From assembly GCF_040250305.1 (NCBI RefSeq), contig NZ_CP158190.1, positions 5,178,001 to 5,242,000 on the forward strand: DNA of 64,000 bases, written 5' to 3'. A program made the position numbers and the translations under genes. Source of the stretch: Peribacillus frigoritolerans. GTDB taxonomy: Bacteria; Bacillota; Bacilli; Bacillales; DSM-1321. The notes beneath the pieces were generated by a model. The model made no database searches, was not told the origin of the DNA, and saw nothing but the letters and a program-made list of their open reading frames with translations. Below are positions 1 to 64,000 of the stretch, one piece after another (position 1 is the stretch's first letter; every line of letters starts with the position of its first letter).

Positions 1-131
1 ACTGTTATTAAGCAGCGAAAGCTAGGTTGTTGTTTTGTTTGCCAGTTATAGGCGTTGACGTTTTAACGAGGCCGATCCCCTCGACTCGCAACTTAAGCTC
101 GAACTATCCCTGTCGAATCCGTAACGTCCCC
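1..131 (-). ncRNA. ssrA: tmRNA (10Sa RNA), 3' end cut off by the window edge
   Basis: Read on the minus strand, the RNA begins GGGGACGTTACGGATTCGAC, the hallmark 5' end of bacterial tmRNA, and continues into the tag-encoding segment. The resume frame GGC AAA CAA AAC AAC AAC CTA GCT TTC GCT GCT TAA (positions 43-8) gives the tag GKQNNNLAFAA (often written with a leading Ala from the charged tRNA part), followed by tandem stop codons. tmRNA rescues ribosomes stalled on mRNAs without stop codons and marks the nascent chain for ClpXP/ClpAP-type proteolysis; SmpB, encoded next door, is its obligate partner. The pseudoknots and the tRNA-like 3' end lie outside the window. The tag ends in AFAA rather than the ALAA of B. 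subtilis but keeps the terminal AA needed by ClpX. Confidence 0.95.
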
Positions 132-157
132 ATGATAGAAATGGAGCGTACGAGAGA

Positions 158-235
158 AGAATAGTCAGCAAGTTGGCTGATATTCAATTGTCATCGGTAC
201 AGGATTAATTATAACAGATTGGTTCAAAAAATCAA
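158..235 (-). promoter_or_regulatory. Candidate ssrA promoters (two)
   Basis: Two sigma-A-like promoters precede the tmRNA on the minus strand. The upstream one is TTGATT (230-235), 16 bp spacer, TATAAT (208-213). The nearer one is TTGAAT (182-187), 18 bp spacer, TATTCT (158-163). The nearer one would start about 20 nt before the mature 5' end and leave a short leader for RNase processing. Which is used cannot be told from sequence. Confidence 0.5.
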
Positions 236-254
236 TTGTAAGGTCTTGGCAGTT

Positions 255-722
255 CTACATTTTCTGCCGATCACGGAAAGCACGTTCGATATCACGTTTC
301 GCTTCCTTCTTCTTCAGGTCTTCACGCTTGTCATATTGCTTCTTCCCTTTACCCAGACCGATCAAAACCTTGGCAAAGCCATTTTTCAAATACATTTTCA
401 ACGGTACAATCGTGTAACCTGTTTCCTTCGTTACACCGATCAGTTTACTGATTTCTTTCTTATGCAAAAGAAGCTTCCGTGTCCGCAACGGGTCATGGTT
501 AAACTGGTTTCCCTGCTCATAGGGGCTTACATGCATATTATAAAGATAGATTTCTCCATTTTCTATTTTAGCGAAGGCATCCTTCAAATTCACTCGGGCC
601 GCACGGATGGCCTTGATTTCAGTCCCCTTCAAAACGATTCCGGCTTCAAACGTTTCTTCAATAAAGAAATCATGATAAGCCTTTTTATTTTGTGCTAGTT
701 GTTTACCTGAGCCTTTTGGCAT
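255..722 (-). CDS. smpB: SsrA-binding protein SmpB
   Basis: 155 residues, the usual SmpB length. The N-terminus ([20 protein letters not shown]) and the core around [15 protein letters not shown] match the OB-fold RNA-binding protein that holds the tRNA-like domain of tmRNA and carries it into the A site of stalled ribosomes. The C-terminus is basic ([18 protein letters not shown]), as expected for the tail that enters the empty mRNA channel. It lies 123 bp upstream of ssrA and 70 bp downstream of rnr, the conserved Bacillaceae arrangement in which the tmRNA system and RNase R, which degrades the faulty mRNA, are neighbours. Start ATG is preceded by a GGGGAGAG-type ribosome-binding site. Confidence 0.97.
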
Positions 723-792
723 CTAACTCTCCCCTTTTTACATCCAATCGCGGCAAGAGGATGAAATGATCATCATCCCCCCGCCTCAATCT

Positions 793-3150
793 TTATCTCT
801 TTTTTGGTTTTCTCTTGCGCTTGGCAGCTGGCGCATTTTCAAAGAATTTTTTCTTCTTTTTCGGTTTTTTCTCGGAAGAAGGAGCATTTCCATTACGGCC
901 GCCGCCTTTTCCTTCATTACGTCCTCCATTGCCGCCACGGCCGCGTTTGCGTTCACCTGAATTGGCTTTGAATATTTTCTTCTCGCCAGATGGACGCGGA
1001 CGGCTTACCTTCATGCCGATAATTTCAAAATCGATGGCGCGTTCCTCTTTATTTACGTTGGAAACACGTACGTCGATCTCATCGCCAATCCGGAACACAT
1101 TACCGGTACGTTCCCCGATCATTGCAAGCTGACGCTCATCGAAGCGGTAATAATCATCCGTCATGAAGCTGACATGGACAAGTCCTTCAATGGTGTTCGG
1201 CAGCTCGACGAACATCCCGAAATTCGTGACCGAACCAATGATCCCGGTATACTCTTCGCCGATTTTATCCAGCATATATTCCGCTTTCTTCAGATCATCC
1301 GTTTCCCGTTCAGCATCGACTGAGCGACGTTCACGTTTCGATGTATGATCGGCAATCTCAGGTAAATTGGCATTCCATTTCTCCTTCGTAGCTTCATCCA
1401 GTTTACCTTCCACCAAGTAGGTCCTGATCAATCTGTGCACGATCAAATCCGGATAACGACGAATCGGCGATGTGAAATGTGTATAAAACTCAGCAGATAA
1501 ACCAAAGTGACCTAAGCTCTCCGGATCATATTTCGCCTGTTGCATGGAACGAAGCATAACGGTGGATATGACCGTTTCTTCCGGTTTACCGGCAACCGCC
1601 TCAATGATTTCCTGTAACGCCTTAGGATGAACGTCATTGGCCGATCCCCGGACAATATATCCGAAGTTCGTAATGAATTCAAAGAAACGCTGCAGTTTTT
1701 CCGGCTTGGGATCTTCATGAATACGGTAAATGAACGGTACGTCAAGACGGTGGAAATGCTCAGCAACGGTTTCATTAGCCGCAAGCATGAACTCTTCAAT
1801 CAGCTTTTCGGCAACCGACCTTTCACGTAAAACCACATCGGTCGGATGGCCTTCTTCATCAACGATGACTTTCGCTTCATTGAAATCAAAGTCAATCGCT
1901 CCGCGGTTCATCCGGTTCTTGCGAAGGATGGCAGCTAACTTCTCCATGTCCTGGAACATCGGCACCAACGCTTCATAGCGTTCGAGCTGTTCTTCATCTT
2001 TATCGACAAGGATTTTGTTCACATTTCCATATGTCATACGTTCCGTCGTCTTAATGACACTTTCAAAAATCTCATGGTTGACGACTTTGCCATCTGGCGT
2101 GATTTCCATTTCACAAGAGAGTGTAAAACGATCGACTTGTGGATTCAAGGAACAAATGCCATTCGATAAACGATGCGGGATCATCGGGATGACCCTGTCC
2201 ACCAAATACACGCTCGTCCCTCTTTCCAAGGCTTCCTTATCGATTGGTGATCCTTCCTTCACATAATGGCTGACATCAGCAATATGAACACCCAGCTTGT
2301 AATTGCCATTTTCAAGTTTGGAAACAGTGACGGCATCATCCAGGTCCTTTGCATCCGCTCCATCAATCGTGACCAAAACATCATTTCGCAAATCCCTGCG
2401 GCTGCCAATTTCACTTTCTTGAATGGTATCCGAAACGGCATTGGCTTGCTCCATGACGTCATCCGGGAACTCCATCGGCAAACCATATTTATGGATCACG
2501 GAAAGAATATCTACTCCAGGATCATTTTTATGCCCAAGAATCTCAATGACTTCACCTTCGGCACTTATGCGTCCTTCAGGATAAGAAGTAAGCTTGACGA
2601 CAACCTTATGGCCCTCTACCGCTCCATGTGAAGCATGCTGCGGAATGAAAATATCGTTTGCGATCTTTTTATCATCAGGGATGACGAAACCAAAACTTTT
2701 ACTTTCGGAGTATGTACCGACCACTTGTGTAATACCGCGTTCAAGAATTCTGATGACCGTGCCTTCTTGCCTTGAGCCCGATGTTTCCGAAGATACTCGT
2801 ACCATGACGACATCTCCATGCATCGCTGTGCCCGTTTCATTCGGCGGAATGAAAATATCATCCATTCCTGGGTTATCTTCAGGTGTGACAAAGGCGAATC
2901 CCTTAGCGTGTCCTGTTAATTTACCGCGGAACAAATTCATTTTTTGCGGCAGCCCGTAACGATTGCTCCTCGTTCTGACCACCAATCCCTTTTCTTCCAT
3001 CTTTACTAAAGCCTTAACGAAATTCTTGAAATCTGCCGAGTCTTCGATTTTCAAAGCCTCTTCCAGTTCCTGTACCGTTAACGGCTTATACGCTTCATCC
3101 GTCATGTATGTCAGAAGCTTATTAATATGTTCTTGAATGTTATCTTCCAT
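793..3150 (-). CDS. rnr: Ribonuclease R (3'-5' exoribonuclease)
   Basis: 785 residues, of the RNase II/RNB superfamily. Reading in order: an N-terminal winged-helix-like segment (about 1-70), cold-shock/OB domains (about 75-220), the RNB catalytic domain with the metal-binding motif [12 protein letters not shown] at 263-274, an S1 domain (about 635-715), and a Lys/Arg/Gly-rich tail from about 725 ([19 protein letters not shown]). The RNB Asp residues of the AKDLDD motif coordinate Mg2+ for processive hydrolysis of structured RNA. RNase R takes part in mRNA and rRNA decay and in removal of non-stop mRNA during trans-translation, consistent with its place next to smpB-ssrA. The highly basic tail is typical and low in complexity. 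Confidence 0.97.
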
Positions 3151-3180
3151 GAAAACCCTCCTATTCAGGGTATAATTTTG

Positions 3181-3927
3181 TTATTCGGCCCAATCCAGAC
3201 TTTCTAAAAATTCCAATACATCTTCATGCAGCTGGTCCTTTTCTTTATCAAGAGTTATGACATGACCGGATTCTTCATACCACTTGATTTTTTTGACCGG
3301 TGATTCAATGGCATCAATAATAATATCGGCACTTTTTGGATTGATAACATCATCATGCCGACCCTGCACCACAAATGTCGGCGCGTATATAAGGTCGACG
3401 TGCTCTCGTACATCCGTTATCAATTCCTGAAGGGCTTTCAATGTATTCATCGGTTTATCGGCAAGGAGGTCCATTTCAAGCTCTATTTGCTCTTGAGTTT
3501 TTCCTTCATACTTCTTAAATTCTCTGGCGTACTCCAATACTCCTTTAAACATCATTTCTTCACTTTTGATATACATAGGCGCACACATTGATACGATACC
3601 CTTTATAGGTACAGTGTAACCTAATTTAAGAGAAAATACGCCTCCTAATGATAGTCCGGCAACAGCAATTTCTTCATGGCCTTTGCTTTTCAGGAAATCG
3701 TAGGCCATCATGACATCTTTCCACCAATCTTCCGGACCCGTTTTCACCAGCTCCTCCGGGGGGACGCCATGTCCTTTATAGTGCGGGGCATGGCAAGTGT
3801 ATCCCTGTTTCTCCAAGTAACGCCCCAGCATCCGTACATCCGCTGAATTCCCCGTAAATCCATGTAAAAGTAAGACAGCTCTTTTTCCGCCTTCAAAAGT
3901 AAAGGGCTGCTGCAGCTTTATTTTCAT
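3181..3927 (-). CDS. est: Carboxylesterase (Est30/YvaK family)
   Basis: 248 residues, alpha/beta-hydrolase fold. The oxyanion-region HGFTG is at 22-26 and the nucleophile elbow GLSLGG at 91-96 puts the catalytic Ser at 93. The late acid ([13 protein letters not shown]) and the His of [14 protein letters not shown] complete a Ser-Asp-His triad. Size and motifs match the thermostable monoglyceride/carboxyl esterase Est30 of Geobacillus and YvaK of B. subtilis, which hydrolyse short- to medium-chain esters; the physiological substrate is not settled. It sits 30 bp upstream of rnr and downstream of secG, the usual order. A strong terminator separates it from secG, so it probably starts from its own promoter in 3928-4026. 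Confidence 0.9.
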
Positions 3928-4026
3928 GATCTTAAGCTCCTTTATCTGTAAATAGAATTTTAAAACATCCCTATCCTATAATTAAGTACTAAAATCACTA
4001 TATCTATTCATGTAACTATTGTGCAA

Positions 4027-4055
4027 AGAAAAAAGTCTAGCTATTTAGCTAGACT
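4027..4055 (-). terminator. Intrinsic terminator of secG
   Basis: A perfect 10-bp inverted repeat, AGTCTAGCTA (4034-4043) and TAGCTAGACT (4046-4055), is followed on the minus strand by a T-run (TTTTTTCTTT). It lies directly downstream of secG and insulates it from est. Confidence 0.85.
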
Positions 4056-4068
4056 CATTTTTGATCCA

Positions 4069-4302
4069 TTACACATCAAAGTATGCAACAAGTAAAGTTA
4101 AAGCAAAGAATAAAATCGCCAATACTATTGTCGCACGATGTAAAACCAGGTCCAAACCGCGTGCCTTTTGCTTTCCGAATAGCTGCTCAGCACCGCCGGC
4201 AATCGCACCTGATAAACCTGCACTCTTACCTGATTGAAGCAATACCGTCACAATGAGGGCGATACTGACAATCACTAAAAGCGTTATGAGAAATGCATGC
4301 AT
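4069..4302 (-). CDS. secG: Preprotein translocase subunit SecG
   Basis: 77 residues from the chosen start [20 protein letters not shown]. Two transmembrane helices flank a cytoplasmic loop with [21 protein letters not shown], the conserved SecG signature. SecG joins SecYE in the plasma membrane and assists the SecA-driven export cycle. The open frame extends 23 codons upstream, but ATG at 4302 has an AGGAGGT site (4311-4317) at ideal spacing and gives the standard family length, so the shorter form is taken. The last gene in this window, secA, is its motor partner but lies in a separate locus. Confidence 0.95.
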
Positions 4303-4342
4303 GCAATTACACCTCCTGAAGAACCAATAAACAATTACTTTA

Positions 4343-4371
4343 ACTTTACCACACCCAATAAATATCCACAA
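4343..4371 (-). promoter_or_regulatory. Candidate secG promoter
   Basis: TTGTGG (4366-4371), 17 bp spacer, TAAAGT (4343-4348) on the minus strand, about 40 bp upstream of the secG start. Reasonable sigma-A match; not tested. Confidence 0.45.
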
Positions 4372-4479
4372 TCTTTGTTATACTATGATGGTAAGAATTC
4401 CTAAAAATCCATAGTCATTTATTTTCTTTTTGAATCAAAGTTTGAGATAATTTGCATAAATAGAGAAAGAGGTGTCAAC

Positions 4480-5022
4480 ATGTTTAAGTCCATACTCCGG
4501 ATTCTTGATCTCCTGACCATCCTATTCTCGGCGGTTGCCGGCTATTCTTTATGGACAGGCGGAAGCAATTTCATCAGCGTCCTATTAATCATCCTATCAC
4601 CGCTTTTATTGCTGCTGGCAAAGTATCACGGAAATCGATACTTATTATTTGCTGCATATATCACGACAACCGTTTATTTTACTGCTATTATTTATAATGG
4701 ACTTTCCAATAGCGGTATCGACTTTTTCCAATCAAGCTTCAATGTCCTCCTGATCGGGGCAGCAGCCGCCTTGCTGAGCGTCATAGCGGCGGTCATTGGG
4801 TTTGGGACCAATACTCTTACGATTCTTTGGTTATCGCTTCACGCCCTTGTCACATTCGAGACAATCAGGATGTCATCTGGTTTCCTTTCGAGCTTTTGGT
4901 CTGATCCCGTCGTGGAAACCGCAGTCCGTAACGATTATCCATTTTTATTGATGGTCGTCTGGATTGGCTTATTTCTTGATAAATATCAAAGTGAATTAAC
5001 AAGGGATTACTTATCACGATAA
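4480..5022 (+). CDS. Uncharacterised multi-pass membrane protein
   Basis: 180 residues, not recognised as a named family. Hydropathy by eye suggests about five transmembrane segments (roughly 8-25, 31-48, 54-73, 86-108, 112-127) and a last hydrophobic stretch near 153-167, ending in a charged tail (DKYQSELTRDYLSR). No catalytic or ligand-binding motif stands out. ATG is preceded by AAAGAGGTG at good spacing. It is on the plus strand, divergent from secG and 53 bp upstream of a VanY-like lipoprotein on the same strand, so the two may be co-transcribed and share an envelope role; that is inference. Confidence 0.75.
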   Translation: MFKSILRILDLLTILFSAVAGYSLWTGGSNFISVLLIILSPLLLLLAKYHGNRYLLFAAYITTTVYFTAIIYNGLSNSGIDFFQSSFNVLLIGAAAALLSVIAAVIGFGTNTLTILWLSLHALVTFETIRMSSGFLSSFWSDPVVETAVRNDYPFLLMVVWIGLFLDKYQSELTRDYLSR

Positions 5023-5075
5023 TTTTTCAACTACTTTTATTGGAAATCTTATATTAAAAGCAAGGGGCCTTTCAT

Positions 5076-5906
5076 ATGTTAAAACCTATATTTGCAGCAA
5101 CCGCTCTATCATCTTTCATTCTTATGGCTGGCTGTTCATTCGACCTGACCAGCAATGATGAAAAAGAGCAAAAAGAAGAACAACCGAGCTCCCAGGAGAC
5201 TGAGAAGGAGACAGAAACTGACAAGAATAATGATTCAAAAGAATCGGCCCAACGCCAGGTGGAAGTTGATGAAACGGCTAAACCCGGACAGGCCGGCCTT
5301 CAGACATTAGCCCATCCGGAAGGCATTCCTGTACTTGTCAATAAACAATACAGCCTGCCTGAAGATTACAAACCTGCTGACCTTATCTACCCAAAAGTGG
5401 ATTTCATCTTTGAAGATAAAATCGATAAAAGAATGATGCGCGAGGAAGCGGGAAAGGCACTTGAAGTAATGTTCCAGGCTGCCGAAAAAGAAAACATGCA
5501 CTTTGCCGGCGTTTCCGCTTATCGCTCTCACCAAAGACAGATCGAGGTCTTTAATAACTATGTGGCTAAAGATGGGGAAGAAAAAGCGAAAACCTACAGT
5601 GCAATGCCTGGGACAAGCGAGCATGAAACGGGACTCGCGATTGATGTCACGACCCACGATGGTGCATGTGCCGCCCAAGACTGCTTCGGTGATACGAAAG
5701 AATCCGCCTGGCTTGCTGAACATGCACATGAATACGGATTTATCATCCGCTACCCTGAAGGCAAGGAAAACATCACAGGTTATAAATACGAACCATGGCA
5801 TATCCGTTATGTTGGTGTCGATACCGCAACTGAAATCTTTGAAGCGAAGATTACATTAGAAGAATACTATAATGCCGTACCAGTGGAAGCTGTATCGGAT
5901 AATTAA
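5076..5906 (+). CDS. VanY-family D-alanyl-D-alanine carboxypeptidase, lipoprotein
   Basis: 276 residues. The signal peptide ends in a lipobox (LMAGC, Cys20), so the mature protein should be lipid-anchored on the outer face of the membrane. A charged, Glu/Lys-rich linker runs from about 25 to 70. The catalytic domain carries the VanY/DacB zinc-peptidase motifs: SAYRSHQRQ (147-155), PGTSEHETGLAIDVT (178-192; His183 and Asp190 as zinc ligands) and EPWHIRYVG (239-247; His242). These enzymes trim the terminal D-Ala or cleave within peptidoglycan stem peptides. Relatives include YodJ of B. subtilis; whether the activity is DD- or LD- cannot be read from sequence. A strong terminator follows 5 bp after the stop. 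Confidence 0.88.
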   Translation: MLKPIFAATALSSFILMAGCSFDLTSNDEKEQKEEQPSSQETEKETETDKNNDSKESAQRQVEVDETAKPGQAGLQTLAHPEGIPVLVNKQYSLPEDYKPADLIYPKVDFIFEDKIDKRMMREEAGKALEVMFQAAEKENMHFAGVSAYRSHQRQIEVFNNYVAKDGEEKAKTYSAMPGTSEHETGLAIDVTTHDGACAAQDCFGDTKESAWLAEHAHEYGFIIRYPEGKENITGYKYEPWHIRYVGVDTATEIFEAKITLEEYYNAVPVEAVSDN

Positions 5907-5910
5907 AAAA

Positions 5911-5938
5911 AGGTGCCCGGATGCGGCACCTTTTTTTT
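5911..5938 (+). terminator. Intrinsic terminator of the VanY-like gene
   Basis: AGGTGCC (5911-5917) and GGCACCT (5925-5931) form a short GC-rich stem followed by eight T residues on the plus strand. Confidence 0.9.
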
Positions 5939-5939
5939 A

Positions 5940-5959
5940 TTAATCAAACGTTTGATTAA
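5940..5959. promoter_or_regulatory. Perfect 20-bp palindrome TTAATCAAACGTTTGATTAA
   Basis: A complete palindrome lies between the convergent VanY-like gene and eno, next to but not part of either terminator. Its size and A/T-rich arms resemble TetR-family operators. A near copy (TTAATCA-AATGAT-TGATTAA) occurs at 38371-38390 at an unrelated locus. No regulator gene is adjacent at either site. Function unknown. Confidence 0.5.
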
Positions 5960-5998
5960 ATCCTTTCAACCTTGAAGAAGTGGCTGGTTTATGGGCAT

Positions 5999-6042
5999 AA
6001 AAAACCTCCTATTCAATGTGGATGGCCACATTGAATAGGAGG
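5999..6042 (-). terminator. Intrinsic terminator of the glycolytic operon (after eno)
   Basis: A perfect 17-bp stem, CCTCCTATTCAATGTGG (6005-6021) with its reverse complement at 6026-6042 and a 4-nt loop, is followed on the minus strand by TTTTTT. One arm contains GGAGG-like sequence, so the hairpin would also hide a ribosome-binding-site-like motif, probably by chance. Confidence 0.9.
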
Positions 6043-6074
6043 AGAAATTACTGTAATCCAAATTCTAGCAAAGA

Positions 6075-7388
<1,314 letters not shown>

Positions 7389-7400
7389 CTATTCACAATT

Positions 7401-10922
<3,522 letters not shown>

Positions 10923-11018
10923 AATCCAAGAACCTCCTTAGATATCGTTATCATATTTTTGATTTCTTTAGTCAAAAAGGGAGAGGGTAAATTTCCCAAC
11001 TCCCCTTTTCTCTTTTTC

Positions 11019-11048
11019 ATTATAGTCGGTTTCCAGGAAATTATCCAA
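11019..11048 (-). promoter_or_regulatory. Candidate internal promoter for pgk-tpiA-gpmI-eno
   Basis: TTGGAT (11043-11048), 18 bp spacer, TATAAT (11019-11024) on the minus strand, about 100 bp upstream of pgk. A degenerate catabolite-responsive half site (GCGTTTACA on the minus strand, near 11057-11066) lies just upstream. The constitutive internal promoter known in B. subtilis supports the reading. Confidence 0.6.
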
Positions 11049-11130
11049 AAACAAGAAATGTAAACGCTTGACTGATTAATGACTTACTAATAATATCATC
11101 TTCTGCCAAGTTTTTTTAGAGGTGTGATAA

Positions 11131-11158
11131 AAAAAACCTCACCTTGGTGAGGTTTTTT
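11131..11158 (-). terminator. Intrinsic terminator after gapA
   Basis: AAAAAACCTCACC (11131-11143) and GGTGAGGTTTTTT (11146-11158) form a long stem with a 2-nt centre, A/T-flanked on both sides. On the minus strand it ends 10 nt after gapA, so most gapA transcripts should stop before pgk. Confidence 0.88.
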
Positions 11159-11169
11159 TATTATTCTAA

Positions 11170-12192
<1,023 letters not shown>

Positions 12193-12209
12193 TTAAGTTC
12201 GCAAATATA

Positions 12210-13244
12210 TTAAGGGGTGTAATTCCCCTGAATTAACTCTTGTGCCGCCGCTTCATCCGTGATTAAAACGGTTGATGAAGGTGCGCCTTTCATGTAGGAA
12301 CGGATAGCCTTTGCTTTAGTTTTACCACCTGCCACAGTTATCACTCGCTTTTCAGGGCTAAGATCATCTAACTGGATGCCGACTGTTAAAACTTTATGAA
12401 CAACTTTGCCGTTTTCATCGTAATAATAACCGAATGCCTCTCCTACAGCATTTCCATCTAACAGCTTCTTTAACATTTCTGGCGAAGAATTTCTTCTTTC
12501 TGCCATCGCCATGGCATCACCAATTCCATGAATGATCATATCGGCAGATTTGATTTGGGAAATCACTTCTTTAATTGCAGGTTCCTTCTGAAATGAAGCA
12601 TAAACCTCACCGCTTAATTGATCGGGTACATATAACACTCTGTATGAGGCCTGTGCCTTCTGGGCCATTTTTTCGACAATCGTATTGGCCTGATTCTGCA
12701 CTGCTTCACCAATTCCCCCGCGGGCCGGGACAAATGTCAATTTCTTCGACGCTTCATCAGGTGACAACGAATCAGCCACTTCGGCCATTGTCGATCCGCC
12801 AGTTACCGCAATGATATTCTTTGATTTCCATTCTCGTTTCATACGGATTGCACAAGCTTTACCCAATTCTTTTTTCACCCATGGGGTCTCATCACAATTT
12901 CCTGAGACGATAATGACCTCATCCACTTGCAATAAATCCTGCAATTGCCGTTCCATTATGTCTATACCCATTACTTCACGCATTATTCCTTCTAACTTAT
13001 CCAGGATTTCAATCCCTTCATCAGTCAGCGTCATGCCAGAGCTGAATATGTTAACCAGGTTCTGACTTTTCAGAAAATCAACCTCGCCTCTAAGCGTCCG
13101 CTCTGTCAAATTAAGGCTCACGGACAGACTGCGCCTTCCAACCGGCTGCATCATTATGATATAACGCAGGATATCATATCTTTTTTGCATAACCATAAGG
13201 AAATCAGGTAATAATTTTCTTTGTACCTCGAGTAATGTACGCAT
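12210..13244 (-). CDS. cggR: Central glycolytic genes regulator CggR (SorC/DeoR family)
   Basis: 344 residues. An N-terminal winged helix-turn-helix (about 20-90; PVGRRSLSVSLNLTERTLRG) is followed by a sugar-phosphate-binding domain of the SorC type (about 90-340), with the segment IAVTGGSTMAEVADSLSP that forms the phosphate-binding loop. CggR represses its own operon and is released by fructose-1,6-bisphosphate. The start is ATG at 13244. A bipartite operator 26-63 bp upstream (see separate entry) closely follows the B. subtilis pattern, so autoregulation is very likely conserved. Confidence 0.96.
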   Translation of the reverse strand: MRTLLEVQRKLLPDFLMVMQKRYDILRYIIMMQPVGRRSLSVSLNLTERTLRGEVDFLKSQNLVNIFSSGMTLTDEGIEILDKLEGIMREVMGIDIMERQLQDLLQVDEVIIVSGNCDETPWVKKELGKACAIRMKREWKSKNIIAVTGGSTMAEVADSLSPDEASKKLTFVPARGGIGEAVQNQANTIVEKMAQKAQASYRVLYVPDQLSGEVYASFQKEPAIKEVISQIKSADMIIHGIGDAMAMAERRNSSPEMLKKLLDGNAVGEAFGYYYDENGKVVHKVLTVGIQLDDLSPEKRVITVAGGKTKAKAIRSYMKGAPSSTVLITDEAAAQELIQGNYTP

Positions 13245-13270
13245 ATTTAAAACTCCTAAAAAGTTAAGTT

Positions 13271-13307
13271 GGACATTTAATGTCCCGCGTAGTCATTTTC
13301 TGTCCCA
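13271..13307 (-). promoter_or_regulatory. CggR operator (bipartite)
   Basis: On the minus strand the upstream half reads TGGGACAGAAAATGACTA and the downstream half CGCGGGACATTAAATGTCC. This reproduces the remembered B. subtilis arrangement of two direct-repeat-like GGGAC-N6-TGTC or GTC units binding a CggR tetramer. It lies downstream of the best promoter, consistent with a roadblock or initiation-arrest mode of repression. Confidence 0.85.
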
Positions 13308-13315
13308 CTTAAAAC

Positions 13316-13354
13316 AAAAAAATATTCCTGCTACATATTTTATTCTAGCAGGAA
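13316..13354 (-). terminator. Terminator of the rpoN-glutaredoxin unit
   Basis: TTCCTGCTA (13325-13333) and TAGCAGGAA (13346-13354) form a 9-bp stem followed on the minus strand by ATATTTTTTTG. It ends the transcript coming from rpoN and the glutaredoxin-like gene. Confidence 0.8.
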
Positions 13355-13370
13355 CGGAATGTTTCTTCAA
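13342..13370 (-). promoter_or_regulatory. cggR operon promoter
   Basis: TTGAAG (13365-13370), 17 bp spacer, TAGAAT (13342-13347) on the minus strand, with predicted start about 30 nt upstream of the CggR operator. The -10 box lies inside the hairpin that terminates the upstream glutaredoxin/rpoN transcript, so promoter and terminator share DNA. Confidence 0.65.
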
Positions 13371-13383
13371 ATGATTTGAAAAA

Positions 13384-13644
13384 TTATTTTTCCAAAAGGC
13401 GATTTAGAGCTGATTTATCAACGTTCCCGAATTGAACGATATCATCTTTCCATTCTACGACAGGAATCATCAGCCCGAATTTCTCAAGCAAATTATCATC
13501 GGTATGGATATCGATTTCTTTATAGCCTATGCCTGATTCCTCTTTCACTTCTTCAAGCACCTGCTTGGCTTTATCGCATAACGGGCATTTATCCCTACTA
13601 TATAAAACAAACGCATTTGATTCCAAACCACTCATCCTTTTCAA
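13384..13644 (-). CDS. Glutaredoxin-like thiol protein (DUF836-type)
   Basis: 86 residues with a thioredoxin-fold pattern: beta strand FVLYSRDKCPLCDKAKQVLEEV carrying the CPLC redox pair near 19-22, and a cis-Pro-type turn at GLMIPVVEWKD. Small proteins of this type are annotated as glutaredoxin family or DUF836 and are thought to reduce or relay disulfides; no specific partner is known. Its start overlaps the rpoN stop by 4 nt (ATGA), so the two are translationally coupled. ATG at 13644 is used; an in-frame ATG three codons later is possible. Confidence 0.8.
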   Translation of the reverse strand: MKRMSGLESNAFVLYSRDKCPLCDKAKQVLEEVKEESGIGYKEIDIHTDDNLLEKFGLMIPVVEWKDDIVQFGNVDKSALNRLLEK

Positions 13645-14978
13645 TCATATCTTTTTCGTTTAGATGAAGAAGGGATACCTAATTGTTCGCGGTATTTGGC
13701 AACGGTTCGGCGTGCCAGGATAATTCCATGCTCCTCTTTCAACCGTTCTGCCAGGTCTTGATCCGAAAGCGGCTTTTGTTTATTTTCCCCATTGATGGCT
13801 GCCTGCAGGCTCTTTTTTGCCTGCATGCCCGACATATCCTCATCAAGGCCGACCGACTGTAAAGAAGTAGTGAAAAATATCCGCATCTCTATCGTGCCAA
13901 ATGGTGTCTGCACGTATTTCCCTTTGACCGCCCGGCTTACTGTGGACTCATGTATACCAAGTTCGTCGGCGATTTCCTTCATCGTCATCGGTTTCAAATA
14001 GTTCAGGCCATGATGAAAGCACGCCGGCTGTTTATCGACGATGCACTGAATGACCTTCAATATAGTTTCTTTCCTCTGTTGGATCCCTCTGGAAATCCAT
14101 TGGTATTCCTGCCACTTATCCTGGATAAACCGTTGAACCCCCTGATCCTTATGGCTCTTCATACGGTTTAAATACCCTTTATCCACATTAAGATTAGGTG
14201 TGTTACCATCATAATTCCCGACAAGCAGCATGCCATCACGAACTTCCACGACCACATCCGGCACTATATAAGAAGGTTTCTCCTGAAAAAAGAGTGAAGC
14301 CGGTCGCGGGTTCAATGTCTGGACATAATCAAATACTTCTTGAATCTCCTTCATTGTAACACCGATTTTCTTACTTAGGTCTTTCCAGCGCTTTTCCGCA
14401 AAATCGAGGAAATGGTTTTCTATGATCGATTCTGCAAGCAGATTCATTCCTTCTGCTTGCACTTGAAGCAACAGGCACTCTTGAAGATTTCTAGCTCCAA
14501 TTCCATGCGGCTCGAGTTCCTGTAAAATTGAGAGGCTTTCTTCCAAAACGATCGGAGATATACCTGGGATACATATATCATCCAGCTCAGTCCTCAAGTA
14601 ACCGTTTTCATCAAGGTTATGAATTAATAGCAGCAATGCCTTCTGCTGCTCACCGGTAAGCTGCTGGTGATTCACCTGGGACATGATATGCTGTTCAAGC
14701 GATATAGTATCTTCACTTATCTGTTCAATCCAATAGTTGGCATCATACGTATTCTTAAGAGTCCGTTTCCCCTTTTTCCGGTCAAAAGTTGGCTGAAATA
14801 AAGCCGATGTTGGCTGATCTATGGACAGTAATGGATTCTCCACCATTTTATTTTCTAAAAAAGCCGATAGCTCCTGCGAGGAGTATTGCAGCAATGTAAT
14901 AGCTTGCATAAGCTCCTGGGTCATTGCCATCTTTAATGTTTGCTGTTGAAAAAGTCCCGCTTTCATATTCATACTCAT
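13641..14978 (-). CDS. rpoN: RNA polymerase sigma-54 factor (SigL)
   Basis: 445 residues from MSMNMKAGLFQQQTLKMAMT. The Gln/Leu-rich activator-interacting region I lies at the N-terminus, a core-binding region follows, then a helix-turn-helix (TMKEIADELGIHESTVSRAV) and the near-invariant RpoN box ARRTVAKYREQLGIPSS at the C-terminus that contacts the -24 element. Sigma-54 needs AAA+ activators and in Bacillus drives amino-acid, acetoin and levan utilisation genes. The frame extends eight codons further, but ATG at 14978 follows a GGGGAGGGGTG site, so that start is preferred. A cre-like site and promoter precede it. Confidence 0.96.
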   Translation of the reverse strand: MSMNMKAGLFQQQTLKMAMTQELMQAITLLQYSSQELSAFLENKMVENPLLSIDQPTSALFQPTFDRKKGKRTLKNTYDANYWIEQISEDTISLEQHIMSQVNHQQLTGEQQKALLLLIHNLDENGYLRTELDDICIPGISPIVLEESLSILQELEPHGIGARNLQECLLLQVQAEGMNLLAESIIENHFLDFAEKRWKDLSKKIGVTMKEIQEVFDYVQTLNPRPASLFFQEKPSYIVPDVVVEVRDGMLLVGNYDGNTPNLNVDKGYLNRMKSHKDQGVQRFIQDKWQEYQWISRGIQQRKETILKVIQCIVDKQPACFHHGLNYLKPMTMKEIADELGIHESTVSRAVKGKYVQTPFGTIEMRIFFTTSLQSVGLDEDMSGMQAKKSLQAAINGENKQKPLSDQDLAERLKEEHGIILARRTVAKYREQLGIPSSSKRKRYD

Positions 14979-15039
14979 CGATTCACCCCTCCCCCACTCC
15001 ATTTTACATTATCAGGAGAAAATTCTACACAAAAACCCA

Positions 15040-15053
15040 TGAAAACGCTTACG
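15040..15053. promoter_or_regulatory. Catabolite-responsive element (cre) upstream of rpoN
   Basis: TGAAAACGCTTACG matches the CcpA consensus TGWAANCGNTNWCA at all specified positions but the last. It lies about 30 bp downstream of the predicted rpoN start site, a position that suits roadblock repression. CcpA control of sigL is reported for B. subtilis, which supports the call. Confidence 0.75.
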
Positions 15054-15085
15054 TTTTTTTCTGAATAGTTTATTTGTTTTTAAAT

Positions 15086-15114
15086 ACTATATGTTAGAAA
15101 TGCAAATTTAACAA
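15086..15114 (-). promoter_or_regulatory. Candidate rpoN promoter
   Basis: TTGTTA (15109-15114), 17 bp spacer, TATAGT (15086-15091) on the minus strand, about 110 bp upstream of the rpoN start and just upstream of the cre. Confidence 0.55.
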
Positions 15115-15258
15115 CTACTTTTATTGAAAAATCACCATTTTTTAATAGTGTGGGCGAATATTTTCAAGACAGGACTGACATTCCAGAATTCGATGAAATA
15201 TTACAGAAAACGAGTAAATTCACCAAAAATCTTAGGAACACTCTTAAAATTGACCAAT

Positions 15259-15288
15259 AAAAAATCCCCCGCTTTATTAAGCAGAAGA
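15259..15288 (-). terminator. Terminator of tRNA-Arg
   Basis: On the minus strand TCTTCTGCTT and AAGCGGGGGA (15265-15288, AATA loop) pair over 10 bp with several G-U pairs, followed by TTTTTTA. It lies 8 nt after the tRNA. Confidence 0.7.
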
Positions 15289-15295
15289 TTGGTAA

Positions 15296-15367
15296 TGCCC
15301 TCGGCAGGAATCGAACCTGCATTTCAAGCTTCGGAGGCTTGCGTTCTATCCGTTGCACTACGAGGGC
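15296..15367 (-). tRNA. tRNA-Arg (anticodon CCG)
   Basis: 72 nt, minus strand, from GCCCTCG to CGAGGGCA. The acceptor stem GCCCTCG/CGAGGGC pairs fully. The D-arm (GTGCAACGGATAGAAC), anticodon arm CAAGC-CTCCGAA-GCTTG with anticodon CCG, and T-arm GCAGG-TTCGATT-CCTGC are all readable. CCG decodes CGG arginine. The 3' CCA is not encoded and must be added by nucleotidyltransferase. It stands alone with its own promoter and terminator, between rpoN and clpP. Confidence 0.96.
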
Positions 15368-15397
15368 GTATTAGAAAATATTTTTTCAACAGACTTC

Positions 15398-15426
15398 ATT
15401 ATATGATAGAATCCCCTCCTTTGCAA
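15398..15426 (-). promoter_or_regulatory. tRNA-Arg promoter
   Basis: TTGCAA (15421-15426), 17 bp spacer, TATAAT (15398-15403) on the minus strand, about 30 bp upstream of the tRNA 5' end. Confidence 0.75.
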
Positions 15427-15436
15427 GGGTTATCAG

Positions 15437-15461
15437 GTTTAAAACTTCTTCTTTTGGGTAT
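15437..15461 (+). promoter_or_regulatory. Sigma-B-type promoter upstream of clpP
   Basis: GTTTAA (15437-15442), 13 bp spacer, GGGTAT (15456-15461) on the plus strand: an exact fit to the general-stress sigma-B consensus. It lies about 190 bp before the clpP start. B. subtilis clpP is known to have sigma-A and sigma-B promoters, so this is expected though unusually clean. Confidence 0.8.
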
Positions 15462-15575
15462 TATGGGTAATGTGGAAATTCATCCCTGTGCGGCATAATA
15501 TATAAAGTAATCTATCAGGAAGGAGCCATAGCCAGAAAATTGTCGAACAAATTATCCATTATAGGGTTTGTTTTG

Positions 15576-15593
15576 TTTGACCTAAATTGACCA
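15576..15593. promoter_or_regulatory. CtsR operator of clpP
   Basis: TTTGACCTAAATTGACCA; read on the minus strand it is GGTCAATTTAGGTCAAA, a direct heptad repeat matching the CtsR consensus (A/G)GTCAAANAN(A/G)GTCAAA with one change. It overlaps the vegetative promoter, so CtsR bound here would block clpP until heat or thiol stress inactivates it. Confidence 0.85.
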
Positions 15594-15606
15594 AAAAGTG
15601 TATCAT
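15577..15606 (+). promoter_or_regulatory. Candidate vegetative clpP promoter
   Basis: TTGACC (15577-15582), 18 bp spacer, TATCAT (15601-15606). A second pairing, TTGACC (15587-15592) with TACATA 17 bp on, is about as good. Both are embedded in the CtsR box. Confidence 0.5.
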
Positions 15607-15656
15607 ACATACATAAAGAATTTAAATGATTCTCTTAATCGAAGGAGGAAATGAAC

Positions 15657-16265
15657 ATGAATTTAATTCCTACAGTTATCGAACAAACAAGTCGTGGGGA
15701 GCGTGCCTACGATATTTATTCCCGTTTATTAAAAGACCGGATCATTATGCTAGGAAGTGCAATTGACGATAATGTTTCCAACTCCATTGTTGCTCAATTA
15801 CTATTTTTAGAAGCGGAAAATCCTGAAAAAGATATCACTCTATACATCAACAGCCCTGGTGGAAGCATCACTTCCGGTATGGCCATTTACGATACTATGC
15901 AATATATCAAACCTAATGTATCCACAGTATGCATCGGTATGGCCGCTTCCATGGGTGCTTTCCTATTGGCCGCAGGCGAAAAAGGCAAACGTTATGCGTT
16001 GCCAAACAGTGAAGTCATGATTCACCAACCACTTGGAGGAGCTCAAGGTCAAGCTACAGAAATTGAAATTGCTGCCCGCCGTATCCTTCACTTGAAAGAT
16101 AAACTGAACCAAATCTTGGCAGAACGTACTGGTCAACCTATTGAAGTCCTTCAAAGAGATACGGAACGTGATAACTTCATGACTTCCGAAAGAGCCCTTG
16201 AATATGGCTTGATCGACAAAGTCATCACGCGCAGCATCCTTGATGATAAAAAAGACTCTAAATAA
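15657..16265 (+). CDS. clpP: ATP-dependent Clp protease proteolytic subunit
   Basis: 202 residues from [20 protein letters not shown]. The Ser-His-Asp triad is at Ser98 (MAASMGAF), His123 (MIHQPLGG) and Asp172 (ERDNF), identical in position to B. subtilis ClpP. Fourteen subunits form the barrel that degrades proteins fed by ClpC, ClpE or ClpX, including tmRNA-tagged chains from the SsrA system at the start of this window. An ATG six bases upstream exists, but AAGGAGG sits 2 nt from it and 8 nt from the one chosen. CtsR and sigma-B-type control sites precede it; a terminator follows. Confidence 0.98.
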
Positions 16266-16279
16266 TCATGCAACAACCG

Positions 16280-16318
16280 GCTCCGGAGAACGCCTTTAGC
16301 GACTTCCGGAGCTTTTTT
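16280..16318 (+). terminator. Intrinsic terminator of clpP
   Basis: GCTCCGGA (16280-16287) and TCCGGAGC (16305-16312) followed by TTTTTT on the plus strand. Confidence 0.88.
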
Positions 16319-16327
16319 ACATAATAC

Positions 16328-16358
16328 AAAAAAAGGATGCTCTTTTAAGCATCCTTTT
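16328..16358 (-). terminator. Intrinsic terminator of the yvcI-crh operon
   Basis: AAAAGGATGC (16331-16340) and GCATCCTTTT (16349-16358) form the stem; on the minus strand the T-run follows directly. It lies 3 nt after the crh stop and 10 nt from the convergent clpP terminator. Confidence 0.88.
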
Positions 16359-16361
16359 CTT

Positions 16362-16619
16362 TTAACCCTCTTGCTGAACGAACTCTTCCAATGCCTCTAA
16401 CGCTTCTTTTTCATCGCGTCCTTCGACGATTAACTTCACGGTCACGCCAGAACTGATGGCAAGGCTCATTAATCCCATTATACTTTTTGCGTTCACTTTC
16501 TTTCCTTCTTTTTCAAGAAAAACATCTGAATGAAAGCGGTTAGCTTCTTGTACAAAAAGAGCCGCCGGCCGCGCCTGCAAACCCGTTTTCAATTTTACCT
16601 CAACTTGCTTTTCCACCAT
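16362..16619 (-). CDS. crh: Catabolite repression HPr-like protein Crh
   Basis: 85 residues, HPr fold. The segment TGLQARPAALFV has Gln15 where true HPr has the phosphohistidine, so the protein cannot take part in PTS phosphotransfer; Ser46 (AKSIMG) is kept as the target of HPr kinase/phosphorylase, whose gene hprK is also in this window. Crh-Ser46-P acts as a CcpA cofactor, and unphosphorylated Crh is reported to affect methylglyoxal synthase. It is the last gene of yvcI-rapZ-yvcK-whiA-crh, as in B. subtilis. Confidence 0.96.
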   Translation of the reverse strand: MVEKQVEVKLKTGLQARPAALFVQEANRFHSDVFLEKEGKKVNAKSIMGLMSLAISSGVTVKLIVEGRDEKEALEALEEFVQQEG

Positions 16620-16639
16620 CTTGATCTCCCCTGTTAGCT

Positions 16640-17593
16640 TTATTTTTTCGCAGCAATAGCCTCTCCCCCACGGAGCCTGTCAGCTATTTCATCAATCTTT
16701 CGCAATCGGTGATTAATCCCGGATTTACTGATGGTCCCCCCAGAAACCATTTCCCCTAGTTCCTTTAAGGTTATATCCTGAAACGCTATCCTAAGCTCCG
16801 CAATTTCCCGAAGCTTATCCGGTAAAATGCCTAATCCCACCGTATCCTCGATATAATGGATATTTTCAACCTGGCGTAATGAGGCCCCGATCGTTTTGTT
16901 CAAATTGGCTGTTTCACAATTCACAAGCCGATTCACTGAATTACGCATATCACGGACAATCCGTACATCTTCGAACCTTAATAAAGCTGAATGGGCGCCA
17001 ACTATACTTAAAAACTCGGCAATCTTTTCGGCCTCTTTCAAATAAATGATGTACCCTTTCTTGCGTTCAAGCGTCTTGGCCTTCAAGCCAAACTTATTCA
17101 TTAGCTCACAAAGGGCATCATTGTGCTCTTTATAAAGTGAGAAAATTTCAAGGTGATAGGAAGACGTTTCTGGATTATTCACCGAACCCCCCGCAAGAAA
17201 TGCACCTCTTAGGTAAGAACGCTTACAGCATTTCTTCCCAACAATAGTATCGGATATAGCATGGAGAATTTCAAAGCCATCGCCTAAAATTTCCAAATCG
17301 GTTAAAACCCGCTGCCCTCCGGATGACATCCTGACAATATATACATTATTCTTTTTAAGCTTCATCTTTTTACGGACCAACAGCTCGACCTGGACCTCAT
17401 AACTTTTTTTCAGCAGCGTATAGATCCTTCTGGCAATCGCAGCATTCTCAGTTTGAATATCCACAACAAGCTTCCGATTAGAAAATGAAAGGGATCCGTT
17501 CATCCGGATAAGCGCACACAATTCCGCTTTACCGCAGCAATCCTTTCCCTCTAATGTAGTAAGCTCTTTTTTCGTTTCTGAAGCAAAAGACAT
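16640..17593 (-). CDS. whiA: DNA-binding protein WhiA
   Basis: 317 residues from [20 protein letters not shown]. The N-terminal part resembles a degenerate LAGLIDADG homing endonuclease fold ([18 protein letters not shown]), and the C-terminus carries a helix-turn-helix ([20 protein letters not shown] ... [10 protein letters not shown]). In Bacillus, WhiA influences cell division and chromosome segregation rather than sporulation septation as in Streptomyces. A TTG codon 15 bases upstream opens the frame further, but ATG at 17593 follows GGGGGTGAAA. It lies 20 bp upstream of crh. Confidence 0.95.
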
Positions 17594-17660
17594 CCATTTC
17601 ACCCCCAATCGAACGCAGGTAATCTATTTTTATCAATCAAAAAACCGTTCCCGCTTATAT

Positions 17661-18647
17661 CTACGGTGCAATGTGGCTTTTTGTTTCATTTACAAGCATA
17701 TTATAGAGCAAATCCGCCACTTTTTTCGTGTCATGGCGTATTACATTCCCTTCATAGCTAAAAATGCGTTCTTGTATGATTTCAAGCCCCATCATTTTTA
17801 AGCTTTCCACATCATACATGACCGGTTTAGCATATTCAGCTTGATAGCGTTGCTGAATTTCGGTTGGTATTTCCTCATTATTAACAAGTATCCTGTCAAT
17901 ATATGCATTTCCCATATGGTCATATATCGCTTTTATATGATCGCTCGCGCTATAATCCAGCGTCTCTCCGGCTTGTGTCATCAAATTGCAAATGTACACC
18001 TTCTTCGCCTTCGAACGGGCAACCTCTTCTCCTAAACCAGGAACAAGTAAGTTAGGCAGAATGCTAGTATACAGACTCCCTGGACCTATGACAATAAGAT
18101 CTGCCTGCTTGATTTCCTGGAGAGTTTCACTGAGCGGCTTTATATGATGAGGAGACAGAAATACTTTTTTTATTTTCTTTCCTGAGAAGGGGATCTTGGA
18201 TTCTCCTGTAACAATCGTTCCGTCCTCCATCTCTGCATGGAGAACCACACTTTGGTTGGCCGCCGGAAGCACTTTACCGCGGACATTAAGAAATTTACTC
18301 ATTTCCTGGATCGCATGGACGAAATCCCCGGTCAGCGAGGTCATTGCCGCCAGTATCAAATTACCCAGCGAATGCCCGGACAACTCATTTTTACTTTGAA
18401 AGCGATGTTGAAACATTTGTTCAACAAGGGGCTCTACATCCGATAACGCAGCCAGCACGTTACGAATATCACCCGGAGCGGGAATATCCATATCCTCGCG
18501 AAGGCGGCCTGAACTTCCACCATCATCAGCTACCGTTACGATTGCCGTTATATCAACCGGATGTTTCTTTAACCCTCTCAATAAAACGGGAAGGCCGGTT
18601 CCCCCTCCAATGATCACAACCTTAGGTTGTTTCTTTTTATCTAACAT
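17661..18647 (-). CDS. yvcK: YvcK/CofD-like gluconeogenesis and morphology factor
   Basis: 328 residues from [20 protein letters not shown]. The UDP-sugar-binding [14 protein letters not shown] motif and [13 protein letters not shown] identify the CofD-like family. YvcK is needed for growth and proper PBP1 localisation on gluconeogenic carbon sources and binds UDP-GlcNAc in B. subtilis. The frame extends ten codons upstream, but ATG at 18647 follows AAGGGGAAAGCAG and overlaps the rapZ stop by 11 nt, giving coupled translation. Confidence 0.95.
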
Positions 18648-19536
18648 CTGCTTTCCCCTTACTTTTTTCGATATCACGATGTGATACTTGAACCCTGTAA
18701 TCCTTCTTGAAGTGGTTTGAAATATACTCCGTCAATGCTACAGAACGGTGCTGACCGCCTGTACACCCAATCGCAACAACAAGCTGTGCTTTTCCTTCAC
18801 GTTTATAATATGGAAGCATGAACGCAAGCAAATCAGTCACTTTTTCCAAGAATTTTTGCGTCTCACTCCATTTTAAAACGTAACTCGACACTTCCTGTTC
18901 CAAGCCAGTCCTTGGCCTCATATGGTCAATATAATATGGATTTGGCAGGAAACGTACATCAAACACAAGGTCGGCATCTATGGGCAGACCATGCTTGAAC
19001 CCGAACGACATGACATTGACTGTAAAACCGACACTTTTATCGGCAGAAAACTCCGAAGCGATTTTCTCCCTCAATTCGCGCGGTTTCAGTTGGGAAGTAT
19101 TAAAGATCAGCTGAGCCCTTCCCTTCAATTCGTCCAATAGTTCCCGCTCCATTTTAATGCCTTCCAATGGCCGGCCTAATGGAGCAAGCGGATGGGTCCT
19201 TCTCGTTTCCTTATATCTGCGGACCAAGGAATCGTCATCAGCTTCAAGAAAAAGGATTCTTGGTGATACTGAAGCTGAATCCGTTAAATTATCCAGTGCA
19301 AGAAATAAGGAATCAAAAAATTCCCTCCCCCTCAAATCCATGACAAGAGCCACTTTATTCATCTTATTCCCTGAGTCCTTCATTAACTCCAAAAACTTTG
19401 GCAATAGCGTGGGCGGCAAATTATCGACGCAAAAAAAGCCGAGGTCTTCAAAACTTTGAACCGCCACTGTCTTACCCGCTCCGGACATTCCGGTAATGAT
19501 GACCAATTGCGTTTCACTCATCTGCCCTGTACTCAT
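18637..19536 (-). CDS. rapZ: RapZ/YvcJ-family nucleotide-binding protein
   Basis: 299 residues. Walker A GMSGAGKT is at 16-23; the C-terminal half contains the conserved [11 protein letters not shown] and [10 protein letters not shown] segments typical of the family. In E. coli RapZ directs RNase E decay of the sRNA GlmZ; in Bacillus YvcJ hydrolyses GTP/ATP and affects competence, and no RNA target is settled. ATG at 19536 is preceded by GGCGGAGAAACT. It is third from the 5' end of no larger unit than yvcI-rapZ-yvcK-whiA-crh, in conserved order. Confidence 0.95.
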
Positions 19537-19581
19537 AGTTTCTCCGCCCCCATGTATAGCAATCTTTTTTATATGTGAAAA

Positions 19582-20049
19582 TTAACCTGGATCCAATCGG
19601 TAAGAAAGCAGCTTAAACTCAGGTGTATAGGTAAAGGTTCCATAAATGATCCCACTTCCATGAACCATATAGTCCAGGATGTGAAAATCACCTTCAGCCA
19701 TCATCAGCTTTTTAACATCTTCGACTGGATGCCAGCTAAGTTCCCCTTCTTCACAAACATCCACATTTACACCATCGGAATCCGTTGCAAAGAAAGTGAA
19801 CATCATCCATTCCGACAATACCTTATCTCCGTCCTTCATAATGAAGGTGAAAATACCTTTGATGGAAGGGTTTTTTAAATAAACGCCCGTTTCTTCACGA
19901 TATTCCCTAATACAAGCATCGCGTACAGATTCCCCAGGCTCCATCTTTCCGCCTGGAGCTACCCACCATCCGCGTCTAGGCTTTTTCAATAAGAGGATTT
20001 GATTATCCCTGATCAATACACAGTTTGTGACACGTTGCACGTTCTTCAC
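19582..20049 (-). CDS. yvcI: Nudix hydrolase (YvcI family)
   Basis: 155 residues. The Nudix box GGKMEPGESVRDACIREYREETGV spans about residues 33-56 (quoted motif in pieces: GGKMEPGESV, REYREETGV), which binds Mg2+ and cleaves a nucleoside diphosphate linked to another group. The preceding KKPRRGWWVAPGG is typical of YvcI/MutT-like members. Substrate not predictable. It is the first gene of the operon, with a GAGGTG ribosome-binding site and an unusually long leader containing ten consecutive G on the transcript. Confidence 0.9.
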   Translation of the reverse strand: MKNVQRVTNCVLIRDNQILLLKKPRRGWWVAPGGKMEPGESVRDACIREYREETGVYLKNPSIKGIFTFIMKDGDKVLSEWMMFTFFATDSDGVNVDVCEEGELSWHPVEDVKKLMMAEGDFHILDYMVHGSGIIYGTFTYTPEFKLLSYRLDPG

Positions 20050-20081
20050 CTCAATTGGCTCTGCTCGACTATAGAAACCTT

Positions 20082-20091
20082 CCCCCCCCCC
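20082..20091. other. Ten-base C/G homopolymer in the yvcI leader
   Basis: C10 on the plus strand, G10 on the transcript strand, 33-42 nt upstream of the yvcI start. Tracts of this length are prone to slippage and may vary between isolates or be a sequencing error. Confidence 0.7.
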
Positions 20092-20233
20092 GTGTTGAAG
20101 AGATTCAGTTTATATCCTTAAACCGCCGCTAGATATCCATTTGGCGATTTACAAATGCTAATAGTTCAAACAAGTTGTATTTTTCATCTTCTTACCATTA
20201 TGAAAGATATATATATGTTTAGTATATCTTATC

Positions 20234-20262
20234 ATTATACTATTTTTGAAATGAGCTAACAA
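20234..20262 (-). promoter_or_regulatory. Candidate promoter of the yvcI-crh operon
   Basis: TTGTTA (20257-20262), 17 bp spacer, TATAAT (20234-20239) on the minus strand, about 185 bp before yvcI. The 550-bp interval 20050-20599 otherwise holds the G10 tract, the trxB terminator and no convincing gene. Confidence 0.6.
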
Positions 20263-20453
20263 TAAAGTAAACTTCCTGCATTGGGGGAATCTTCATTCGC
20301 AAGAAATCACGAAGATAAGCCTTTATCCTGCTTAACTCCTATTCTTCTCCACTTTCGCTGCCTGAATGCAAAGGGCGGGCTTACTTCACATTATAAATCA
20401 TTTGGGCACACCCTAAAAATTGGAACTAAAGATATAGTCTTAAAGCAGGAAAC

Positions 20454-20488
20454 AAAAAAAAGGACACAGAAACTTAATCTGTGTCCTT
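20454..20488 (-). terminator. Intrinsic terminator of trxB
   Basis: AAGGACACAGA (20460-20470) and TCTGTGTCCTT (20478-20488) form a perfect 11-bp stem; the minus strand continues with a run of T. It lies about 110 nt after trxB. Confidence 0.85.
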
Positions 20489-20599
20489 AAACGTTTATAA
20501 TTAAAGGGGGTCAACTTCTATCCATACTATACCCAATCATTATTTCACGCGTGTTACAACATCGTTAAAACGGAATTACGATTGTATATTCTAGTGAAA

Positions 20600-21607
<1,008 letters not shown>

Positions 21608-21612
21608 CTATT

Positions 21613-21642
21613 ATCCTATATAACAAATAATTTTTCGTCCAA
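21613..21642 (-). promoter_or_regulatory. Candidate trxB promoter
   Basis: TTGGAC (21637-21642), 18 bp spacer, TAGGAT (21613-21618), minus strand, directly after the yvcD stop. Confidence 0.5.
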
Positions 21643-21650
21643 ATATCTGC

Positions 21651-23153
21651 TCATCCAAGCAAGGTTTGAACCAACTTTACGTACTTTGATAAGGTGGACA
21701 CCGATATGAAATGTTTGTCTGCGATTGCTTGTTTGCTCGCCTTCTCATTTTTAAGCTGATTCCACACGTACTCCACCGCTGATGCCCATCCTGCTGGATT
21801 ATTTAGCTTCTGCTCGGATTTCACCGCTTCGATGAAGACGGAAAACCACATTAAATACAGCCCGGCTTCATTTAATTGTATCGGTTGGAAATGCTGATAT
21901 AATAACTCAGCTGTGCGATCGGCAAAATCAATCGGTGTTAATTGACGATCTTTAGCAGGAGCTTGAACAAGTTCGGCATAATCACGTTCCAAATCTGTGA
22001 AATTCTGATTAAGGTTGAGGACCTGGTTTTTCAATAGCTTCTGTTTATGAACCGAATGTTTCAGAAGGAAAATGGCAAATAGCCTTTCTTCGATGAATTC
22101 ACTTTCCAGCCTTTTTATAATAGAAGGAAAATGATGTTCAAAACCATCTGAAGTTGCATTCATATCTCCCCAAGGCTCCATGCCTTCCTTTTCTGGATTC
22201 ATTTCCACGACCTTTTTCCATGCCTTTTTGGCAGCCTGTTCATGGCCTAGGTGGTAAGCGGAAATGGTTAACCAATAGTAGAAGGTCCCATCTCCCTCGA
22301 ACCCTTGCCTTTGTAGTACTTTCAGCCATTTATATGCAGAAGCATAGTTTCCGATCAAAGCGAAGGTCGCTCCAAGTTTGAAACGCTGTTCGGATAGCAT
22401 CGGCCTAATTTTCTCCAGCATGTGTATGAGCTCTTCAACCTTTGCTTCATCCTGTTGATAATGATGAAAAACAACAAGGTTACACAGCGCATGCAGGTTT
22501 CCTGGACTTTTTTCCAGTACCTCATCAAGTGTTGCAAAGGCTTCATTTACTTGACCAAGATAGAAATAGGCAAGTGCCAGGTTATTATAAGCGGACCAGT
22601 AATCCTCGTACTCGGCAATCGTTTCTTTCAGTACTTCGATTGCCTTCGGAAAATTGCCTGATTCAAGGTACTCACGGGCTTGTTCCTGTTTGGTAATGAG
22701 CCCATCATGCTTAAAGGGATTTTCTTCTGACTCATCCGACTCAAAAGTTATCAATTCAAGCAGGTCCTCTGCGTCATCGCTGAACTCCCCGTCTTCTTCT
22801 TTATCAAGATAAGCACTGGCGTGACGATAAGCCTCCTTGAACATGCCTAAGTGGGCATAATTATTCGCCAGGAAGTAATGACATTCCGACATATAGGGAT
22901 CCATCACATCCAAGATGTTTTCCAAGAGGTTGTTTGAATAATTATATTCTCCGATTTCCGAGCAAGTGATTGCCAATTGACAGGCTATCATCGGTTCAGC
23001 GGGTTCAAGTTCCAGCGCACGTTCCAGGTATTTTTTTGATTTAGGTAGTTCTCGTCTATGATAAGCTTTTAAACCCTTGGTGAAATAATACTCACCTGTT
23101 GGGTGAAAAGTTAGAATTTTTGCCTGTTGGCCAAATTTAGAGTCTTTACTCAT
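21651..23153 (-). CDS. yvcD: Tetratricopeptide-repeat protein (YvcD-like)
   Basis: 500 residues from MSKDSKFGQQAKILTFHPTG. Several TPR units can be read, for example GLKAYHRRELPKSKKYLERA, LAITCSEIGEYNYSNNLLEN, YNNLALAYFYLGQVNEAFAT and LKVLQRQGFEGDGTFYYWLT, forming a superhelical protein-protein scaffold. The C-terminus ends in a helix-turn-helix-like ASKQAIADKHFISVSTLSKY, suggesting a regulatory or DNA-interacting role; function is not known. The frame runs 36 codons further upstream, but ATG at 23153 has GGAGGATTAC. Lies upstream of trxB as in B. subtilis. Confidence 0.88.
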   Translation of the reverse strand: MSKDSKFGQQAKILTFHPTGEYYFTKGLKAYHRRELPKSKKYLERALELEPAEPMIACQLAITCSEIGEYNYSNNLLENILDVMDPYMSECHYFLANNYAHLGMFKEAYRHASAYLDKEEDGEFSDDAEDLLELITFESDESEENPFKHDGLITKQEQAREYLESGNFPKAIEVLKETIAEYEDYWSAYNNLALAYFYLGQVNEAFATLDEVLEKSPGNLHALCNLVVFHHYQQDEAKVEELIHMLEKIRPMLSEQRFKLGATFALIGNYASAYKWLKVLQRQGFEGDGTFYYWLTISAYHLGHEQAAKKAWKKVVEMNPEKEGMEPWGDMNATSDGFEHHFPSIIKRLESEFIEERLFAIFLLKHSVHKQKLLKNQVLNLNQNFTDLERDYAELVQAPAKDRQLTPIDFADRTAELLYQHFQPIQLNEAGLYLMWFSVFIEAVKSEQKLNNPAGWASAVEYVWNQLKNEKASKQAIADKHFISVSTLSKYVKLVQTLLG

Positions 23154-23187
23154 GTAATCCTCCATCTTCAAGTTGATTAACCATAGT

Positions 23188-23196
23188 ATTATAACA
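23188..23196 (-). promoter_or_regulatory. Extended -10 promoter candidate for yvcD
   Basis: TGTTATAAT on the minus strand, about 40 bp before yvcD, with no good -35. Extended -10 promoters of this form work without a strong -35. Confidence 0.45.
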
Positions 23197-23326
23197 TATT
23201 GGAGTAAATTTGCCGAACAATTCAAGAAAATGGAAAATGGGAAATACCATGCTTTCTTCAAGAAAAAATTGAAGTATATTCATAGTCAAATGGGGAGCCA
23301 TGATTGCTGCTCGTTGCCGTATATAC

Positions 23327-23398
23327 ACACAAAAGGGGTTGGAAAATATCTCTTTCATGTTCCCGAACCCTACAAATCTCAGGTATGGTTTCTACCAG
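23327..23398. repeat. Conserved flank shared with the hprK upstream region (copy A)
   Basis: This stretch (TTGGAAA...TATCT..TTTCAT...TGTTCCCGAACC...CTCAGGTATGGTTTC) recurs with small indels at 36774-36865 upstream of hprK, in the same orientation and on the same side of a GC-rich repeat core. Origin unknown. Confidence 0.7.
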
Positions 23399-23413
23399 AA
23401 GTTTGCAGCAAAA

Positions 23414-23532
23414 GTTGATTGGGGCGGGTGTGCGGGACTCCGGCTTAGAAAAGCGCGTCTAAGGAGACTCCCGCAGGCGCAAGCCGAGGGCGGACCGCCC
23501 GCGGAAAGCGGGTGCCTGGATCGGTAATCAAC
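23414..23532 (+). repeat. GC-rich intergenic repeat, copy 1
   Basis: 119 bp with ends GTTGATT and AATCAAC and a GC-rich interior containing GCGGGACTCC, AAAAGCGCGTCTA, GGAGAC, CCGCAGGCGC, AAGCCGAGG and GGACCGCCCGCGGAAAGCG. Three related copies exist in this window (36874, 38502, 48451). Base composition is far from the surrounding AT-rich DNA. Complementary blocks such as GCGGG/CCCGC suggest a folded RNA or a MITE-like element. Apparent ORFs through it are artefacts. Neither flank shows a transposase gene. Confidence 0.85.
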
Positions 23533-23552
23533 GTCCAAATTGTACAACCCAT

Positions 23553-23598
23553 AAAAAAACTGAAGACAAACTTGATTTTCATCGAGTTTGTCTTCAGT
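23553..23598 (-). terminator. His operon terminator hairpin, part of the repeat surroundings
   Basis: ACTGAAGACAAACTTGAT (23559-23576) pairs with ATCGAGTTTGTCTTCAGT (23581-23598) over 18 bp, one G-U, loop TTTC; the minus strand continues TTTTTTTAT. A homologous hairpin follows the yvlB-like gene (37028-37070), and a decayed one lies at 38443-38487. Confidence 0.85.
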
Positions 23599-23632
23599 CT
23601 GAGCCCTCCTATTTACGGAGGGCAATCACCAT

Positions 23633-24289
23633 TCATTCGGTTTCTTTCGGTTCGTCCTTATCGGCATGTCTAGCCTTCAATACATCAAGCACTGCTTGGA
23701 AAGGCAACTCCTGCTCCTGAAGAAGAACGAATAAGTGATAGAGGAGATCGGCACTTTCCATCGAAAGTTCCTCTGCATCGCGGTTCTTAGCAGCAATGAT
23801 CACTTCTGCCGCTTCTTCACCTACTTTTTTCAGGATCTTATCAACGCCCTTATCGAATAGGTAGGTAGTATATGAACCTTCAGGCATTTCCGATTTTCTT
23901 TTTTTAATCAATTTTTCCAATTCCGTCAAGAAAGTCACATTCGCCTTCACGTCTTGTCCGGCTTCACTGTTTTGGTAAATGGTTTCGCTGAAACAGCTTG
24001 TTGCCCCTGTATGGCACGCAGGACCTGCAGGATCGACCCGAACGACCAATGCATCTTGATCGCAGTCATACTTCATTTCGATGATTTTCTGGGTATTACC
24101 GCTGGTTGCTCCTTTATGCCATAATTCATTGCGCGAACGGCTGAAGAATACCGTTTCACCTTTTTCAATCGACAATTGCAGTGATTCTTGATTCATATAA
24201 GCAAGTGTCAGCACTTCGCCGGTTCCTGCATCTTGAATAATTGCCGGTATCAGGCCTTTTTCGTCGTATTTAATAGTTTCAAGATTCAT
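23633..24289 (-). CDS. hisIE: Phosphoribosyl-AMP cyclohydrolase / phosphoribosyl-ATP pyrophosphatase (bifunctional)
   Basis: 218 residues. The HisI domain (about 1-115) has the Zn/Mg-binding pattern [32 protein letters not shown] and [10 protein letters not shown]. The HisE domain (about 120-210) has [24 protein letters not shown] and [10 protein letters not shown]. Together they hydrolyse PR-ATP to PR-AMP and open its ring to ProFAR, steps 2 and 3 of histidine synthesis. The fusion is usual in Bacillus. Start overlaps the hisF stop by 4 nt. It is the last his gene, followed by a terminator and repeat copy 1. Confidence 0.97.
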
Positions 24290-25044
24290 CGTACAACCAC
24301 TCCTTGTTGTTTGAGAAACGCTTTGACTTCTTTGACGGATGTTTCTTTATAATGAAAAATCGATGCGGCTAATGCTGCGTCGGCTTTACCTTTTTGGAAG
24401 GCTTCCTGGAAATGCTCAGCGTTGCCAGCCCCGCCTGAGGCGATGACCGGCACCGAAACGGCTTCAGATACCGCTTTTGTCAAAGCAATATTAAACCCTT
24501 GTTTCTCGCCGTCACAATCCATGCTTGTCAATAGTATTTCACCTGCACCGCGGATTACGGCTTCCTTCGCCCACTCGATCACTTCCCATTCAGTCGGTTT
24601 CCGGCCGCCGTGGGTATATACGCGCCATGACCCGAGCTCTTCTTCATATCGGGCGTCTATTGCGACCACGATACATTGGGAACCAAAATAATCAGCACCT
24701 TCATTAATTAAATCAGGGCGCAGAATGGCTGCTGTATTTAAGGAAACCTTATCGGCACCAGCTCGGAGGATCTTCTTCATATCCGCCAATGAATTAATGC
24801 CGCCGCCCACCGTGAACGGGATTGCCAAGCTGCCCGCTACCGCTTGAACGACGTCGACAATCGTTTCCCTGCCTTCATGTGATGCAGAAATATCCAGGAA
24901 GACAAGCTCATCGGCCCCTTCTTGGTCGTAAAAGGCTGCAAGTTCGACCGGGTCTCCTGCATCCCTAAGGGAAACAAATTGTATCCCTTTGACTACGCGC
25001 CCATCCTTTACATCTAGACATGGAATAATTCGTTTAGTGAGCAT
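24286..25044 (-). CDS. hisF: Imidazole glycerol phosphate synthase, cyclase subunit
   Basis: 252 residues, (beta/alpha)8 barrel. Catalytic Asp11 lies in [15 protein letters not shown] and the second Asp in [27 protein letters not shown] and [11 protein letters not shown] are the phosphate-binding loops. With HisH it converts PRFAR and glutamine-derived ammonia to imidazole glycerol phosphate and AICAR. Starts directly at the hisA stop (TAAATG). Confidence 0.98.
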
Positions 25045-25779
25045 TTAACCACGCACCTTTTCTAGTGCTTCTTCTACAGTAAAGCGATTGGTATAAAGCG
25101 CCTTGCCAATGATTGCCCCTGCAATGCCTTGGGCTTCATACTCTTTGAGGGTGATAAGGTCTTCGAGTGAACTAATGCCGCCCGAAGCAATCACGTTTTT
25201 ACCGGTTGCCTCCGCCATGGCCAATATACCTTTCACATTCGGACCTGAAAGCATCCCATCCGTCGCGATATCAGTCACGATAAATGTCTCTGCACCAGCA
25301 TCGGCCAGTAATTTACCAAGATCTATCGCTAGGGTCCCAGACGTTTGAAGCCAACCATGAGTGGCAACCCTGCCATCCTTGGCATCGATCCCGATTGCGA
25401 TATGGCTTCCATATTTCCTAATCATATCTTTAGTGAAATCAGGGTCTGAAACGGCCGTGCTGCCTAGAATGACACGTTCCACACCATGATCCAGATAATG
25501 GGCTATATCCTGTTCCGTACGGATGCCGCCGCCGATTTGAATGCGGGCCCCTAACTCACTTGCAGCTTTGATTACGTATGAATCATTGATGCGTACTCCC
25601 TCTTTAGCTCCGTCAAGGTCGACCATATGTATCCAATCGGCTCCTTGGTCCGCAAAGCTTTTCGCCATATCGAAGGGGGAATCGCCATAAACAGTTTCCT
25701 GATTGTAATCTCCCTGGATTAAGCGGACGCATTTGCCTCCGCGCATATCAATCGCCGGGTAAATAGTAAAGTTGCTCAT
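25045..25779 (-). CDS. hisA: ProFAR isomerase
   Basis: 244 residues, barrel homologous to HisF. Catalytic Asp8 in [14 protein letters not shown] and a second Asp in [15 protein letters not shown]; phosphate loops [10 protein letters not shown] and [11 protein letters not shown]. It carries out the Amadori rearrangement of ProFAR to PRFAR. Overlaps the hisH stop by 4 nt. Confidence 0.98.
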
Positions 25780-26408
25780 GCTTCTTCCTTCCCTTCTACT
25801 AATGACAGATAATTTTTTAACAGTGACATGCCCATCTTCCCGCTTTTTTCCGGATGGAACTGCATGCCGAACACATTCCCTTTACCGACGATCGCAGGCA
25901 CTTCCACATCATACCTTGCCGAAGCAGTGACGAATGATTCATCGGTATCGACGTAGTAGGAATGGACGAAATAAACATGCTCCTCTTCCAGTCCCTCATT
26001 CACTGGTGATGCTTGTTTGAATTCAAGACGATTCCAGCCCATGTGCGGGACTTTATAAATCTGGTCATTCGCATCCACTCCCTTAAAACGAACGACTTTC
26101 CCCGGGATGAGGGATAATCCTTTAGCCGGTCCATTTTCCTCACTTTCATTAAAGAGAAGCTGCATACCAAGGCAGATTCCTAATAGATAACCTCCATCGG
26201 CTACATATTCCCTCAGGAATTCATCCAGCTTTTGTTTTTCCAAGAGACTCATGGCATCCCTGAAAGAGCCAACGCCGGGAAGTATGATTCCTTTCGACTT
26301 TGAAAGTTCTTTTGGGTCATCGGAAATGAATGAATCGGCACCAAGGCGCTCAAGCCCTTTACTTACAGAAAATAAATTCCCCATGCCATAATCGACGATC
26401 CCGATCAT
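25776..26408 (-). CDS. hisH: Imidazole glycerol phosphate synthase, glutaminase subunit
   Basis: 210 residues, class I glutamine amidotransferase. Nucleophile Cys79 in [12 protein letters not shown], His/Glu of the triad in [13 protein letters not shown], oxyanion region PGVGSF. It supplies ammonia through a channel to HisF. Stop overlaps hisA; start is adjacent to the hisB stop. Confidence 0.97.
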
Positions 26409-26996
26409 TTACAACATTCCTTTCGTCGAAGGGATGCCTTTGACACGTGGATCGATGGTCGTAGCTTCATCCAATGCACGTCCCAGCGCTTTGAATATTG
26501 CTTCGATCATATGATGTGTGTTGTGACCGTAATGAACGACTACATGCAGGTTCATCCTGGCTTCAAGAGCGAATTTCCAAAGAAACTCGTGCACGAGTTC
26601 AGTATCGAAAGTACCCACCTTTTGCGAAGGAAACTCAGCCCGGAACTCTAGATGCGGACGATTGCTTAAATCGATGACAACCTGTGCGAGTGCTTCATCC
26701 ATGGGTACGAAAGCATTTCCATAACGCTTTATCCCGCGCTTGTCTCCAAGGGCCTCCAATAACGTCTGACCTAAGCAAATGCCAATATCTTCAGTTGTAT
26801 GGTGATCATCGACGTCTGTATCTCCGTTTGCATCTACGGTCAAATCAAACTTCCCATGTTTCGTGAACAAATCCAGCATATGCGTCATAAACGGAACGCC
26901 CGTCTTAATGGAGGAATTACCTTCCCCATCCACACCAAACTTCAAACTTATTTCCGTTTCATTCGTCTTTCGCTCCACACTAGCAAAACGTTCCAT
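26409..26996 (-). CDS. hisB: Imidazoleglycerol-phosphate dehydratase
   Basis: 195 residues, monofunctional HisB of the Gram-positive type. Mn2+-binding His clusters are DVDDHHTTEDIGICLGQ and VHYGHNTHHMIEAIFKALG. It dehydrates imidazole glycerol phosphate to imidazole acetol phosphate. A 100-bp gap separates it from hisD, larger than elsewhere in the operon, with no clear promoter. Confidence 0.98.
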   Translation of the reverse strand: MERFASVERKTNETEISLKFGVDGEGNSSIKTGVPFMTHMLDLFTKHGKFDLTVDANGDTDVDDHHTTEDIGICLGQTLLEALGDKRGIKRYGNAFVPMDEALAQVVIDLSNRPHLEFRAEFPSQKVGTFDTELVHEFLWKFALEARMNLHVVVHYGHNTHHMIEAIFKALGRALDEATTIDPRVKGIPSTKGML

Positions 26997-27096
26997 TACA
27001 ACTCCTCCTCAACGGGGTAAGACCCCTTTTCCCAAGATGTAAAAGCATGTCAAAAGTCTTTATATCAATGATTTCGCGTATTTTAATATTTCAGGA

Positions 27097-28377
27097 TTAT
27101 TTCCCGGACTCATTCACACCACGTGATTCAATGGCACGGGCGTGAGCCTCAAGTCCTTCCATTCGGGCAAATGCTGCGATTTTTTCTGCATTTTTGCGGA
27201 AAGCCGTTTCACTATACATGATGATGCTTGATTTCTTTTGGAAATCATCCACATTCAGCGGGCTGGAAAAACGGGCGGTTCCATTGGTGGGCAGCACATG
27301 ATTGGGGCCTGCAAAGTAATCCCCGACGGGCTCCGAACTAAAGCGGCCAATGAAGATTGCCCCGGCATGCCGGATTTTTGCCATGATTTCAAGTGCATCA
27401 TTGGCCACAATTTCCAAATGTTCCGGTGCAAGTTCATTAATCGCTTCGACAGCCTCCGCAATATTCCCGCATACAACGATCCTTCCATAATCCCTTATGG
27501 ATGCTGCAGCAATATCATGGCGTGGAAGTAACGCCACCTGCTTGGTCACTTCTGCGGCCACTTCTTCTGCAAGAGACGTTGACGTCGTGACCAAAACACT
27601 GCAAGCACGGGCATCATGCTCCGCCTGTGACAGCAAGTCTGCCGCAACTTCTGCCGCGATGGCGTTTTCGTCCGCCAATATCGCTATTTCACTTGGACCT
27701 GCTATCATATCAATGGCGACATCTCCGAATACTTCCCGCTTCGCTAACGCCACATATATATTTCCTGGACCCACTATTTTATCCACTTTCTTAATCGTTT
27801 CCGTCCCATAAGCTAGAGCAGCTATTGCCTGTGCCCCGCCAACTTTATAGATTTCCTTAACTCCGGCAATTTTGGCAGCTGCCAAAACCGCTGGCGATAA
27901 TTTTCCATCCTTCCCTGGCGGAGACACCATAACGATCCGTTCCACCCCCGCGGCCTTCGCAGGCAACGTATTCATCAGTACTGAGGAAGGATAGGCCGCT
28001 GTGCCCCCAGGTACATAAACACCTACAGCATCAAGAGGTGTTAATTTTTGTCCTAGCATCGTTCCCGTATCATCAGTCGTAAACCATGAATTTCGAATTT
28101 GTTTCTCGTGAAACATTCGAATATTATTCGCGGCTTCTTGTATAATATCAAGCTGCTCAGCAGTTAAGGATGCTGTCGCTTCTTCCATTTCCTGTTCCGA
28201 TACAAGTAATTCCCCTGCACTGACACCATCGAAACGTTCGGTATAGGTATGTAAAGCGGCGTTTCCGCTTTTCCTGACATCATAAATAATATCCTGAACC
28301 GCTTTTCTTTGATCGGCAGTACCTGCATCAACCGAGCGTTTCAGTGAAATCCCTTCAGCAAACCGTTCTATTTTCAT
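27097..28377 (-). CDS. hisD: Histidinol dehydrogenase
   Basis: 426 residues. Motifs include VGVYVPGGTAAYPSSVLM, KVGGAQAIAALAYGT, IDMIAGPSEIAILAD and the catalytic HLEIV / AGPNHVLPTNGTARF segment. The zinc enzyme performs two NAD-dependent oxidations from histidinol to histidine. The last step of the pathway is placed early in the operon, after hisG, as in B. subtilis. Confidence 0.98.
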   Translation of the reverse strand: MKIERFAEGISLKRSVDAGTADQRKAVQDIIYDVRKSGNAALHTYTERFDGVSAGELLVSEQEMEEATASLTAEQLDIIQEAANNIRMFHEKQIRNSWFTTDDTGTMLGQKLTPLDAVGVYVPGGTAAYPSSVLMNTLPAKAAGVERIVMVSPPGKDGKLSPAVLAAAKIAGVKEIYKVGGAQAIAALAYGTETIKKVDKIVGPGNIYVALAKREVFGDVAIDMIAGPSEIAILADENAIAAEVAADLLSQAEHDARACSVLVTTSTSLAEEVAAEVTKQVALLPRHDIAAASIRDYGRIVVCGNIAEAVEAINELAPEHLEIVANDALEIMAKIRHAGAIFIGRFSSEPVGDYFAGPNHVLPTNGTARFSSPLNVDDFQKKSSIIMYSETAFRKNAEKIAAFARMEGLEAHARAIESRGVNESGK

Positions 28378-28403
28378 ACCTTCACCTCATTAGCGATTCT
28401 TAA

Positions 28404-29033
28404 CTATTCAATAATTTCTGCTAGCCGTTCTACGATTTCGGTAATCCTTGCTTCTTTGATTCGATAGCTGACAGGGTTTGCCACCAGCCTCGAAGTCACA
28501 TTGGCGATTTTTGCATATTCCACAAGACCGTTTTCCTTCAATGTCCGCCCCGTTGAAACGATATCGACGATTCGTTCAGCTAAACCAATTAACGGTGCTA
28601 ACTCAATAGACCCATTCAACTTTATAATCTCGACTTGCTCCCCCTGCTCACGAAAATAACTGGAGGCAACATTCGGATATTTACTGGCTATTTTAGGGGC
28701 GATGTCACTTATTTTCGTACCAGGCAGTCCAGCTACAGCTAAATAGCAGGCACTGATTTTCAAATCAAGTAACTCATAGACATCACGTTCTTCCTCTAAC
28801 ATGACATCCTTTCCTGCAATTCCAATGTCAGCGACGCCGTGTTCCACATAGGTTACGACATCCATCGGTTTAGCTAAAATGAACCGCAGATTTTCCTCTT
28901 CCACTTCAAGGATCAATTTCCGGGAATCATCAAACTCGGGAGGGAGACGAAAACCGGCCCTTCTTAATAGCTCTGCCGCTTCTTCAAAGATTCTTCCTTT
29001 CGGCATGGCAATCGTTAAAAAGCTATTATTCAT
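28404..29033 (-). CDS. hisG: ATP phosphoribosyltransferase, short catalytic form
   Basis: 209 residues from [20 protein letters not shown]. Substrate-binding segments [22 protein letters not shown] and [14 protein letters not shown] are clear. The short HisG lacks the C-terminal regulatory domain and needs HisZ. It commits PRPP and ATP to histidine synthesis and is the feedback point. Two in-frame ATGs lie upstream (29042, 29051), within the hisZ coding end; ATG at 29033 overlaps the hisZ stop (ATGAATAA) and follows GGGGGGTATGGAAAAG, so it is preferred with moderate confidence. Confidence 0.93.
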
Positions 29034-30210
29034 CTTTTCCATACCCCCCATTCCCTACGAATAAATGAACTTCAGAAAATGTCCGTGTAAAGGCATCGAC
29101 ATTTTGGACGACCGTAATATCTTGAATCGTTACCAATTTTCCTTCGGAGCGTTTAATTCTTGCAAATTCAATGGCTTCCAATCTTCGTTCGGGACTGTAT
29201 AAAATACATTCTGGCGCGACAGGCTGGATTGGCTCCCCAAGAGCTTCTGCAAGACGATCCACCCGGATTGCAAAACCTGTGGCCGAAGCATTCCAACCGA
29301 ACTTCTCGAGCAGATTATCATACCGGCCGCCATTGCCGATTGGCGAACCTACTTGTCCGGCATACACTTCAAATAAAGTTCCTGTGTAATAGCTCATATG
29401 ACTGACCAATGTTAAATCAAAGCTCACATATTGTTCAACGCCAAATTCTTTCAGCTGCGCAGACAATTCCTTCAGTTCAGCCAAAGAATCCTGCCCTTTA
29501 TTATTTTCAACCAACCCCAGCGCCTTTATCAGGGTCCCTTCACTGCCCCTTAATGAGGTAAATTCGATAAGCCGTTGTTTATCTATGGATGAAAGCGGCA
29601 GTGATTTAACATGCTCGCGATAACCAACATAATTCTTTTCATACAAAAACTTCCTTAATATAGAGGCTCTTTCCTCCGTACCTAGAATGCTCAAGAAAAA
29701 TTCCTGCAGAAACCCAATATGCCCAATGGAAATTTTAAATTCCTGAAGCCCGGCAGCCTTTAGAGCATCCGCAAGCAGGGCAATCATTTCAGCATCGGCA
29801 CTAATGGCCTTATTTCCGATGCACTCAATACCAATCTGTTCGAATTCTGCCGGCCTGCCTCCTTCACGCTGCTGTGCCCGGTATACATTCGCGGAATAGG
29901 CCAGGCGAAGCGGAATTTGCTCTTTTAACAATTTGGATGCTGCGACCCGTGCAATGGGGGCTGTCATCTCGGGACGGAGTACGAGCGTATGCCCCTGTGA
30001 ATCAAGAAGTTTAAACAACTGTTGATCCAATATTGCCGAAGCCTCGCCAATTGTTTCATAATATTCCAAAGCAGGCGTTTCAATAAATTGATAGCCCCAC
30101 TTCTTGATTTCATCACTCATTTTATTTCTGGCCGACACTTTCGTTTCATACAGCACCGGCAATGTATCTCTCATGCCTAACGGTTTTTCAAACATAAATG
30201 GCTTTGTCAC
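29026..30210 (-). CDS. hisZ: ATP phosphoribosyltransferase regulatory subunit
   Basis: 394 residues, a paralogue of histidyl-tRNA synthetase that has lost aminoacylation. Class II motifs are visible: motif 2-like [28 protein letters not shown] and [17 protein letters not shown]. It forms a hetero-oligomer with short HisG and confers histidine sensitivity. The start is GTG at 30210, preceded by AAAAGGATG. It is the first gene of the his operon. Confidence 0.95.
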
Positions 30211-30700
30211 GACTGCACATCCTTTTGAAATATTGATTACTATCTATATCCAATCGGTCCGCCTGTAGGCAAAAACCGATGCATCCATTCCTTATTTTGT
30301 TTATCCCTTTATCTTTCCAAGGTTTCACGCTTAAATCCAAATTTCGGATAACATATAAAAATAGTATCAAATAAAATGACATAATCATATAAATACTCAC
30401 AATAATCTATTAAATTACTTTAGTTCGCTAATATGGTAGCAGGTTGAAGTTACTAATAGTTTACTCTCGCTCCCATCTTACGTCAAGGAAAATATGCCTA
30501 ATTCCATTACTTCAAACCACAGCTATCTTTAATATTCTTCATGATCGATTTAAGTCCAAATGCAAGGAATTATACCTTTTTACCCAGATGATTCTTCCTA
30601 TCTTTAGCCATTCATTGTTATTAATGTATACCTTTTGGTTTAGCTGTTTTATAATATTCAGGAGTTTGGTAATATTATAAAATTTTAGGGGGAAATGGGA
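30211..30700. other. Divergent intergenic region between hisZ and the surface-protein gene
   Basis: 490 bp, AT-rich. A hairpin (ATCGGT 30253-30258 with ACCGAT 30275-30280, plus inner GCCT/AGGC) lies in the hisZ leader. I find no T-box signature and no terminator T-run after this hairpin, so the mode of his regulation is not apparent. TATAAT at 30650-30655 could serve the plus-strand gene but has no good -35. Confidence 0.4.
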
Positions 30701-31756
30701 ATGAAGAAATATTTTTCATTTTTTGTGGCACTTATCGTTCTTTTTTCACTGGGTTCAAGCGGAACGATTGGTTTTGCCGCAACTAAGATCAATCAGGATG
30801 AGCTTAATGCATACCTTTCTGAAGTTAGAATGACACAAGATGAATTGGAAGAGTATTTATCCTATTACGACTTAACATTGAATGAACTGAAATCGGTAGA
30901 AGAGTTGCGTGATACATTAGGACCGGCCGTCACTCCTGAGACCTTACAGAATCTACTTAAACAATATGAAATGACAGAAGCTGAACTTAAGGAATTATTA
31001 ATAGAATACGGCGAACTGGAAGAGGGAGATTCCATCATCGATACCTTCCATTTCATTTACGACATTGAGGATATCATCGATTTAGAAATGGATTATGATG
31101 AGGAAGAAATGAATTATGATGAAGAGATCATCGATTTAATGGATGGCCTCTTTACTGAGATCGGTCTAACAGACGAAGAGCTCGACAGATTCATGAACCA
31201 TCTTTTGCCTATCATCGAAGACCCTTCTTTTGAAGCTCGTTTAATGACGATCTCCGATAGAATGAATCAACTTGAGTATTTTGAAACAATTGATGAATTG
31301 TCTGCAGAACAAGTGGCTGAATTGCTTTCTATTTATAATGATCTTCAAAGCTTGCTGCAAATTCAATTCAAGTTCGCCTTAATTCAGGATGGTGTCACGA
31401 CAAACCTATCCCTTGAGGCTTTATTCCAGCTTAAGGAATTAACGAATGCTAGTTTACTAGTTTCCATTTATGATTTAAACGGCAATTTTTTGCTCGATTT
31501 TATATTGACAGGTAAAATGATCGGTTCCGATTTAGTGAAAGAAACCGGTAATGACATTAAACAGTCCACCAAGGTCATTTCTCAAGTGGTTGAGGTAAAA
31601 AAAGAAAAGAAGAAACCCGCAAAACCTGAACACAAAACGGAAAAAGGCGGAGTGCTTCCTAAAACGGCCGGTCATTACTTATTCGGTGCTTTAATCGGTT
31701 TAGTGTTGATGGGTATCGCTTTCGGATTGATCAGAAAAGCGAGACTCACTAATTAA
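30701..31756 (+). CDS. Acidic cell-wall-anchored surface protein with LPKTA sorting signal
   Basis: 351 residues from MKKYFSFFVALIVLFSLGSS (an ATG two codons earlier lies too close to the AGGGGG site). A signal peptide ends near FAA. The mature part is very acidic, with repeats of an Asp/Glu-rich helix pattern (MTQDELEEYLSYYDLTLNEL, MTEAELKELL, LTDEELDRFM) that resemble one another and end in Leu-rich turns. A Lys-rich linker (KKEKKKPAKPEHKTEKGG) precedes LPKTA (about 319-323), a hydrophobic helix and a short positive tail: a sortase signal. It matches my memory of the processed acidic surface protein family, which has a dedicated sortase; the sortase gene follows 1 bp later. Function unknown. 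Confidence 0.85.
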   Translation: MKKYFSFFVALIVLFSLGSSGTIGFAATKINQDELNAYLSEVRMTQDELEEYLSYYDLTLNELKSVEELRDTLGPAVTPETLQNLLKQYEMTEAELKELLIEYGELEEGDSIIDTFHFIYDIEDIIDLEMDYDEEEMNYDEEIIDLMDGLFTEIGLTDEELDRFMNHLLPIIEDPSFEARLMTISDRMNQLEYFETIDELSAEQVAELLSIYNDLQSLLQIQFKFALIQDGVTTNLSLEALFQLKELTNASLLVSIYDLNGNFLLDFILTGKMIGSDLVKETGNDIKQSTKVISQVVEVKKEKKKPAKPEHKTEKGGVLPKTAGHYLFGALIGLVLMGIAFGLIRKARLTN

Positions 31757-31757
31757 G

Positions 31758-32399
31758 ATGAGCAAAAATAGGCAATCCAGGCATAAGAAAAAATCGTTAC
31801 TTGTCACTGCTGTTTGCTTTTTATCCTTAGGTTTTTATTTTACAACGACAAACGCCTATACACTGTTAAAAGGCTATGCCCTGTATAAATGGGATGAATC
31901 TGACACAACGGAAGCGACGGCTAAGCTCCCCGAACCGAAGGCGAAGGCAAATATTCCCGATGGGCTTGAACTATATGAAGAACGACCGGAGACAGGTGAT
32001 TTGATGGGTAAGCTTTATATTCCAAAAATTGAAGCAACACTCCCAATTTATCACGGAACGGACGAAGATGAACTCGAAAAGGGCGTCGGTCATTATGCGG
32101 GCTCCGTCCTCCCAGGTGAAAAGGATAATTCCGTTTTATCCGGTCACCGAGATACAATTTTCAGAGATCTAGGCGAAGTTGGCGAAGGCGACTTGCTGAT
32201 TGCGAAGACAGAAGCCGGTACGTTTACATATAAAGTGAGGAAGGTTCGTATCGTCGATGCAAATGACCGGACCGTGATCGTTCCCAAGCCTAAAGCCACA
32301 CTTACAGTAACAACCTGCTATCCTTTTTCATATATTGGTAGTGCACCGGAACGGTACGTATTGGTTGCCGATTTATTGAAATCGGAATTAAATAAATGA
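31758..32399 (+). CDS. Sortase, class D-like
   Basis: 213 residues. An N-terminal membrane anchor (about 13-35) is followed by an extracellular sortase barrel. Catalytic residues are His130 (LSGHRDT), Cys187 (TLTVTTCYPFSYIGSAPERY) and Arg199. The TLTTC-type motif and small size fit class D enzymes, which recognise LPxTA-like signals, in line with LPKTA in the protein encoded just upstream. The start ATG lies 1 bp after the preceding stop with no strong ribosome-binding site, so translation is probably coupled. The pair is a self-contained substrate-enzyme unit. Confidence 0.9.
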   Translation: MSKNRQSRHKKKSLLVTAVCFLSLGFYFTTTNAYTLLKGYALYKWDESDTTEATAKLPEPKAKANIPDGLELYEERPETGDLMGKLYIPKIEATLPIYHGTDEDELEKGVGHYAGSVLPGEKDNSVLSGHRDTIFRDLGEVGEGDLLIAKTEAGTFTYKVRKVRIVDANDRTVIVPKPKATLTVTTCYPFSYIGSAPERYVLVADLLKSELNK

Positions 32400-32404
32400 G
32401 ATAT

Positions 32405-32426
32405 GGGGCTGAAGTTTTTCAGCCCC
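32405..32426 (+). terminator. Hairpin after the sortase gene
   Basis: GGGGCTGAA (32405-32413) and TTCAGCCCC (32418-32426), loop GTTT; the following CTCTTC is a poor T-run, so termination may be partial and the next small ORF may be co-transcribed. Confidence 0.6.
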
Positions 32427-32469
32427 CTCTTCATAAATCTTTAATAGATGATAGGAGGACAAGCTCAAT

Positions 32470-32613
32470 ATGGATAAACAGGCACAGGAAAGGTTTTTTC
32501 GTGTTTTAAAAGAAACGTATGAGGCGACGGTGAACCAGGAATATATATCAATCAACGAAGTCATGGAGCATCTAAAGAATGAACTGACTCCGTTATACCC
32601 AAAATGCCATTAA
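32470..32613 (+). CDS. Small hypothetical protein, 47 residues
   Basis: MDKQAQERFFRVLKETYEAT continues to PLYPKCH and a TAA. ATG is preceded by ATAGGAGGAC (spacing 11), and a bidirectional hairpin terminator follows at once, so the unit has the shape of a real gene. The protein is amphipathic-helical, charged, with no motif I recognise and one Cys near the end. It lies downstream of the sortase. Short Bacillus proteins of this look are often sporulation or stress related, but there is no evidence here. Confidence 0.65.
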   Translation: MDKQAQERFFRVLKETYEATVNQEYISINEVMEHLKNELTPLYPKCH

Positions 32614-32650
32614 AAAGGACCTGCCGCATATATGGGCAAGTCCTTTTTTT
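32612..32650. terminator. Bidirectional terminator between the 47-residue ORF and yvoF
   Basis: AAAAAGGAC (32612-32620) and GTCCTTTTTTT (32640-32650) with an inner GCC/GGGC pairing. It has T-runs on both strands and can end both convergent transcripts. Confidence 0.8.
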
Positions 32651-33168
32651 CACAAGGAAGTTTGCTGCTCCCTTTCAAGCATTTCTTCTTTGGTATATAT
32701 GATTTTCATTGGATTTCCCCCGACGAAAGCTCCCTCTGGAACATCCTTATGGACAAGTGTACCTGCAGAGACAATCGCCCCATTTCCGATTGAAAGTCCT
32801 GGAAGAATGGTCGAATTGGCTCCAATCAATACTTCATCCCCAATGACTACATCTCCTAAACGATATTCCTGAATCAAATATTCATGAGCAAGAATCGTCG
32901 TATTATAGCCAATGACAGTATTTCTTCCAACTGATATTTTTTCCGGAAACATCACATCGGGCATGACCATCAAGGCAAACGAAGTATGCTTCCCGACTTT
33001 CATATGTAAAAAAGTCCTGTACAGCCAATTCTTCATGCCCAGAAAAGGCGTATAACGCGCTAGCTGTATCACCACAAAATTCTTGACGACTTTCCAGAAT
33101 GGAACGGTCTTATATACATGCCATAGTGAATTAGCCCCTTCAACTGGATAGCGGGACGTGCGTCTCAT
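32650..33168 (-). CDS. yvoF: Acyltransferase with hexapeptide repeats (YvoF)
   Basis: 172 residues. Left-handed beta-helix repeats are visible ([60 protein letters not shown]) followed by the typical [12 protein letters not shown] end. It should transfer an acetyl or other acyl group from CoA; the acceptor is unknown. Last gene of hprK-lgt-yvoD-ppaX-yvoF, overlapping the ppaX stop by 4 nt. Confidence 0.9.
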
Positions 33169-33833
33169 TTTCTAGCCTCCGTGAGCTTTTCAACCTCAAT
33201 GATATTCAATAAATCCGCCATCTGTTCAAGCATATAATCAGGGTGATAGCTTTCCAGGAATTCACGGCCTCTAATGGACCATGAGACGCCTGCCGTTTTT
33301 GTACCTGTGTTCTTCCCGCCCAGAATATCATGATAACTGTCGCCAATCATGATCGCTTCTTCAGGAACCGAACCGAGTTGATTTAAAGCTTTTACCAAAG
33401 GCTCTGGATCCGGCTTTGCTTTTTCCACCTCATCCAGTGTGACCACCACATCAAAGAATTGATCCAGTTTGCTTAAACAGAGGCCCTTTTCGACGACATC
33501 ACGCTTCTTTGTCGTAACGACTGCCAATTTATAGCCGCTCTGCTTCAATGTTTGAACGGTTTCGAACACACCGTCAAATTGTGTGACAAGCAAATCATGG
33601 TTCCTCCAATTATGCTCCCGATAGTAAGCGATCATTTCATCCACTCGTTTTGGATCAATGGAAGAGAAAGTATCGAACAAAGTCGGTCCGATAAATGGAA
33701 TGATATCTTCCCGATTGAACTTTCCAGGACAAAAGTGGTTTAACGTTTCTGTAAAAGAGGCGATGATCAATTCATTTGTATTGATTAACGTCCCATCAAG
33801 ATCAAATAATAATGTAGTTATGTTACTGTTCAT
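33165..33833 (-). CDS. ppaX: Pyrophosphatase PpaX (HAD superfamily)
   Basis: 222 residues from [23 protein letters not shown] motifs: DLDGTL with the nucleophile Asp, VVTTKKRD (motif II Thr), KPDPEPL (motif III Lys) and [17 protein letters not shown] (motif IV). PpaX hydrolyses pyrophosphate released by HPr kinase/phosphorylase when it dephosphorylates Ser46-P HPr/Crh by phosphorolysis, and its gene lies in the same operon as hprK. The frame extends 17 codons upstream, but ATG at 33833 has AAAGGAAG. Confidence 0.93.
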
Positions 33834-34767
33834 ATACAGCTTCCTTTCTCTGTACCCTGTCAGCCCGATTCCATATATACGCAACGACCATCGTTAAAAC
33901 AATGGCAGTGAGTATCCGAATAAGTAATAACGGCAAGACAGGAATCCCCAGCGGAATAAAAATCAGTGTATCTTCTACAACAGCATGGCAGGCAACTAAA
34001 AAGATGAATGCAATCGTCATATCCTTCTTCGAAACATTATCCTCTTTAGCCGCTTGAATCATCACCCCTGCCCCATATGCCAAACCGAGAGTCAGGCCTG
34101 TAACGAAAGGCATGGAAGCATTCGGCTTCATCCCCAGGACCTTCATGAAGGGTGCAAGGGCTTTCGAGAAGGCTTCCAGCCATTTTAGATCTTTCATGAT
34201 TTGAACCGCCACCATGAGCGGAATAACGATAACTGCCAGCTGAGCAATTCCGGAAAGGGCCTGGATGATCCCATGTAATAGGATTGCACCCGCTCCGTTA
34301 ATCTCTGCTGCCTCCCCGATAGCCACTCCTTGGGCCATTTCAGATCCGCCCTGCCAAACAAGATTGATGACGACCGCTGACAAAAGCGCAAGCCCGATCC
34401 GTACTGTCAGGATGATCCACAGCTTGACACCGGTTTTCATCGCCACACCTGACTCGATCAATAAATTATGTGAAAAAGATAGCATCATAGCGATAATGAA
34501 AACTTCTTTCACAGTCAAATCAAGCGTTAATATGCCAGCGATCGCTGCGTACAAATTCAGGAAATTACCTAACACGAGCGGAATTGCCGCATCTCCTGGA
34601 AGACCGATGAGATTCATCAAAGGCGCTATCAAGTTAATGATGAATGGCAAAACAGGTGTATATTGAAGCACAGTAACGATCAGAGTAACTGGAAATATCA
34701 CTTTTCCCAAAGACCAGGTTGTATTCAAGCCTGAAAGAAGTCCCTTTTTAACCGAATCCACTATCAC
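33823..34767 (-). CDS. yvoD: YvoD-like membrane protein, nucleoside-recognition (Gate) domain
   Basis: 314 residues, mostly hydrophobic, with around eight membrane-spanning stretches. Two homologous halves resemble the Gate domain seen in nucleoside transporters and in the spore proteins SpmA/SpmB (for example [20 protein letters not shown] and [17 protein letters not shown]). No transport substrate is known. It overlaps the ppaX start by 11 nt and lies 27 bp after lgt, the conserved operon order. Confidence 0.87.
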
Positions 34768-34794
34768 TATGCCCTCTCCCTTTACACATATTCC

Positions 34795-35607
34795 CTATGC
34801 ATCTAAATACCTTTTGTCTGCATGCCCACGGACCCTTCTATAGACCACTAAAGCAATGGCTGCTGCTACCAACACAATCGAGATCACTTGTGCGATACGC
34901 AGTGATTCCGTCAGCATCAAACTATCCGTCCGCAAACCTTCAATGTAATAACGGCCGATGGAATACCATATTACATAGGTTAAAAATAGTTCCCCCCTGC
35001 GCAAGTTCACTTTCCGTAAACTTAAGAGAATAATGACACCGACGATATTCCAAATCGATTCATACAAAAAGGTCGGGTGATAATACGTACCGTTTATGTA
35101 CATTTGATTAATGATGAATTCTGGCAAATGCATATTTTCCAGGAATGACCTTGTTATTTCTCCCCCATGCGCTTCCTGATTCATGAAATTACCCCAACGG
35201 CCAATCGCCTGCCCCAACAATAAGCTCGGTGCAGCAATATCCGCCAGCTTCCAAAATGAGACTTTCTTGACCTTGGCAAACACGATTGCAGTCAGTACCG
35301 ACCCGATCAACGCACCATGTATGGCAATTCCGCCATTCCATATTTTTATGATATCTCCTGGGTTTTGTGAATAGTACTCCCATTGGAAAATCACATAATA
35401 AATACGTGCACTAATGATCGCGATTGGGACAGCAAACAAAATCATGTCAGTAAAAATTTCCTTATCAAGACCTCTTCGCTCAGATTCCCTTAAAGCGATA
35501 ATAAGACCCAATAACACACCGAAACCGATGATTAGTCCATACCAATGTACCTGGATGGGACCTAGATCTATCGCAATTGGATTCAGCGGCTGTATTCCTT
35601 GTTCCAT
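34795..35607 (-). CDS. lgt: Phosphatidylglycerol-prolipoprotein diacylglyceryl transferase
   Basis: 270 residues, polytopic membrane enzyme. The signature [17 protein letters not shown] holds the essential Arg and Asn, and the N-terminal [17 protein letters not shown] and [12 protein letters not shown] segments are typical. Lgt adds diacylglycerol to the lipobox Cys of prolipoproteins; substrates in this window include the VanY-like lipoprotein, the siderophore-binding protein and cytochrome c551. Confidence 0.97.
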
Positions 35608-35633
35608 TTTGTCCCCTCTTTTCTTATAACCTT

Positions 35634-36569
35634 TTAAAATTCATCATGTTCCGGATCTGCAATTGCATGGTTCAAGCGATCAGAAAACTGTTCCGCTGCA
35701 TTTACTCCCATACGCTTCAGGCGGTAATTCATGGCTGCCACTTCAATGATGACAGCTAAATTTCGCCCTGGACGGACAGGCACGGTAATTTTCGTCACTT
35801 CCGTATCGATGATTTTCATTTTTTCTTCATCAAGGCCAACCCGGTCATACTGCTTGTTTTTTTCCCATAGTTCCAGATTGATGACGATTGAGATCTTTTT
35901 ATTGCTGCGGACTGCGCCAGCTCCAAAAAGTGTCATTACATTAATGATTCCCAATCCTCTTATTTCTAGAAGATGTTCGATTAAATCCGGGGCATTCCCG
36001 ACCAGCGTATCTTGGTCTTCCTGCCTGATTTCGACGCAGTCATCTGCTACGAGACGATGACCCCGTTTCACTAATTCCAGGGCTGTCTCACTTTTACCGA
36101 CGCCGCTTTTCCCGGTGATCAACACACCTAACCCATAGATATCCACCAATACACCATGAACGGCAGTGGTTGGTGCCAACCTGCTTTCCAGGAAATTGGT
36201 CAGACGGCTGTATAACCTTGTTGTCTTCATATTAGATCTCATCACAGGAACGGATTCCCGCTCAGAAGCTTCGATCAATTCTATCGGTACTTCCTGACCA
36301 CGCGTAATGATGATGCCTGGAGTAAAGTCCCTGCATAACTCTTCCATCCTCTGTACTCGATCCGGTTCATTCAGCCGATTAAAAAAGGACATCTCCGTCA
36401 TACCTAAAAGCTGTACTCGATCTGCGGGATAATAATCAAAAAAACCGGCTATTTCAAGTCCGGGACGAGATAAATCACTCGTGACGATCGGTCTGTTAAT
36501 TCCTTCTTCCCCACTGATAAGTTCTAGACCGAACGCTTCTACTATATCCTTTGTACGGACTTTTGCCAT
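35634..36569 (-). CDS. hprK: HPr kinase/phosphorylase
   Basis: 311 residues. Walker A GKSGVGKS at 153-160, the preceding [17 protein letters not shown] with the catalytic His, and the C-terminal signature [20 protein letters not shown]. It phosphorylates Ser46 of HPr and of Crh (gene also in this window) at high fructose-1,6-bisphosphate and ATP, and reverses this by phosphorolysis at high phosphate. It thereby sets CcpA-dependent carbon catabolite control. First gene of its operon; AAAGGAGGAAAG precedes ATG. Confidence 0.97.
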
Positions 36570-36618
36570 ATATCTTTCCTCCTTTAGGAGCGATGCTATT
36601 TTTTGAGATACTTTTTCT

Positions 36619-36646
36619 ATTTTAGCATTTTTCTGTTAATAACCAA
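36619..36646 (-). promoter_or_regulatory. Candidate hprK operon promoter
   Basis: TTGGTT (36641-36646), 16 bp spacer, TAAAAT (36619-36624) on the minus strand, about 50 bp before hprK. Confidence 0.5.
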
Positions 36647-36773
36647 ACAAAGCATTATCGATTTATTGTTTTTTTATTCACTTCACCCGGATTGGCCACG
36701 TGAACAAAAAAGGATGATAGGAACATTACATCAATAAAAGAAAGCCCCCCATTTATATTGGCAGGCTCACTTT

Positions 36774-36865
36774 GCAGACAAAAAGGATTGGAAACGTATC
36801 TTTCATCAAATGATGTTCCCGAACCAACTCCAAAGCAACTCCTGAGGTATGGTTTCGATACAAAA
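36774..36865. repeat. Conserved flank shared with the yvcD upstream region (copy B)
   Basis: ACAAAAAGGATTGGAAA, TTTCAT, TGTTCCCGAACC and CTGAGGTATGGTTTCGA line up in order with copy A at 23327-23398. It lies upstream of hprK. A 10-20 bp indel near TTTCATCAAATGATG is the main difference. Confidence 0.7.
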
Positions 36866-36873
36866 ATTGGATG

Positions 36874-36998
36874 TTGATTTCCGCTCAAGAAACTCGCTTT
36901 CCGCGGGCGGTCGTGGAGCCTCCTCGGCTTGCGTCTGCGGGGTCTCCCCTAGACGCGCTTTTCTAAGCAGGAGTCTCGTACCTTCCTCTTCAATCAAC
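36874..36998 (-). repeat. GC-rich intergenic repeat, copy 2
   Basis: 125 bp bounded by GTTGATT and AATCAAC. Read on the minus strand it contains ACGAGACTCCTGC, AAAAGCGCGTCTAG, GGAGACCCCGCAG, AAGCCGAGGAGGCTCC, GACCGCCCGCGGAAAGCG and GAAATCAAC, clearly homologous to copies 1 and 4. Its orientation relative to the adjoining flank and terminator hairpin is opposite to that of copy 1. Confidence 0.87.
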
Positions 36999-37027
36999 CT
37001 TGTTATTAAATTTAGAGAACAAGCCAT

Positions 37028-37070
37028 AAAAAAATGCAGGCAAACTCGTTTTCCATCGAGTTTGCCTACA
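37028..37070 (-). terminator. Terminator hairpin after the yvlB-like gene
   Basis: TGCAGGCAAACTCG (37035-37048) pairs with CGAGTTTGCCTACA (37057-37070), followed by TTTTTTT on the minus strand. It is homologous to the his operon hairpin at 23559-23598 (shared CAAACTCG-TTTTC-ATCGAGTTTG core). Confidence 0.85.
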
Positions 37071-37109
37071 GTTTGAGCCGCCAGTGGTATCAACGGGTTT
37101 TCCCTTTCT

Positions 37110-38210
37110 TCAGGAAACCGTTATCGCTGCAGTCTTGGTTTCTGCAAAAACATGAAGCACAGGAACCACTTCTTTAACCGTCTTAAACTTAAGGACCTTC
37201 TGAACCACATCACTTTTCTCTTCGATGATTGTCATCCCTTCCAAAGTTACATTAAAGCTTCCTAAATTTGATTTCAATTCTCCTTCGATCGCCTTACCTG
37301 GCGGCAGGGTCAGCTGGACTTTTCCTGTGACTGACTTAGCATGGATCGAATCGCAATCCATCCCTGAATTCGTACAGATGATTTCCCCATTGAACGTTTG
37401 GACATCCAATTTCTTGAAGTATCCATCGGCATTAATCGCTCCATTCAGGGTCTCGGCTTCCAAGTCATTAAAGTTGGTATCTGAAATGGTGATCATCCCA
37501 TTACCTGTTTCAAGCTCACAGAAATCACCCGTACCCTGCATGATATGAATGGCACCATTCGCCGTTTTCGCTTTAAGCTTCTCTGATTTCAGTGATTCAG
37601 TCGTGATTGCGCCATTGAACATCCTTACATGAATGTCCTCATATTCCTTCCTTGGAATGTACATGATCGTATCAACCTTTATGGATTTTTCACGAACCTT
37701 GAACTTCAATTTTCCATTTTCAATCGTGAAATCGACTTCTTCCAAAAAGTTTTTCCTGGCTTCTTCTATTTCTTCCACACGGTATACCTTAGCTTGGCAC
37801 TCAACCCGGACATCATTATGGTCCCATGCGGCGATTTTTATTTTCCCATTTGCTATATCTACATCAACCTCATCCAGGAAATCATGATCATGCTGGAAAA
37901 TATGACTGACCTCCACAGATTTCCCGAAATTGAAATCAAGATCCGTTTCTTTGATTTTCTTAAAAGCACTTTCAACGAAATCAATAATCTTTTCTTTCGA
38001 TGACTGGATATTCTTTTTAAACGTATCCTGAGTGCTTCCTTCGCTTTTCTTATCCACGACTACCGTCGATAATTCGTTTTGCAATTTCTGCTCCTTAGCT
38101 TCACTTTCCTGACTGGCTTTATCTAATTCTTCCAAAAGGCCCATGGCTTCTTCCGCTGATAATTTTCCATCCTGAATCATTTCTAAAATCTTCTTTCTTT
38201 CCTCCTGCAT
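37110..38210 (-). CDS. yvlB: YvlB-like DUF4097 protein, sigma-W-type control
   Basis: 366 residues from MQEERKKILEMIQDGKLSAE. The N-terminal helix pair (residues about 1-30) is the SHOCT-like segment typical of YvlB; the rest is a beta-helical DUF4097 domain with repeated NGxI units (FNGAITTESL, ANGAIHIMQG, GNGMITISD, LNGAINADG, FNGEIICTN, VTGKVQLTL). No signal peptide or membrane helix. B. subtilis yvlB belongs to the sigma-W envelope-stress operon yvlABCD; here yvlA, yvlC and yvlD homologues are not adjacent. ATG at 38210 has GAGGA at better spacing than the one two codons upstream. Confidence 0.85.
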   Translation of the reverse strand: MQEERKKILEMIQDGKLSAEEAMGLLEELDKASQESEAKEQKLQNELSTVVVDKKSEGSTQDTFKKNIQSSKEKIIDFVESAFKKIKETDLDFNFGKSVEVSHIFQHDHDFLDEVDVDIANGKIKIAAWDHNDVRVECQAKVYRVEEIEEARKNFLEEVDFTIENGKLKFKVREKSIKVDTIMYIPRKEYEDIHVRMFNGAITTESLKSEKLKAKTANGAIHIMQGTGDFCELETGNGMITISDTNFNDLEAETLNGAINADGYFKKLDVQTFNGEIICTNSGMDCDSIHAKSVTGKVQLTLPPGKAIEGELKSNLGSFNVTLEGMTIIEEKSDVVQKVLKFKTVKEVVPVLHVFAETKTAAITVS

Positions 38211-38246
38211 GAACATTCCTCGCTTTCTTCTATCATTTTATTCATA

Positions 38247-38274
38247 CATACGCCTAGATATCTAAAAAGTTTCA
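38247..38274 (-). promoter_or_regulatory. ECF sigma-W-type promoter of yvlB
   Basis: TGAAAC (38269-38274), 16 bp spacer, CGTATG (38247-38252) on the minus strand, 37 bp before the start. TGAAAC-N16-CGTA is the sigma-W consensus, and the yvl operon belongs to that regulon in B. subtilis. Confidence 0.85.
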
Positions 38275-38370
38275 TAAATACCGTTTTTCCCATCATTCGA
38301 CAAAGGAAAATGACAATTTCCGAAAAGGAAGATGTATGATTTCCCCGGAAATATCTCCTTTTCCTATTCT

Positions 38371-38390
38371 TTAATCAAATGATTGATTAA
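38371..38390. promoter_or_regulatory. Imperfect palindrome TTAATCAAATGATTGATTAA
   Basis: Arms TTAATCA and TGATTAA are identical to those of the perfect palindrome at 5940-5959; only the central six bases differ. It lies about 160 bp upstream of yvlB. Candidate shared operator; regulator unknown. Confidence 0.5.
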
Positions 38391-38418
38391 ATGCACACCG
38401 TCATTTTTCTACAAAAAA

Positions 38419-38436
38419 ACAAGCCAGATGGCTTGT
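38419..38436. repeat. Hairpin ACAAGCC-AGAT-GGCTTGT, left copy
   Basis: Nearly identical to the uvrA terminator hairpin exactly 300 bp to the right (38719-38736). The two bracket repeat copy 3 and look like a duplication made when the repeat arrived. Confidence 0.7.
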
Positions 38437-38442
38437 TCCAGA

Positions 38443-38487
38443 CTATAGACAAATTCAAAGAAAACGAGTTTGCCTGCAGTTTTTTTA
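38443..38487 (+). terminator. Decayed terminator-like hairpin beside repeat copy 3
   Basis: CTATAGACAAATTC and GAGTTTGCCTGCAG with TTTTTTTAT after it on the plus strand. It is homologous to the hairpins at 23559 and 37035 but partly mismatched, and it faces no plus-strand gene. Confidence 0.55.
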
Positions 38488-38501
38488 TAAAAACCCGTTC
38501 C

Positions 38502-38621
38502 ATTGATTTCAGAAATCCGCTCCCTTTCCGCCGACTGTCTGCCAAGCCTCCTCACCGCAAGCGGCTGTGGGGTCTTGGCTAGCCAGCTATTCGGCAGGAG
38601 TGTCGCAAATTTCTTCAATCC
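38502..38621 (-). repeat. GC-rich intergenic repeat, copy 3 (diverged)
   Basis: About 120 bp between ATTGATT and a partial AATC end. On the minus strand GCGACACTCCTGCC, AAGACCCCACAGCCGC, GAGGAGGCTTGGCAG, CGGCGGAAAGGGAGCGGA and GAAATCAAT follow the same order as the other copies with substitutions. It fills most of the yvlB-uvrA gap. Confidence 0.75.
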
Positions 38622-38718
38622 ATTAAGGATTACCGTAAAAAACCACTAAGGATAATCAAGTTTTGTTTTAAAATCATGGTTAGGATCAGACCATTCCGGA
38701 TTTGGGTTCCAAACTGAA

Positions 38719-38736
38719 ACAAGCCTGATGGCTTGT
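38719..38736 (-). terminator. uvrA terminator hairpin (right copy)
   Basis: ACAAGCC (38719-38725), loop TGAT, GGCTTGT (38730-38736), then TTCAGTTT on the minus strand, 5 nt after uvrA. Confidence 0.7.
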
Positions 38737-38740
38737 TCTT

Positions 38741-41620
38741 TTAAGCATGTTCATGCTCCGTTTCTTTTTCTTCAATCCAATTTTCCATGCGGATTTGATC
38801 ACGGGTAAGTACAGGTTTTAAGTATTTTCCCGTGTACGATTCGGAAACTTCACATATTTTTTCAGGTGTTCCATAAGTGACGATCGTACCGCCCTTATCT
38901 CCGCCTTCCGGTCCCAGGTCAATAATATGGTCCGCCGTCTTGATGACATCCAGATTATGCTCGATCACCAAAACGGTATCCCCATTGTCAACCAGCCGCT
39001 GCAGAACCTGGAGCAGCCTTGCTATATCGTGGACATGTAGACCGGTAGTTGGTTCATCCAAGATATAGAAGGAGCGCCCAGTGGATCGGCGATGCAATTC
39101 AGAAGCAAGTTTCACCCTTTGCGCTTCACCGCCTGATAAAGTGGTGGCAGGCTGTCCGAGCTTGATATAACCCAAACCAACGTCATAAATCGTTTGTAGC
39201 TTCCGTTTGATTTTTGGGATATTTTCAAAGAAACTAACGCCTTCCTCGACTGTCATATCGAGAATGTCGGATATGTTTTTCCCTTTATATTTCACTTCTA
39301 GAGTTTCCCGGTTATAACGTTTACCATGACAGATTTCACATGGGACATAGACATCTGGGAGAAAATGCATTTCAATCTTGATAATGCCATCACCACGGCA
39401 TGCCTCACAGCGTCCGCCCTTCACATTGAAACTGAACCTTCCTTTTTTATAACCGCGGATCTTAGCTTCATTAGTCGAGGCAAACACGTCACGAACATCA
39501 TCGAATACACCCGTATAGGTAGCTGGATTGGATCGTGGGGTCCTGCCGATTGGTGATTGGTCAATATCAATGACTTTATCTAAATGCTCAATCCCCTTGA
39601 TTTCACGGAAATCGCCTGGTCTGGCTTTTGCCCGGTTCAGCTTTTGAGCCAATGACTTATGGAGGATCTCATTCACCAATGTACTTTTCCCTGATCCCGA
39701 GACTCCCGTTACGGCTGTAAAGACCCCAAGCGGGAATTTCACATTAACGTTTTTTAAATTATTTTCCTTGGCACCTTTTATCTCAATGACACGGCCATCA
39801 TTTTTCCGGCGTTCCAATGGCAATGGAATGAATTTCTTCCCTGCTAAATATTGCCCCGTTAAGGATTTAGGATTATTCATGACCTCTTCCGGAGTTCCAG
39901 CGGCCACTATTTCCCCTCCATGCGCTCCTGCTCCAGGACCAACATCGATCAAATAATCCGCAGCAATCATCGTATCTTCATCATGCTCGACAACAATGAG
40001 TGTGTTGCCGATTTCGCGCATATTCTTCAATGTTTCGATCAATCGATCGTTATCCCTCTGATGCAGCCCTATTGAAGGTTCATCCAAAATATATAGGACT
40101 CCCGTCAATCGGGAACCGATCTGTGTCGCCAATCTTATACGCTGCGCTTCACCGCCTGATAATGTTCCCGCTGCCCTGCTCAACGTCAAATATTCCAAAC
40201 CTACATTAGCCAGGAAACCAAGCCGCTCACGAATTTCACGTAAAATCAATCTCGCAATTGCAGCTTCTTTTTCAGTCAAATCAAGCTTATCGAAAAATAC
40301 TAACGCATCCTCCACTGATAAAGCTGTCGTTTCACTTATATGGACACCTTGAATGAGCACGGAAAGACTCTCTTTTTTCAATCGATGACCCTTACAGCTA
40401 GGACAGTGATGTTCTGACATGTATTTCTGCATTTGCTCACGAATAAAGTCAGAACTCGTCTCCTTGAAGCGCCTTTCGATGTTTCTTAAAACTCCTTCAA
40501 AAGGAATATATCCTTCTTGCACTCTTCCAAAATCATTTTTATACCGGAAATATATCTTATCTTTACCTGAACCAAGCAAGACCTTATCCATCTTCTCTTC
40601 CGGTAAATCTTTAACGGGCACATCCATATCTATCCCATAATGGTTTGCCACCGCTTCAAGGAGCTGAGGATAATATTGAGAACTCGTCGGCTCCCATGGC
40701 GCAATTGCATGTTGACGGAGGCTTAATTCGTTATTGGGGATGACCAGATCACGGTCCACCTCAAGCCTTGCCCCCAAGCCATCACAATCCGGGCAGGCCC
40801 CAAACGGACTATTGAAGGAAAACATTCTAGGCTCTAACTCTTCAATCGAAAATCCGCAGTATGGACAAGCATGATGTTCACTGAACAGCAGCTCTTCCTC
40901 ACCCATGACGTCAATGATGACTTTGCCTTCGCCAAGCTGCAAAGCACTTTCCAATGAATCTGCAAGCCTGGCCATGATACCCTCTTTAATGACGATCCGG
41001 TCTATGATGACTTCAATCGAATGTTTTTTATTTTTTTCGAGAGTGATCTCATCGCTGAGATCATGCATTTCCCCGTTCACACGAATGCGGACATATCCTT
41101 GTTTCTTAACTTCCTCCAAAACCTTCGCATGTGTCCCTTTTCTGCCTGAGACTAGCGGTGCCAATACTTGAAGCTTGGTTCGCTCAGGGTAATCAAGAAT
41201 GCGGTCCACCATTTGTTCGATCGTTTGTGAGGTGATTTCAATATTATGGATCGGACAGGTCGGCCTGCCGACCCGTGCAAATAACAGCCTTAAATAATCA
41301 TAGATCTCCGTAACAGTCCCTACGGTTGAACGAGGATTCCGACTGGTCGTTTTCTGGTCTATGGAAATGGCTGGTGACAAACCTTCGATCGCATCGACAT
41401 CCGGTTTATCCACTTGGCCTAAGAATTGACGAGCATAAGCGGACAGTGATTCTACATAACGTCTTTGCCCTTCTGCATAAATCGTATCAAAAGCCAAGGA
41501 AGACTTCCCAGATCCGGATAATCCGGTCAGCACAACAAGTTTGTCTCTCGGTATCGTGATATCAATATTCTTTAAATTGTTGGCCCTGGCGCCTTTTATC
41601 ACAATTTTATCCATTGCCAT
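38741..41620 (-). CDS. uvrA: Excinuclease ABC subunit A
   Basis: 959 residues, two ABC ATPase modules. Walker A motifs GLSGSGKSS (about 32) and GVSGSGKST (about 640), signature [17 protein letters not shown] and [15 protein letters not shown], zinc-finger Cys pairs [20 protein letters not shown]...CPDC and CEACRGDG...CEICHG. UvrA dimers scan DNA for bulky lesions and load UvrB. ATG is preceded by GAAGGGTGA, which contains the uvrB stop, so the pair is tightly coupled. Confidence 0.98.
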
Positions 41621-41626
41621 GTTTCG

Positions 41627-43615
41627 TCACCCTTCCGCTTTTAACTCTAGTAATAAATCACGCAGCTCGGCAGCTCGCTCGAAGTCCAGTGCCTTTGCCG
41701 CTTCCTTCATTTCTTTTTCCATGCTTGCCATCACTTTTAAACGCTCTTTTTTAGGGAGCTTCGCAAGGCTTGGTGCAAGATCTTCCTTATACTCTTCGCC
41801 TTCTTCGGCTACATGAGTCGCCCTTATGGAGTCGCGGATATCCTTTTGAATGGTTTGAGGCATTATTCCATGCTCTTTATTATAATTTTCCTGAATTTCA
41901 CGGCGCCGCCTCGTTTCATTGATGGCAAGTTCCATCGAATTCGTGATGCGGTCTGCATACATGATGACGTGGCCGTTGGCATTACGGGCTGCACGGCCCA
42001 TCGTTTGAATAAGCGAACGTTCCGAGCGAAGGAAACCTTCTTTATCGGCATCCAGAATGGTCACTAACGACACTTCCGGAATATCGAGGCCTTCCCTTAA
42101 AAGATTTATCCCAACAAGAACATCATATTTGCCCATTCGAAGTTCCCGGATGATTTCTATCCTTTCCAAGGTCTTCACTTCCGAATGAAGATATTGGACC
42201 TTGATGCCGATTTCCTTTAAATAATCAGTTAAATCCTCAGACATCTTTTTCGTCAAGGTCGTTATGAGCACACGCTCGTTCTTTTTGACGCGCTCCTGTA
42301 TTTCACCGATCAGGTCATCTATTTGCCCTTCAATCGGCCGCACTTCCACCGTCGGATCCAGCAATCCGGTAGGACGGATGATCTGCTGAACCATTTCTGG
42401 CGTATGTTCGAGTTCATATGGTCCCGGAGTTGCCGAAACGAATATGGATTGATGGACCTTTTTTTCAAATTCTTCAAACCTTAGCGGCCGGTTATCTTTC
42501 GCAGACGGCAGACGGAAGCCATGATCGACGAGCACTTGCTTACGCGCCTGATCTCCATTGAACATTCCGCGGATCTGCGAAAGGGTTACGTGTGATTCAT
42601 CCACAACCAATAGGAAGTCCTCTGGAAAGTAATCTATTAAAGTGTATGGTGTTGCACCTGAGGGACGAAGGGTTAAATGGCGGGAATAGTTCTCGATCCC
42701 TGAACAAAAGCCCATTTCCCGCATCATTTCCAGATCATAACGGGTCCGCTGCTCCAAGCGCTGCGCTTCAAGGAGTTTTTCATCTTCCCTTAATTCCTTC
42801 AATCGCTCTTCCAGTTCCGTTTCGATATTTTGAATGGCTATCCGCATTTTCTCTTCGCGGGTTACGAAGTGGGAAGCCGGGAAAATGGCGATATGATCTC
42901 GTTCACCGGTAATTTCGCCAGTCAGGGCATCGACTTCACGAATACGGTCAATCTCATCCCCGAAAAACTCTACCCGTACGCAATGTTCATCACGTGAGGC
43001 CGGGAAAATTTCGACCACGTCGCCGCGAACGCGGAAGGTCCCCCGTTGGAAAGCAATATCATTACGTTCATATTGAATATCCACGAGTCTGTGCAGCAAG
43101 GCATTCCGGTCTATCTCCATTCCTGTTCGGAGGGAAACGACCATCTCCCGGTACTCTTCAGGAGAACCGAGTCCATATATGCACGAAACACTGGCAATGA
43201 TGATGACATCTTTCCTTTCAAACAAGGACGAGGTTGCCGAGTGACGCAGTTTATCGATTTCATCATTGATGCTTGCATCTTTTTCGATGAATGTATCCGT
43301 GGATGGAACATAAGCCTCTGGCTGGTAGTAATCATAATAGCTAACGAAGTACTCAACGGCATTATTAGGGAAGAACTCTTTGAACTCACTATAAAGCTGC
43401 CCTGCCAACGTTTTATTGTGGGCAATGACAAGAGTCGGTTTATTGATTCTTTGAATCACATTGGAAACGGTGAACGTTTTCCCTGTCCCCGTTGCCCCCA
43501 ATAACGTCTGCATTTCCTTGCCTTCCTTAATCCCTTCGACCAGCATTTCAATTGCTGCCGGCTGATCTCCTTGAGGAGAGTATTTTGAGACTAACTCAAA
43601 CTTATCCTTCACCAA
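41627..43615 (-). CDS. uvrB: Excinuclease ABC subunit B
   Basis: 662 residues. Helicase motif [14 protein letters not shown], the beta-hairpin [20 protein letters not shown] that clamps the DNA strand, DESHVT (motif II), TMGRAARN (motif VI), and the C-terminal UVR/coiled-coil segment for UvrC contact. UvrB verifies damage handed over by UvrA and recruits UvrC for dual incision. First gene of uvrBA. SOS control is usual in Bacillus; see the operator entry. Confidence 0.98.
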
Positions 43616-43705
43616 GCATAGCCTCCTATTGAAATATTTTTATATGAAAACGGGACATGCCTATATCCCTTCTATTTATTCCGGTTTGATAAAGCATATA
43701 TACAC

Positions 43706-43757
43706 ATTCTACCACAATAGCCTTAAAACAAACCAGCAATAAGCGAACATCCATTCT
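43706..43757 (-). promoter_or_regulatory. uvrBA promoter and weak LexA-like box
   Basis: Extended -10 TGGTAGAAT (43706-43714, minus strand) lies about 90 bp upstream of uvrB, with only weak -35 candidates. CGAACATCCATTCT (43744-43757) resembles the Bacillus LexA/DinR box GAAC-N4-GTTC with one mismatch. The promoter is moderately supported, the operator weakly. Confidence 0.4.
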
Positions 43758-43810
43758 ATTTTTGTTTTATGGCTTCATGATGTGTTGAGGAGAATGACAA
43801 GTTTGGGTAC

Positions 43811-43838
43811 AAAAAAAGCACCTTTTGTGTCAGGCGCT
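43811..43838 (-). terminator. Intrinsic terminator of csbA
   Basis: AGCACC (43817-43822) and GGCGCT (43833-43838) pair, overlapping the last csbA codons, followed on the minus strand by TTTTTTT. Confidence 0.7.
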
Positions 43839-44060
43839 CTTGGATGTACGTTTCATCATTCTTTTTGATAACCAAAATCCCACTGTCAGGGATAAGGCAT
43901 CGACGATGATCAATAAGTTTGTATGCGTATAACCTTTATATGCGGAAGCTGTAATCAAGGCAACAGTTAAAACAAGGCCCACGACATTGTTATAGGTGAC
44001 TCTTGAAAATAGCATGACAAGTAGACAAGGAAGGAAAAGGGCAGAAAGAAATTTAATCAT
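43830..44060 (-). CDS. csbA: CsbA-like small membrane protein
   Basis: 76 residues, the same length as B. subtilis CsbA, with three hydrophobic segments (FLPCLLVMLF, VVGLVLTVALITASAYKGYT, NLLIIVDALSLTVGFWLS) and a basic tail. CsbA is a sigma-B-controlled protein of unknown function encoded just upstream of uvrBA, as here. I did not find a convincing sigma-B promoter before this copy. AAAGGAGATG precedes the start. Confidence 0.85.
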   Translation of the reverse strand: MIKFLSALFLPCLLVMLFSRVTYNNVVGLVLTVALITASAYKGYTHTNLLIIVDALSLTVGFWLSKRMMKRTSKSA

Positions 44061-44198
44061 TTTTTCATCTCCTTTATAAGAGAAAAATAGAGTAGTTTCA
44101 GTTTAAATGATTATCAAGTTTTTTGCCAATCAATTTCCCACTTGATTTTCAAGGCATCATCAGAAGAACATTCCACACATCCATCAATTATGCCCATT

Positions 44199-44242
44199 AA
44201 AAAAAGAGGCAAACCCCTTTAAAGGAAAGTTTGCCTCTTTTT
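44199..44242 (-). terminator. Intrinsic terminator of the catalase gene
   Basis: AAAGAGGCAAAC (44203-44214) and GTTTGCCTCTTT (44229-44240) with an inner CCTTT/AAAGG pairing, and T-runs on both sides. Confidence 0.88.
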
Positions 44243-44250
44243 TAGTCCAA

Positions 44251-45828
44251 TCAATATGGATCCGCTTCATGTCCTTTACTAACGGCGTCCTCAGGGTTAT
44301 CCGTCCCACCAAGTGGTTTTGAAGATTCCGTATGTTCAGAAGCCGAGGCCAGTCCCTCTTTCAATCTGCGGCCATACTCTTCATCGGCCTCTTCGGCAAG
44401 TGCTATCATTTTTTCCTGAATCCGCTTGTCGGCAGGAGCCAATGCCGCCACTAAATTGGAAATTAAATCGTCCTTTTCCCAATCCTCGAATTCACGGAAT
44501 GTTTCCCCGGCCTGTTTCGTATTGTTTTGGCGATCGATTGTCTCACGAACAAGTTTCCCTTCCACCATAGGTGTATACTCCTTGCCCGTCTGCTTAGCTT
44601 CTTTCAAGCCGCCGACAGTTGATGGTTCGTAGTTGATGTGGGGGCTTTGGCTGCCTCTGCCAACTTCATATTGCATCTGTCCGCCAGTCTGATTCGTGGC
44701 TGTTCGTTTCTTCGGAGCATTGATCGGCAATTGCAGATAATTCGCACCAACACGGTGACGTTGTGTATCGGAATAAGAGAATGTACGTCCCTGTAACATC
44801 TTGTCATCAGAAAAGTCCAGCCCATCCACTAGTACACCTGTGCCGAATGCAACCTGTTCGACTTCAGTGAAATAGTCTTCAGGGTTTTTATTCAATACCA
44901 TCGTACCGACATGCAGCCAAGGGAACTCATCTTTCGGCCAGATCTTCGTATCATCCAGCGGATCAAAATCCAACTCAGGATGATCATCATCACTCATGAT
45001 TTGTACGTTGAGATCCCATTCAGGATAGTCTCCGCGTTCGATCGCTTCATATAGATCCTGTGTGGCATGATTGAAATTCGTAGCTTGAATTTCATTGGCC
45101 TCTTGCTGTGTCAGGTTCTTGATCCCTTGTTTCGGTTCCCAATGATACTTGACAAGCACTGCTTTCCCTTCCTCATTCACCCATTTATAAGTATTGACCC
45201 CTGACCCCTGCATCATGCGGTAGTTAGCTGGTATGCCCCATGGGGAAAACACAAAGGTAACCATATGGAATGTTTCAGGCGAACTCGCACAAAAATCAAA
45301 AATCCTCCTGCCGTCCTGAATATTCGTGACCGGATCCGGTTTGAAGGCATGAATCAAATCCGGGAATTTCATGGCATCACGGATGAAGAAAATTTTCAAG
45401 TTATTGCCTACAAGATCCCAGTTGCCATCTTCCGTATAAAATTTAACGGCAAATCCCCTGGGATCACGTAACGTTTCCGGGGACGTCCCCCCATGAATAA
45501 CAGATGAGAATCTCACGAATACCGGGGTTTTTTTACCTTCTTCCTGAAAAACCTTCGCTCTCGTATATTTTGAAATAGGCTCGTCCCCCGCTTTACCGGT
45601 CGGAACAAAATAACCATGTGCACCTGCACCACGGGCATGCACGACCCGTTCAGGAATGCGCTCCCTATCGAAGTGGCTGATTTTTTCCAGGAAATCATAG
45701 TTCTCAAGTGTACTAGGTCCTCTGTTCCCTACAGTTCTAATACTCTGGTTATTCGTTACCGGGTGCCCTTGCCTGTTCGTTAATGTTTCTTTCGATTCAT
45801 CATTTGTTTTTTTAGATTTATCAGACAA
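44251..45828 (-). CDS. katA: Catalase (monofunctional heme)
   Basis: 525 residues from a TTG start ([20 protein letters not shown]). The distal His lies in [14 protein letters not shown], the Asn in [13 protein letters not shown], and the proximal heme-ligand Tyr in [18 protein letters not shown]. It dismutates hydrogen peroxide in the cytoplasm. The GTG-initiated frame 10 codons longer lacks a ribosome-binding site, while the TTG has GGAGGG at spacing 6. The acidic C-terminal tail ([20 protein letters not shown]) goes slightly beyond the core. No clear PerR box was found; the paralogue (KatA, KatB or KatX type) cannot be fixed. Confidence 0.92.
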
Positions 45829-46050
45829 AAAAATCCCTCCTCTGTTAATAAAATCCACAATACTACTATACTTTCCCCTATTCCCTATATTTCACTCCTC
45901 AATCTTCGAATTTAATTGTAATTAGTTAAAAAGTACTTTTCCCTATGTATCGATGAGCATATTTCTTGCCAATAACAACTGGTCTGAATCATATAATGAT
46001 AAGAAAGCTTTGAAGCATTTAGTAGAAAAATGGAGTGAGCATACCCATTT

Positions 46051-46080
46051 TTGTATATGTAAACAGCACACCATTATAAT
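46051..46080 (+). promoter_or_regulatory. Candidate promoter of the MMPL gene
   Basis: TTGTAT (46051-46056), 18 bp spacer, TATAAT (46075-46080) on the plus strand, about 38 bp before the start. Confidence 0.55.
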
Positions 46081-46118
46081 GAACTAAGGATAAAAAATCA
46101 AAAAGCGGGGTGCCTTCA

Positions 46119-48341
46119 TTGGACGAATCAATATTAGGAAGACTTGGCAGGATGATGACGGGAAAAATCAGTCGTTGGGTTGTCATTGCTGTATGGATAA
46201 TTGCAGCAATCGGATTAACCATCACATTGCCTGCCGTTAATGATCGAACAGCAAATAATGCCGCTGACTTGCCTGAAGACTCACCTTCCGTCGTGGCTGA
46301 TGAACTTATTAAAGAAGAGTTTCCAAATTCCTCTGGAATACCTGCCCTGCTTACATGGCATCGGGAGGGTGGACTGACAGAGGCCGACTTGGCCGAAATC
46401 CAGTACCTTTCCAAGGAACTGTCAGATAACCCATTGACGCAGCAATCTTTTTTACCGCCGCTTCATGAAATTCCGTTGCCTGCTCTTCAAGGATCGGTTT
46501 CTGAAGATGGAACGACTTTCGTACAGCCGCTTTTCTTTAAAGAAAAGACCGAGACTGAAATTCTTGAAAAAAATCTTGAAAGCATTAATGAAACAGTATC
46601 GGAACGCATTGGATCGGACCCATTCAAGGTCCCGACAGATTCAGATGAATTATCACTTCGAGTGACAGGCCCTGTAGGGATATCCGTCGATGCAACGGGA
46701 TTATTTTCGGGTGCTGATTTTAAATTGCTATTAGCGACCGTAATACTTGTACTTGTCGTATTATTACTCATTTACCGTTCCCCGCTTTTAGCAATCATTC
46801 CTTTAATCGGAGTAGGCTTCGCCTATATTGTCACAAGCCCGATCCTTGGATTCATGGCAGATCATGGTTGGATCACAGTCGATTCACAGGCCATTTCGAT
46901 CATGACCGTATTATTATTCGGTGCCGGAACGGATTATTGTCTATTTTTAATTTCTCACTACAGAAGTGAATTAAGAAATCATGAAAGCAAACGGAAAGCC
47001 ATGATCTCTGCATTCAAAGATTCATCAGGCGCCATTGCGATGAGCGGCCTTACGATCGTCATCTCGCTGCTAACATTGCTTGTAGCGAAATACGGAGCCT
47101 ACCACCGTTTCGCTGTACCATTCAGCTTGTCGATTTTAATCATGATGATGGCAGCTTTAACACTTGTACCGGCATTGCTTTCTGTATTCGGAAGGGCTTC
47201 CTTCTACCCAATCGTTCCGCGTACACCAGAAATGGAAGAAACACGGGCCAAGAAAAAGGGAAAAGCCGTCAAAAAGCATAAAGAAGGCCGCATCGGTAAC
47301 TGGATTGGTCATATCGTCACAACCAAGCCATGGACCGTCATTCTTACATGCTTGATCATCTTCAGTGTATTAGCTGGATATTCTTCACAAATAAAATATT
47401 CATATGATATTCTCTCTTCCTTTCCTGAAGATATGAACTCCCGTGAAGGCTATTCTGTCATTTCCGACTCGTACTCACCGGGCGAACTGGCACCAGCCAC
47501 AGTGGTTGTCGACACGGATGGTGAAGATATCGATTTAGCCCAGGCAATTGAAGGAATGAATATTGTTGAAAGTGTGGCCGATCCGGTCACAAGTAAATCC
47601 AATGAAGATCTGCAATCCTATGAGGTCAAATTCAACATCAACCCATATGATATCGAGGCAATTGATTCCATTCCGGAAATCCGCACAATTGCGGAGAAAG
47701 AATTGAAGGCCGCCAATATATCTTCCGTCGAAGATAAGGTTTGGATTGGCGGGCAAACTGCGACGCAATTCGATAAAAGGGATACCGTAAAAGCCGATGA
47801 ATTCATGATCATCCCGATCATCATCGTCCTGATTTCCTTGCTTCTTTTAGCCTACTTGCGATCTGTGACAGCAATGGTGTATTTAATGGGGACAGTCATT
47901 CTCTCATTCTTTGCAGCTATGGGCTTAGGTTGGATAATCCTGCACTATTTCATGGGTGTCGATGCCATAGAGGGGACGATTCCACTTTATTCTTTCGTAT
48001 TCCTTGTTGCACTTGGAGAAGACTATAACATTTTCATGGTTTCAAGTATTTGGCGTAAGAAAGAAACGATGCCAATCAAGCAGGCCATCAGAAAAGGCGT
48101 TGCCGAAACTAGCGGTGTCATCACTTCCGCCGGAATAATCCTGGCAGCCACTTTTTCCGTTCTAGCCACACTTCCGATTCAAGTATTGGTTCAATTCGGG
48201 CTCATTACTGCTCTTGGTGTGTTAATGGACACATTCATTGTGCGACCGTTCCTTGTTCCTGCGATCACCTCCCTGCTTGGCCGCCGTGCCTTTTGGCCAA
48301 GTAAAGTGACCGATCAAGAAGAGAAAGAACATGCCAATTAA
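46119..48341 (+). CDS. MMPL/RND-family membrane transporter
   Basis: 740 residues from a TTG start (MDESILGRLGRMMTGKISRW) chosen because GCGGGGTG lies 6 nt upstream; a GTG three codons earlier is possible. Two homologous halves each have an N-terminal helix, a large extracytoplasmic loop and about five further helices, typical of MMPL proteins such as YdfJ and YdgH. FGAGTDYCLFLISHYRSEL and ALGEDYNIFMVSSIWRKKE are the paired motifs in the membrane domain holding the Asp residues of the proton pathway. Likely lipid or drug exporter; substrate unknown. The context (catalase, YceI) gives no clue. Confidence 0.88.
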   Translation: MDESILGRLGRMMTGKISRWVVIAVWIIAAIGLTITLPAVNDRTANNAADLPEDSPSVVADELIKEEFPNSSGIPALLTWHREGGLTEADLAEIQYLSKELSDNPLTQQSFLPPLHEIPLPALQGSVSEDGTTFVQPLFFKEKTETEILEKNLESINETVSERIGSDPFKVPTDSDELSLRVTGPVGISVDATGLFSGADFKLLLATVILVLVVLLLIYRSPLLAIIPLIGVGFAYIVTSPILGFMADHGWITVDSQAISIMTVLLFGAGTDYCLFLISHYRSELRNHESKRKAMISAFKDSSGAIAMSGLTIVISLLTLLVAKYGAYHRFAVPFSLSILIMMMAALTLVPALLSVFGRASFYPIVPRTPEMEETRAKKKGKAVKKHKEGRIGNWIGHIVTTKPWTVILTCLIIFSVLAGYSSQIKYSYDILSSFPEDMNSREGYSVISDSYSPGELAPATVVVDTDGEDIDLAQAIEGMNIVESVADPVTSKSNEDLQSYEVKFNINPYDIEAIDSIPEIRTIAEKELKAANISSVEDKVWIGGQTATQFDKRDTVKADEFMIIPIIIVLISLLLLAYLRSVTAMVYLMGTVILSFFAAMGLGWIILHYFMGVDAIEGTIPLYSFVFLVALGEDYNIFMVSSIWRKKETMPIKQAIRKGVAETSGVITSAGIILAATFSVLATLPIQVLVQFGLITALGVLMDTFIVRPFLVPAITSLLGRRAFWPSKVTDQEEKEHAN

Positions 48342-48378
48342 TAAAGGTAGTAAGCTTTACTTTTCTTCATAATTAAAA

Positions 48379-48405
48379 ACCCTGTGCCCCATAAATGCAC
48401 AGGGT
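48379..48405 (+). terminator. MMPL-gene terminator hairpin (left copy of a duplicated pair)
   Basis: ACCCTGTGC (48379-48387) and GCACAGGGT (48397-48405), loop CCCATAAAT, 38 nt after the MMPL stop. A near copy lies at 48618-48644 beyond repeat copy 4. Confidence 0.75.
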
Positions 48406-48450
48406 TTGAGTTTGTAGACAAAATGGGTTTTACCTAAAATTTCAAAACAA

Positions 48451-48583
48451 ATTGATTGGAACTGGAACGGAAGGTGCGAGACTCCTGCCGGAAAAGCGCG
48501 TCGAGGGGAGACCCCGCAGGCGCAAGGCGCCGAGGAGGCTCCCGGACCGCCCGCGGAAAGCGATGCCTGGAGTTGAAATCGAC
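48451..48583 (+). repeat. GC-rich intergenic repeat, copy 4
   Basis: 133 bp bounded by ATTGATT and AATCGAC. It holds GCGAGACTCCTGCC, AAAAGCGCGTCGAG, GGAGACCCCGCAGGCGC, GCCGAGGAGGCTCC and GGACCGCCCGCGGAAAGCG, the best preserved interior of the four copies. It lies between the MMPL gene and the YceI-family gene. Confidence 0.88.
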
Positions 48584-48617
48584 GTTCGAGGTTTAATAAA
48601 CCTTCATAAAAACTGAG

Positions 48618-48644
48618 ACCCTGCACCCCATAAATGCACAGGGT
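48618..48644 (+). terminator. Second copy of the CCCTG...GCACAGGG hairpin
   Basis: ACCCTGCAC-CCCATAAAT-GCACAGGGT differs from the left copy by a TG to CA change that weakens the stem, and is followed by TTTTT. Confidence 0.65.
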
Positions 48645-48678
48645 TTTTCATGTTTTCAAAATTAAGGAAAACTTTCAG

Positions 48679-48707
48679 TTGACACTATTGCTTCCACCTC
48701 TTATAAT
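48679..48707 (+). promoter_or_regulatory. Consensus sigma-A promoter of the YceI-family gene
   Basis: TTGACA (48679-48684), 17 bp spacer, TATAAT (48702-48707): a perfect match in both boxes and spacing, so strong basal expression unless repressed. Confidence 0.9.
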
Positions 48708-48722
48708 TACATTAAGTTAAGA

Positions 48723-48740
48723 TATCTCAAATTAAAGATA
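48723..48740. promoter_or_regulatory. Candidate repressor operator TATCTCAAATTAAAGATA
   Basis: An imperfect 18-bp palindrome (7 of 9 arm positions) at about +10 to +27 of the consensus promoter. It resembles the TATCTCGAATTCGAGATA-type MhqR (MarR family) operator of B. subtilis. No regulator gene is nearby. Confidence 0.45.
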
Positions 48741-48775
48741 TATAAATTCAAGATTAATAATTAGGAGGAATAAGC

Positions 48776-49309
48776 ATGACAAATACAAAATGGTCAGTCG
48801 ACCCGACTCACAGTGCTATTGAATTTTCCGTAAAACATATGATGATCGCTAAAGTAAAAGGAAGTTTTAATAAGTTCGAAGCAAACATTCTAGCAAACCC
48901 ATTGGATCTAACAACTGCAGAAATCGATTTTACCGTTGATGTGGCCAGTATTGACACACGCAATGCAGACCGGGATAATCACTTGCGTTCCGCTGACTTC
49001 TTTGATGTAGAAAAAAATCCTACATTAACATTCAAATCAACAAAAATTGTGAAAACGGATGAAGATGAATACGATGTAACTGGAAATGTGACTCTTAATG
49101 GAATCACACAAGAAGAAACTTTCAGCATCACCTTCGAAGGCCAAGGAAAAGATCCATGGGGAAATGAAAAAGCAGGCTTTAGCGGAAAAGGTAAAGTCAA
49201 ACGCAGTGATTATGGTTTAACCTATAACGCGGCTTTAGAAACAGGCGGCGTACTGATCGGCGATCAAATCACGCTTACCATCGAAATCGAAGTTTCTAAA
49301 GAAGCTTAA
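48776..49309 (+). CDS. YceI-family protein (lipocalin-like isoprenoid-binding fold)
   Basis: 177 residues matching the YceI/TTHA0802 family: WSVDPTHSAIEFSVKHMMIA at the start, NADRDNHLRSADFFDVEKNP in the middle and SDYGLTYN with GVLIGDQITLTIE at the end. Relatives bind polyisoprenoids in a beta-barrel; in Bacillus most lack a signal peptide, as here. It has a strong promoter and AGGAGG, so abundant expression is likely under inducing conditions. Physiological role not established. Confidence 0.9.
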   Translation: MTNTKWSVDPTHSAIEFSVKHMMIAKVKGSFNKFEANILANPLDLTTAEIDFTVDVASIDTRNADRDNHLRSADFFDVEKNPTLTFKSTKIVKTDEDEYDVTGNVTLNGITQEETFSITFEGQGKDPWGNEKAGFSGKGKVKRSDYGLTYNAALETGGVLIGDQITLTIEIEVSKEA

Positions 49310-49314
49310 TTAAT

Positions 49315-49349
49315 AAAGAAGCAGCCATCTTTAGGATGACTGCTTCTTT
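49315..49349. terminator. Bidirectional terminator between the YceI gene and the permease genes
   Basis: AAAGAAGCAG (49315-49324) and CTGCTTCTTT (49340-49349) with an inner CATC/GATG pairing. It serves convergent transcripts. Confidence 0.85.
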
Positions 49350-49364
49350 CTACATTTACCGGAG

Positions 49365-50420
49365 TTACGAATTCCTCGTTTTATAAAGTAAATAAATGAA
49401 GTATGGTGCCCCGATGCTCGCTGTGAAGACACCAGCCGGTATTTCCAAAGGTGAGAATAGGGTCCGTCCAATCAAATCCGCCACCATGACCAGGATGCCC
49501 CCAAGCAAAGCTGAAGTGGGCAGTAAAACTCCAAAACTAGAACCAACAAGCCTTCTGGCCATGTGGGGGGCCATTAATCCCACAAAACCTATTCCTCCAG
49601 CAAAAGCTGTGGAACCACCAATCAAGGCCGTACTGATCATCAATAATGTAAACCGTTGTTTTTGGATATGTCCCCCAAGACCCGTTGCAAGGTCATCGCC
49701 TAGCTCCTGTAAATTAATATTTCTGGCATACAGGAAGGCGATTAACAGGAATAGAATCGTCCATGGTGCCAGAACAGCGATATTATTCCAGGTGGAGTTA
49801 GACACTGACCCCGTGATCCAGAGGTTTGCCTGGCTCGCTTGATAGACTGGGCCAAGGATCATCATCATCGTAGTGAGTGCTTTCATTAAAGCCATTACCC
49901 CAATCCCGATCAATACAAGCCTTATCGGGGGGACTCCATTTTTCCAGGCTAAGGAATAAACAAGTAAGGCCACGACTGTCGCCCCAATGAACGCAGCTAA
50001 CGGCAGCCAGTTGATGCTCACCGTCAATGAATGATTCTTATCGCTAAAAATGGCCAAGAATCCAACGACCGCCACTGTCGCTCCTCCCGTTATTCCCAAG
50101 ATATCAGGCGAAGCAAGTGGATTCCGAATCATCCCTTGAAGGATTCCGCCAGCTACAGCAAGGCCCATCCCCACCAACAGGGCAACAATTATTCTAGGCA
50201 GGCGGAAAGATTGGATGATAAGCCGATCGCTCTCCGCTCCCCCTCCGAAAAGGACCTGGAGGACACTTAGCGGATTTATATTCATTTCACCCACTCCAGT
50301 ACTGATCACAAACACTAGTGAAGTGACTACAAATAATAAGAAAATCACGATCATGGCTTTTTTATCCATCAAGAATGATATTTTTTCATTAAACAAACGA
50401 AAGCTCTTATATGACTTCAT
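49365..50420 (-). CDS. FecCD-type siderophore ABC transporter permease (second gene)
   Basis: 351 residues, polytopic. FecCD signatures: RLPRIIVALLVGMGLAVAGGILQGMIRNPLASPDILGITGG (shown in full only as family pattern RLPR...GLAVAGG...NPLASPD), FAGGIGFVGLMAPHMARRLVG and GVFTASIGAPYFIYLLYK. It forms a heterodimer with the neighbouring permease to import ferric siderophore. Similar to YfhA of B. subtilis; substrate inferred only from the binding protein. Overlaps the upstream permease by 4 nt. Confidence 0.92.
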   Translation of the reverse strand: MKSYKSFRLFNEKISFLMDKKAMIVIFLLFVVTSLVFVISTGVGEMNINPLSVLQVLFGGGAESDRLIIQSFRLPRIIVALLVGMGLAVAGGILQGMIRNPLASPDILGITGGATVAVVGFLAIFSDKNHSLTVSINWLPLAAFIGATVVALLVYSLAWKNGVPPIRLVLIGIGVMALMKALTTMMMILGPVYQASQANLWITGSVSNSTWNNIAVLAPWTILFLLIAFLYARNINLQELGDDLATGLGGHIQKQRFTLLMISTALIGGSTAFAGGIGFVGLMAPHMARRLVGSSFGVLLPTSALLGGILVMVADLIGRTLFSPLEIPAGVFTASIGAPYFIYLLYKTRNS

Positions 50421-51421
50421 CGACCGCTGAACCCCTTTCTAGCTATATAAATAAAGAATGGGGTCCCTATTATGGCTGTCATGACTCCGACCGGAACTTC
50501 TCGAGGCATCAGGATATACCTCGATATGACATCGGCTGCAATCAAAAGCACCGCCCCGAAAAGTCCAGAGAAGGGAATCAGCCAGCGATGATCGATGCCT
50601 ACTACGGAACGGGTAAGATGCGGAACGACGATTCCTATAAAGCCAATCGGACCCGCAACTGCCACTGATCCGCCAGCGAGCAGGATGATTGCCAGCCCCA
50701 GAACCAGCTTAAGAAAAACTATATTCAATCCAAGACCTTTTGCAACATCCTCACCCATGGACAACACATTCATTTTACCGGACATGATCAATGCAAGGCC
50801 CCAGCCTACGACAAGATAAGGCAGGACGGCAACTAAATTGTCCAGACTTCTACCGGAGACGGATCCGGCAAGCCAGAATAGGACTTGCTCTAAAAGAGCC
50901 TCATTGGAAACAAGAAGACCTTGTGTAAGTGAAGCTACCATGGCCGTCATGGCTGCACCAGCCAATGTCAGCTTCATAGGTGTCAAGCCGCCTCGTCCCA
51001 TGCTTCCAATCATATATATGCTTATCGCGGCTATGGCCGCCCCTATGAATGACAGCCATGTGAATACTTGAAGATTGCTTATTCCAAAAACGGTGACCCC
51101 AGTGACAACCGCCAATCCCGCCCCGGCGTTGACCCCGAATATATCTGGAGATGCGAGGGGGTTTTTAGTTAGCGTTTGCATTAACACCCCCGAAATGGCC
51201 AAACTTGCACCGATTGCCGAAGCGATCAGGGCCCGCGGAAGTCTGACTGATTGAATGACAATGTGTTCATTCGTCCCATTGAAATCGGTAAAAGCATCGA
51301 TGGCCATTTTCCATGTTGTATCTGTATAACCGTATACAATACTTGAGCACAGTAAAAACAGCAGCAAAAGAATGGTAATGAACAGCCCCATCCATTTCTG
51401 CCATGAATTTTTTAATAACAT
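50417..51421 (-). CDS. FecCD-type siderophore ABC transporter permease (first gene)
   Basis: 334 residues with the same architecture: SVRLPRALIASAIGASLAIS, NPLASPDIFGVNAGAGLAVV, GPIGFIGIVVPHLTRSVVG and GVMTAIIGTPFFIYIARKG. Similar to YfiZ of B. subtilis. Its promoter (TTGACA-18-TAAAAT) lies in the divergent region with the binding-protein gene and is next to a Fur box. No ATPase gene accompanies the pair, so a shared ATPase encoded elsewhere (YusV type) is expected. Confidence 0.92.
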   Translation of the reverse strand: MLLKNSWQKWMGLFITILLLLFLLCSSIVYGYTDTTWKMAIDAFTDFNGTNEHIVIQSVRLPRALIASAIGASLAISGVLMQTLTKNPLASPDIFGVNAGAGLAVVTGVTVFGISNLQVFTWLSFIGAAIAAISIYMIGSMGRGGLTPMKLTLAGAAMTAMVASLTQGLLVSNEALLEQVLFWLAGSVSGRSLDNLVAVLPYLVVGWGLALIMSGKMNVLSMGEDVAKGLGLNIVFLKLVLGLAIILLAGGSVAVAGPIGFIGIVVPHLTRSVVGIDHRWLIPFSGLFGAVLLIAADVISRYILMPREVPVGVMTAIIGTPFFIYIARKGFSGR

Positions 51422-51457
51422 ATCCAGTTACCTTTCCAATCACGTTTGTATAGTAAT

Positions 51458-51487
51458 ATTTTACTGGTCTAAACAGGATTATGTCAA
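51458..51487 (-). promoter_or_regulatory. Permease operon promoter
   Basis: TTGACA (51482-51487), 18 bp spacer, TAAAAT (51458-51463) on the minus strand; a Fur-like box lies 7 bp upstream. Confidence 0.65.
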
Positions 51488-51493
51488 CGAATT

Positions 51494-51508
51494 TGAGAAT
51501 CATTTTCA
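51494..51508. promoter_or_regulatory. Fur box 1
   Basis: TGAGAATCATTTTCA matches the 7-1-7 Fur consensus TGATAATNATTATCA at all but two positions. It lies between the two divergent promoters and next to the permease -35. Confidence 0.75.
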
Positions 51509-51516
51509 ATTATATA

Positions 51517-51545
51517 TTGACAGAAAAGTATATTCATTTTATGAT
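51517..51545 (+). promoter_or_regulatory. Binding-protein gene promoter
   Basis: TTGACA (51517-51522), 17 bp spacer, TATGAT (51540-51545) on the plus strand; Fur box 2 covers the start-site region. Confidence 0.7.
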
Positions 51546-51558
51546 GATGCTGTTAAGT

Positions 51559-51577
51559 GCGAATGATTATCATTTGC
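51559..51577. promoter_or_regulatory. Fur box 2
   Basis: GCGAATGATTATCATTTGC matches 15 of 19 positions of the classical GATAATGATTATCATTATC Fur box, with a perfect AATGATTATCATT core. Its position over the start region suits iron-dependent repression. Confidence 0.85.
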
Positions 51578-51601
51578 CGGAAAATTGGGAGGGATACATA
51601 G

Positions 51602-52591
51602 ATGTTTAGATTTAAGTCATTATTAACGATTTTTACAATATTTGCAGTCTTTCTTCTAGCAGCTTGCGGGAATTCGGATGAGAAAGCCGATGGAAATAAA
51701 GCTGAAGACAAGAAAGAGGAAAAAAGCTACACAATTGAGCATGCCATGGGTACTGCCGAGTTGAAAGAAACACCTAAAAGAGTGGTCGTTCTAACAAATG
51801 AAGGCACTGAAGCATTGCTTGCTTTAGGAATTAAACCTGTTGGTGCCGTTCAATCATGGCTTGGCGACCCTTGGTACGACCATATTAAAGATGATATGGA
51901 TGGGGTCGAAGTTGTTGGTGTTGAACATGAAGTTAATTTAGAGAAAATCGCATCACTGAAGCCTGACTTGATTATCGGAAGCAAGATACGCCAAGAAGCT
52001 GTTTATGATAAATTAAATGCAATCGCCCCTACCGTTTTTTCGGAAACGCTAAGAGGAGATTGGAAAGAAAACTTTAAACTATATGCAAAAGCCTTGAACC
52101 TTGAAGAAAAAGGGAACGAAGTAATTGCAGAATTCGATAAACAAACAGAAGATCTTAAAGCTAAATTGGGTGATAAAGTAAATCAAGAAGTTTCCATTGT
52201 TCGTTTCATGGCTGGAACTACTCGTATTTATTACACAGATTCATTCTCTGGAGTGATTTTCGATCAATTAGGATTTAAACGTGCAGAACAACAGAAGGAA
52301 CTGTTCACGGCAGATAATAAATTAGGCAACCTTGCCATTGAAGTTGGGAAAGAAGTCATCCCTAAAATGGATGGAGATATTCTATTCTACTTCACTTACG
52401 CTCCTGAAGGGGACAAACAAGCCCTAAGCACAGCAAAAGAATGGACGAATGATCCACTTTGGAAAAACCTTGATGCAGTCAAAAACGGAAATGCCCATGA
52501 GGTTAGCGACGCCACATGGAATACATCTGGCGGAGTTATTGCAGCTAATAAAATGCTTGAAGATATAGAAAAGATCATGCTTGAAAAGTAA
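51602..52591 (+). CDS. Iron-siderophore ABC transporter substrate-binding lipoprotein (YfiY-like)
   Basis: 329 residues. Signal peptide with lipobox LLAAC (Cys22), an acidic linker, then a class III solute-binding fold: VVVLTNEGTEALLALGIKPVGA, the PDLIIG segment and the long connecting helix between lobes. Strong resemblance to YfiY, the schizokinen/arthrobactin-type hydroxamate receptor of B. subtilis. It delivers ferric siderophore to the FecCD permeases encoded divergently. Fur-type sites overlap its promoter; GGGAGGG precedes ATG. Confidence 0.92.
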   Translation: MFRFKSLLTIFTIFAVFLLAACGNSDEKADGNKAEDKKEEKSYTIEHAMGTAELKETPKRVVVLTNEGTEALLALGIKPVGAVQSWLGDPWYDHIKDDMDGVEVVGVEHEVNLEKIASLKPDLIIGSKIRQEAVYDKLNAIAPTVFSETLRGDWKENFKLYAKALNLEEKGNEVIAEFDKQTEDLKAKLGDKVNQEVSIVRFMAGTTRIYYTDSFSGVIFDQLGFKRAEQQKELFTADNKLGNLAIEVGKEVIPKMDGDILFYFTYAPEGDKQALSTAKEWTNDPLWKNLDAVKNGNAHEVSDATWNTSGGVIAANKMLEDIEKIMLEK

Positions 52592-52607
52592 TAACACGTT
52601 TCTATTG

Positions 52608-52647
52608 AAAACGGCCTTTCTCGATATAATTCGAGAAAGGCCGTTTT
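52608..52647. terminator. Terminator of the binding-protein gene
   Basis: AAAACGGCCTTTCTCGA (52608-52624) pairs perfectly with TCGAGAAAGGCCGTTTT (52631-52647), loop TATAAT. T-rich on the plus side and usable for convergent minJ. Confidence 0.9.
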
Positions 52648-52664
52648 ATTTTATATTCATGTCA

Positions 52665-53858
52665 TTAACCCACTTGTCCGCTTTCCTTCAATTGATCGTC
52701 TACGAATAAGAGGCCCAATTCGTAATGCTCCCCGTCAAATAGAGCTCTTTGCACAAAACGAATCTGTTCATTATTATCAATGACCTCAAGTTTGCAATGT
52801 GCCCGGTTTATTTGGAGCGCCCTGTATAACTCTTCTTCTTCCCTGACGACGACACCATTTATTTTCGAAATGACCTCGCCTTTTTGCAACCCCATTTTAT
52901 CTGCCGGAGATTGAGGGATAACGCCTAAGATCTGGACACCCAGCTTACTTTTCGAAAAATAAAAAGGAAGCTTTTGATCCATTGCCTTTTGGGAATAATG
53001 CAGAAATTCACGACCGAGGATTGCTAAAACAGCCGTCATGATTGCCAATGGAGGGTACCAGTAACCCACTGCCGCCAAAAGCGTAATCACAATTCCCAAT
53101 GCCCCTACCTTTTTGCCTTGCGCCCTAATGGCCAGTTCAGGGAGCGTCCCATGCACTTTTTGCTTAAAGCCGATTAAAATGGGCAGTACGATCGGCGACA
53201 GGGACATGTCCCCGATTGAAAAAACCGGATACCATTCGAAAGGCACTGGAAGTTGTCCTCCAGGAACCATAACGAACATGGGAATTAGCCAAACTCGCTG
53301 TGAAACATACACACCTATCGGCTGTCCCCTCTTGGATACCTCCAACTGGGGAGAGACCTTTTTACTTCCGTTGCCGACAATCAAAAACCCTTCAGCAATC
53401 AGTAATAACCCTATTAAAATGACAAGTGTCGGATATACGGACCGATCCAGCTGATTAAGGGCATCCTGAAATAATGTAAGCTTGATATCTCTATCATATA
53501 AAAAGAAAAGGATAAAGAAGGTGAGTCCCACCGTATAAACGGGGGAAACAAACCTCCTTTTCATGGATAGCATGGACAAAACCGTTACCACTGCCATGAT
53601 GAACAGCGCCGCCATAGGAATGGCGAGTCCAGTAGCCAGTGTAAGGAAGGAAAGGATCAATCCCCATATCAATCCTTGAGGTAACATGGAACGCAGCTCC
53701 ATGGAAAAACTGTAGATCTTCGTATTAAAATCATGGCGTTCCCGTTTAACGCGAAGATAGCCGATGAATAAACAATAGGCAATCGAAACATAAAGCAAAG
53801 GATGAAGGAAGAGTTTTCCTAATCCCATTAAGCATGCTATCAGCCAATCCGTTGTCAA
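52665..53858 (-). CDS. minJ: Cell-division topological determinant MinJ
   Basis: 397 residues from a TTG start, equal to B. subtilis MinJ. Multiple transmembrane helices (about six to eight) occupy residues 5-290, and a C-terminal PDZ domain (about 300-385; LGVQILGVIPQSPADKMGLQ, GEVISKINGVVV) faces the cytoplasm. MinJ links DivIVA at poles and septa to MinD and so restricts Z-ring formation. The frame extends 10 codons to another TTG without a ribosome-binding site; the chosen TTG has GGTGG at 7 nt. It lies next to ctpB and the ftsEX-M23 cluster. Confidence 0.88.
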   Translation of the reverse strand: MTTDWLIACLMGLGKLFLHPLLYVSIAYCLFIGYLRVKRERHDFNTKIYSFSMELRSMLPQGLIWGLILSFLTLATGLAIPMAALFIMAVVTVLSMLSMKRRFVSPVYTVGLTFFILFFLYDRDIKLTLFQDALNQLDRSVYPTLVILIGLLLIAEGFLIVGNGSKKVSPQLEVSKRGQPIGVYVSQRVWLIPMFVMVPGGQLPVPFEWYPVFSIGDMSLSPIVLPILIGFKQKVHGTLPELAIRAQGKKVGALGIVITLLAAVGYWYPPLAIMTAVLAILGREFLHYSQKAMDQKLPFYFSKSKLGVQILGVIPQSPADKMGLQKGEVISKINGVVVREEEELYRALQINRAHCKLEVIDNNEQIRFVQRALFDGEHYELGLLFVDDQLKESGQVG

Positions 53859-54035
53859 TTTCTTTCCACCATCCTCAAAAGTAATCAAAATTTTGTCAAA
53901 TTTCGTTCTGGTCAGTTACCTCCTATTCTATCAAAAATGTAGCCTCCATGCCTATTAAGATGCAGAAAAAGTAGCTTTATCTTAAGTTTCCCCTATACTG
54001 CCGTTCATGTTCGCAGGCGGGGCTCGAACAAATGC

Positions 54036-54066
54036 AAAAGAGGCACCGCTCCAAGGGAACGGTGCC
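54036..54066 (-). terminator. Intrinsic terminator of ctpB
   Basis: GGCACCGCTCC (54042-54052) pairs with GGAACGGTGCC (54056-54066), followed by TCTTTTG on the minus strand. Confidence 0.8.
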
Positions 54067-54072
54067 ATCAAG

Positions 54073-55497
54073 TTATTTAACTAAATAATTCAAAGCCGTG
54101 CGTAACTGAATATCATTATCTTCATCCTGGATCTTTTCCAGAATGGCGGATTCCAGATGTGCTGCGGTTTTAGCATCAAGCTTACCAGTCACTTCCAGGC
54201 CAAATTGTTTTTGGAATGCTTTTACTGCGATTTCTGTACTCCAATCATAATATCCATCCTCACGGCCCGGTTCAAATCCAAGTCCTTTCAGAATGCTTTG
54301 GGCATACTGGATTTGTTCATCATTCATATCCCTTTGCAACACCTTCTCAATAGCCAGCTGATGGGCATCAAAATACTCCGGTTGTTTCACTTTGATTGTT
54401 GGTTCGATCCCCTTTTTATGGATCCAGTTTCCTGAAGGCGTCAGCCACTTATATAACGTAAGTTTAATCTTGCTGCCATCACCCATTGGTACAGCTTGCT
54501 GTACTGTGCCTTTCCCGAAGGTCTTCTCGCCTACCAATGGATAGCCTCCCGCCTCTTGCATCGCTCCGGCCAGGATTTCCGAGGCTGAGGCGCTGCCTTT
54601 ATCCGTCAAGACGGCAATGGGATAACTTTTCGCTTTCTTAAGGCTTGTAAAAAACGATTGTGTTTCACCCGTTCTTTCTGCAATTTGCAAATAAGGCTTG
54701 TCTTTTGTGATAAACTCGCCAAGAATCGTTTCCACACTAGAAAGAAGGCCACCTGGGTTGCCTCGTACATCTATGACCAAGCCCTTAATTCCCTTCTTTT
54801 CCAGTTCTTTCATCTGCTTTTTAAAATCAGACGCAGTCTTTTCCGAGAATGTGGTCAACTCGATATAACCGATTTGTTCTCCGGCAACTTCTTTAATTGA
54901 TGAAAATACGGTATCCAATGGAATTTCGGCACGCACCATATTGAATTCAAGTGGATTGTCCACCCCTGCTCGCTTTATTTCCATTTTGACGGGAGATCCT
55001 TTTTTGCCGCGGATTTTCAGGCGTGTTTCATACAGATCCAAACCTTCTACACTTTCACCATTCACCTTAAGGATTTGATCTTTCGGCTTTAATCCAGCTT
55101 TTTCTGCAGGCGAGTCTTTGTAAGGAGAAACAATTATGACCTTACCATCTTCCATTCCGATTTCAGTCCCGATCCCTTCAAAAGAGGAGTCCAGGGTTTC
55201 ATTGAATTGCTTGGCGGTCTCCTTGTCCATATATACGGAATAAGGATCTTTCAGCGCTGACAGCATGCCTTGGATGGCACCCTCCACCAGGTTGGAGCCG
55301 TCCACCTGTTCTACATACTGACTTACGATCAAACCGTAAGCTTGTTCCACTTTTGCCCATTCCTTATCCTTCGTTATTTCCTGACTTTCATCCTTTGCTT
55401 CATTCTTGGCCGGAAGGCTTGTCCAATATATGCCCCCCACTGCTCCAATGGCTAGTGACATGATGATTGCTAGAGGAAGTACCCATTTTTTGACCAT
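54073..55497 (-). CDS. ctpB: C-terminal processing protease (S41, CtpB-like)
   Basis: 474 residues from MVKKWVLPLAIIMSLAIGAV. An N-terminal membrane anchor is followed by a PDZ domain (about 90-175; IIVSPYKDSPAEKAGLKPKD), the S41 catalytic core with Ser in DKGSASASEILAGAM and Lys in GEKTFGKGTVQQAV, and a C-terminal peptidoglycan-binding domain (LKGLGFEPGREDGYYDWSTE). CtpB of B. subtilis cleaves SpoIVFA to activate sigma-K during sporulation; the PG-binding tail also fits a vegetative wall role. ATGs 4 and 27 codons upstream are less well spaced. It follows the M23 hydrolase gene. Confidence 0.92.
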   Translation of the reverse strand: MVKKWVLPLAIIMSLAIGAVGGIYWTSLPAKNEAKDESQEITKDKEWAKVEQAYGLIVSQYVEQVDGSNLVEGAIQGMLSALKDPYSVYMDKETAKQFNETLDSSFEGIGTEIGMEDGKVIIVSPYKDSPAEKAGLKPKDQILKVNGESVEGLDLYETRLKIRGKKGSPVKMEIKRAGVDNPLEFNMVRAEIPLDTVFSSIKEVAGEQIGYIELTTFSEKTASDFKKQMKELEKKGIKGLVIDVRGNPGGLLSSVETILGEFITKDKPYLQIAERTGETQSFFTSLKKAKSYPIAVLTDKGSASASEILAGAMQEAGGYPLVGEKTFGKGTVQQAVPMGDGSKIKLTLYKWLTPSGNWIHKKGIEPTIKVKQPEYFDAHQLAIEKVLQRDMNDEQIQYAQSILKGLGFEPGREDGYYDWSTEIAVKAFQKQFGLEVTGKLDAKTAAHLESAILEKIQDEDNDIQLRTALNYLVK

Positions 55498-55583
55498 ATT
55501 TATCCCCATTTCTGACCTGATATGTATTTCACTATATGAGGCGATTGGAAGAAATATGCTTATAGAATATGGTGACACTACAC

Positions 55584-55620
55584 AAAAAAAAACAGACCAG
55601 GAATTTATCCTGATCTGTTT
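55584..55620 (-). terminator. Intrinsic terminator of the M23 hydrolase gene
   Basis: AAACAGACCAGGA (55590-55602) and TCCTGATCTGTTT (55608-55620) with one mismatch, then a long T-run on the minus strand. Confidence 0.85.
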
Positions 55621-55640
55621 TTCCGTTCATATATTGGGTA

Positions 55641-57035
55641 TTAATTAGGTATATAGTTTAATGGATTAACAGCATTTGACTTGCTATAATTCCATGCCCC
55701 TTTATGTAGCTCAAAGTGTAAATGCTGACCGAATGAATGTCCTGTGTTACCCATGATGCCAATTTGTTGACCTTTGGCAACTACAGCACCTTCGCTTGCT
55801 TGTCTCGAACTTAAGTGTGCATACACAGTAGTCCATTGCTGACCGCCGATCGAATGGGTGACGAAGATGACGTTACCGTATGAACTTGAGAAGTAAGAAC
55901 GGCTTACGACTCCGTCGGCTGCAGCTACAATTGGAACCGTTCCGCTAGCAGCGATGTCGATGCCGGCATGCTGTTTATTCCATCGTTCACCCATTGTTGA
56001 AGATACATATCCTGCACTTGGTCTAGTGAAAGTACCCGATGATACTGCAGGCGTAGGCGCTGGCGCTTGACTTACATTAGACGAAGATTGTGAAGATGAT
56101 GATGAACTGTTGCTTTTTGCACTATATCCTGAAGAAGTGGATTGTTTTTTTGATTCGGATGCTTGTGATGCTGCTTGTGCAGCCGCTTGTGCAGCTTCTT
56201 GCTCTGCACGTTTTTTCGCTTCAGCTGCCGCTTTTTTACGCGCTGCTTCCAATTCGGCTTGACGTTGATGCTCTAAGCTGATGGCAGATTTGATGGCTTT
56301 TTCTTGAGCAGCAAGATTCGCTTTTTCTTCCTCTAGACCCATCTTCTCATGTTCATGCTTTTCAGTTTGTTGTTTTAATTTCTTAACTAAAGCATCCTTT
56401 TCTTGCTTCTGCTGTTTTTGTTGCTTTTGAATTTCCAATAGTTCAGCTTTTGCCACTTCTAAACTGGCAAGCTTCGTTTCAACGGCATTTTGCTTTTCTT
56501 CCAGATCCTTTTTATCCAGCTCATGCTGCTTTAAAATATCACGGTCCGCTTCAGCGATTGTCGCTACAGCTCCGACACGGTCAACTAAATCCCCAAAACT
56601 GGATGATCCAAATAATACTTCAAGGTAGTTCACGTCCCCGCCAGTCTCCTGGAAAGAAAGTGCCCTTTCCTTCAATATTTCATTACGTTTGGCGATCCGC
56701 TCTTTTAATACTTTAATCTCTTCTTTCAATGCCTCGATTTCTTTTTTCGTTTGTGTAATTTCAGCATTTTTAGCATCGATTTTTTTTGCGGACTCTTCAA
56801 TTTTCGCTTCAATGGCAGCGATTTGGTCTTCTGCTGTCATTTGCTTATCCTGCAGGTTATCGATTTTCTTTTCCGTGTCAGAAATATTCGATTCAACACC
56901 CGAACGTTTTTCCTGGATAGATTCTTTCTGTTTTTCTAAGTCCGAAATCGACTCAGCATAAACCGAAGGTGCCGCTAGAATGCTTCCCAACCCGATCATG
57001 ATGGAGGCATTCATGGCAATGATATTTTTTTTCAC
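55641..57035 (-). CDS. CwlO/PcsB-like M23 peptidoglycan hydrolase
   Basis: 464 residues. Signal peptide to about 27 (PSVYAES), then long coiled coils (about 30-130 and 165-275) flanking a short globular part (ALSFQETGGDVNYLEVLFGS), an Ala/Ser-rich linker (about 275-335) and a LytM/M23 domain with zinc-binding HAGIDIAA and GQHLHFELHKG. This is the layout of hydrolases kept inactive by their coiled coils and switched on by FtsEX. The gene lies directly downstream of ftsX, so FtsEX activation of this protein is a strong inference. It cleaves stem peptides in the wall during elongation or separation. Confidence 0.92.
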   Translation of the reverse strand: MKKNIIAMNASIMIGLGSILAAPSVYAESISDLEKQKESIQEKRSGVESNISDTEKKIDNLQDKQMTAEDQIAAIEAKIEESAKKIDAKNAEITQTKKEIEALKEEIKVLKERIAKRNEILKERALSFQETGGDVNYLEVLFGSSSFGDLVDRVGAVATIAEADRDILKQHELDKKDLEEKQNAVETKLASLEVAKAELLEIQKQQKQQKQEKDALVKKLKQQTEKHEHEKMGLEEEKANLAAQEKAIKSAISLEHQRQAELEAARKKAAAEAKKRAEQEAAQAAAQAASQASESKKQSTSSGYSAKSNSSSSSSQSSSNVSQAPAPTPAVSSGTFTRPSAGYVSSTMGERWNKQHAGIDIAASGTVPIVAAADGVVSRSYFSSSYGNVIFVTHSIGGQQWTTVYAHLSSRQASEGAVVAKGQQIGIMGNTGHSFGQHLHFELHKGAWNYSKSNAVNPLNYIPN

Positions 57036-57129
57036 GTTTCATTTCCCCTTTCAACCCGTTACATCCGTGCCTTGTAACGTCTCTCTATTTATGTCTGGCT
57101 ACTTTTGGCTTTCGAGCAAAGATACACTT

Positions 57130-58023
57130 TTATACTTTCAGGAACTTCCTGACGGACATCAAGCTGCCCCATATGCCGATAACGGCTCCAATTACGATGA
57201 GGATGGCCGAAACTTGATAAATAAACGGATTTGCAGGCAGGAAATCGATGAATTTGAACGTAATCTGCGGTGCTGCATATTTATAAAGATTGTAGTAGAG
57301 TACTGCAATCAGACCTATCGGAATGATGGAACCGAGGACTCCCAACCACAGTCCCTCCAAGAAGAATGGCCAACGGATGAATGTATTCGTTGCTCCTACC
57401 AATCTCATGATCTCAATTTCTTTTCTTCTGGCTACAATGGTAATTTTAATCGTATTCGAAATCAGGAACATTGCAGTAAATAGTAATCCTACAATAAGTA
57501 CGATCCCTATGTTTCTAGCAATATTAACAAAGCTGAATAGTTTCTCGACGTAGCCTTGTCCATATTTAACACTTTGGATATACTCCATACCTTCGATTTT
57601 TTTTGCCACCTTGATGACATCTTGCGGAGATTTCGTTTTGATAACATAAACGTCCCTTAATGGGTTATCCTGTTCAAATGGTTTAAACGCCTCACCATTA
57701 TCTCCTAAATCATCTATTAAATTAGTAAGTTCTTCGTCTTTTGGAGAGAAAATCACTGATTCAATGCCGTTTATCTCCATAATTTGCTTACCAATAGTTT
57801 TTATATCGTCATCATTCGCCGCATTATCAATATGTGCACGAACTTCGACATCTTTCTCCACATTTCCCGCGATATGATTTAAATTCATCATGAGCACTAA
57901 AAAGACGCCAACCAAAGTTAGAGTGACCGTTACTGCACTGACTGAAGCAAACGTCATCCAACCATTACGGCCAATATTTTTAAAACTTTCACGGAAGTGA
58001 CGGAGCAATGTTCTAAATTTCAT
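57130..58023 (-). CDS. ftsX: Cell-division ABC transporter membrane subunit FtsX
   Basis: 297 residues from MKFRTLLRHFRESFKNIGRN. A first helix (VSAVTVTLTLVGVFLVLMM) is followed by an extracytoplasmic domain (about 50-165) and three further helices (IVLIVGLLFTAMFLISNTIK, FFLEGLWLGVLGSIIPIGLI, the last near AILIVIGAVIGIWGS). FtsX relays ATP hydrolysis by FtsE to a wall hydrolase outside. An upstream extension of eight codons lies within ftsE; ATG at 58023 has GAGGTG and overlaps ftsE by 11 nt. Confidence 0.96.
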   Translation of the reverse strand: MKFRTLLRHFRESFKNIGRNGWMTFASVSAVTVTLTLVGVFLVLMMNLNHIAGNVEKDVEVRAHIDNAANDDDIKTIGKQIMEINGIESVIFSPKDEELTNLIDDLGDNGEAFKPFEQDNPLRDVYVIKTKSPQDVIKVAKKIEGMEYIQSVKYGQGYVEKLFSFVNIARNIGIVLIVGLLFTAMFLISNTIKITIVARRKEIEIMRLVGATNTFIRWPFFLEGLWLGVLGSIIPIGLIAVLYYNLYKYAAPQITFKFIDFLPANPFIYQVSAILIVIGAVIGIWGSLMSVRKFLKV

Positions 58024-58699
58024 ATCCGTAATCACCTCGATGTTCATCGCGAACTATTTTTCCACTTTCAATGGCAATGACACGTCGTTTAATATTGTTG
58101 ACGATGTCCCTATTATGAGTTGCCATGACAAGTGTAGTTCCGCGTTTATTAATTTCTTCGAATATGTTCATGATTTCCCATGATGTTTCGGGATCAAGAT
58201 TACCTGTAGGCTCGTCGGCTATGACTACCTTGGGGTCATTGACGATCGAACGGGCTATTGCAACCCTTTGCTGTTCCCCGCCAGATAACTCGGAAGGAAG
58301 CATTCTTGCTTTATGTTTAATGCCGACCAGATCAAGGACTTCCATGACTCTCTTTTTGATTTCTTCTGGTTCCTTTTCAATAACTTCCATGGCAAAAGCA
58401 ACATTTTCATATGCAGTGAATGTTTGAAGGAGTTTAAAATCTTGGAATACCATACCGATATTACGGCGGAATAGAGGAACTTTCGAATTGCGGATACTTG
58501 GCAGGCTAAGGCCATTGACCAAAATATTACCGCTTGTAGGCTTTTCTTCCCTATACATCATTTTGATGAAGGTCGATTTTCCGGCACCGCTCGGACCCAC
58601 TACATAAACGAACTCGCCTGGCTTTATTTTCACATTGATTCCATTAATGGCAATTACGCCATTTGGATATGTCTTTTTCACATCTATCATTTCTATCAT
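58013..58699 (-). CDS. ftsE: Cell-division ABC transporter ATPase FtsE
   Basis: 228 residues from MIEMIDVKKTYPNGVIAING, equal to B. subtilis FtsE. Walker A GPSGAGKST, Q-loop FQDFKLL, signature LSGGEQQRVAIARS, Walker B VVIADEPTGNLD, switch His in MATHNRD. The frame runs 45 codons further upstream, but ATG at 58699 has AGGTGG. An extended -10 (TGTTATAAT) at 58803-58811 is a promoter candidate. Confidence 0.97.
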   Translation of the reverse strand: MIEMIDVKKTYPNGVIAINGINVKIKPGEFVYVVGPSGAGKSTFIKMMYREEKPTSGNILVNGLSLPSIRNSKVPLFRRNIGMVFQDFKLLQTFTAYENVAFAMEVIEKEPEEIKKRVMEVLDLVGIKHKARMLPSELSGGEQQRVAIARSIVNDPKVVIADEPTGNLDPETSWEIMNIFEEINKRGTTLVMATHNRDIVNNIKRRVIAIESGKIVRDEHRGDYGYEI

Positions 58700-58802
58700 T
58701 CTAAAACCACCTAATTTGCTTGGATTATCACTATGTATCAACAGCTTTTCGACAATTTTCACTGAAATCTGACAGGAATCTCTCTTACTTGAGCACAGAA
58801 AC

Positions 58803-58811
58803 ATTATAACA
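58803..58811 (-). promoter_or_regulatory. Extended -10 promoter candidate for ftsEX
   Basis: TGTTATAAT on the minus strand about 105 bp before ftsE. TTGACA lies only 11 bp upstream of the TATAAT, too near to serve as its -35. Confidence 0.45.
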
Positions 58812-58957
58812 TCATATTTTGTCAAATTAAGCATAAAAAATATTACAGTTTCATTTCAGTTAGACATATATCAACATCTATGTAATAATTCCAGGATTCG
58901 ATTGCTTGAAAAGGGGGTTAAATGTGAGTTGTTTCGAGGTTTTAAAGGAGGCTAAAT

Positions 58958-58984
58958 GAAACGTCCTGCTAAGCAGAACGTTTC
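58958..58984 (-). terminator. Hairpin after cccB
   Basis: GAAACGTCCTGC (58958-58969) and GCAGAACGTTTC (58973-58984) pair with one mismatch, but the T-run on the minus strand (ATTTAG) is poor; termination may be partial. Confidence 0.55.
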
Positions 58985-58992
58985 GTCAATCA

Positions 58993-59334
58993 TTACTTAT
59001 GTCCAGCAAGCCATTCAGCGACCATGCTTGCTTCCTTGCCCTGGATTATACCTGGTGGCATTCCACCTTGGCCATTCGCTATGACTTTTTCAATATCTGC
59101 TTTTGATAGCTTGGAACCGACCTTCGTTAAATTCGGTCCTACGCCTCCTTCAAGATTCACTGCATGACAACTTGAACATTTGTTTTCATAAATTTTTGCG
59201 GCATCACCGGCACCTGCCGTAGTCGTTTCATTATTTTCACTTGCAGGCTCTTTATCTGCAGCATCATCGTTCCCACCGCATGCAGCCAAGGCCAAAGAAG
59301 TACCCAAAACTAAGGCGAACCACTTCATTTTCAT
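58993..59334 (-). CDS. cccB: Cytochrome c551 lipoprotein
   Basis: 113 residues from MKMKWFALVLGTSLALAACG. Lipobox LAAC, an acidic Asn/Ala/Thr linker, then a small class I cytochrome c domain with heme-attachment CSSCH and the Met ligand in GQGGMPPG. It is tethered to the outer membrane surface and carries electrons in the respiratory chain, probably to a caa3-type oxidase. The longer open frame upstream lacks a good site; GAGGGGGTAAATTCA precedes the ATG used. Size equals B. subtilis CccB. Confidence 0.95.
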   Translation of the reverse strand: MKMKWFALVLGTSLALAACGGNDDAADKEPASENNETTTAGAGDAAKIYENKCSSCHAVNLEGGVGPNLTKVGSKLSKADIEKVIANGQGGMPPGIIQGKEASMVAEWLAGHK

Positions 59335-59383
59335 TGAATTTACCCCCTCTGATTTATACCAGCACAAGAACATTATACCAATT

Positions 59384-60247
59384 TCAATCCAGTTTAAAAC
59401 CCTCCCCAAGTACCTCCGATGCGTCCATTACAATTACAAACGCTTTAGGGTCAACGAGTTTCACCAATTGTTTCAATTTGGTGAATTCCGACTGGTCTAT
59501 TACGCACATCAAAATTGGACGAGTATCATCCGTATAGCCGCCATACCCGGATATGCCTGTCACACCCCGGTCCAGCTCATGTATGATAGCATCCCTTACT
59601 TCCATTTCTTTATTCGTGATGATCAGTGACATCTTCGAACGGTTCAATCCAATCTGGACGAGGTCGATCGTCTTGCTTGTCACATACAATCCAATCAATG
59701 CATAAAGCCCTTTTTCAATATCGAAAACGATGGCAGCACTTAAAACGATGATTCCATCAATGACTGCCACACAGGTTCCCAATGACAGATGGGTATACTT
59801 ATGGAAAATCTGTGCCGCCAAATCGGTCCCCCCTGTGGAACCCTTCCCGCGAAAGACGATCCCCAGCCCAAGTCCGACCATCATCCCCCCGCAAATCGAA
59901 CCAAGCAATGCATCATTCGTCCAAGCATCCCAATCCTTTGTCAGAAATACCACTAATGGCAGAAACAGGGTTCCAATCAGGCTTTTGGCTCCGAAATGTC
60001 TTCCAAGGATAATGAGCCCCGCAATGAATAAAGGGATATTAAAACCCCAAAGAACGTAGGCTGGCTCCCAACCGAGAGTTGAATCGAGAATCGTGCTAAT
60101 CCCGCTGACCCCGCCAGATGCGACCTGGTTAGGCAGTAAGAATACATTAAAACCAATGGCAATTATGGATGAACCGACAATCACCAATCCATACTCCGTT
60201 AACTTTTGAATTAAAGGGTGCCTCTGCTCCCGGTATCTTTTCTTCAT
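59384..60247 (-). CDS. yvjA: YitT-family membrane protein (YvjA)
   Basis: 287 residues from MKKRYREQRHPLIQKLTEYG. Five to six transmembrane helices with the family motif FLLPNQVASGGVSGIS and RGKGSTGGTDLAAQI, then a C-terminal cytoplasmic DUF2179 domain (about 215-285). Function unknown in spite of wide distribution in Firmicutes. An upstream ATG (60274) has no ribosome-binding site. In B. subtilis yvjA also lies between prfB and cccB. Confidence 0.9.
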   Translation of the reverse strand: MKKRYREQRHPLIQKLTEYGLVIVGSSIIAIGFNVFLLPNQVASGGVSGISTILDSTLGWEPAYVLWGFNIPLFIAGLIILGRHFGAKSLIGTLFLPLVVFLTKDWDAWTNDALLGSICGGMMVGLGLGIVFRGKGSTGGTDLAAQIFHKYTHLSLGTCVAVIDGIIVLSAAIVFDIEKGLYALIGLYVTSKTIDLVQIGLNRSKMSLIITNKEMEVRDAIIHELDRGVTGISGYGGYTDDTRPILMCVIDQSEFTKLKQLVKLVDPKAFVIVMDASEVLGEGFKLD

Positions 60248-60354
60248 TTTGCATAAGTCTCCTCGAACCATCATTATTATCTAGTATTGGCCGAACGAGG
60301 TAGAGCATCCCTTTTCAATCCTGTAAATGTCAGCCAGAAGATTCATTAAAAAGG

Positions 60355-60394
60355 GGAAAAAAAAGCCGGACCGGGGAAACCGGTCCGACTGGCT
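60355..60394 (-). terminator. Intrinsic terminator of prfB
   Basis: CGGACCGG (60367-60374) and CCGGTCCG (60380-60387), extended by AGCC/GGCT, followed by TTTTTTTTCCCC on the minus strand. It lies just after the prfB stop. Confidence 0.88.
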
Positions 60395-60398
60395 GATC

Positions 60399-61497
60399 TT
60401 ATAGTTTTGAACGCAAGTACGCATCAATGAACATATCGATATCGCCATCCATGACAGCTCCCAGGTTTCCGGTCTCCGCACTTGTACGGTGATCTTTAAC
60501 CATGGAATATGGGTGGAAAACATAAGAACGAATTTGGCTTCCCCAGCCAATTTCCTTTTGCTCACCACGGATTTCATCCAATTCCGCTTGTTGCTGCTCA
60601 ATTTCACGTTGATACAATTTGGCTTTCAGCATATTCATGGCCTGGGCCTTGTTTTTGATTTGAGATCTCTCGTTTTGGCACGTTACCACGGTGTTCGTAG
60701 GTATATGGGTGATCCGGACTGCCGAGTCCGTTGTATTGATATGCTGACCACCTGCACCACTTGCCCGGTACGTATCTATTTTCAAATCTTCCGTGCGTAC
60801 TTCAATGTTGATCGTCTCATCGAATTCCGGCATGACTTCACATGAAACGAATGAAGTATGGCGTCGTCCTGAGGAATCGAAAGGAGAAATACGGACAAGA
60901 CGGTGTACCCCTTTTTCCGCTTTCAAATAACCATAGGCGTTATGGCCTTTGAAAATTAAAGTGACACTCTTGATCCCAGCTTCATCACCTGGAAGGTAAT
61001 CAAGGGTTTCCACTTTAAAGCCTCTTTTTTCACCCCATCTTGTATACATGCGCAGCAGCATGGAACCCCAATCCTGGGACTCCGTTCCGCCAGCACCAGG
61101 ATGCAGTTCAAGAATGGCATTTTTCGAGTCATATTCTTCACTTAGTAAAAGTTGAAGTTCAAAGTCATTCATCTTTTGTGCAAGAACCGTGATCTCTTCT
61201 TCCAGCTCCGCTAAAAGTTCTTGATCATTCTCCTCTTTCACTAATTCATATGTCAAATCCAGATTTTCATATGATTCATTCAGGTCGGACAATTGATTGA
61301 CTTGTTCTTTTAAAGCATTCGTTTCATTGATGACAGTTTGTGCTTTTTGCTGATCATTCCAAAAATCGGGATGTGTCATCTCATTTTCTAGCTGTGCGAT
61401 TCGTGCCTCTTTTTCATCTAAGTCAAAGAGACCCCCTAAAGTCCGTTAATCGTTGCGCTGTCCGTTCAAGTTCATTTCTAATTTCTGCTAATTCCAT
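60399..61497 (-). CDS. prfB: Peptide chain release factor 2, programmed +1 frameshift
   Basis: 365 residues if the frameshift occurs. The 5' frame begins ATG at 61497 ([20 protein letters not shown]) and meets an in-frame TGA at 61423-61425 after 24 codons. The context is AGGGGG-TCT-CTT-TGA-C, the classic RF2 site: an internal Shine-Dalgarno, the slippery CTT and a slow UGA C. A +1 shift continues as [15 protein letters not shown] into the main frame. The SPF tripeptide motif ([10 protein letters not shown]) recognises UGA/UAA and [12 protein letters not shown] carries the catalytic GGQ. RF2 level controls its own synthesis. GAGGTG precedes the start. Confidence 0.97.
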
Positions 61498-61522
61498 TTC
61501 TCTTCACCTCATTAAGTATGTT

Positions 61523-61546
61523 AAAAAAAATCCCTGAAGAGGGATT
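61523..61546 (-). terminator. Intrinsic terminator between secA and prfB
   Basis: AATCCCT (61529-61535), loop GAAG, AGGGATT (61540-61546), then TTTTTTTT on the minus strand. It lies 14 nt before the prfB ribosome-binding site. Confidence 0.85.
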
Positions 61547-61573
61547 CCCTTCATTACAAATAAATCTCTCCAA

Positions 61574-61602
61574 ACTATATGCAAATGTATTGCTTTATGC
61601 AA
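61574..61602 (-). promoter_or_regulatory. Candidate prfB promoter
   Basis: TTGCAT (61597-61602), 17 bp spacer, TATAGT (61574-61579), minus strand. It is upstream of the terminator hairpin, so transcripts from it must read through that hairpin to reach prfB. Confidence 0.55.
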
Positions 61603-61667
61603 ACAAAACATGAAAAGAGGCGGCAAGCCTTACACTTAACCGTCCCATAATCATTATACACCTAACT

Positions 61668-64000
61668 TTAGCCTAAATTGCCATGGCAATTCTTATATTT
61701 TTTACCGCTGCCGCATGGGCATAACGCGTTTCGGCCAACGTCTTCCTTTTTACGTGCAGGGGCTTTTTTCACTTTTCCCCCGTCTTCTTCCTTCGGATTG
61801 ACCGCTTGTCCTTTTATGACTTCCTTGCGTTCCAAATTGTTGCGGATTTCGGCCTTCATGATGTATTTTGCGACTTCATCTTCCATTGAAGCAATCATCG
61901 CTTCAAACATTGCGAAACCTTCTGATTGATATTCACGAAGCGGATCGATCTGGCCATAAGCACGAAGGTGGATCCCTTGGCGCAATTGCTCCATCGCATC
62001 AATATGGTCCATCCACTTACTATCGACCGCACGAAGAACGATTACTTTTTCGAATTCACGCATTTGTTCTTCAGATAGCTCTTCTTCTTTTTGGTCATAG
62101 CTTTCTTTCACTTTTGCTAAAATGAACTCAACCAATTCCGATTCATTTTTCCCTTCCAAATCAGCTACAGTGATTGAACCTTCATTGAATAGGTTACCAT
62201 TCAGGTAATCGACAAGGCCTTGTAAATTCCAGCCTTCCTCATCGCCCATTGGTGCAAACGCGACAACATTTCGCTGGATGGATGCCGTGATCATCGTTTC
62301 GACGATTTCACGTAAATTCTCACTTTCCATGACATCGAAACGCTGTTTATAAATAATTTCCCGTTGTTGACGGAGAACATCGTCATACTGCAGTAATTGC
62401 TTACGTGAATCGAAGTTATTGCCTTCGACCCGTTTCTGTGCGGATTCAACGGCCCTTGTCACCATTTTACTTTGAATTGGCTGGGAATCATCCATACCAA
62501 GGCGTGCCATCATGTTTTTCATGTTATCCGAACCAAAGCGGCGCATCAATTCATCTTCCATTGATAAATAGAATTGAGTGACCCCTGGATCTCCCTGACG
62601 GCCGGACCGACCACGCAGCTGGTTATCTATACGCCTGCTTTCATGACGTTCCGTACCGATGACAGCAAGGCCCCCAAGCTCCTTGACACCTTCACCAAGC
62701 TTGATATCCGTACCGCGCCCTGCCATGTTCGTAGCGATCGTAACTGATCCTTGATTACCTGCATTCGCAATGATTTCCGCTTCACGCTCATGGTTCTTGG
62801 CATTCAAAACATCGTGAGGGATTCCTTTTTTGGATAAATAGGCAGATATGACTTCAGATGTTTCGATGGCAACCGTACCGACAAGCACAGGCTGACCCTT
62901 TGTATAGCGTTCGGCGATGTCTTCCACAACAGCCTTGAATTTCCCATCGGTTGTAGCGTATATAAGATCTGCCCTGTCGTCCCTGATGATATTCCTGTTT
63001 GTCGGGATCGCAATGACATTCATATTATAAATATTGCGGAATTCCTCTTCTTCCGTTTTGGCTGTACCGGTCATACCTGAAAGCTTTTCATACATCCTGA
63101 AATAGTTCTGGAATGTAATCGTCGCAAGAGTCATGCTTTCATTTTGAATTTCAAGTCCTTCTTTCGCTTCGATCGCCTGGTGGAGACCTTCACTGTAACG
63201 GCGGCCTTTCATCAAACGGCCAGTGAATTGGTCAACGATGACTATCTCGCCTTCCTGGACAACATAATCCACATCCAAATGCATGGAAACATGCGCCTTT
63301 AACGCCTGATTGATATGATGATTCAAAGTAACGTGATTAATATCGAATAAATTATCGATATTAAACGCTTTTTCAGCTCGATTCATCCCATCTTCCGTCA
63401 GCTGAACACCTTTTGTCTTTTCATCATATGTGTAGTCGGTTTCTTTTTTTAAGGTTCTTACAAACGCATTGGCCTGGATATAAAGCTGAGCCGATTTTTG
63501 TGCCGAACCGGAAATGATCAATGGCGTTCTTGCCTCATCGATCAAAATCGAATCGACCTCATCAATGACGGCGAAGTGCAGCGGGCGCTGTACCATTTGT
63601 TCTTTATATAACACCATATTGTCACGAAGATAATCAAAACCTAACTCATTATTCGTACTGTACGTAATGTCAGCATTATACGCCGCCTGCTTTTCTTCTT
63701 TAGAATGACTGTTCAAATTCAATCCGACGGTCAAACCAAGGAAATCATACAATACGCCCATCTCGGTGGCATCACGGTGTGCCAAGTATTCATTGACAGT
63801 AACGACATGTACACCTTTACCGGTAAGCGCGTTTAAATAAACCGGCATCGTGGATGTTAAGGTTTTACCTTCCCCTGTTTTCATCTCGGAGATATTTCCA
63901 TCATGAAGTGATGCCCCACCCATGATTTGAACACGGTAAGGATATAAGCCCAGAGCACGCTTTGCCCCTTCACGTGCTACCGCAAAAGCCTCAACAAGCA
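61668..64000 (-). CDS. secA: Protein translocase ATPase SecA, N-terminus cut off by the window edge
   Basis: About 776 residues are present; the frame is open to position 64000, beginning [20 protein letters not shown]. Walker [30 protein letters not shown] (motif II with the prefix typical of SecA), [22 protein letters not shown] and the C-terminal zinc-binding [14 protein letters not shown], which binds SecB/ribosome-like partners or membrane lipid. It drives preprotein export through SecYEG. About 60-70 residues are missing at the N-terminus. A single housekeeping SecA of normal length is implied. Confidence 0.97.

Follow-up and report, generated by a model that had tools for sequence, protein, structure and literature searches.

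GC-rich intergenic repeats of Peribacillus frigoritolerans as probable IS1182-type MITEs that duplicate terminators and carry a folded cassette

Four GC-rich repeats lie in a 64,000-nucleotide stretch of Peribacillus frigoritolerans DNA (contig NZ_CP158190.1), called here the window. They are very probably MITEs derived from an insertion sequence (IS) of the IS1182 family, which insert at terminators, duplicate the stem-loop and carry a hairpin cassette, the core, found on the IS, on its MITEs and on other units. The anatomy, the target, its duplication, the empty sites and the covariation were observed directly.

A preliminary description had placed four repeats at these positions, and a profile search of the window indeed matched these four places, with no match in 50 first-order Markov shuffles. 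As it had noted, the repeats are richer in GC (55-66%) than their flanking 100 + 100 bases (34-41%), and all four copies fall outside long ORFs. It had also seen no sensible protein in them: a protein-coding repeat was rejected, the ORFs over the cores, one of 95 aa at copy 2 and one of 89 aa at copy 4, being short stretches of the repeat itself read as codons. Copies 2 and 3 are oriented opposite to copies 1 and 4, on the minus strand. The motifs listed as common to the four copies fit copies 2 and 4 well and are partly missing from the two others: copy 1 lacks GCCGAGGAGGCTCC, with a deletion at that place, and copy 3, which represents a diverged subfamily, has neither AAAAGCGCGTC nor GGACCGCCCGCGG. 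The limits first given for the blocks have to be widened: in copies 2-4 the real mobile unit measures about 209-310 bp, has IS-like ends and is flanked by a terminator hairpin on either side. The parts of the four copies are the following:

Near 23322: copy 1, degenerate left end, located by eye
23414..23532, + strand (G-rich strand +): copy 1, folded GC-rich core (profile match 23415-23531, +, score 70.1)
23584-23602: copy 1, right IS-like end, GAGTTTGTCTTCAGTCTGA, 1 mismatch
23603..23624: hairpin immediately past the right end of copy 1, gccctcctatttacggagggc
36743..36767: copy 2, left terminator hairpin; decayed right counterpart at 37077-37102
36768..37076, - strand: copy 2, whole MITE, with IS-like ends at 36773 and 37058-37076
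36874..36998, - strand: copy 2, folded core (profile match 36875-36998, -, score 108)
38418..38437: copy 3, duplicated terminator, left, AACAAGCCAGATGGCTTGTT; right at 38718-38737, 1 base different
38438..38717, - strand: copy 3, whole MITE of the diverged subfamily, hairpin duplicated on both sides
38502..38622, - strand: copy 3, folded core (profile match 38506-38622, -, score 71.1)
48377..48407: copy 4, duplicated terminator, left, AAACCCTGTGCCCCATAAATGCACAGGGTTT; right at 48617-48646, with a different start
48408..48616, + strand: copy 4, whole MITE
48451..48583, + strand: copy 4, folded core (profile match 48461-48580, +, score 112.3)

We looked for a left duplicate of the copy 1 hairpin and found none matching, so that this copy shows no clear terminator duplication. 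When compared by eye with the orthologues in two relatives (G004 and G006), the core of copy 2 is inverted relative to its outer ends.

The parent element was found complete in a relative. The transposase of one full copy (L239) matches the NCBIfam IS1182 family NF033551 with 465.2 bits, for a cut-off of 270. The full IS is 1,741-1,744 bp long (six copies), its terminal inverted repeats read CAGACTGTAGACAAAC.. and ..TTTTGTCTACAAACTGA, and the core is placed between the IS end and the start of tnp. By eye, short direct repeats flank the Peribacillus cassette in the IS leader, where it is present in 0, 1 or 4 units, and the left end of the MITE is the IS 3' end fused to the leader, with a short direct repeat at the junction. 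The window copies have no transposase; they would have arisen by internal deletion of such an IS, with both ends and the folded core kept and the transposase gene lost. The parental transposase, acting in trans, would recognise the ends TCAG..TGTAGACAAA and mobilise the MITEs. In the genome of the window the IS-end motif occurs 108 times, against 0 for the reversed pattern, and in 24 of the 30 loci fetched from these 108 ends a core or core fragment is present within 260 bp of the IS end. One IS copy of this genome is devoid of core, which indicates that the core is not required for insertion. PF05598 has six matches in the genome, with open frames of 34-180 aa; five lie beside cores, and in four the matched stretch is interrupted by a stop. 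Since no intact IS1182 transposase was seen among these six matches, the window copies may be immobile at present.

The preliminary description had proposed a non-autonomous mobile element and had named the absence of further copies in the genome as its refutation. Many were found, at least 43 with copy 2 as the query and at least 45 with another copy. Empty-site alleles among relatives, which it had suggested looking for, exist for copies 2, 3 and 4. At the copy 4 site, a single terminator without insert is present in four of the five relatives read (G004, G006, G007 and G008), and in G001 two units stand in tandem. Core-free alleles with a single hairpin were observed at the copy 2 site in two of six relatives read (G011, locus L296, and G007, locus L297) and at the copy 3 site in three of six, L294 and L295 having the single hairpin; the orthologous loci L298-L304 and L311-L313 were left out of this reading. 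With IS1182-family ends, no transposase and empty sites in relatives, copies 2-4 are thus well supported as non-autonomous mobile elements. They are short, carry the ends of a known IS and have a duplicated target, the right duplicate being decayed in copy 2.

We observed that the IS end is immediately followed by a hairpin with a T-run in 32 of 34 readable copies (37 loci scanned), against 3 of 34 control segments; a palindromic target is a feature of some IS1182 members. Ten loci were fetched and gave eight full copies for a test of terminator direct repeats. Seven are flanked by such repeats of 12-34 nt; the eighth, which has an assembly gap inside, shows a repeat of 5 nt only. The stem-loop is also repeated on both sides of window copies 3 and 4. 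In the genome of the window, an exact left/right repeat of at least 14 nt was detected in only 13 of the 45 copies tested (control, 3 of 200), and 8 are left when four tandem or flank repeats and the double count of window copy 4 are removed. Insertion takes place where a palindrome begins at its foot, with a preference for stem-loops of intrinsic terminators, and the entire stem-loop is duplicated. The upstream gene would then keep its terminator and the element would be bounded by terminators on both sides, so that insertion should do little harm. Such targeting with duplication would be a way to insert without breaking gene ends, and these elements provide a sequence-level example of an IS1182-type element for which a whole transcription terminator is both the target and the sequence duplicated.

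In the passages seen of a report on IS1272 of staphylococci (PMC5678879), an IS1182 transposase and insertion at inverted repeats (stem-loops) are described, as here, and one end region is in tandem duplication, another likeness to the present elements. The target inverted repeat of IS1272 is reported there to be replaced, without target-site duplication, whereas here the terminator stem-loop is duplicated, which fits pathway b, drawn in that report as a possibility. Replacement of the IS1272 type was not seen among the seven full copies and window copies 3 and 4 that have the stem-loop on both sides. The prokaryotic MITEs presented in the parts consulted of a review (PMC10969869) are likewise short, non-coding, intergenic and folded, with IS-derived ends; the GC-rich core, the whole-terminator target and a core common to carriers with different ends set the present elements apart from them.

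As a cassette, the core measures about 110-135 nt, and its fold is a single, long and imperfect hairpin. Covariation, a check suggested beforehand, is strong. The alignment was built from 394 profile hits, of which 283 covered nearly the full length; dereplication at 90% left 62, and removal of four odd sequences 58. Since the first consensus fold gave only 11 pairs, a 37-pair structure was named and counted instead. In this structure 92.6% of cells are paired, double changes occur in 26 of the 37 pairs, and compensatory changes amount to 135 double-change cells versus 28 in shuffles. The covariation score is 0.218, versus 0.103 when shuffled and at most 0.055 when slid, the structure being favoured over slid versions by its origin, RNAalifold with other settings on the same sequences as those scored. 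The earlier suggestion of a structured RNA is therefore borne out as to structure; it may act as RNA or as single-stranded DNA, the strand test being weak, with G.U over A.C on the G-rich strand at 70:32 by cells and 35:27 by sequence clusters. Either selection or the copying of intact copies keeps the fold, which in 3' and intercistronic regions may be an RNA structure that is tolerated or useful. Rfam 15 gave no gathering-threshold match on the window cores. Across six loci, the only matches on a core region were below threshold, both in L085 (tsr24, E 0.23; MNV_3UTR, E 0.45), and a known RNA family was rejected, none reaching threshold.

The core extends far beyond this IS, being present in 138 of 199 sampled genomes of the order and in 70 of 97 genera; a folded module of this spread has no threshold Rfam match in the window. 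At least one further kind of MITE carries it too, and it occurs without IS1182-type ends between operon genes, e.g. cggR-gapA-pgk-tpiA. Its surroundings differ in Neobacillus, Cytobacillus, Alkalihalophilus and S. horikoshii, so not all cores have these IS ends, and the Peribacillus-type transposase gave any match in only 9 of 143 core loci searched. Among the places listed, a part of the total, no full-length IS with GGCTSTGTTAAA ends was seen; these places showed MITE-sized pairs. S. horikoshii strains show a clean presence/absence of 141-143 bp without IS1182-type ends. About 12 and 8 extra bases lie outside the GTGATT..AATCAC ends of this insert, which indicates that its boundary is not the core itself. 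One operon-type core, inside the gapA operon, is polymorphic among Sutcliffiella strains; with strains that are one copy apart, what it does to the mRNA can be tested directly.

It is quite possible, short of probable, that the core is a cis-acting RNA element whose G-rich strand, once transcribed, would fold and serve stability, processing or insulation in 3' untranslated or intercistronic mRNA, mobile elements merely spreading it. The compensatory changes are consistent with this, as are the sense-oriented cores of S. horikoshii that lie between cggR, gapA, pgk and tpiA (genes named by eye) and upstream of genes whose starts resemble, by eye, groEL and a PdhC-like E2. The core has its G-rich strand in the sense of the upstream gene at 22 of 31 Alkalihalophilus, 22 of 30 S. 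horikoshii and 63 of 100 sites, counts taken from overlapping sets with partial cores, several cores per locus and simple ORF calls. Among five strains, 12 of 120 columns are variable in the resident cggR-gapA cores, versus 33 of 89 in the flanks, but gene conversion between copies would also explain this low divergence. The small excess of G.U by sequence clusters speaks against a role as RNA, as do broken pairs: 2 of 42 in at least one strain for the cggR-gapA resident core and 10 of 56 for that of pgk-tpiA.

The retention of the core in most MITEs (the 24 of 30 loci above) would suit a cis-acting DNA site for transposition, with a single-stranded hairpin or cruciform required by the transposase. 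We consider this improbable: an IS copy without core exists and other genera carry the same core without these ends. An autonomous selfish element, moved by an enzyme of its own and also entered into IS1182 and other MITEs, is conceivable but somewhat doubtful. The clean presence/absence in S. horikoshii, the two carrier kinds with different ends and the variable number of units in the IS leader argue for it; however, no enzyme was found, and the boundary of the S. horikoshii insert is not that of the core. A REP-like family moved by a RAYT (Y1) transposase is likewise short, palindromic, intergenic and present in many copies, but the ends and size differ and Y1_Tnp (PF01797) has 0 matches in the genome of the window, against matches in 5 of 14 control genomes; such an origin is disfavoured and appears extremely unlikely. 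Tentatively, and with some doubt, the core might be an order-wide folded RNA cassette of Bacillales that spreads alone and on unrelated carriers (the IS1182 type that duplicates terminators and at least one MITE type besides) and that some lineages have adopted, on the sense strand, as an intercistronic element of the mRNAs of central operons, cggR-gapA-pgk-tpiA for example, with its fold largely maintained.

IS1182 elements and MITEs are of a known kind; a description of the order-wide folded cassette we did not find in the parts of the literature seen. Among the titles, abstract starts and passages of the openly available literature, none was recognised as describing this repeat, and its sequence words had a lone match, one short word in an unrelated C. 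elegans paper (title and abstract start). BOX, RUP and SPRITE of pneumococcus, in the portions consulted of PMC3049150, are likewise modular, folded and intergenic, with a variable module number and sites inside operons; the likeness drawn is one of description, and the present core, unlike them, spans many genera. Also folded, intergenic and from Bacillaceae are bcr1 of B. cereus and Bhal-1 of B. halodurans, compared by description only from extracts of PMC2267715, where Bhal-1 is listed as 74 bp with 36 copies. No phage record matched the core and phage carriage was rejected; 14 plasmid records did match it, six from Priestia, four from Peribacillus, two from Bacillus and two from Paenibacillus.

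A family profile recovered exactly the four repeats that the preliminary description had placed in the window, with no match in 50 shuffles. As claimed there, all four lie between genes and are GC-rich (55-66% GC vs 34-41% in the flanks). Coordinates are those of the core, the folded cassette whose G-rich strand serves as reference; gene names were read from translations.

23414-23532, + strand: copy 1, between hisIE and a TPR gene
36874-36998, - strand: copy 2, between a yvlB-like gene and hprK
38502-38622, - strand: copy 3, between uvrA and the same yvlB-like gene
48451-48583, + strand: copy 4, between an MMPL-type gene and a yceI-like gene

The genome itself (G000, 5.6 Mb) holds at least 45 matches. 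For the anatomy of the element, 20 copies were fetched from a close relative, G006. Their core was identical in 16 and differed by a few bases in two more, and the flank left of the G-rich strand runs into a reading frame on the opposite strand. The full element (1,741-1,744 bp in six copies) starts with CAGACTGTAGACAAAC, continues with the core, read on its C-rich strand, and a transposase of about 452 aa, and ends with TTTTGTCTACAAACTGA. This transposase scored 465 bits against the NCBIfam IS1182 model (cut-off 270); the parent IS is a member of the IS1182 family. In the own genome, PF05598 gave six matches, all in short open frames (34-180 aa); a stop interrupts the matched stretch in four, and five lie beside cores.

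Since the window copies carry IS-like ends around the core and no transposase, they are MITEs, as tested for copies 2-4. For these three, with their empty sites in relatives, the suggestion of a non-autonomous mobile element is well supported. By eye, the MITE left end corresponds to the IS 3' end as far as the short repeat GTAGRCAAAAG, which is also present within the IS leader; the MITEs would thus be explained if deletion between these repeats, which are direct, had removed the transposase gene.

The IS1182-type element and its MITEs were shown to sit on terminators and to duplicate them. A different rho-independent terminator adjoins the IS end of each copy on the outer side. The IS end was readable in 34 of the 37 loci scanned. 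A stable hairpin with a T-run was found outside it in 32 of the 34 vs 3 of 34 control segments taken 150 nt further on; of the two exceptions, one has the T-run but a weak hairpin, the other a strong hairpin but no T-run. For full copies, ten loci were fetched and eight used (L241 and L246 were not usable): in seven, 12-34 nt of the terminator hairpin are repeated on the opposite side, and the eighth has an assembly gap. In the own genome, an exact left/right repeat of at least 14 nt flanks 13 of the 45 copies tested vs 3 of 200 mismatched pairs. With four set aside as tandem or duplicated flanks, and window copy 4 counted once instead of twice, eight distinct copies retain the duplication.

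Core-free alleles, called for as a check, were found among relatives at copies 2, 3 and 4. Copy 4 has the hairpin AAACCCTGTGCCCCATAAATGCACAGGGTTT on both sides, the right one differing at its start. Among the five relatives read there (a set outside which L311-L313 fall), G004, G006, G007 and G008 lack the insert and have a single hairpin; G001 carries two tandem units. At copy 3, AACAAGCC..GGCTTGTT is doubled; it is single in G006, G007 and G008, while G011 has no core, G001 has one and G004 carries a decayed full IS. The copy 2 site is empty in G011 and G007 and holds a core or remnant in the four other relatives read (orthologous loci L298-L304 are outside these). Copy 1 has the hairpin on the right side only. 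By eye, the orientation of the copy 2 core, together with about 15-20 bp of flank at either side, is reversed with respect to the outer ends, also in the G001 orthologue (L292, L293, L294), and comparison with the G004 and G006 orthologues points to an in-place inversion.

The transposase would act in trans on the MITEs. Like the target proposed for IS1272 (PMC5678879), its target would be a stem-loop or cruciform, and joining at the feet would give a stem-loop duplication, not replacement. IS1272 and pneumococcal BOX are the systems that work most alike. REP/RAYT membership was tested and the elements did not fit it. Bhal-1 of B. halodurans may overlap the core.

The core is a module separate from the IS. 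In one own-genome IS copy without it, the terminal hairpin joins the transposase leader directly and the transposase frame is broken; compared with it, the core-bearing IS carries, by eye, an insert of about 200 bp flanked by short direct repeats (CTACAGT..). One locus holds four units at 195-bp spacing, and tandem arrays at about 185-340 bp were seen at L044 (301-1013), L103, L132, L146 and L307. Of 143 loci searched, 142 had a profile match and nine any match to the Peribacillus-type transposase. The Sutcliffiella rhizosphaerae core has IS1182-like ends and doubled terminators; cores of Neobacillus, Cytobacillus and Metabacillus have GGCTSTGTTAAA-like ends, which number 123 in one Cytobacillus genome vs 0 for the reversed pattern, and 53 vs 1 in one Neobacillus genome. 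In Cytobacillus oceanisediminis (G030) and Neobacillus niacini (G023) these ends, mostly about 170-231 bp apart, delimit a second MITE type carrying the core; no parent IS was seen among the places listed in these two, and no such unit around cores in the Alkalihalophilus pseudofirmus or S. horikoshii loci. In A. pseudofirmus OF4 the core 3' part occurs in tandem at about 124-bp spacing (G021 3345290-3345787 and others). In long core variants, some tens of bases that look like an extra hairpin are inserted at GACTCCT^GCGGG (L087, L129, L115, L136, L125, L166, L192).

The fold was tested on 58 core sequences sharing less than 90% identity. In a 37-pair hairpin, 92.6% of cells are paired and 26 pairs show double changes (135 double-change cells vs 27.9 in shuffles), with a covariation score of 0.218 vs 0.103 shuffled and at most 0.055 slid; a consensus computed by the software comprises 11 pairs, eight with compensation. 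Both strands fold, the G-rich one being more stable in 49 of 58. The structure suggested in the preliminary description is upheld as a covarying fold, which may act as RNA or as single-stranded DNA; wobble counts left the strand undecided. At threshold no Rfam family matched the cores of the window or of six loci scanned; below threshold, a whole MITE (L085, 1838-2069) matched tsr24, a small RNA family of S. aureus (E 0.23), probably by chance, although that family could be IS1182-related. The variant CTGCTTAGA replaces CTGCGGGA in window copies 1 and 2, L019, L177, L236 and L084, across several genera, as if copies had exchanged alleles.

The core would be a folded passenger, tolerated in transcribed non-coding DNA and perhaps used in places. 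In S. horikoshii, sense-orientation cores lie between cggR, gapA, pgk and tpiA, and upstream of two genes that look by their starts like groEL and a PdhC-like E2 (these two named by eye). The gapA-pgk gap has a 141-143 bp insert in two strains and a clean empty site in three related genomes. Across five strains, 12 of 120 core columns vary in the cggR-gapA gap vs 33 of 89 flanking (p 3e-6); a C-G pair has become U-A there, a G-C pair has become A-U in one strain but is disrupted in two, and one more pair is disrupted in a single strain. In the pgk-tpiA gap 22 of 112 paired columns vary vs 62 of 125 others, and of its 56 pairs 41 are invariant, three compensated, two wobble-kept and ten broken in some strain. 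Purifying selection or gene conversion would either suffice for this low variation. In three overlapping sets, with multiple cores per locus and simple ORF calls, the upstream gene reads into the G-rich strand at 63 of 100 sites (p 0.012), 22 of 31 in Alkalihalophilus (p 0.029) and 22 of 30 in S. horikoshii (p 0.016).

The core was found in 11 of 13 Peribacillus genomes searched and in 138 of 199 genomes (70 of 97 genera) of an order-level sample. In a phylum sample 5 of 398 matched; besides the own genome these are two from the order, one from the class, and one whose match is marginal (23 bases). Complete Bacillales-type cores on contigs titled Pseudomonas sp. ISL-84 (L111, L123, L189) suggest contamination or a mislabelled species. 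Cores or core parts also occur in 14 plasmid records (H1-H14) of Peribacillus, Priestia, Bacillus and Paenibacillus, plasmids being a possible route between genera.
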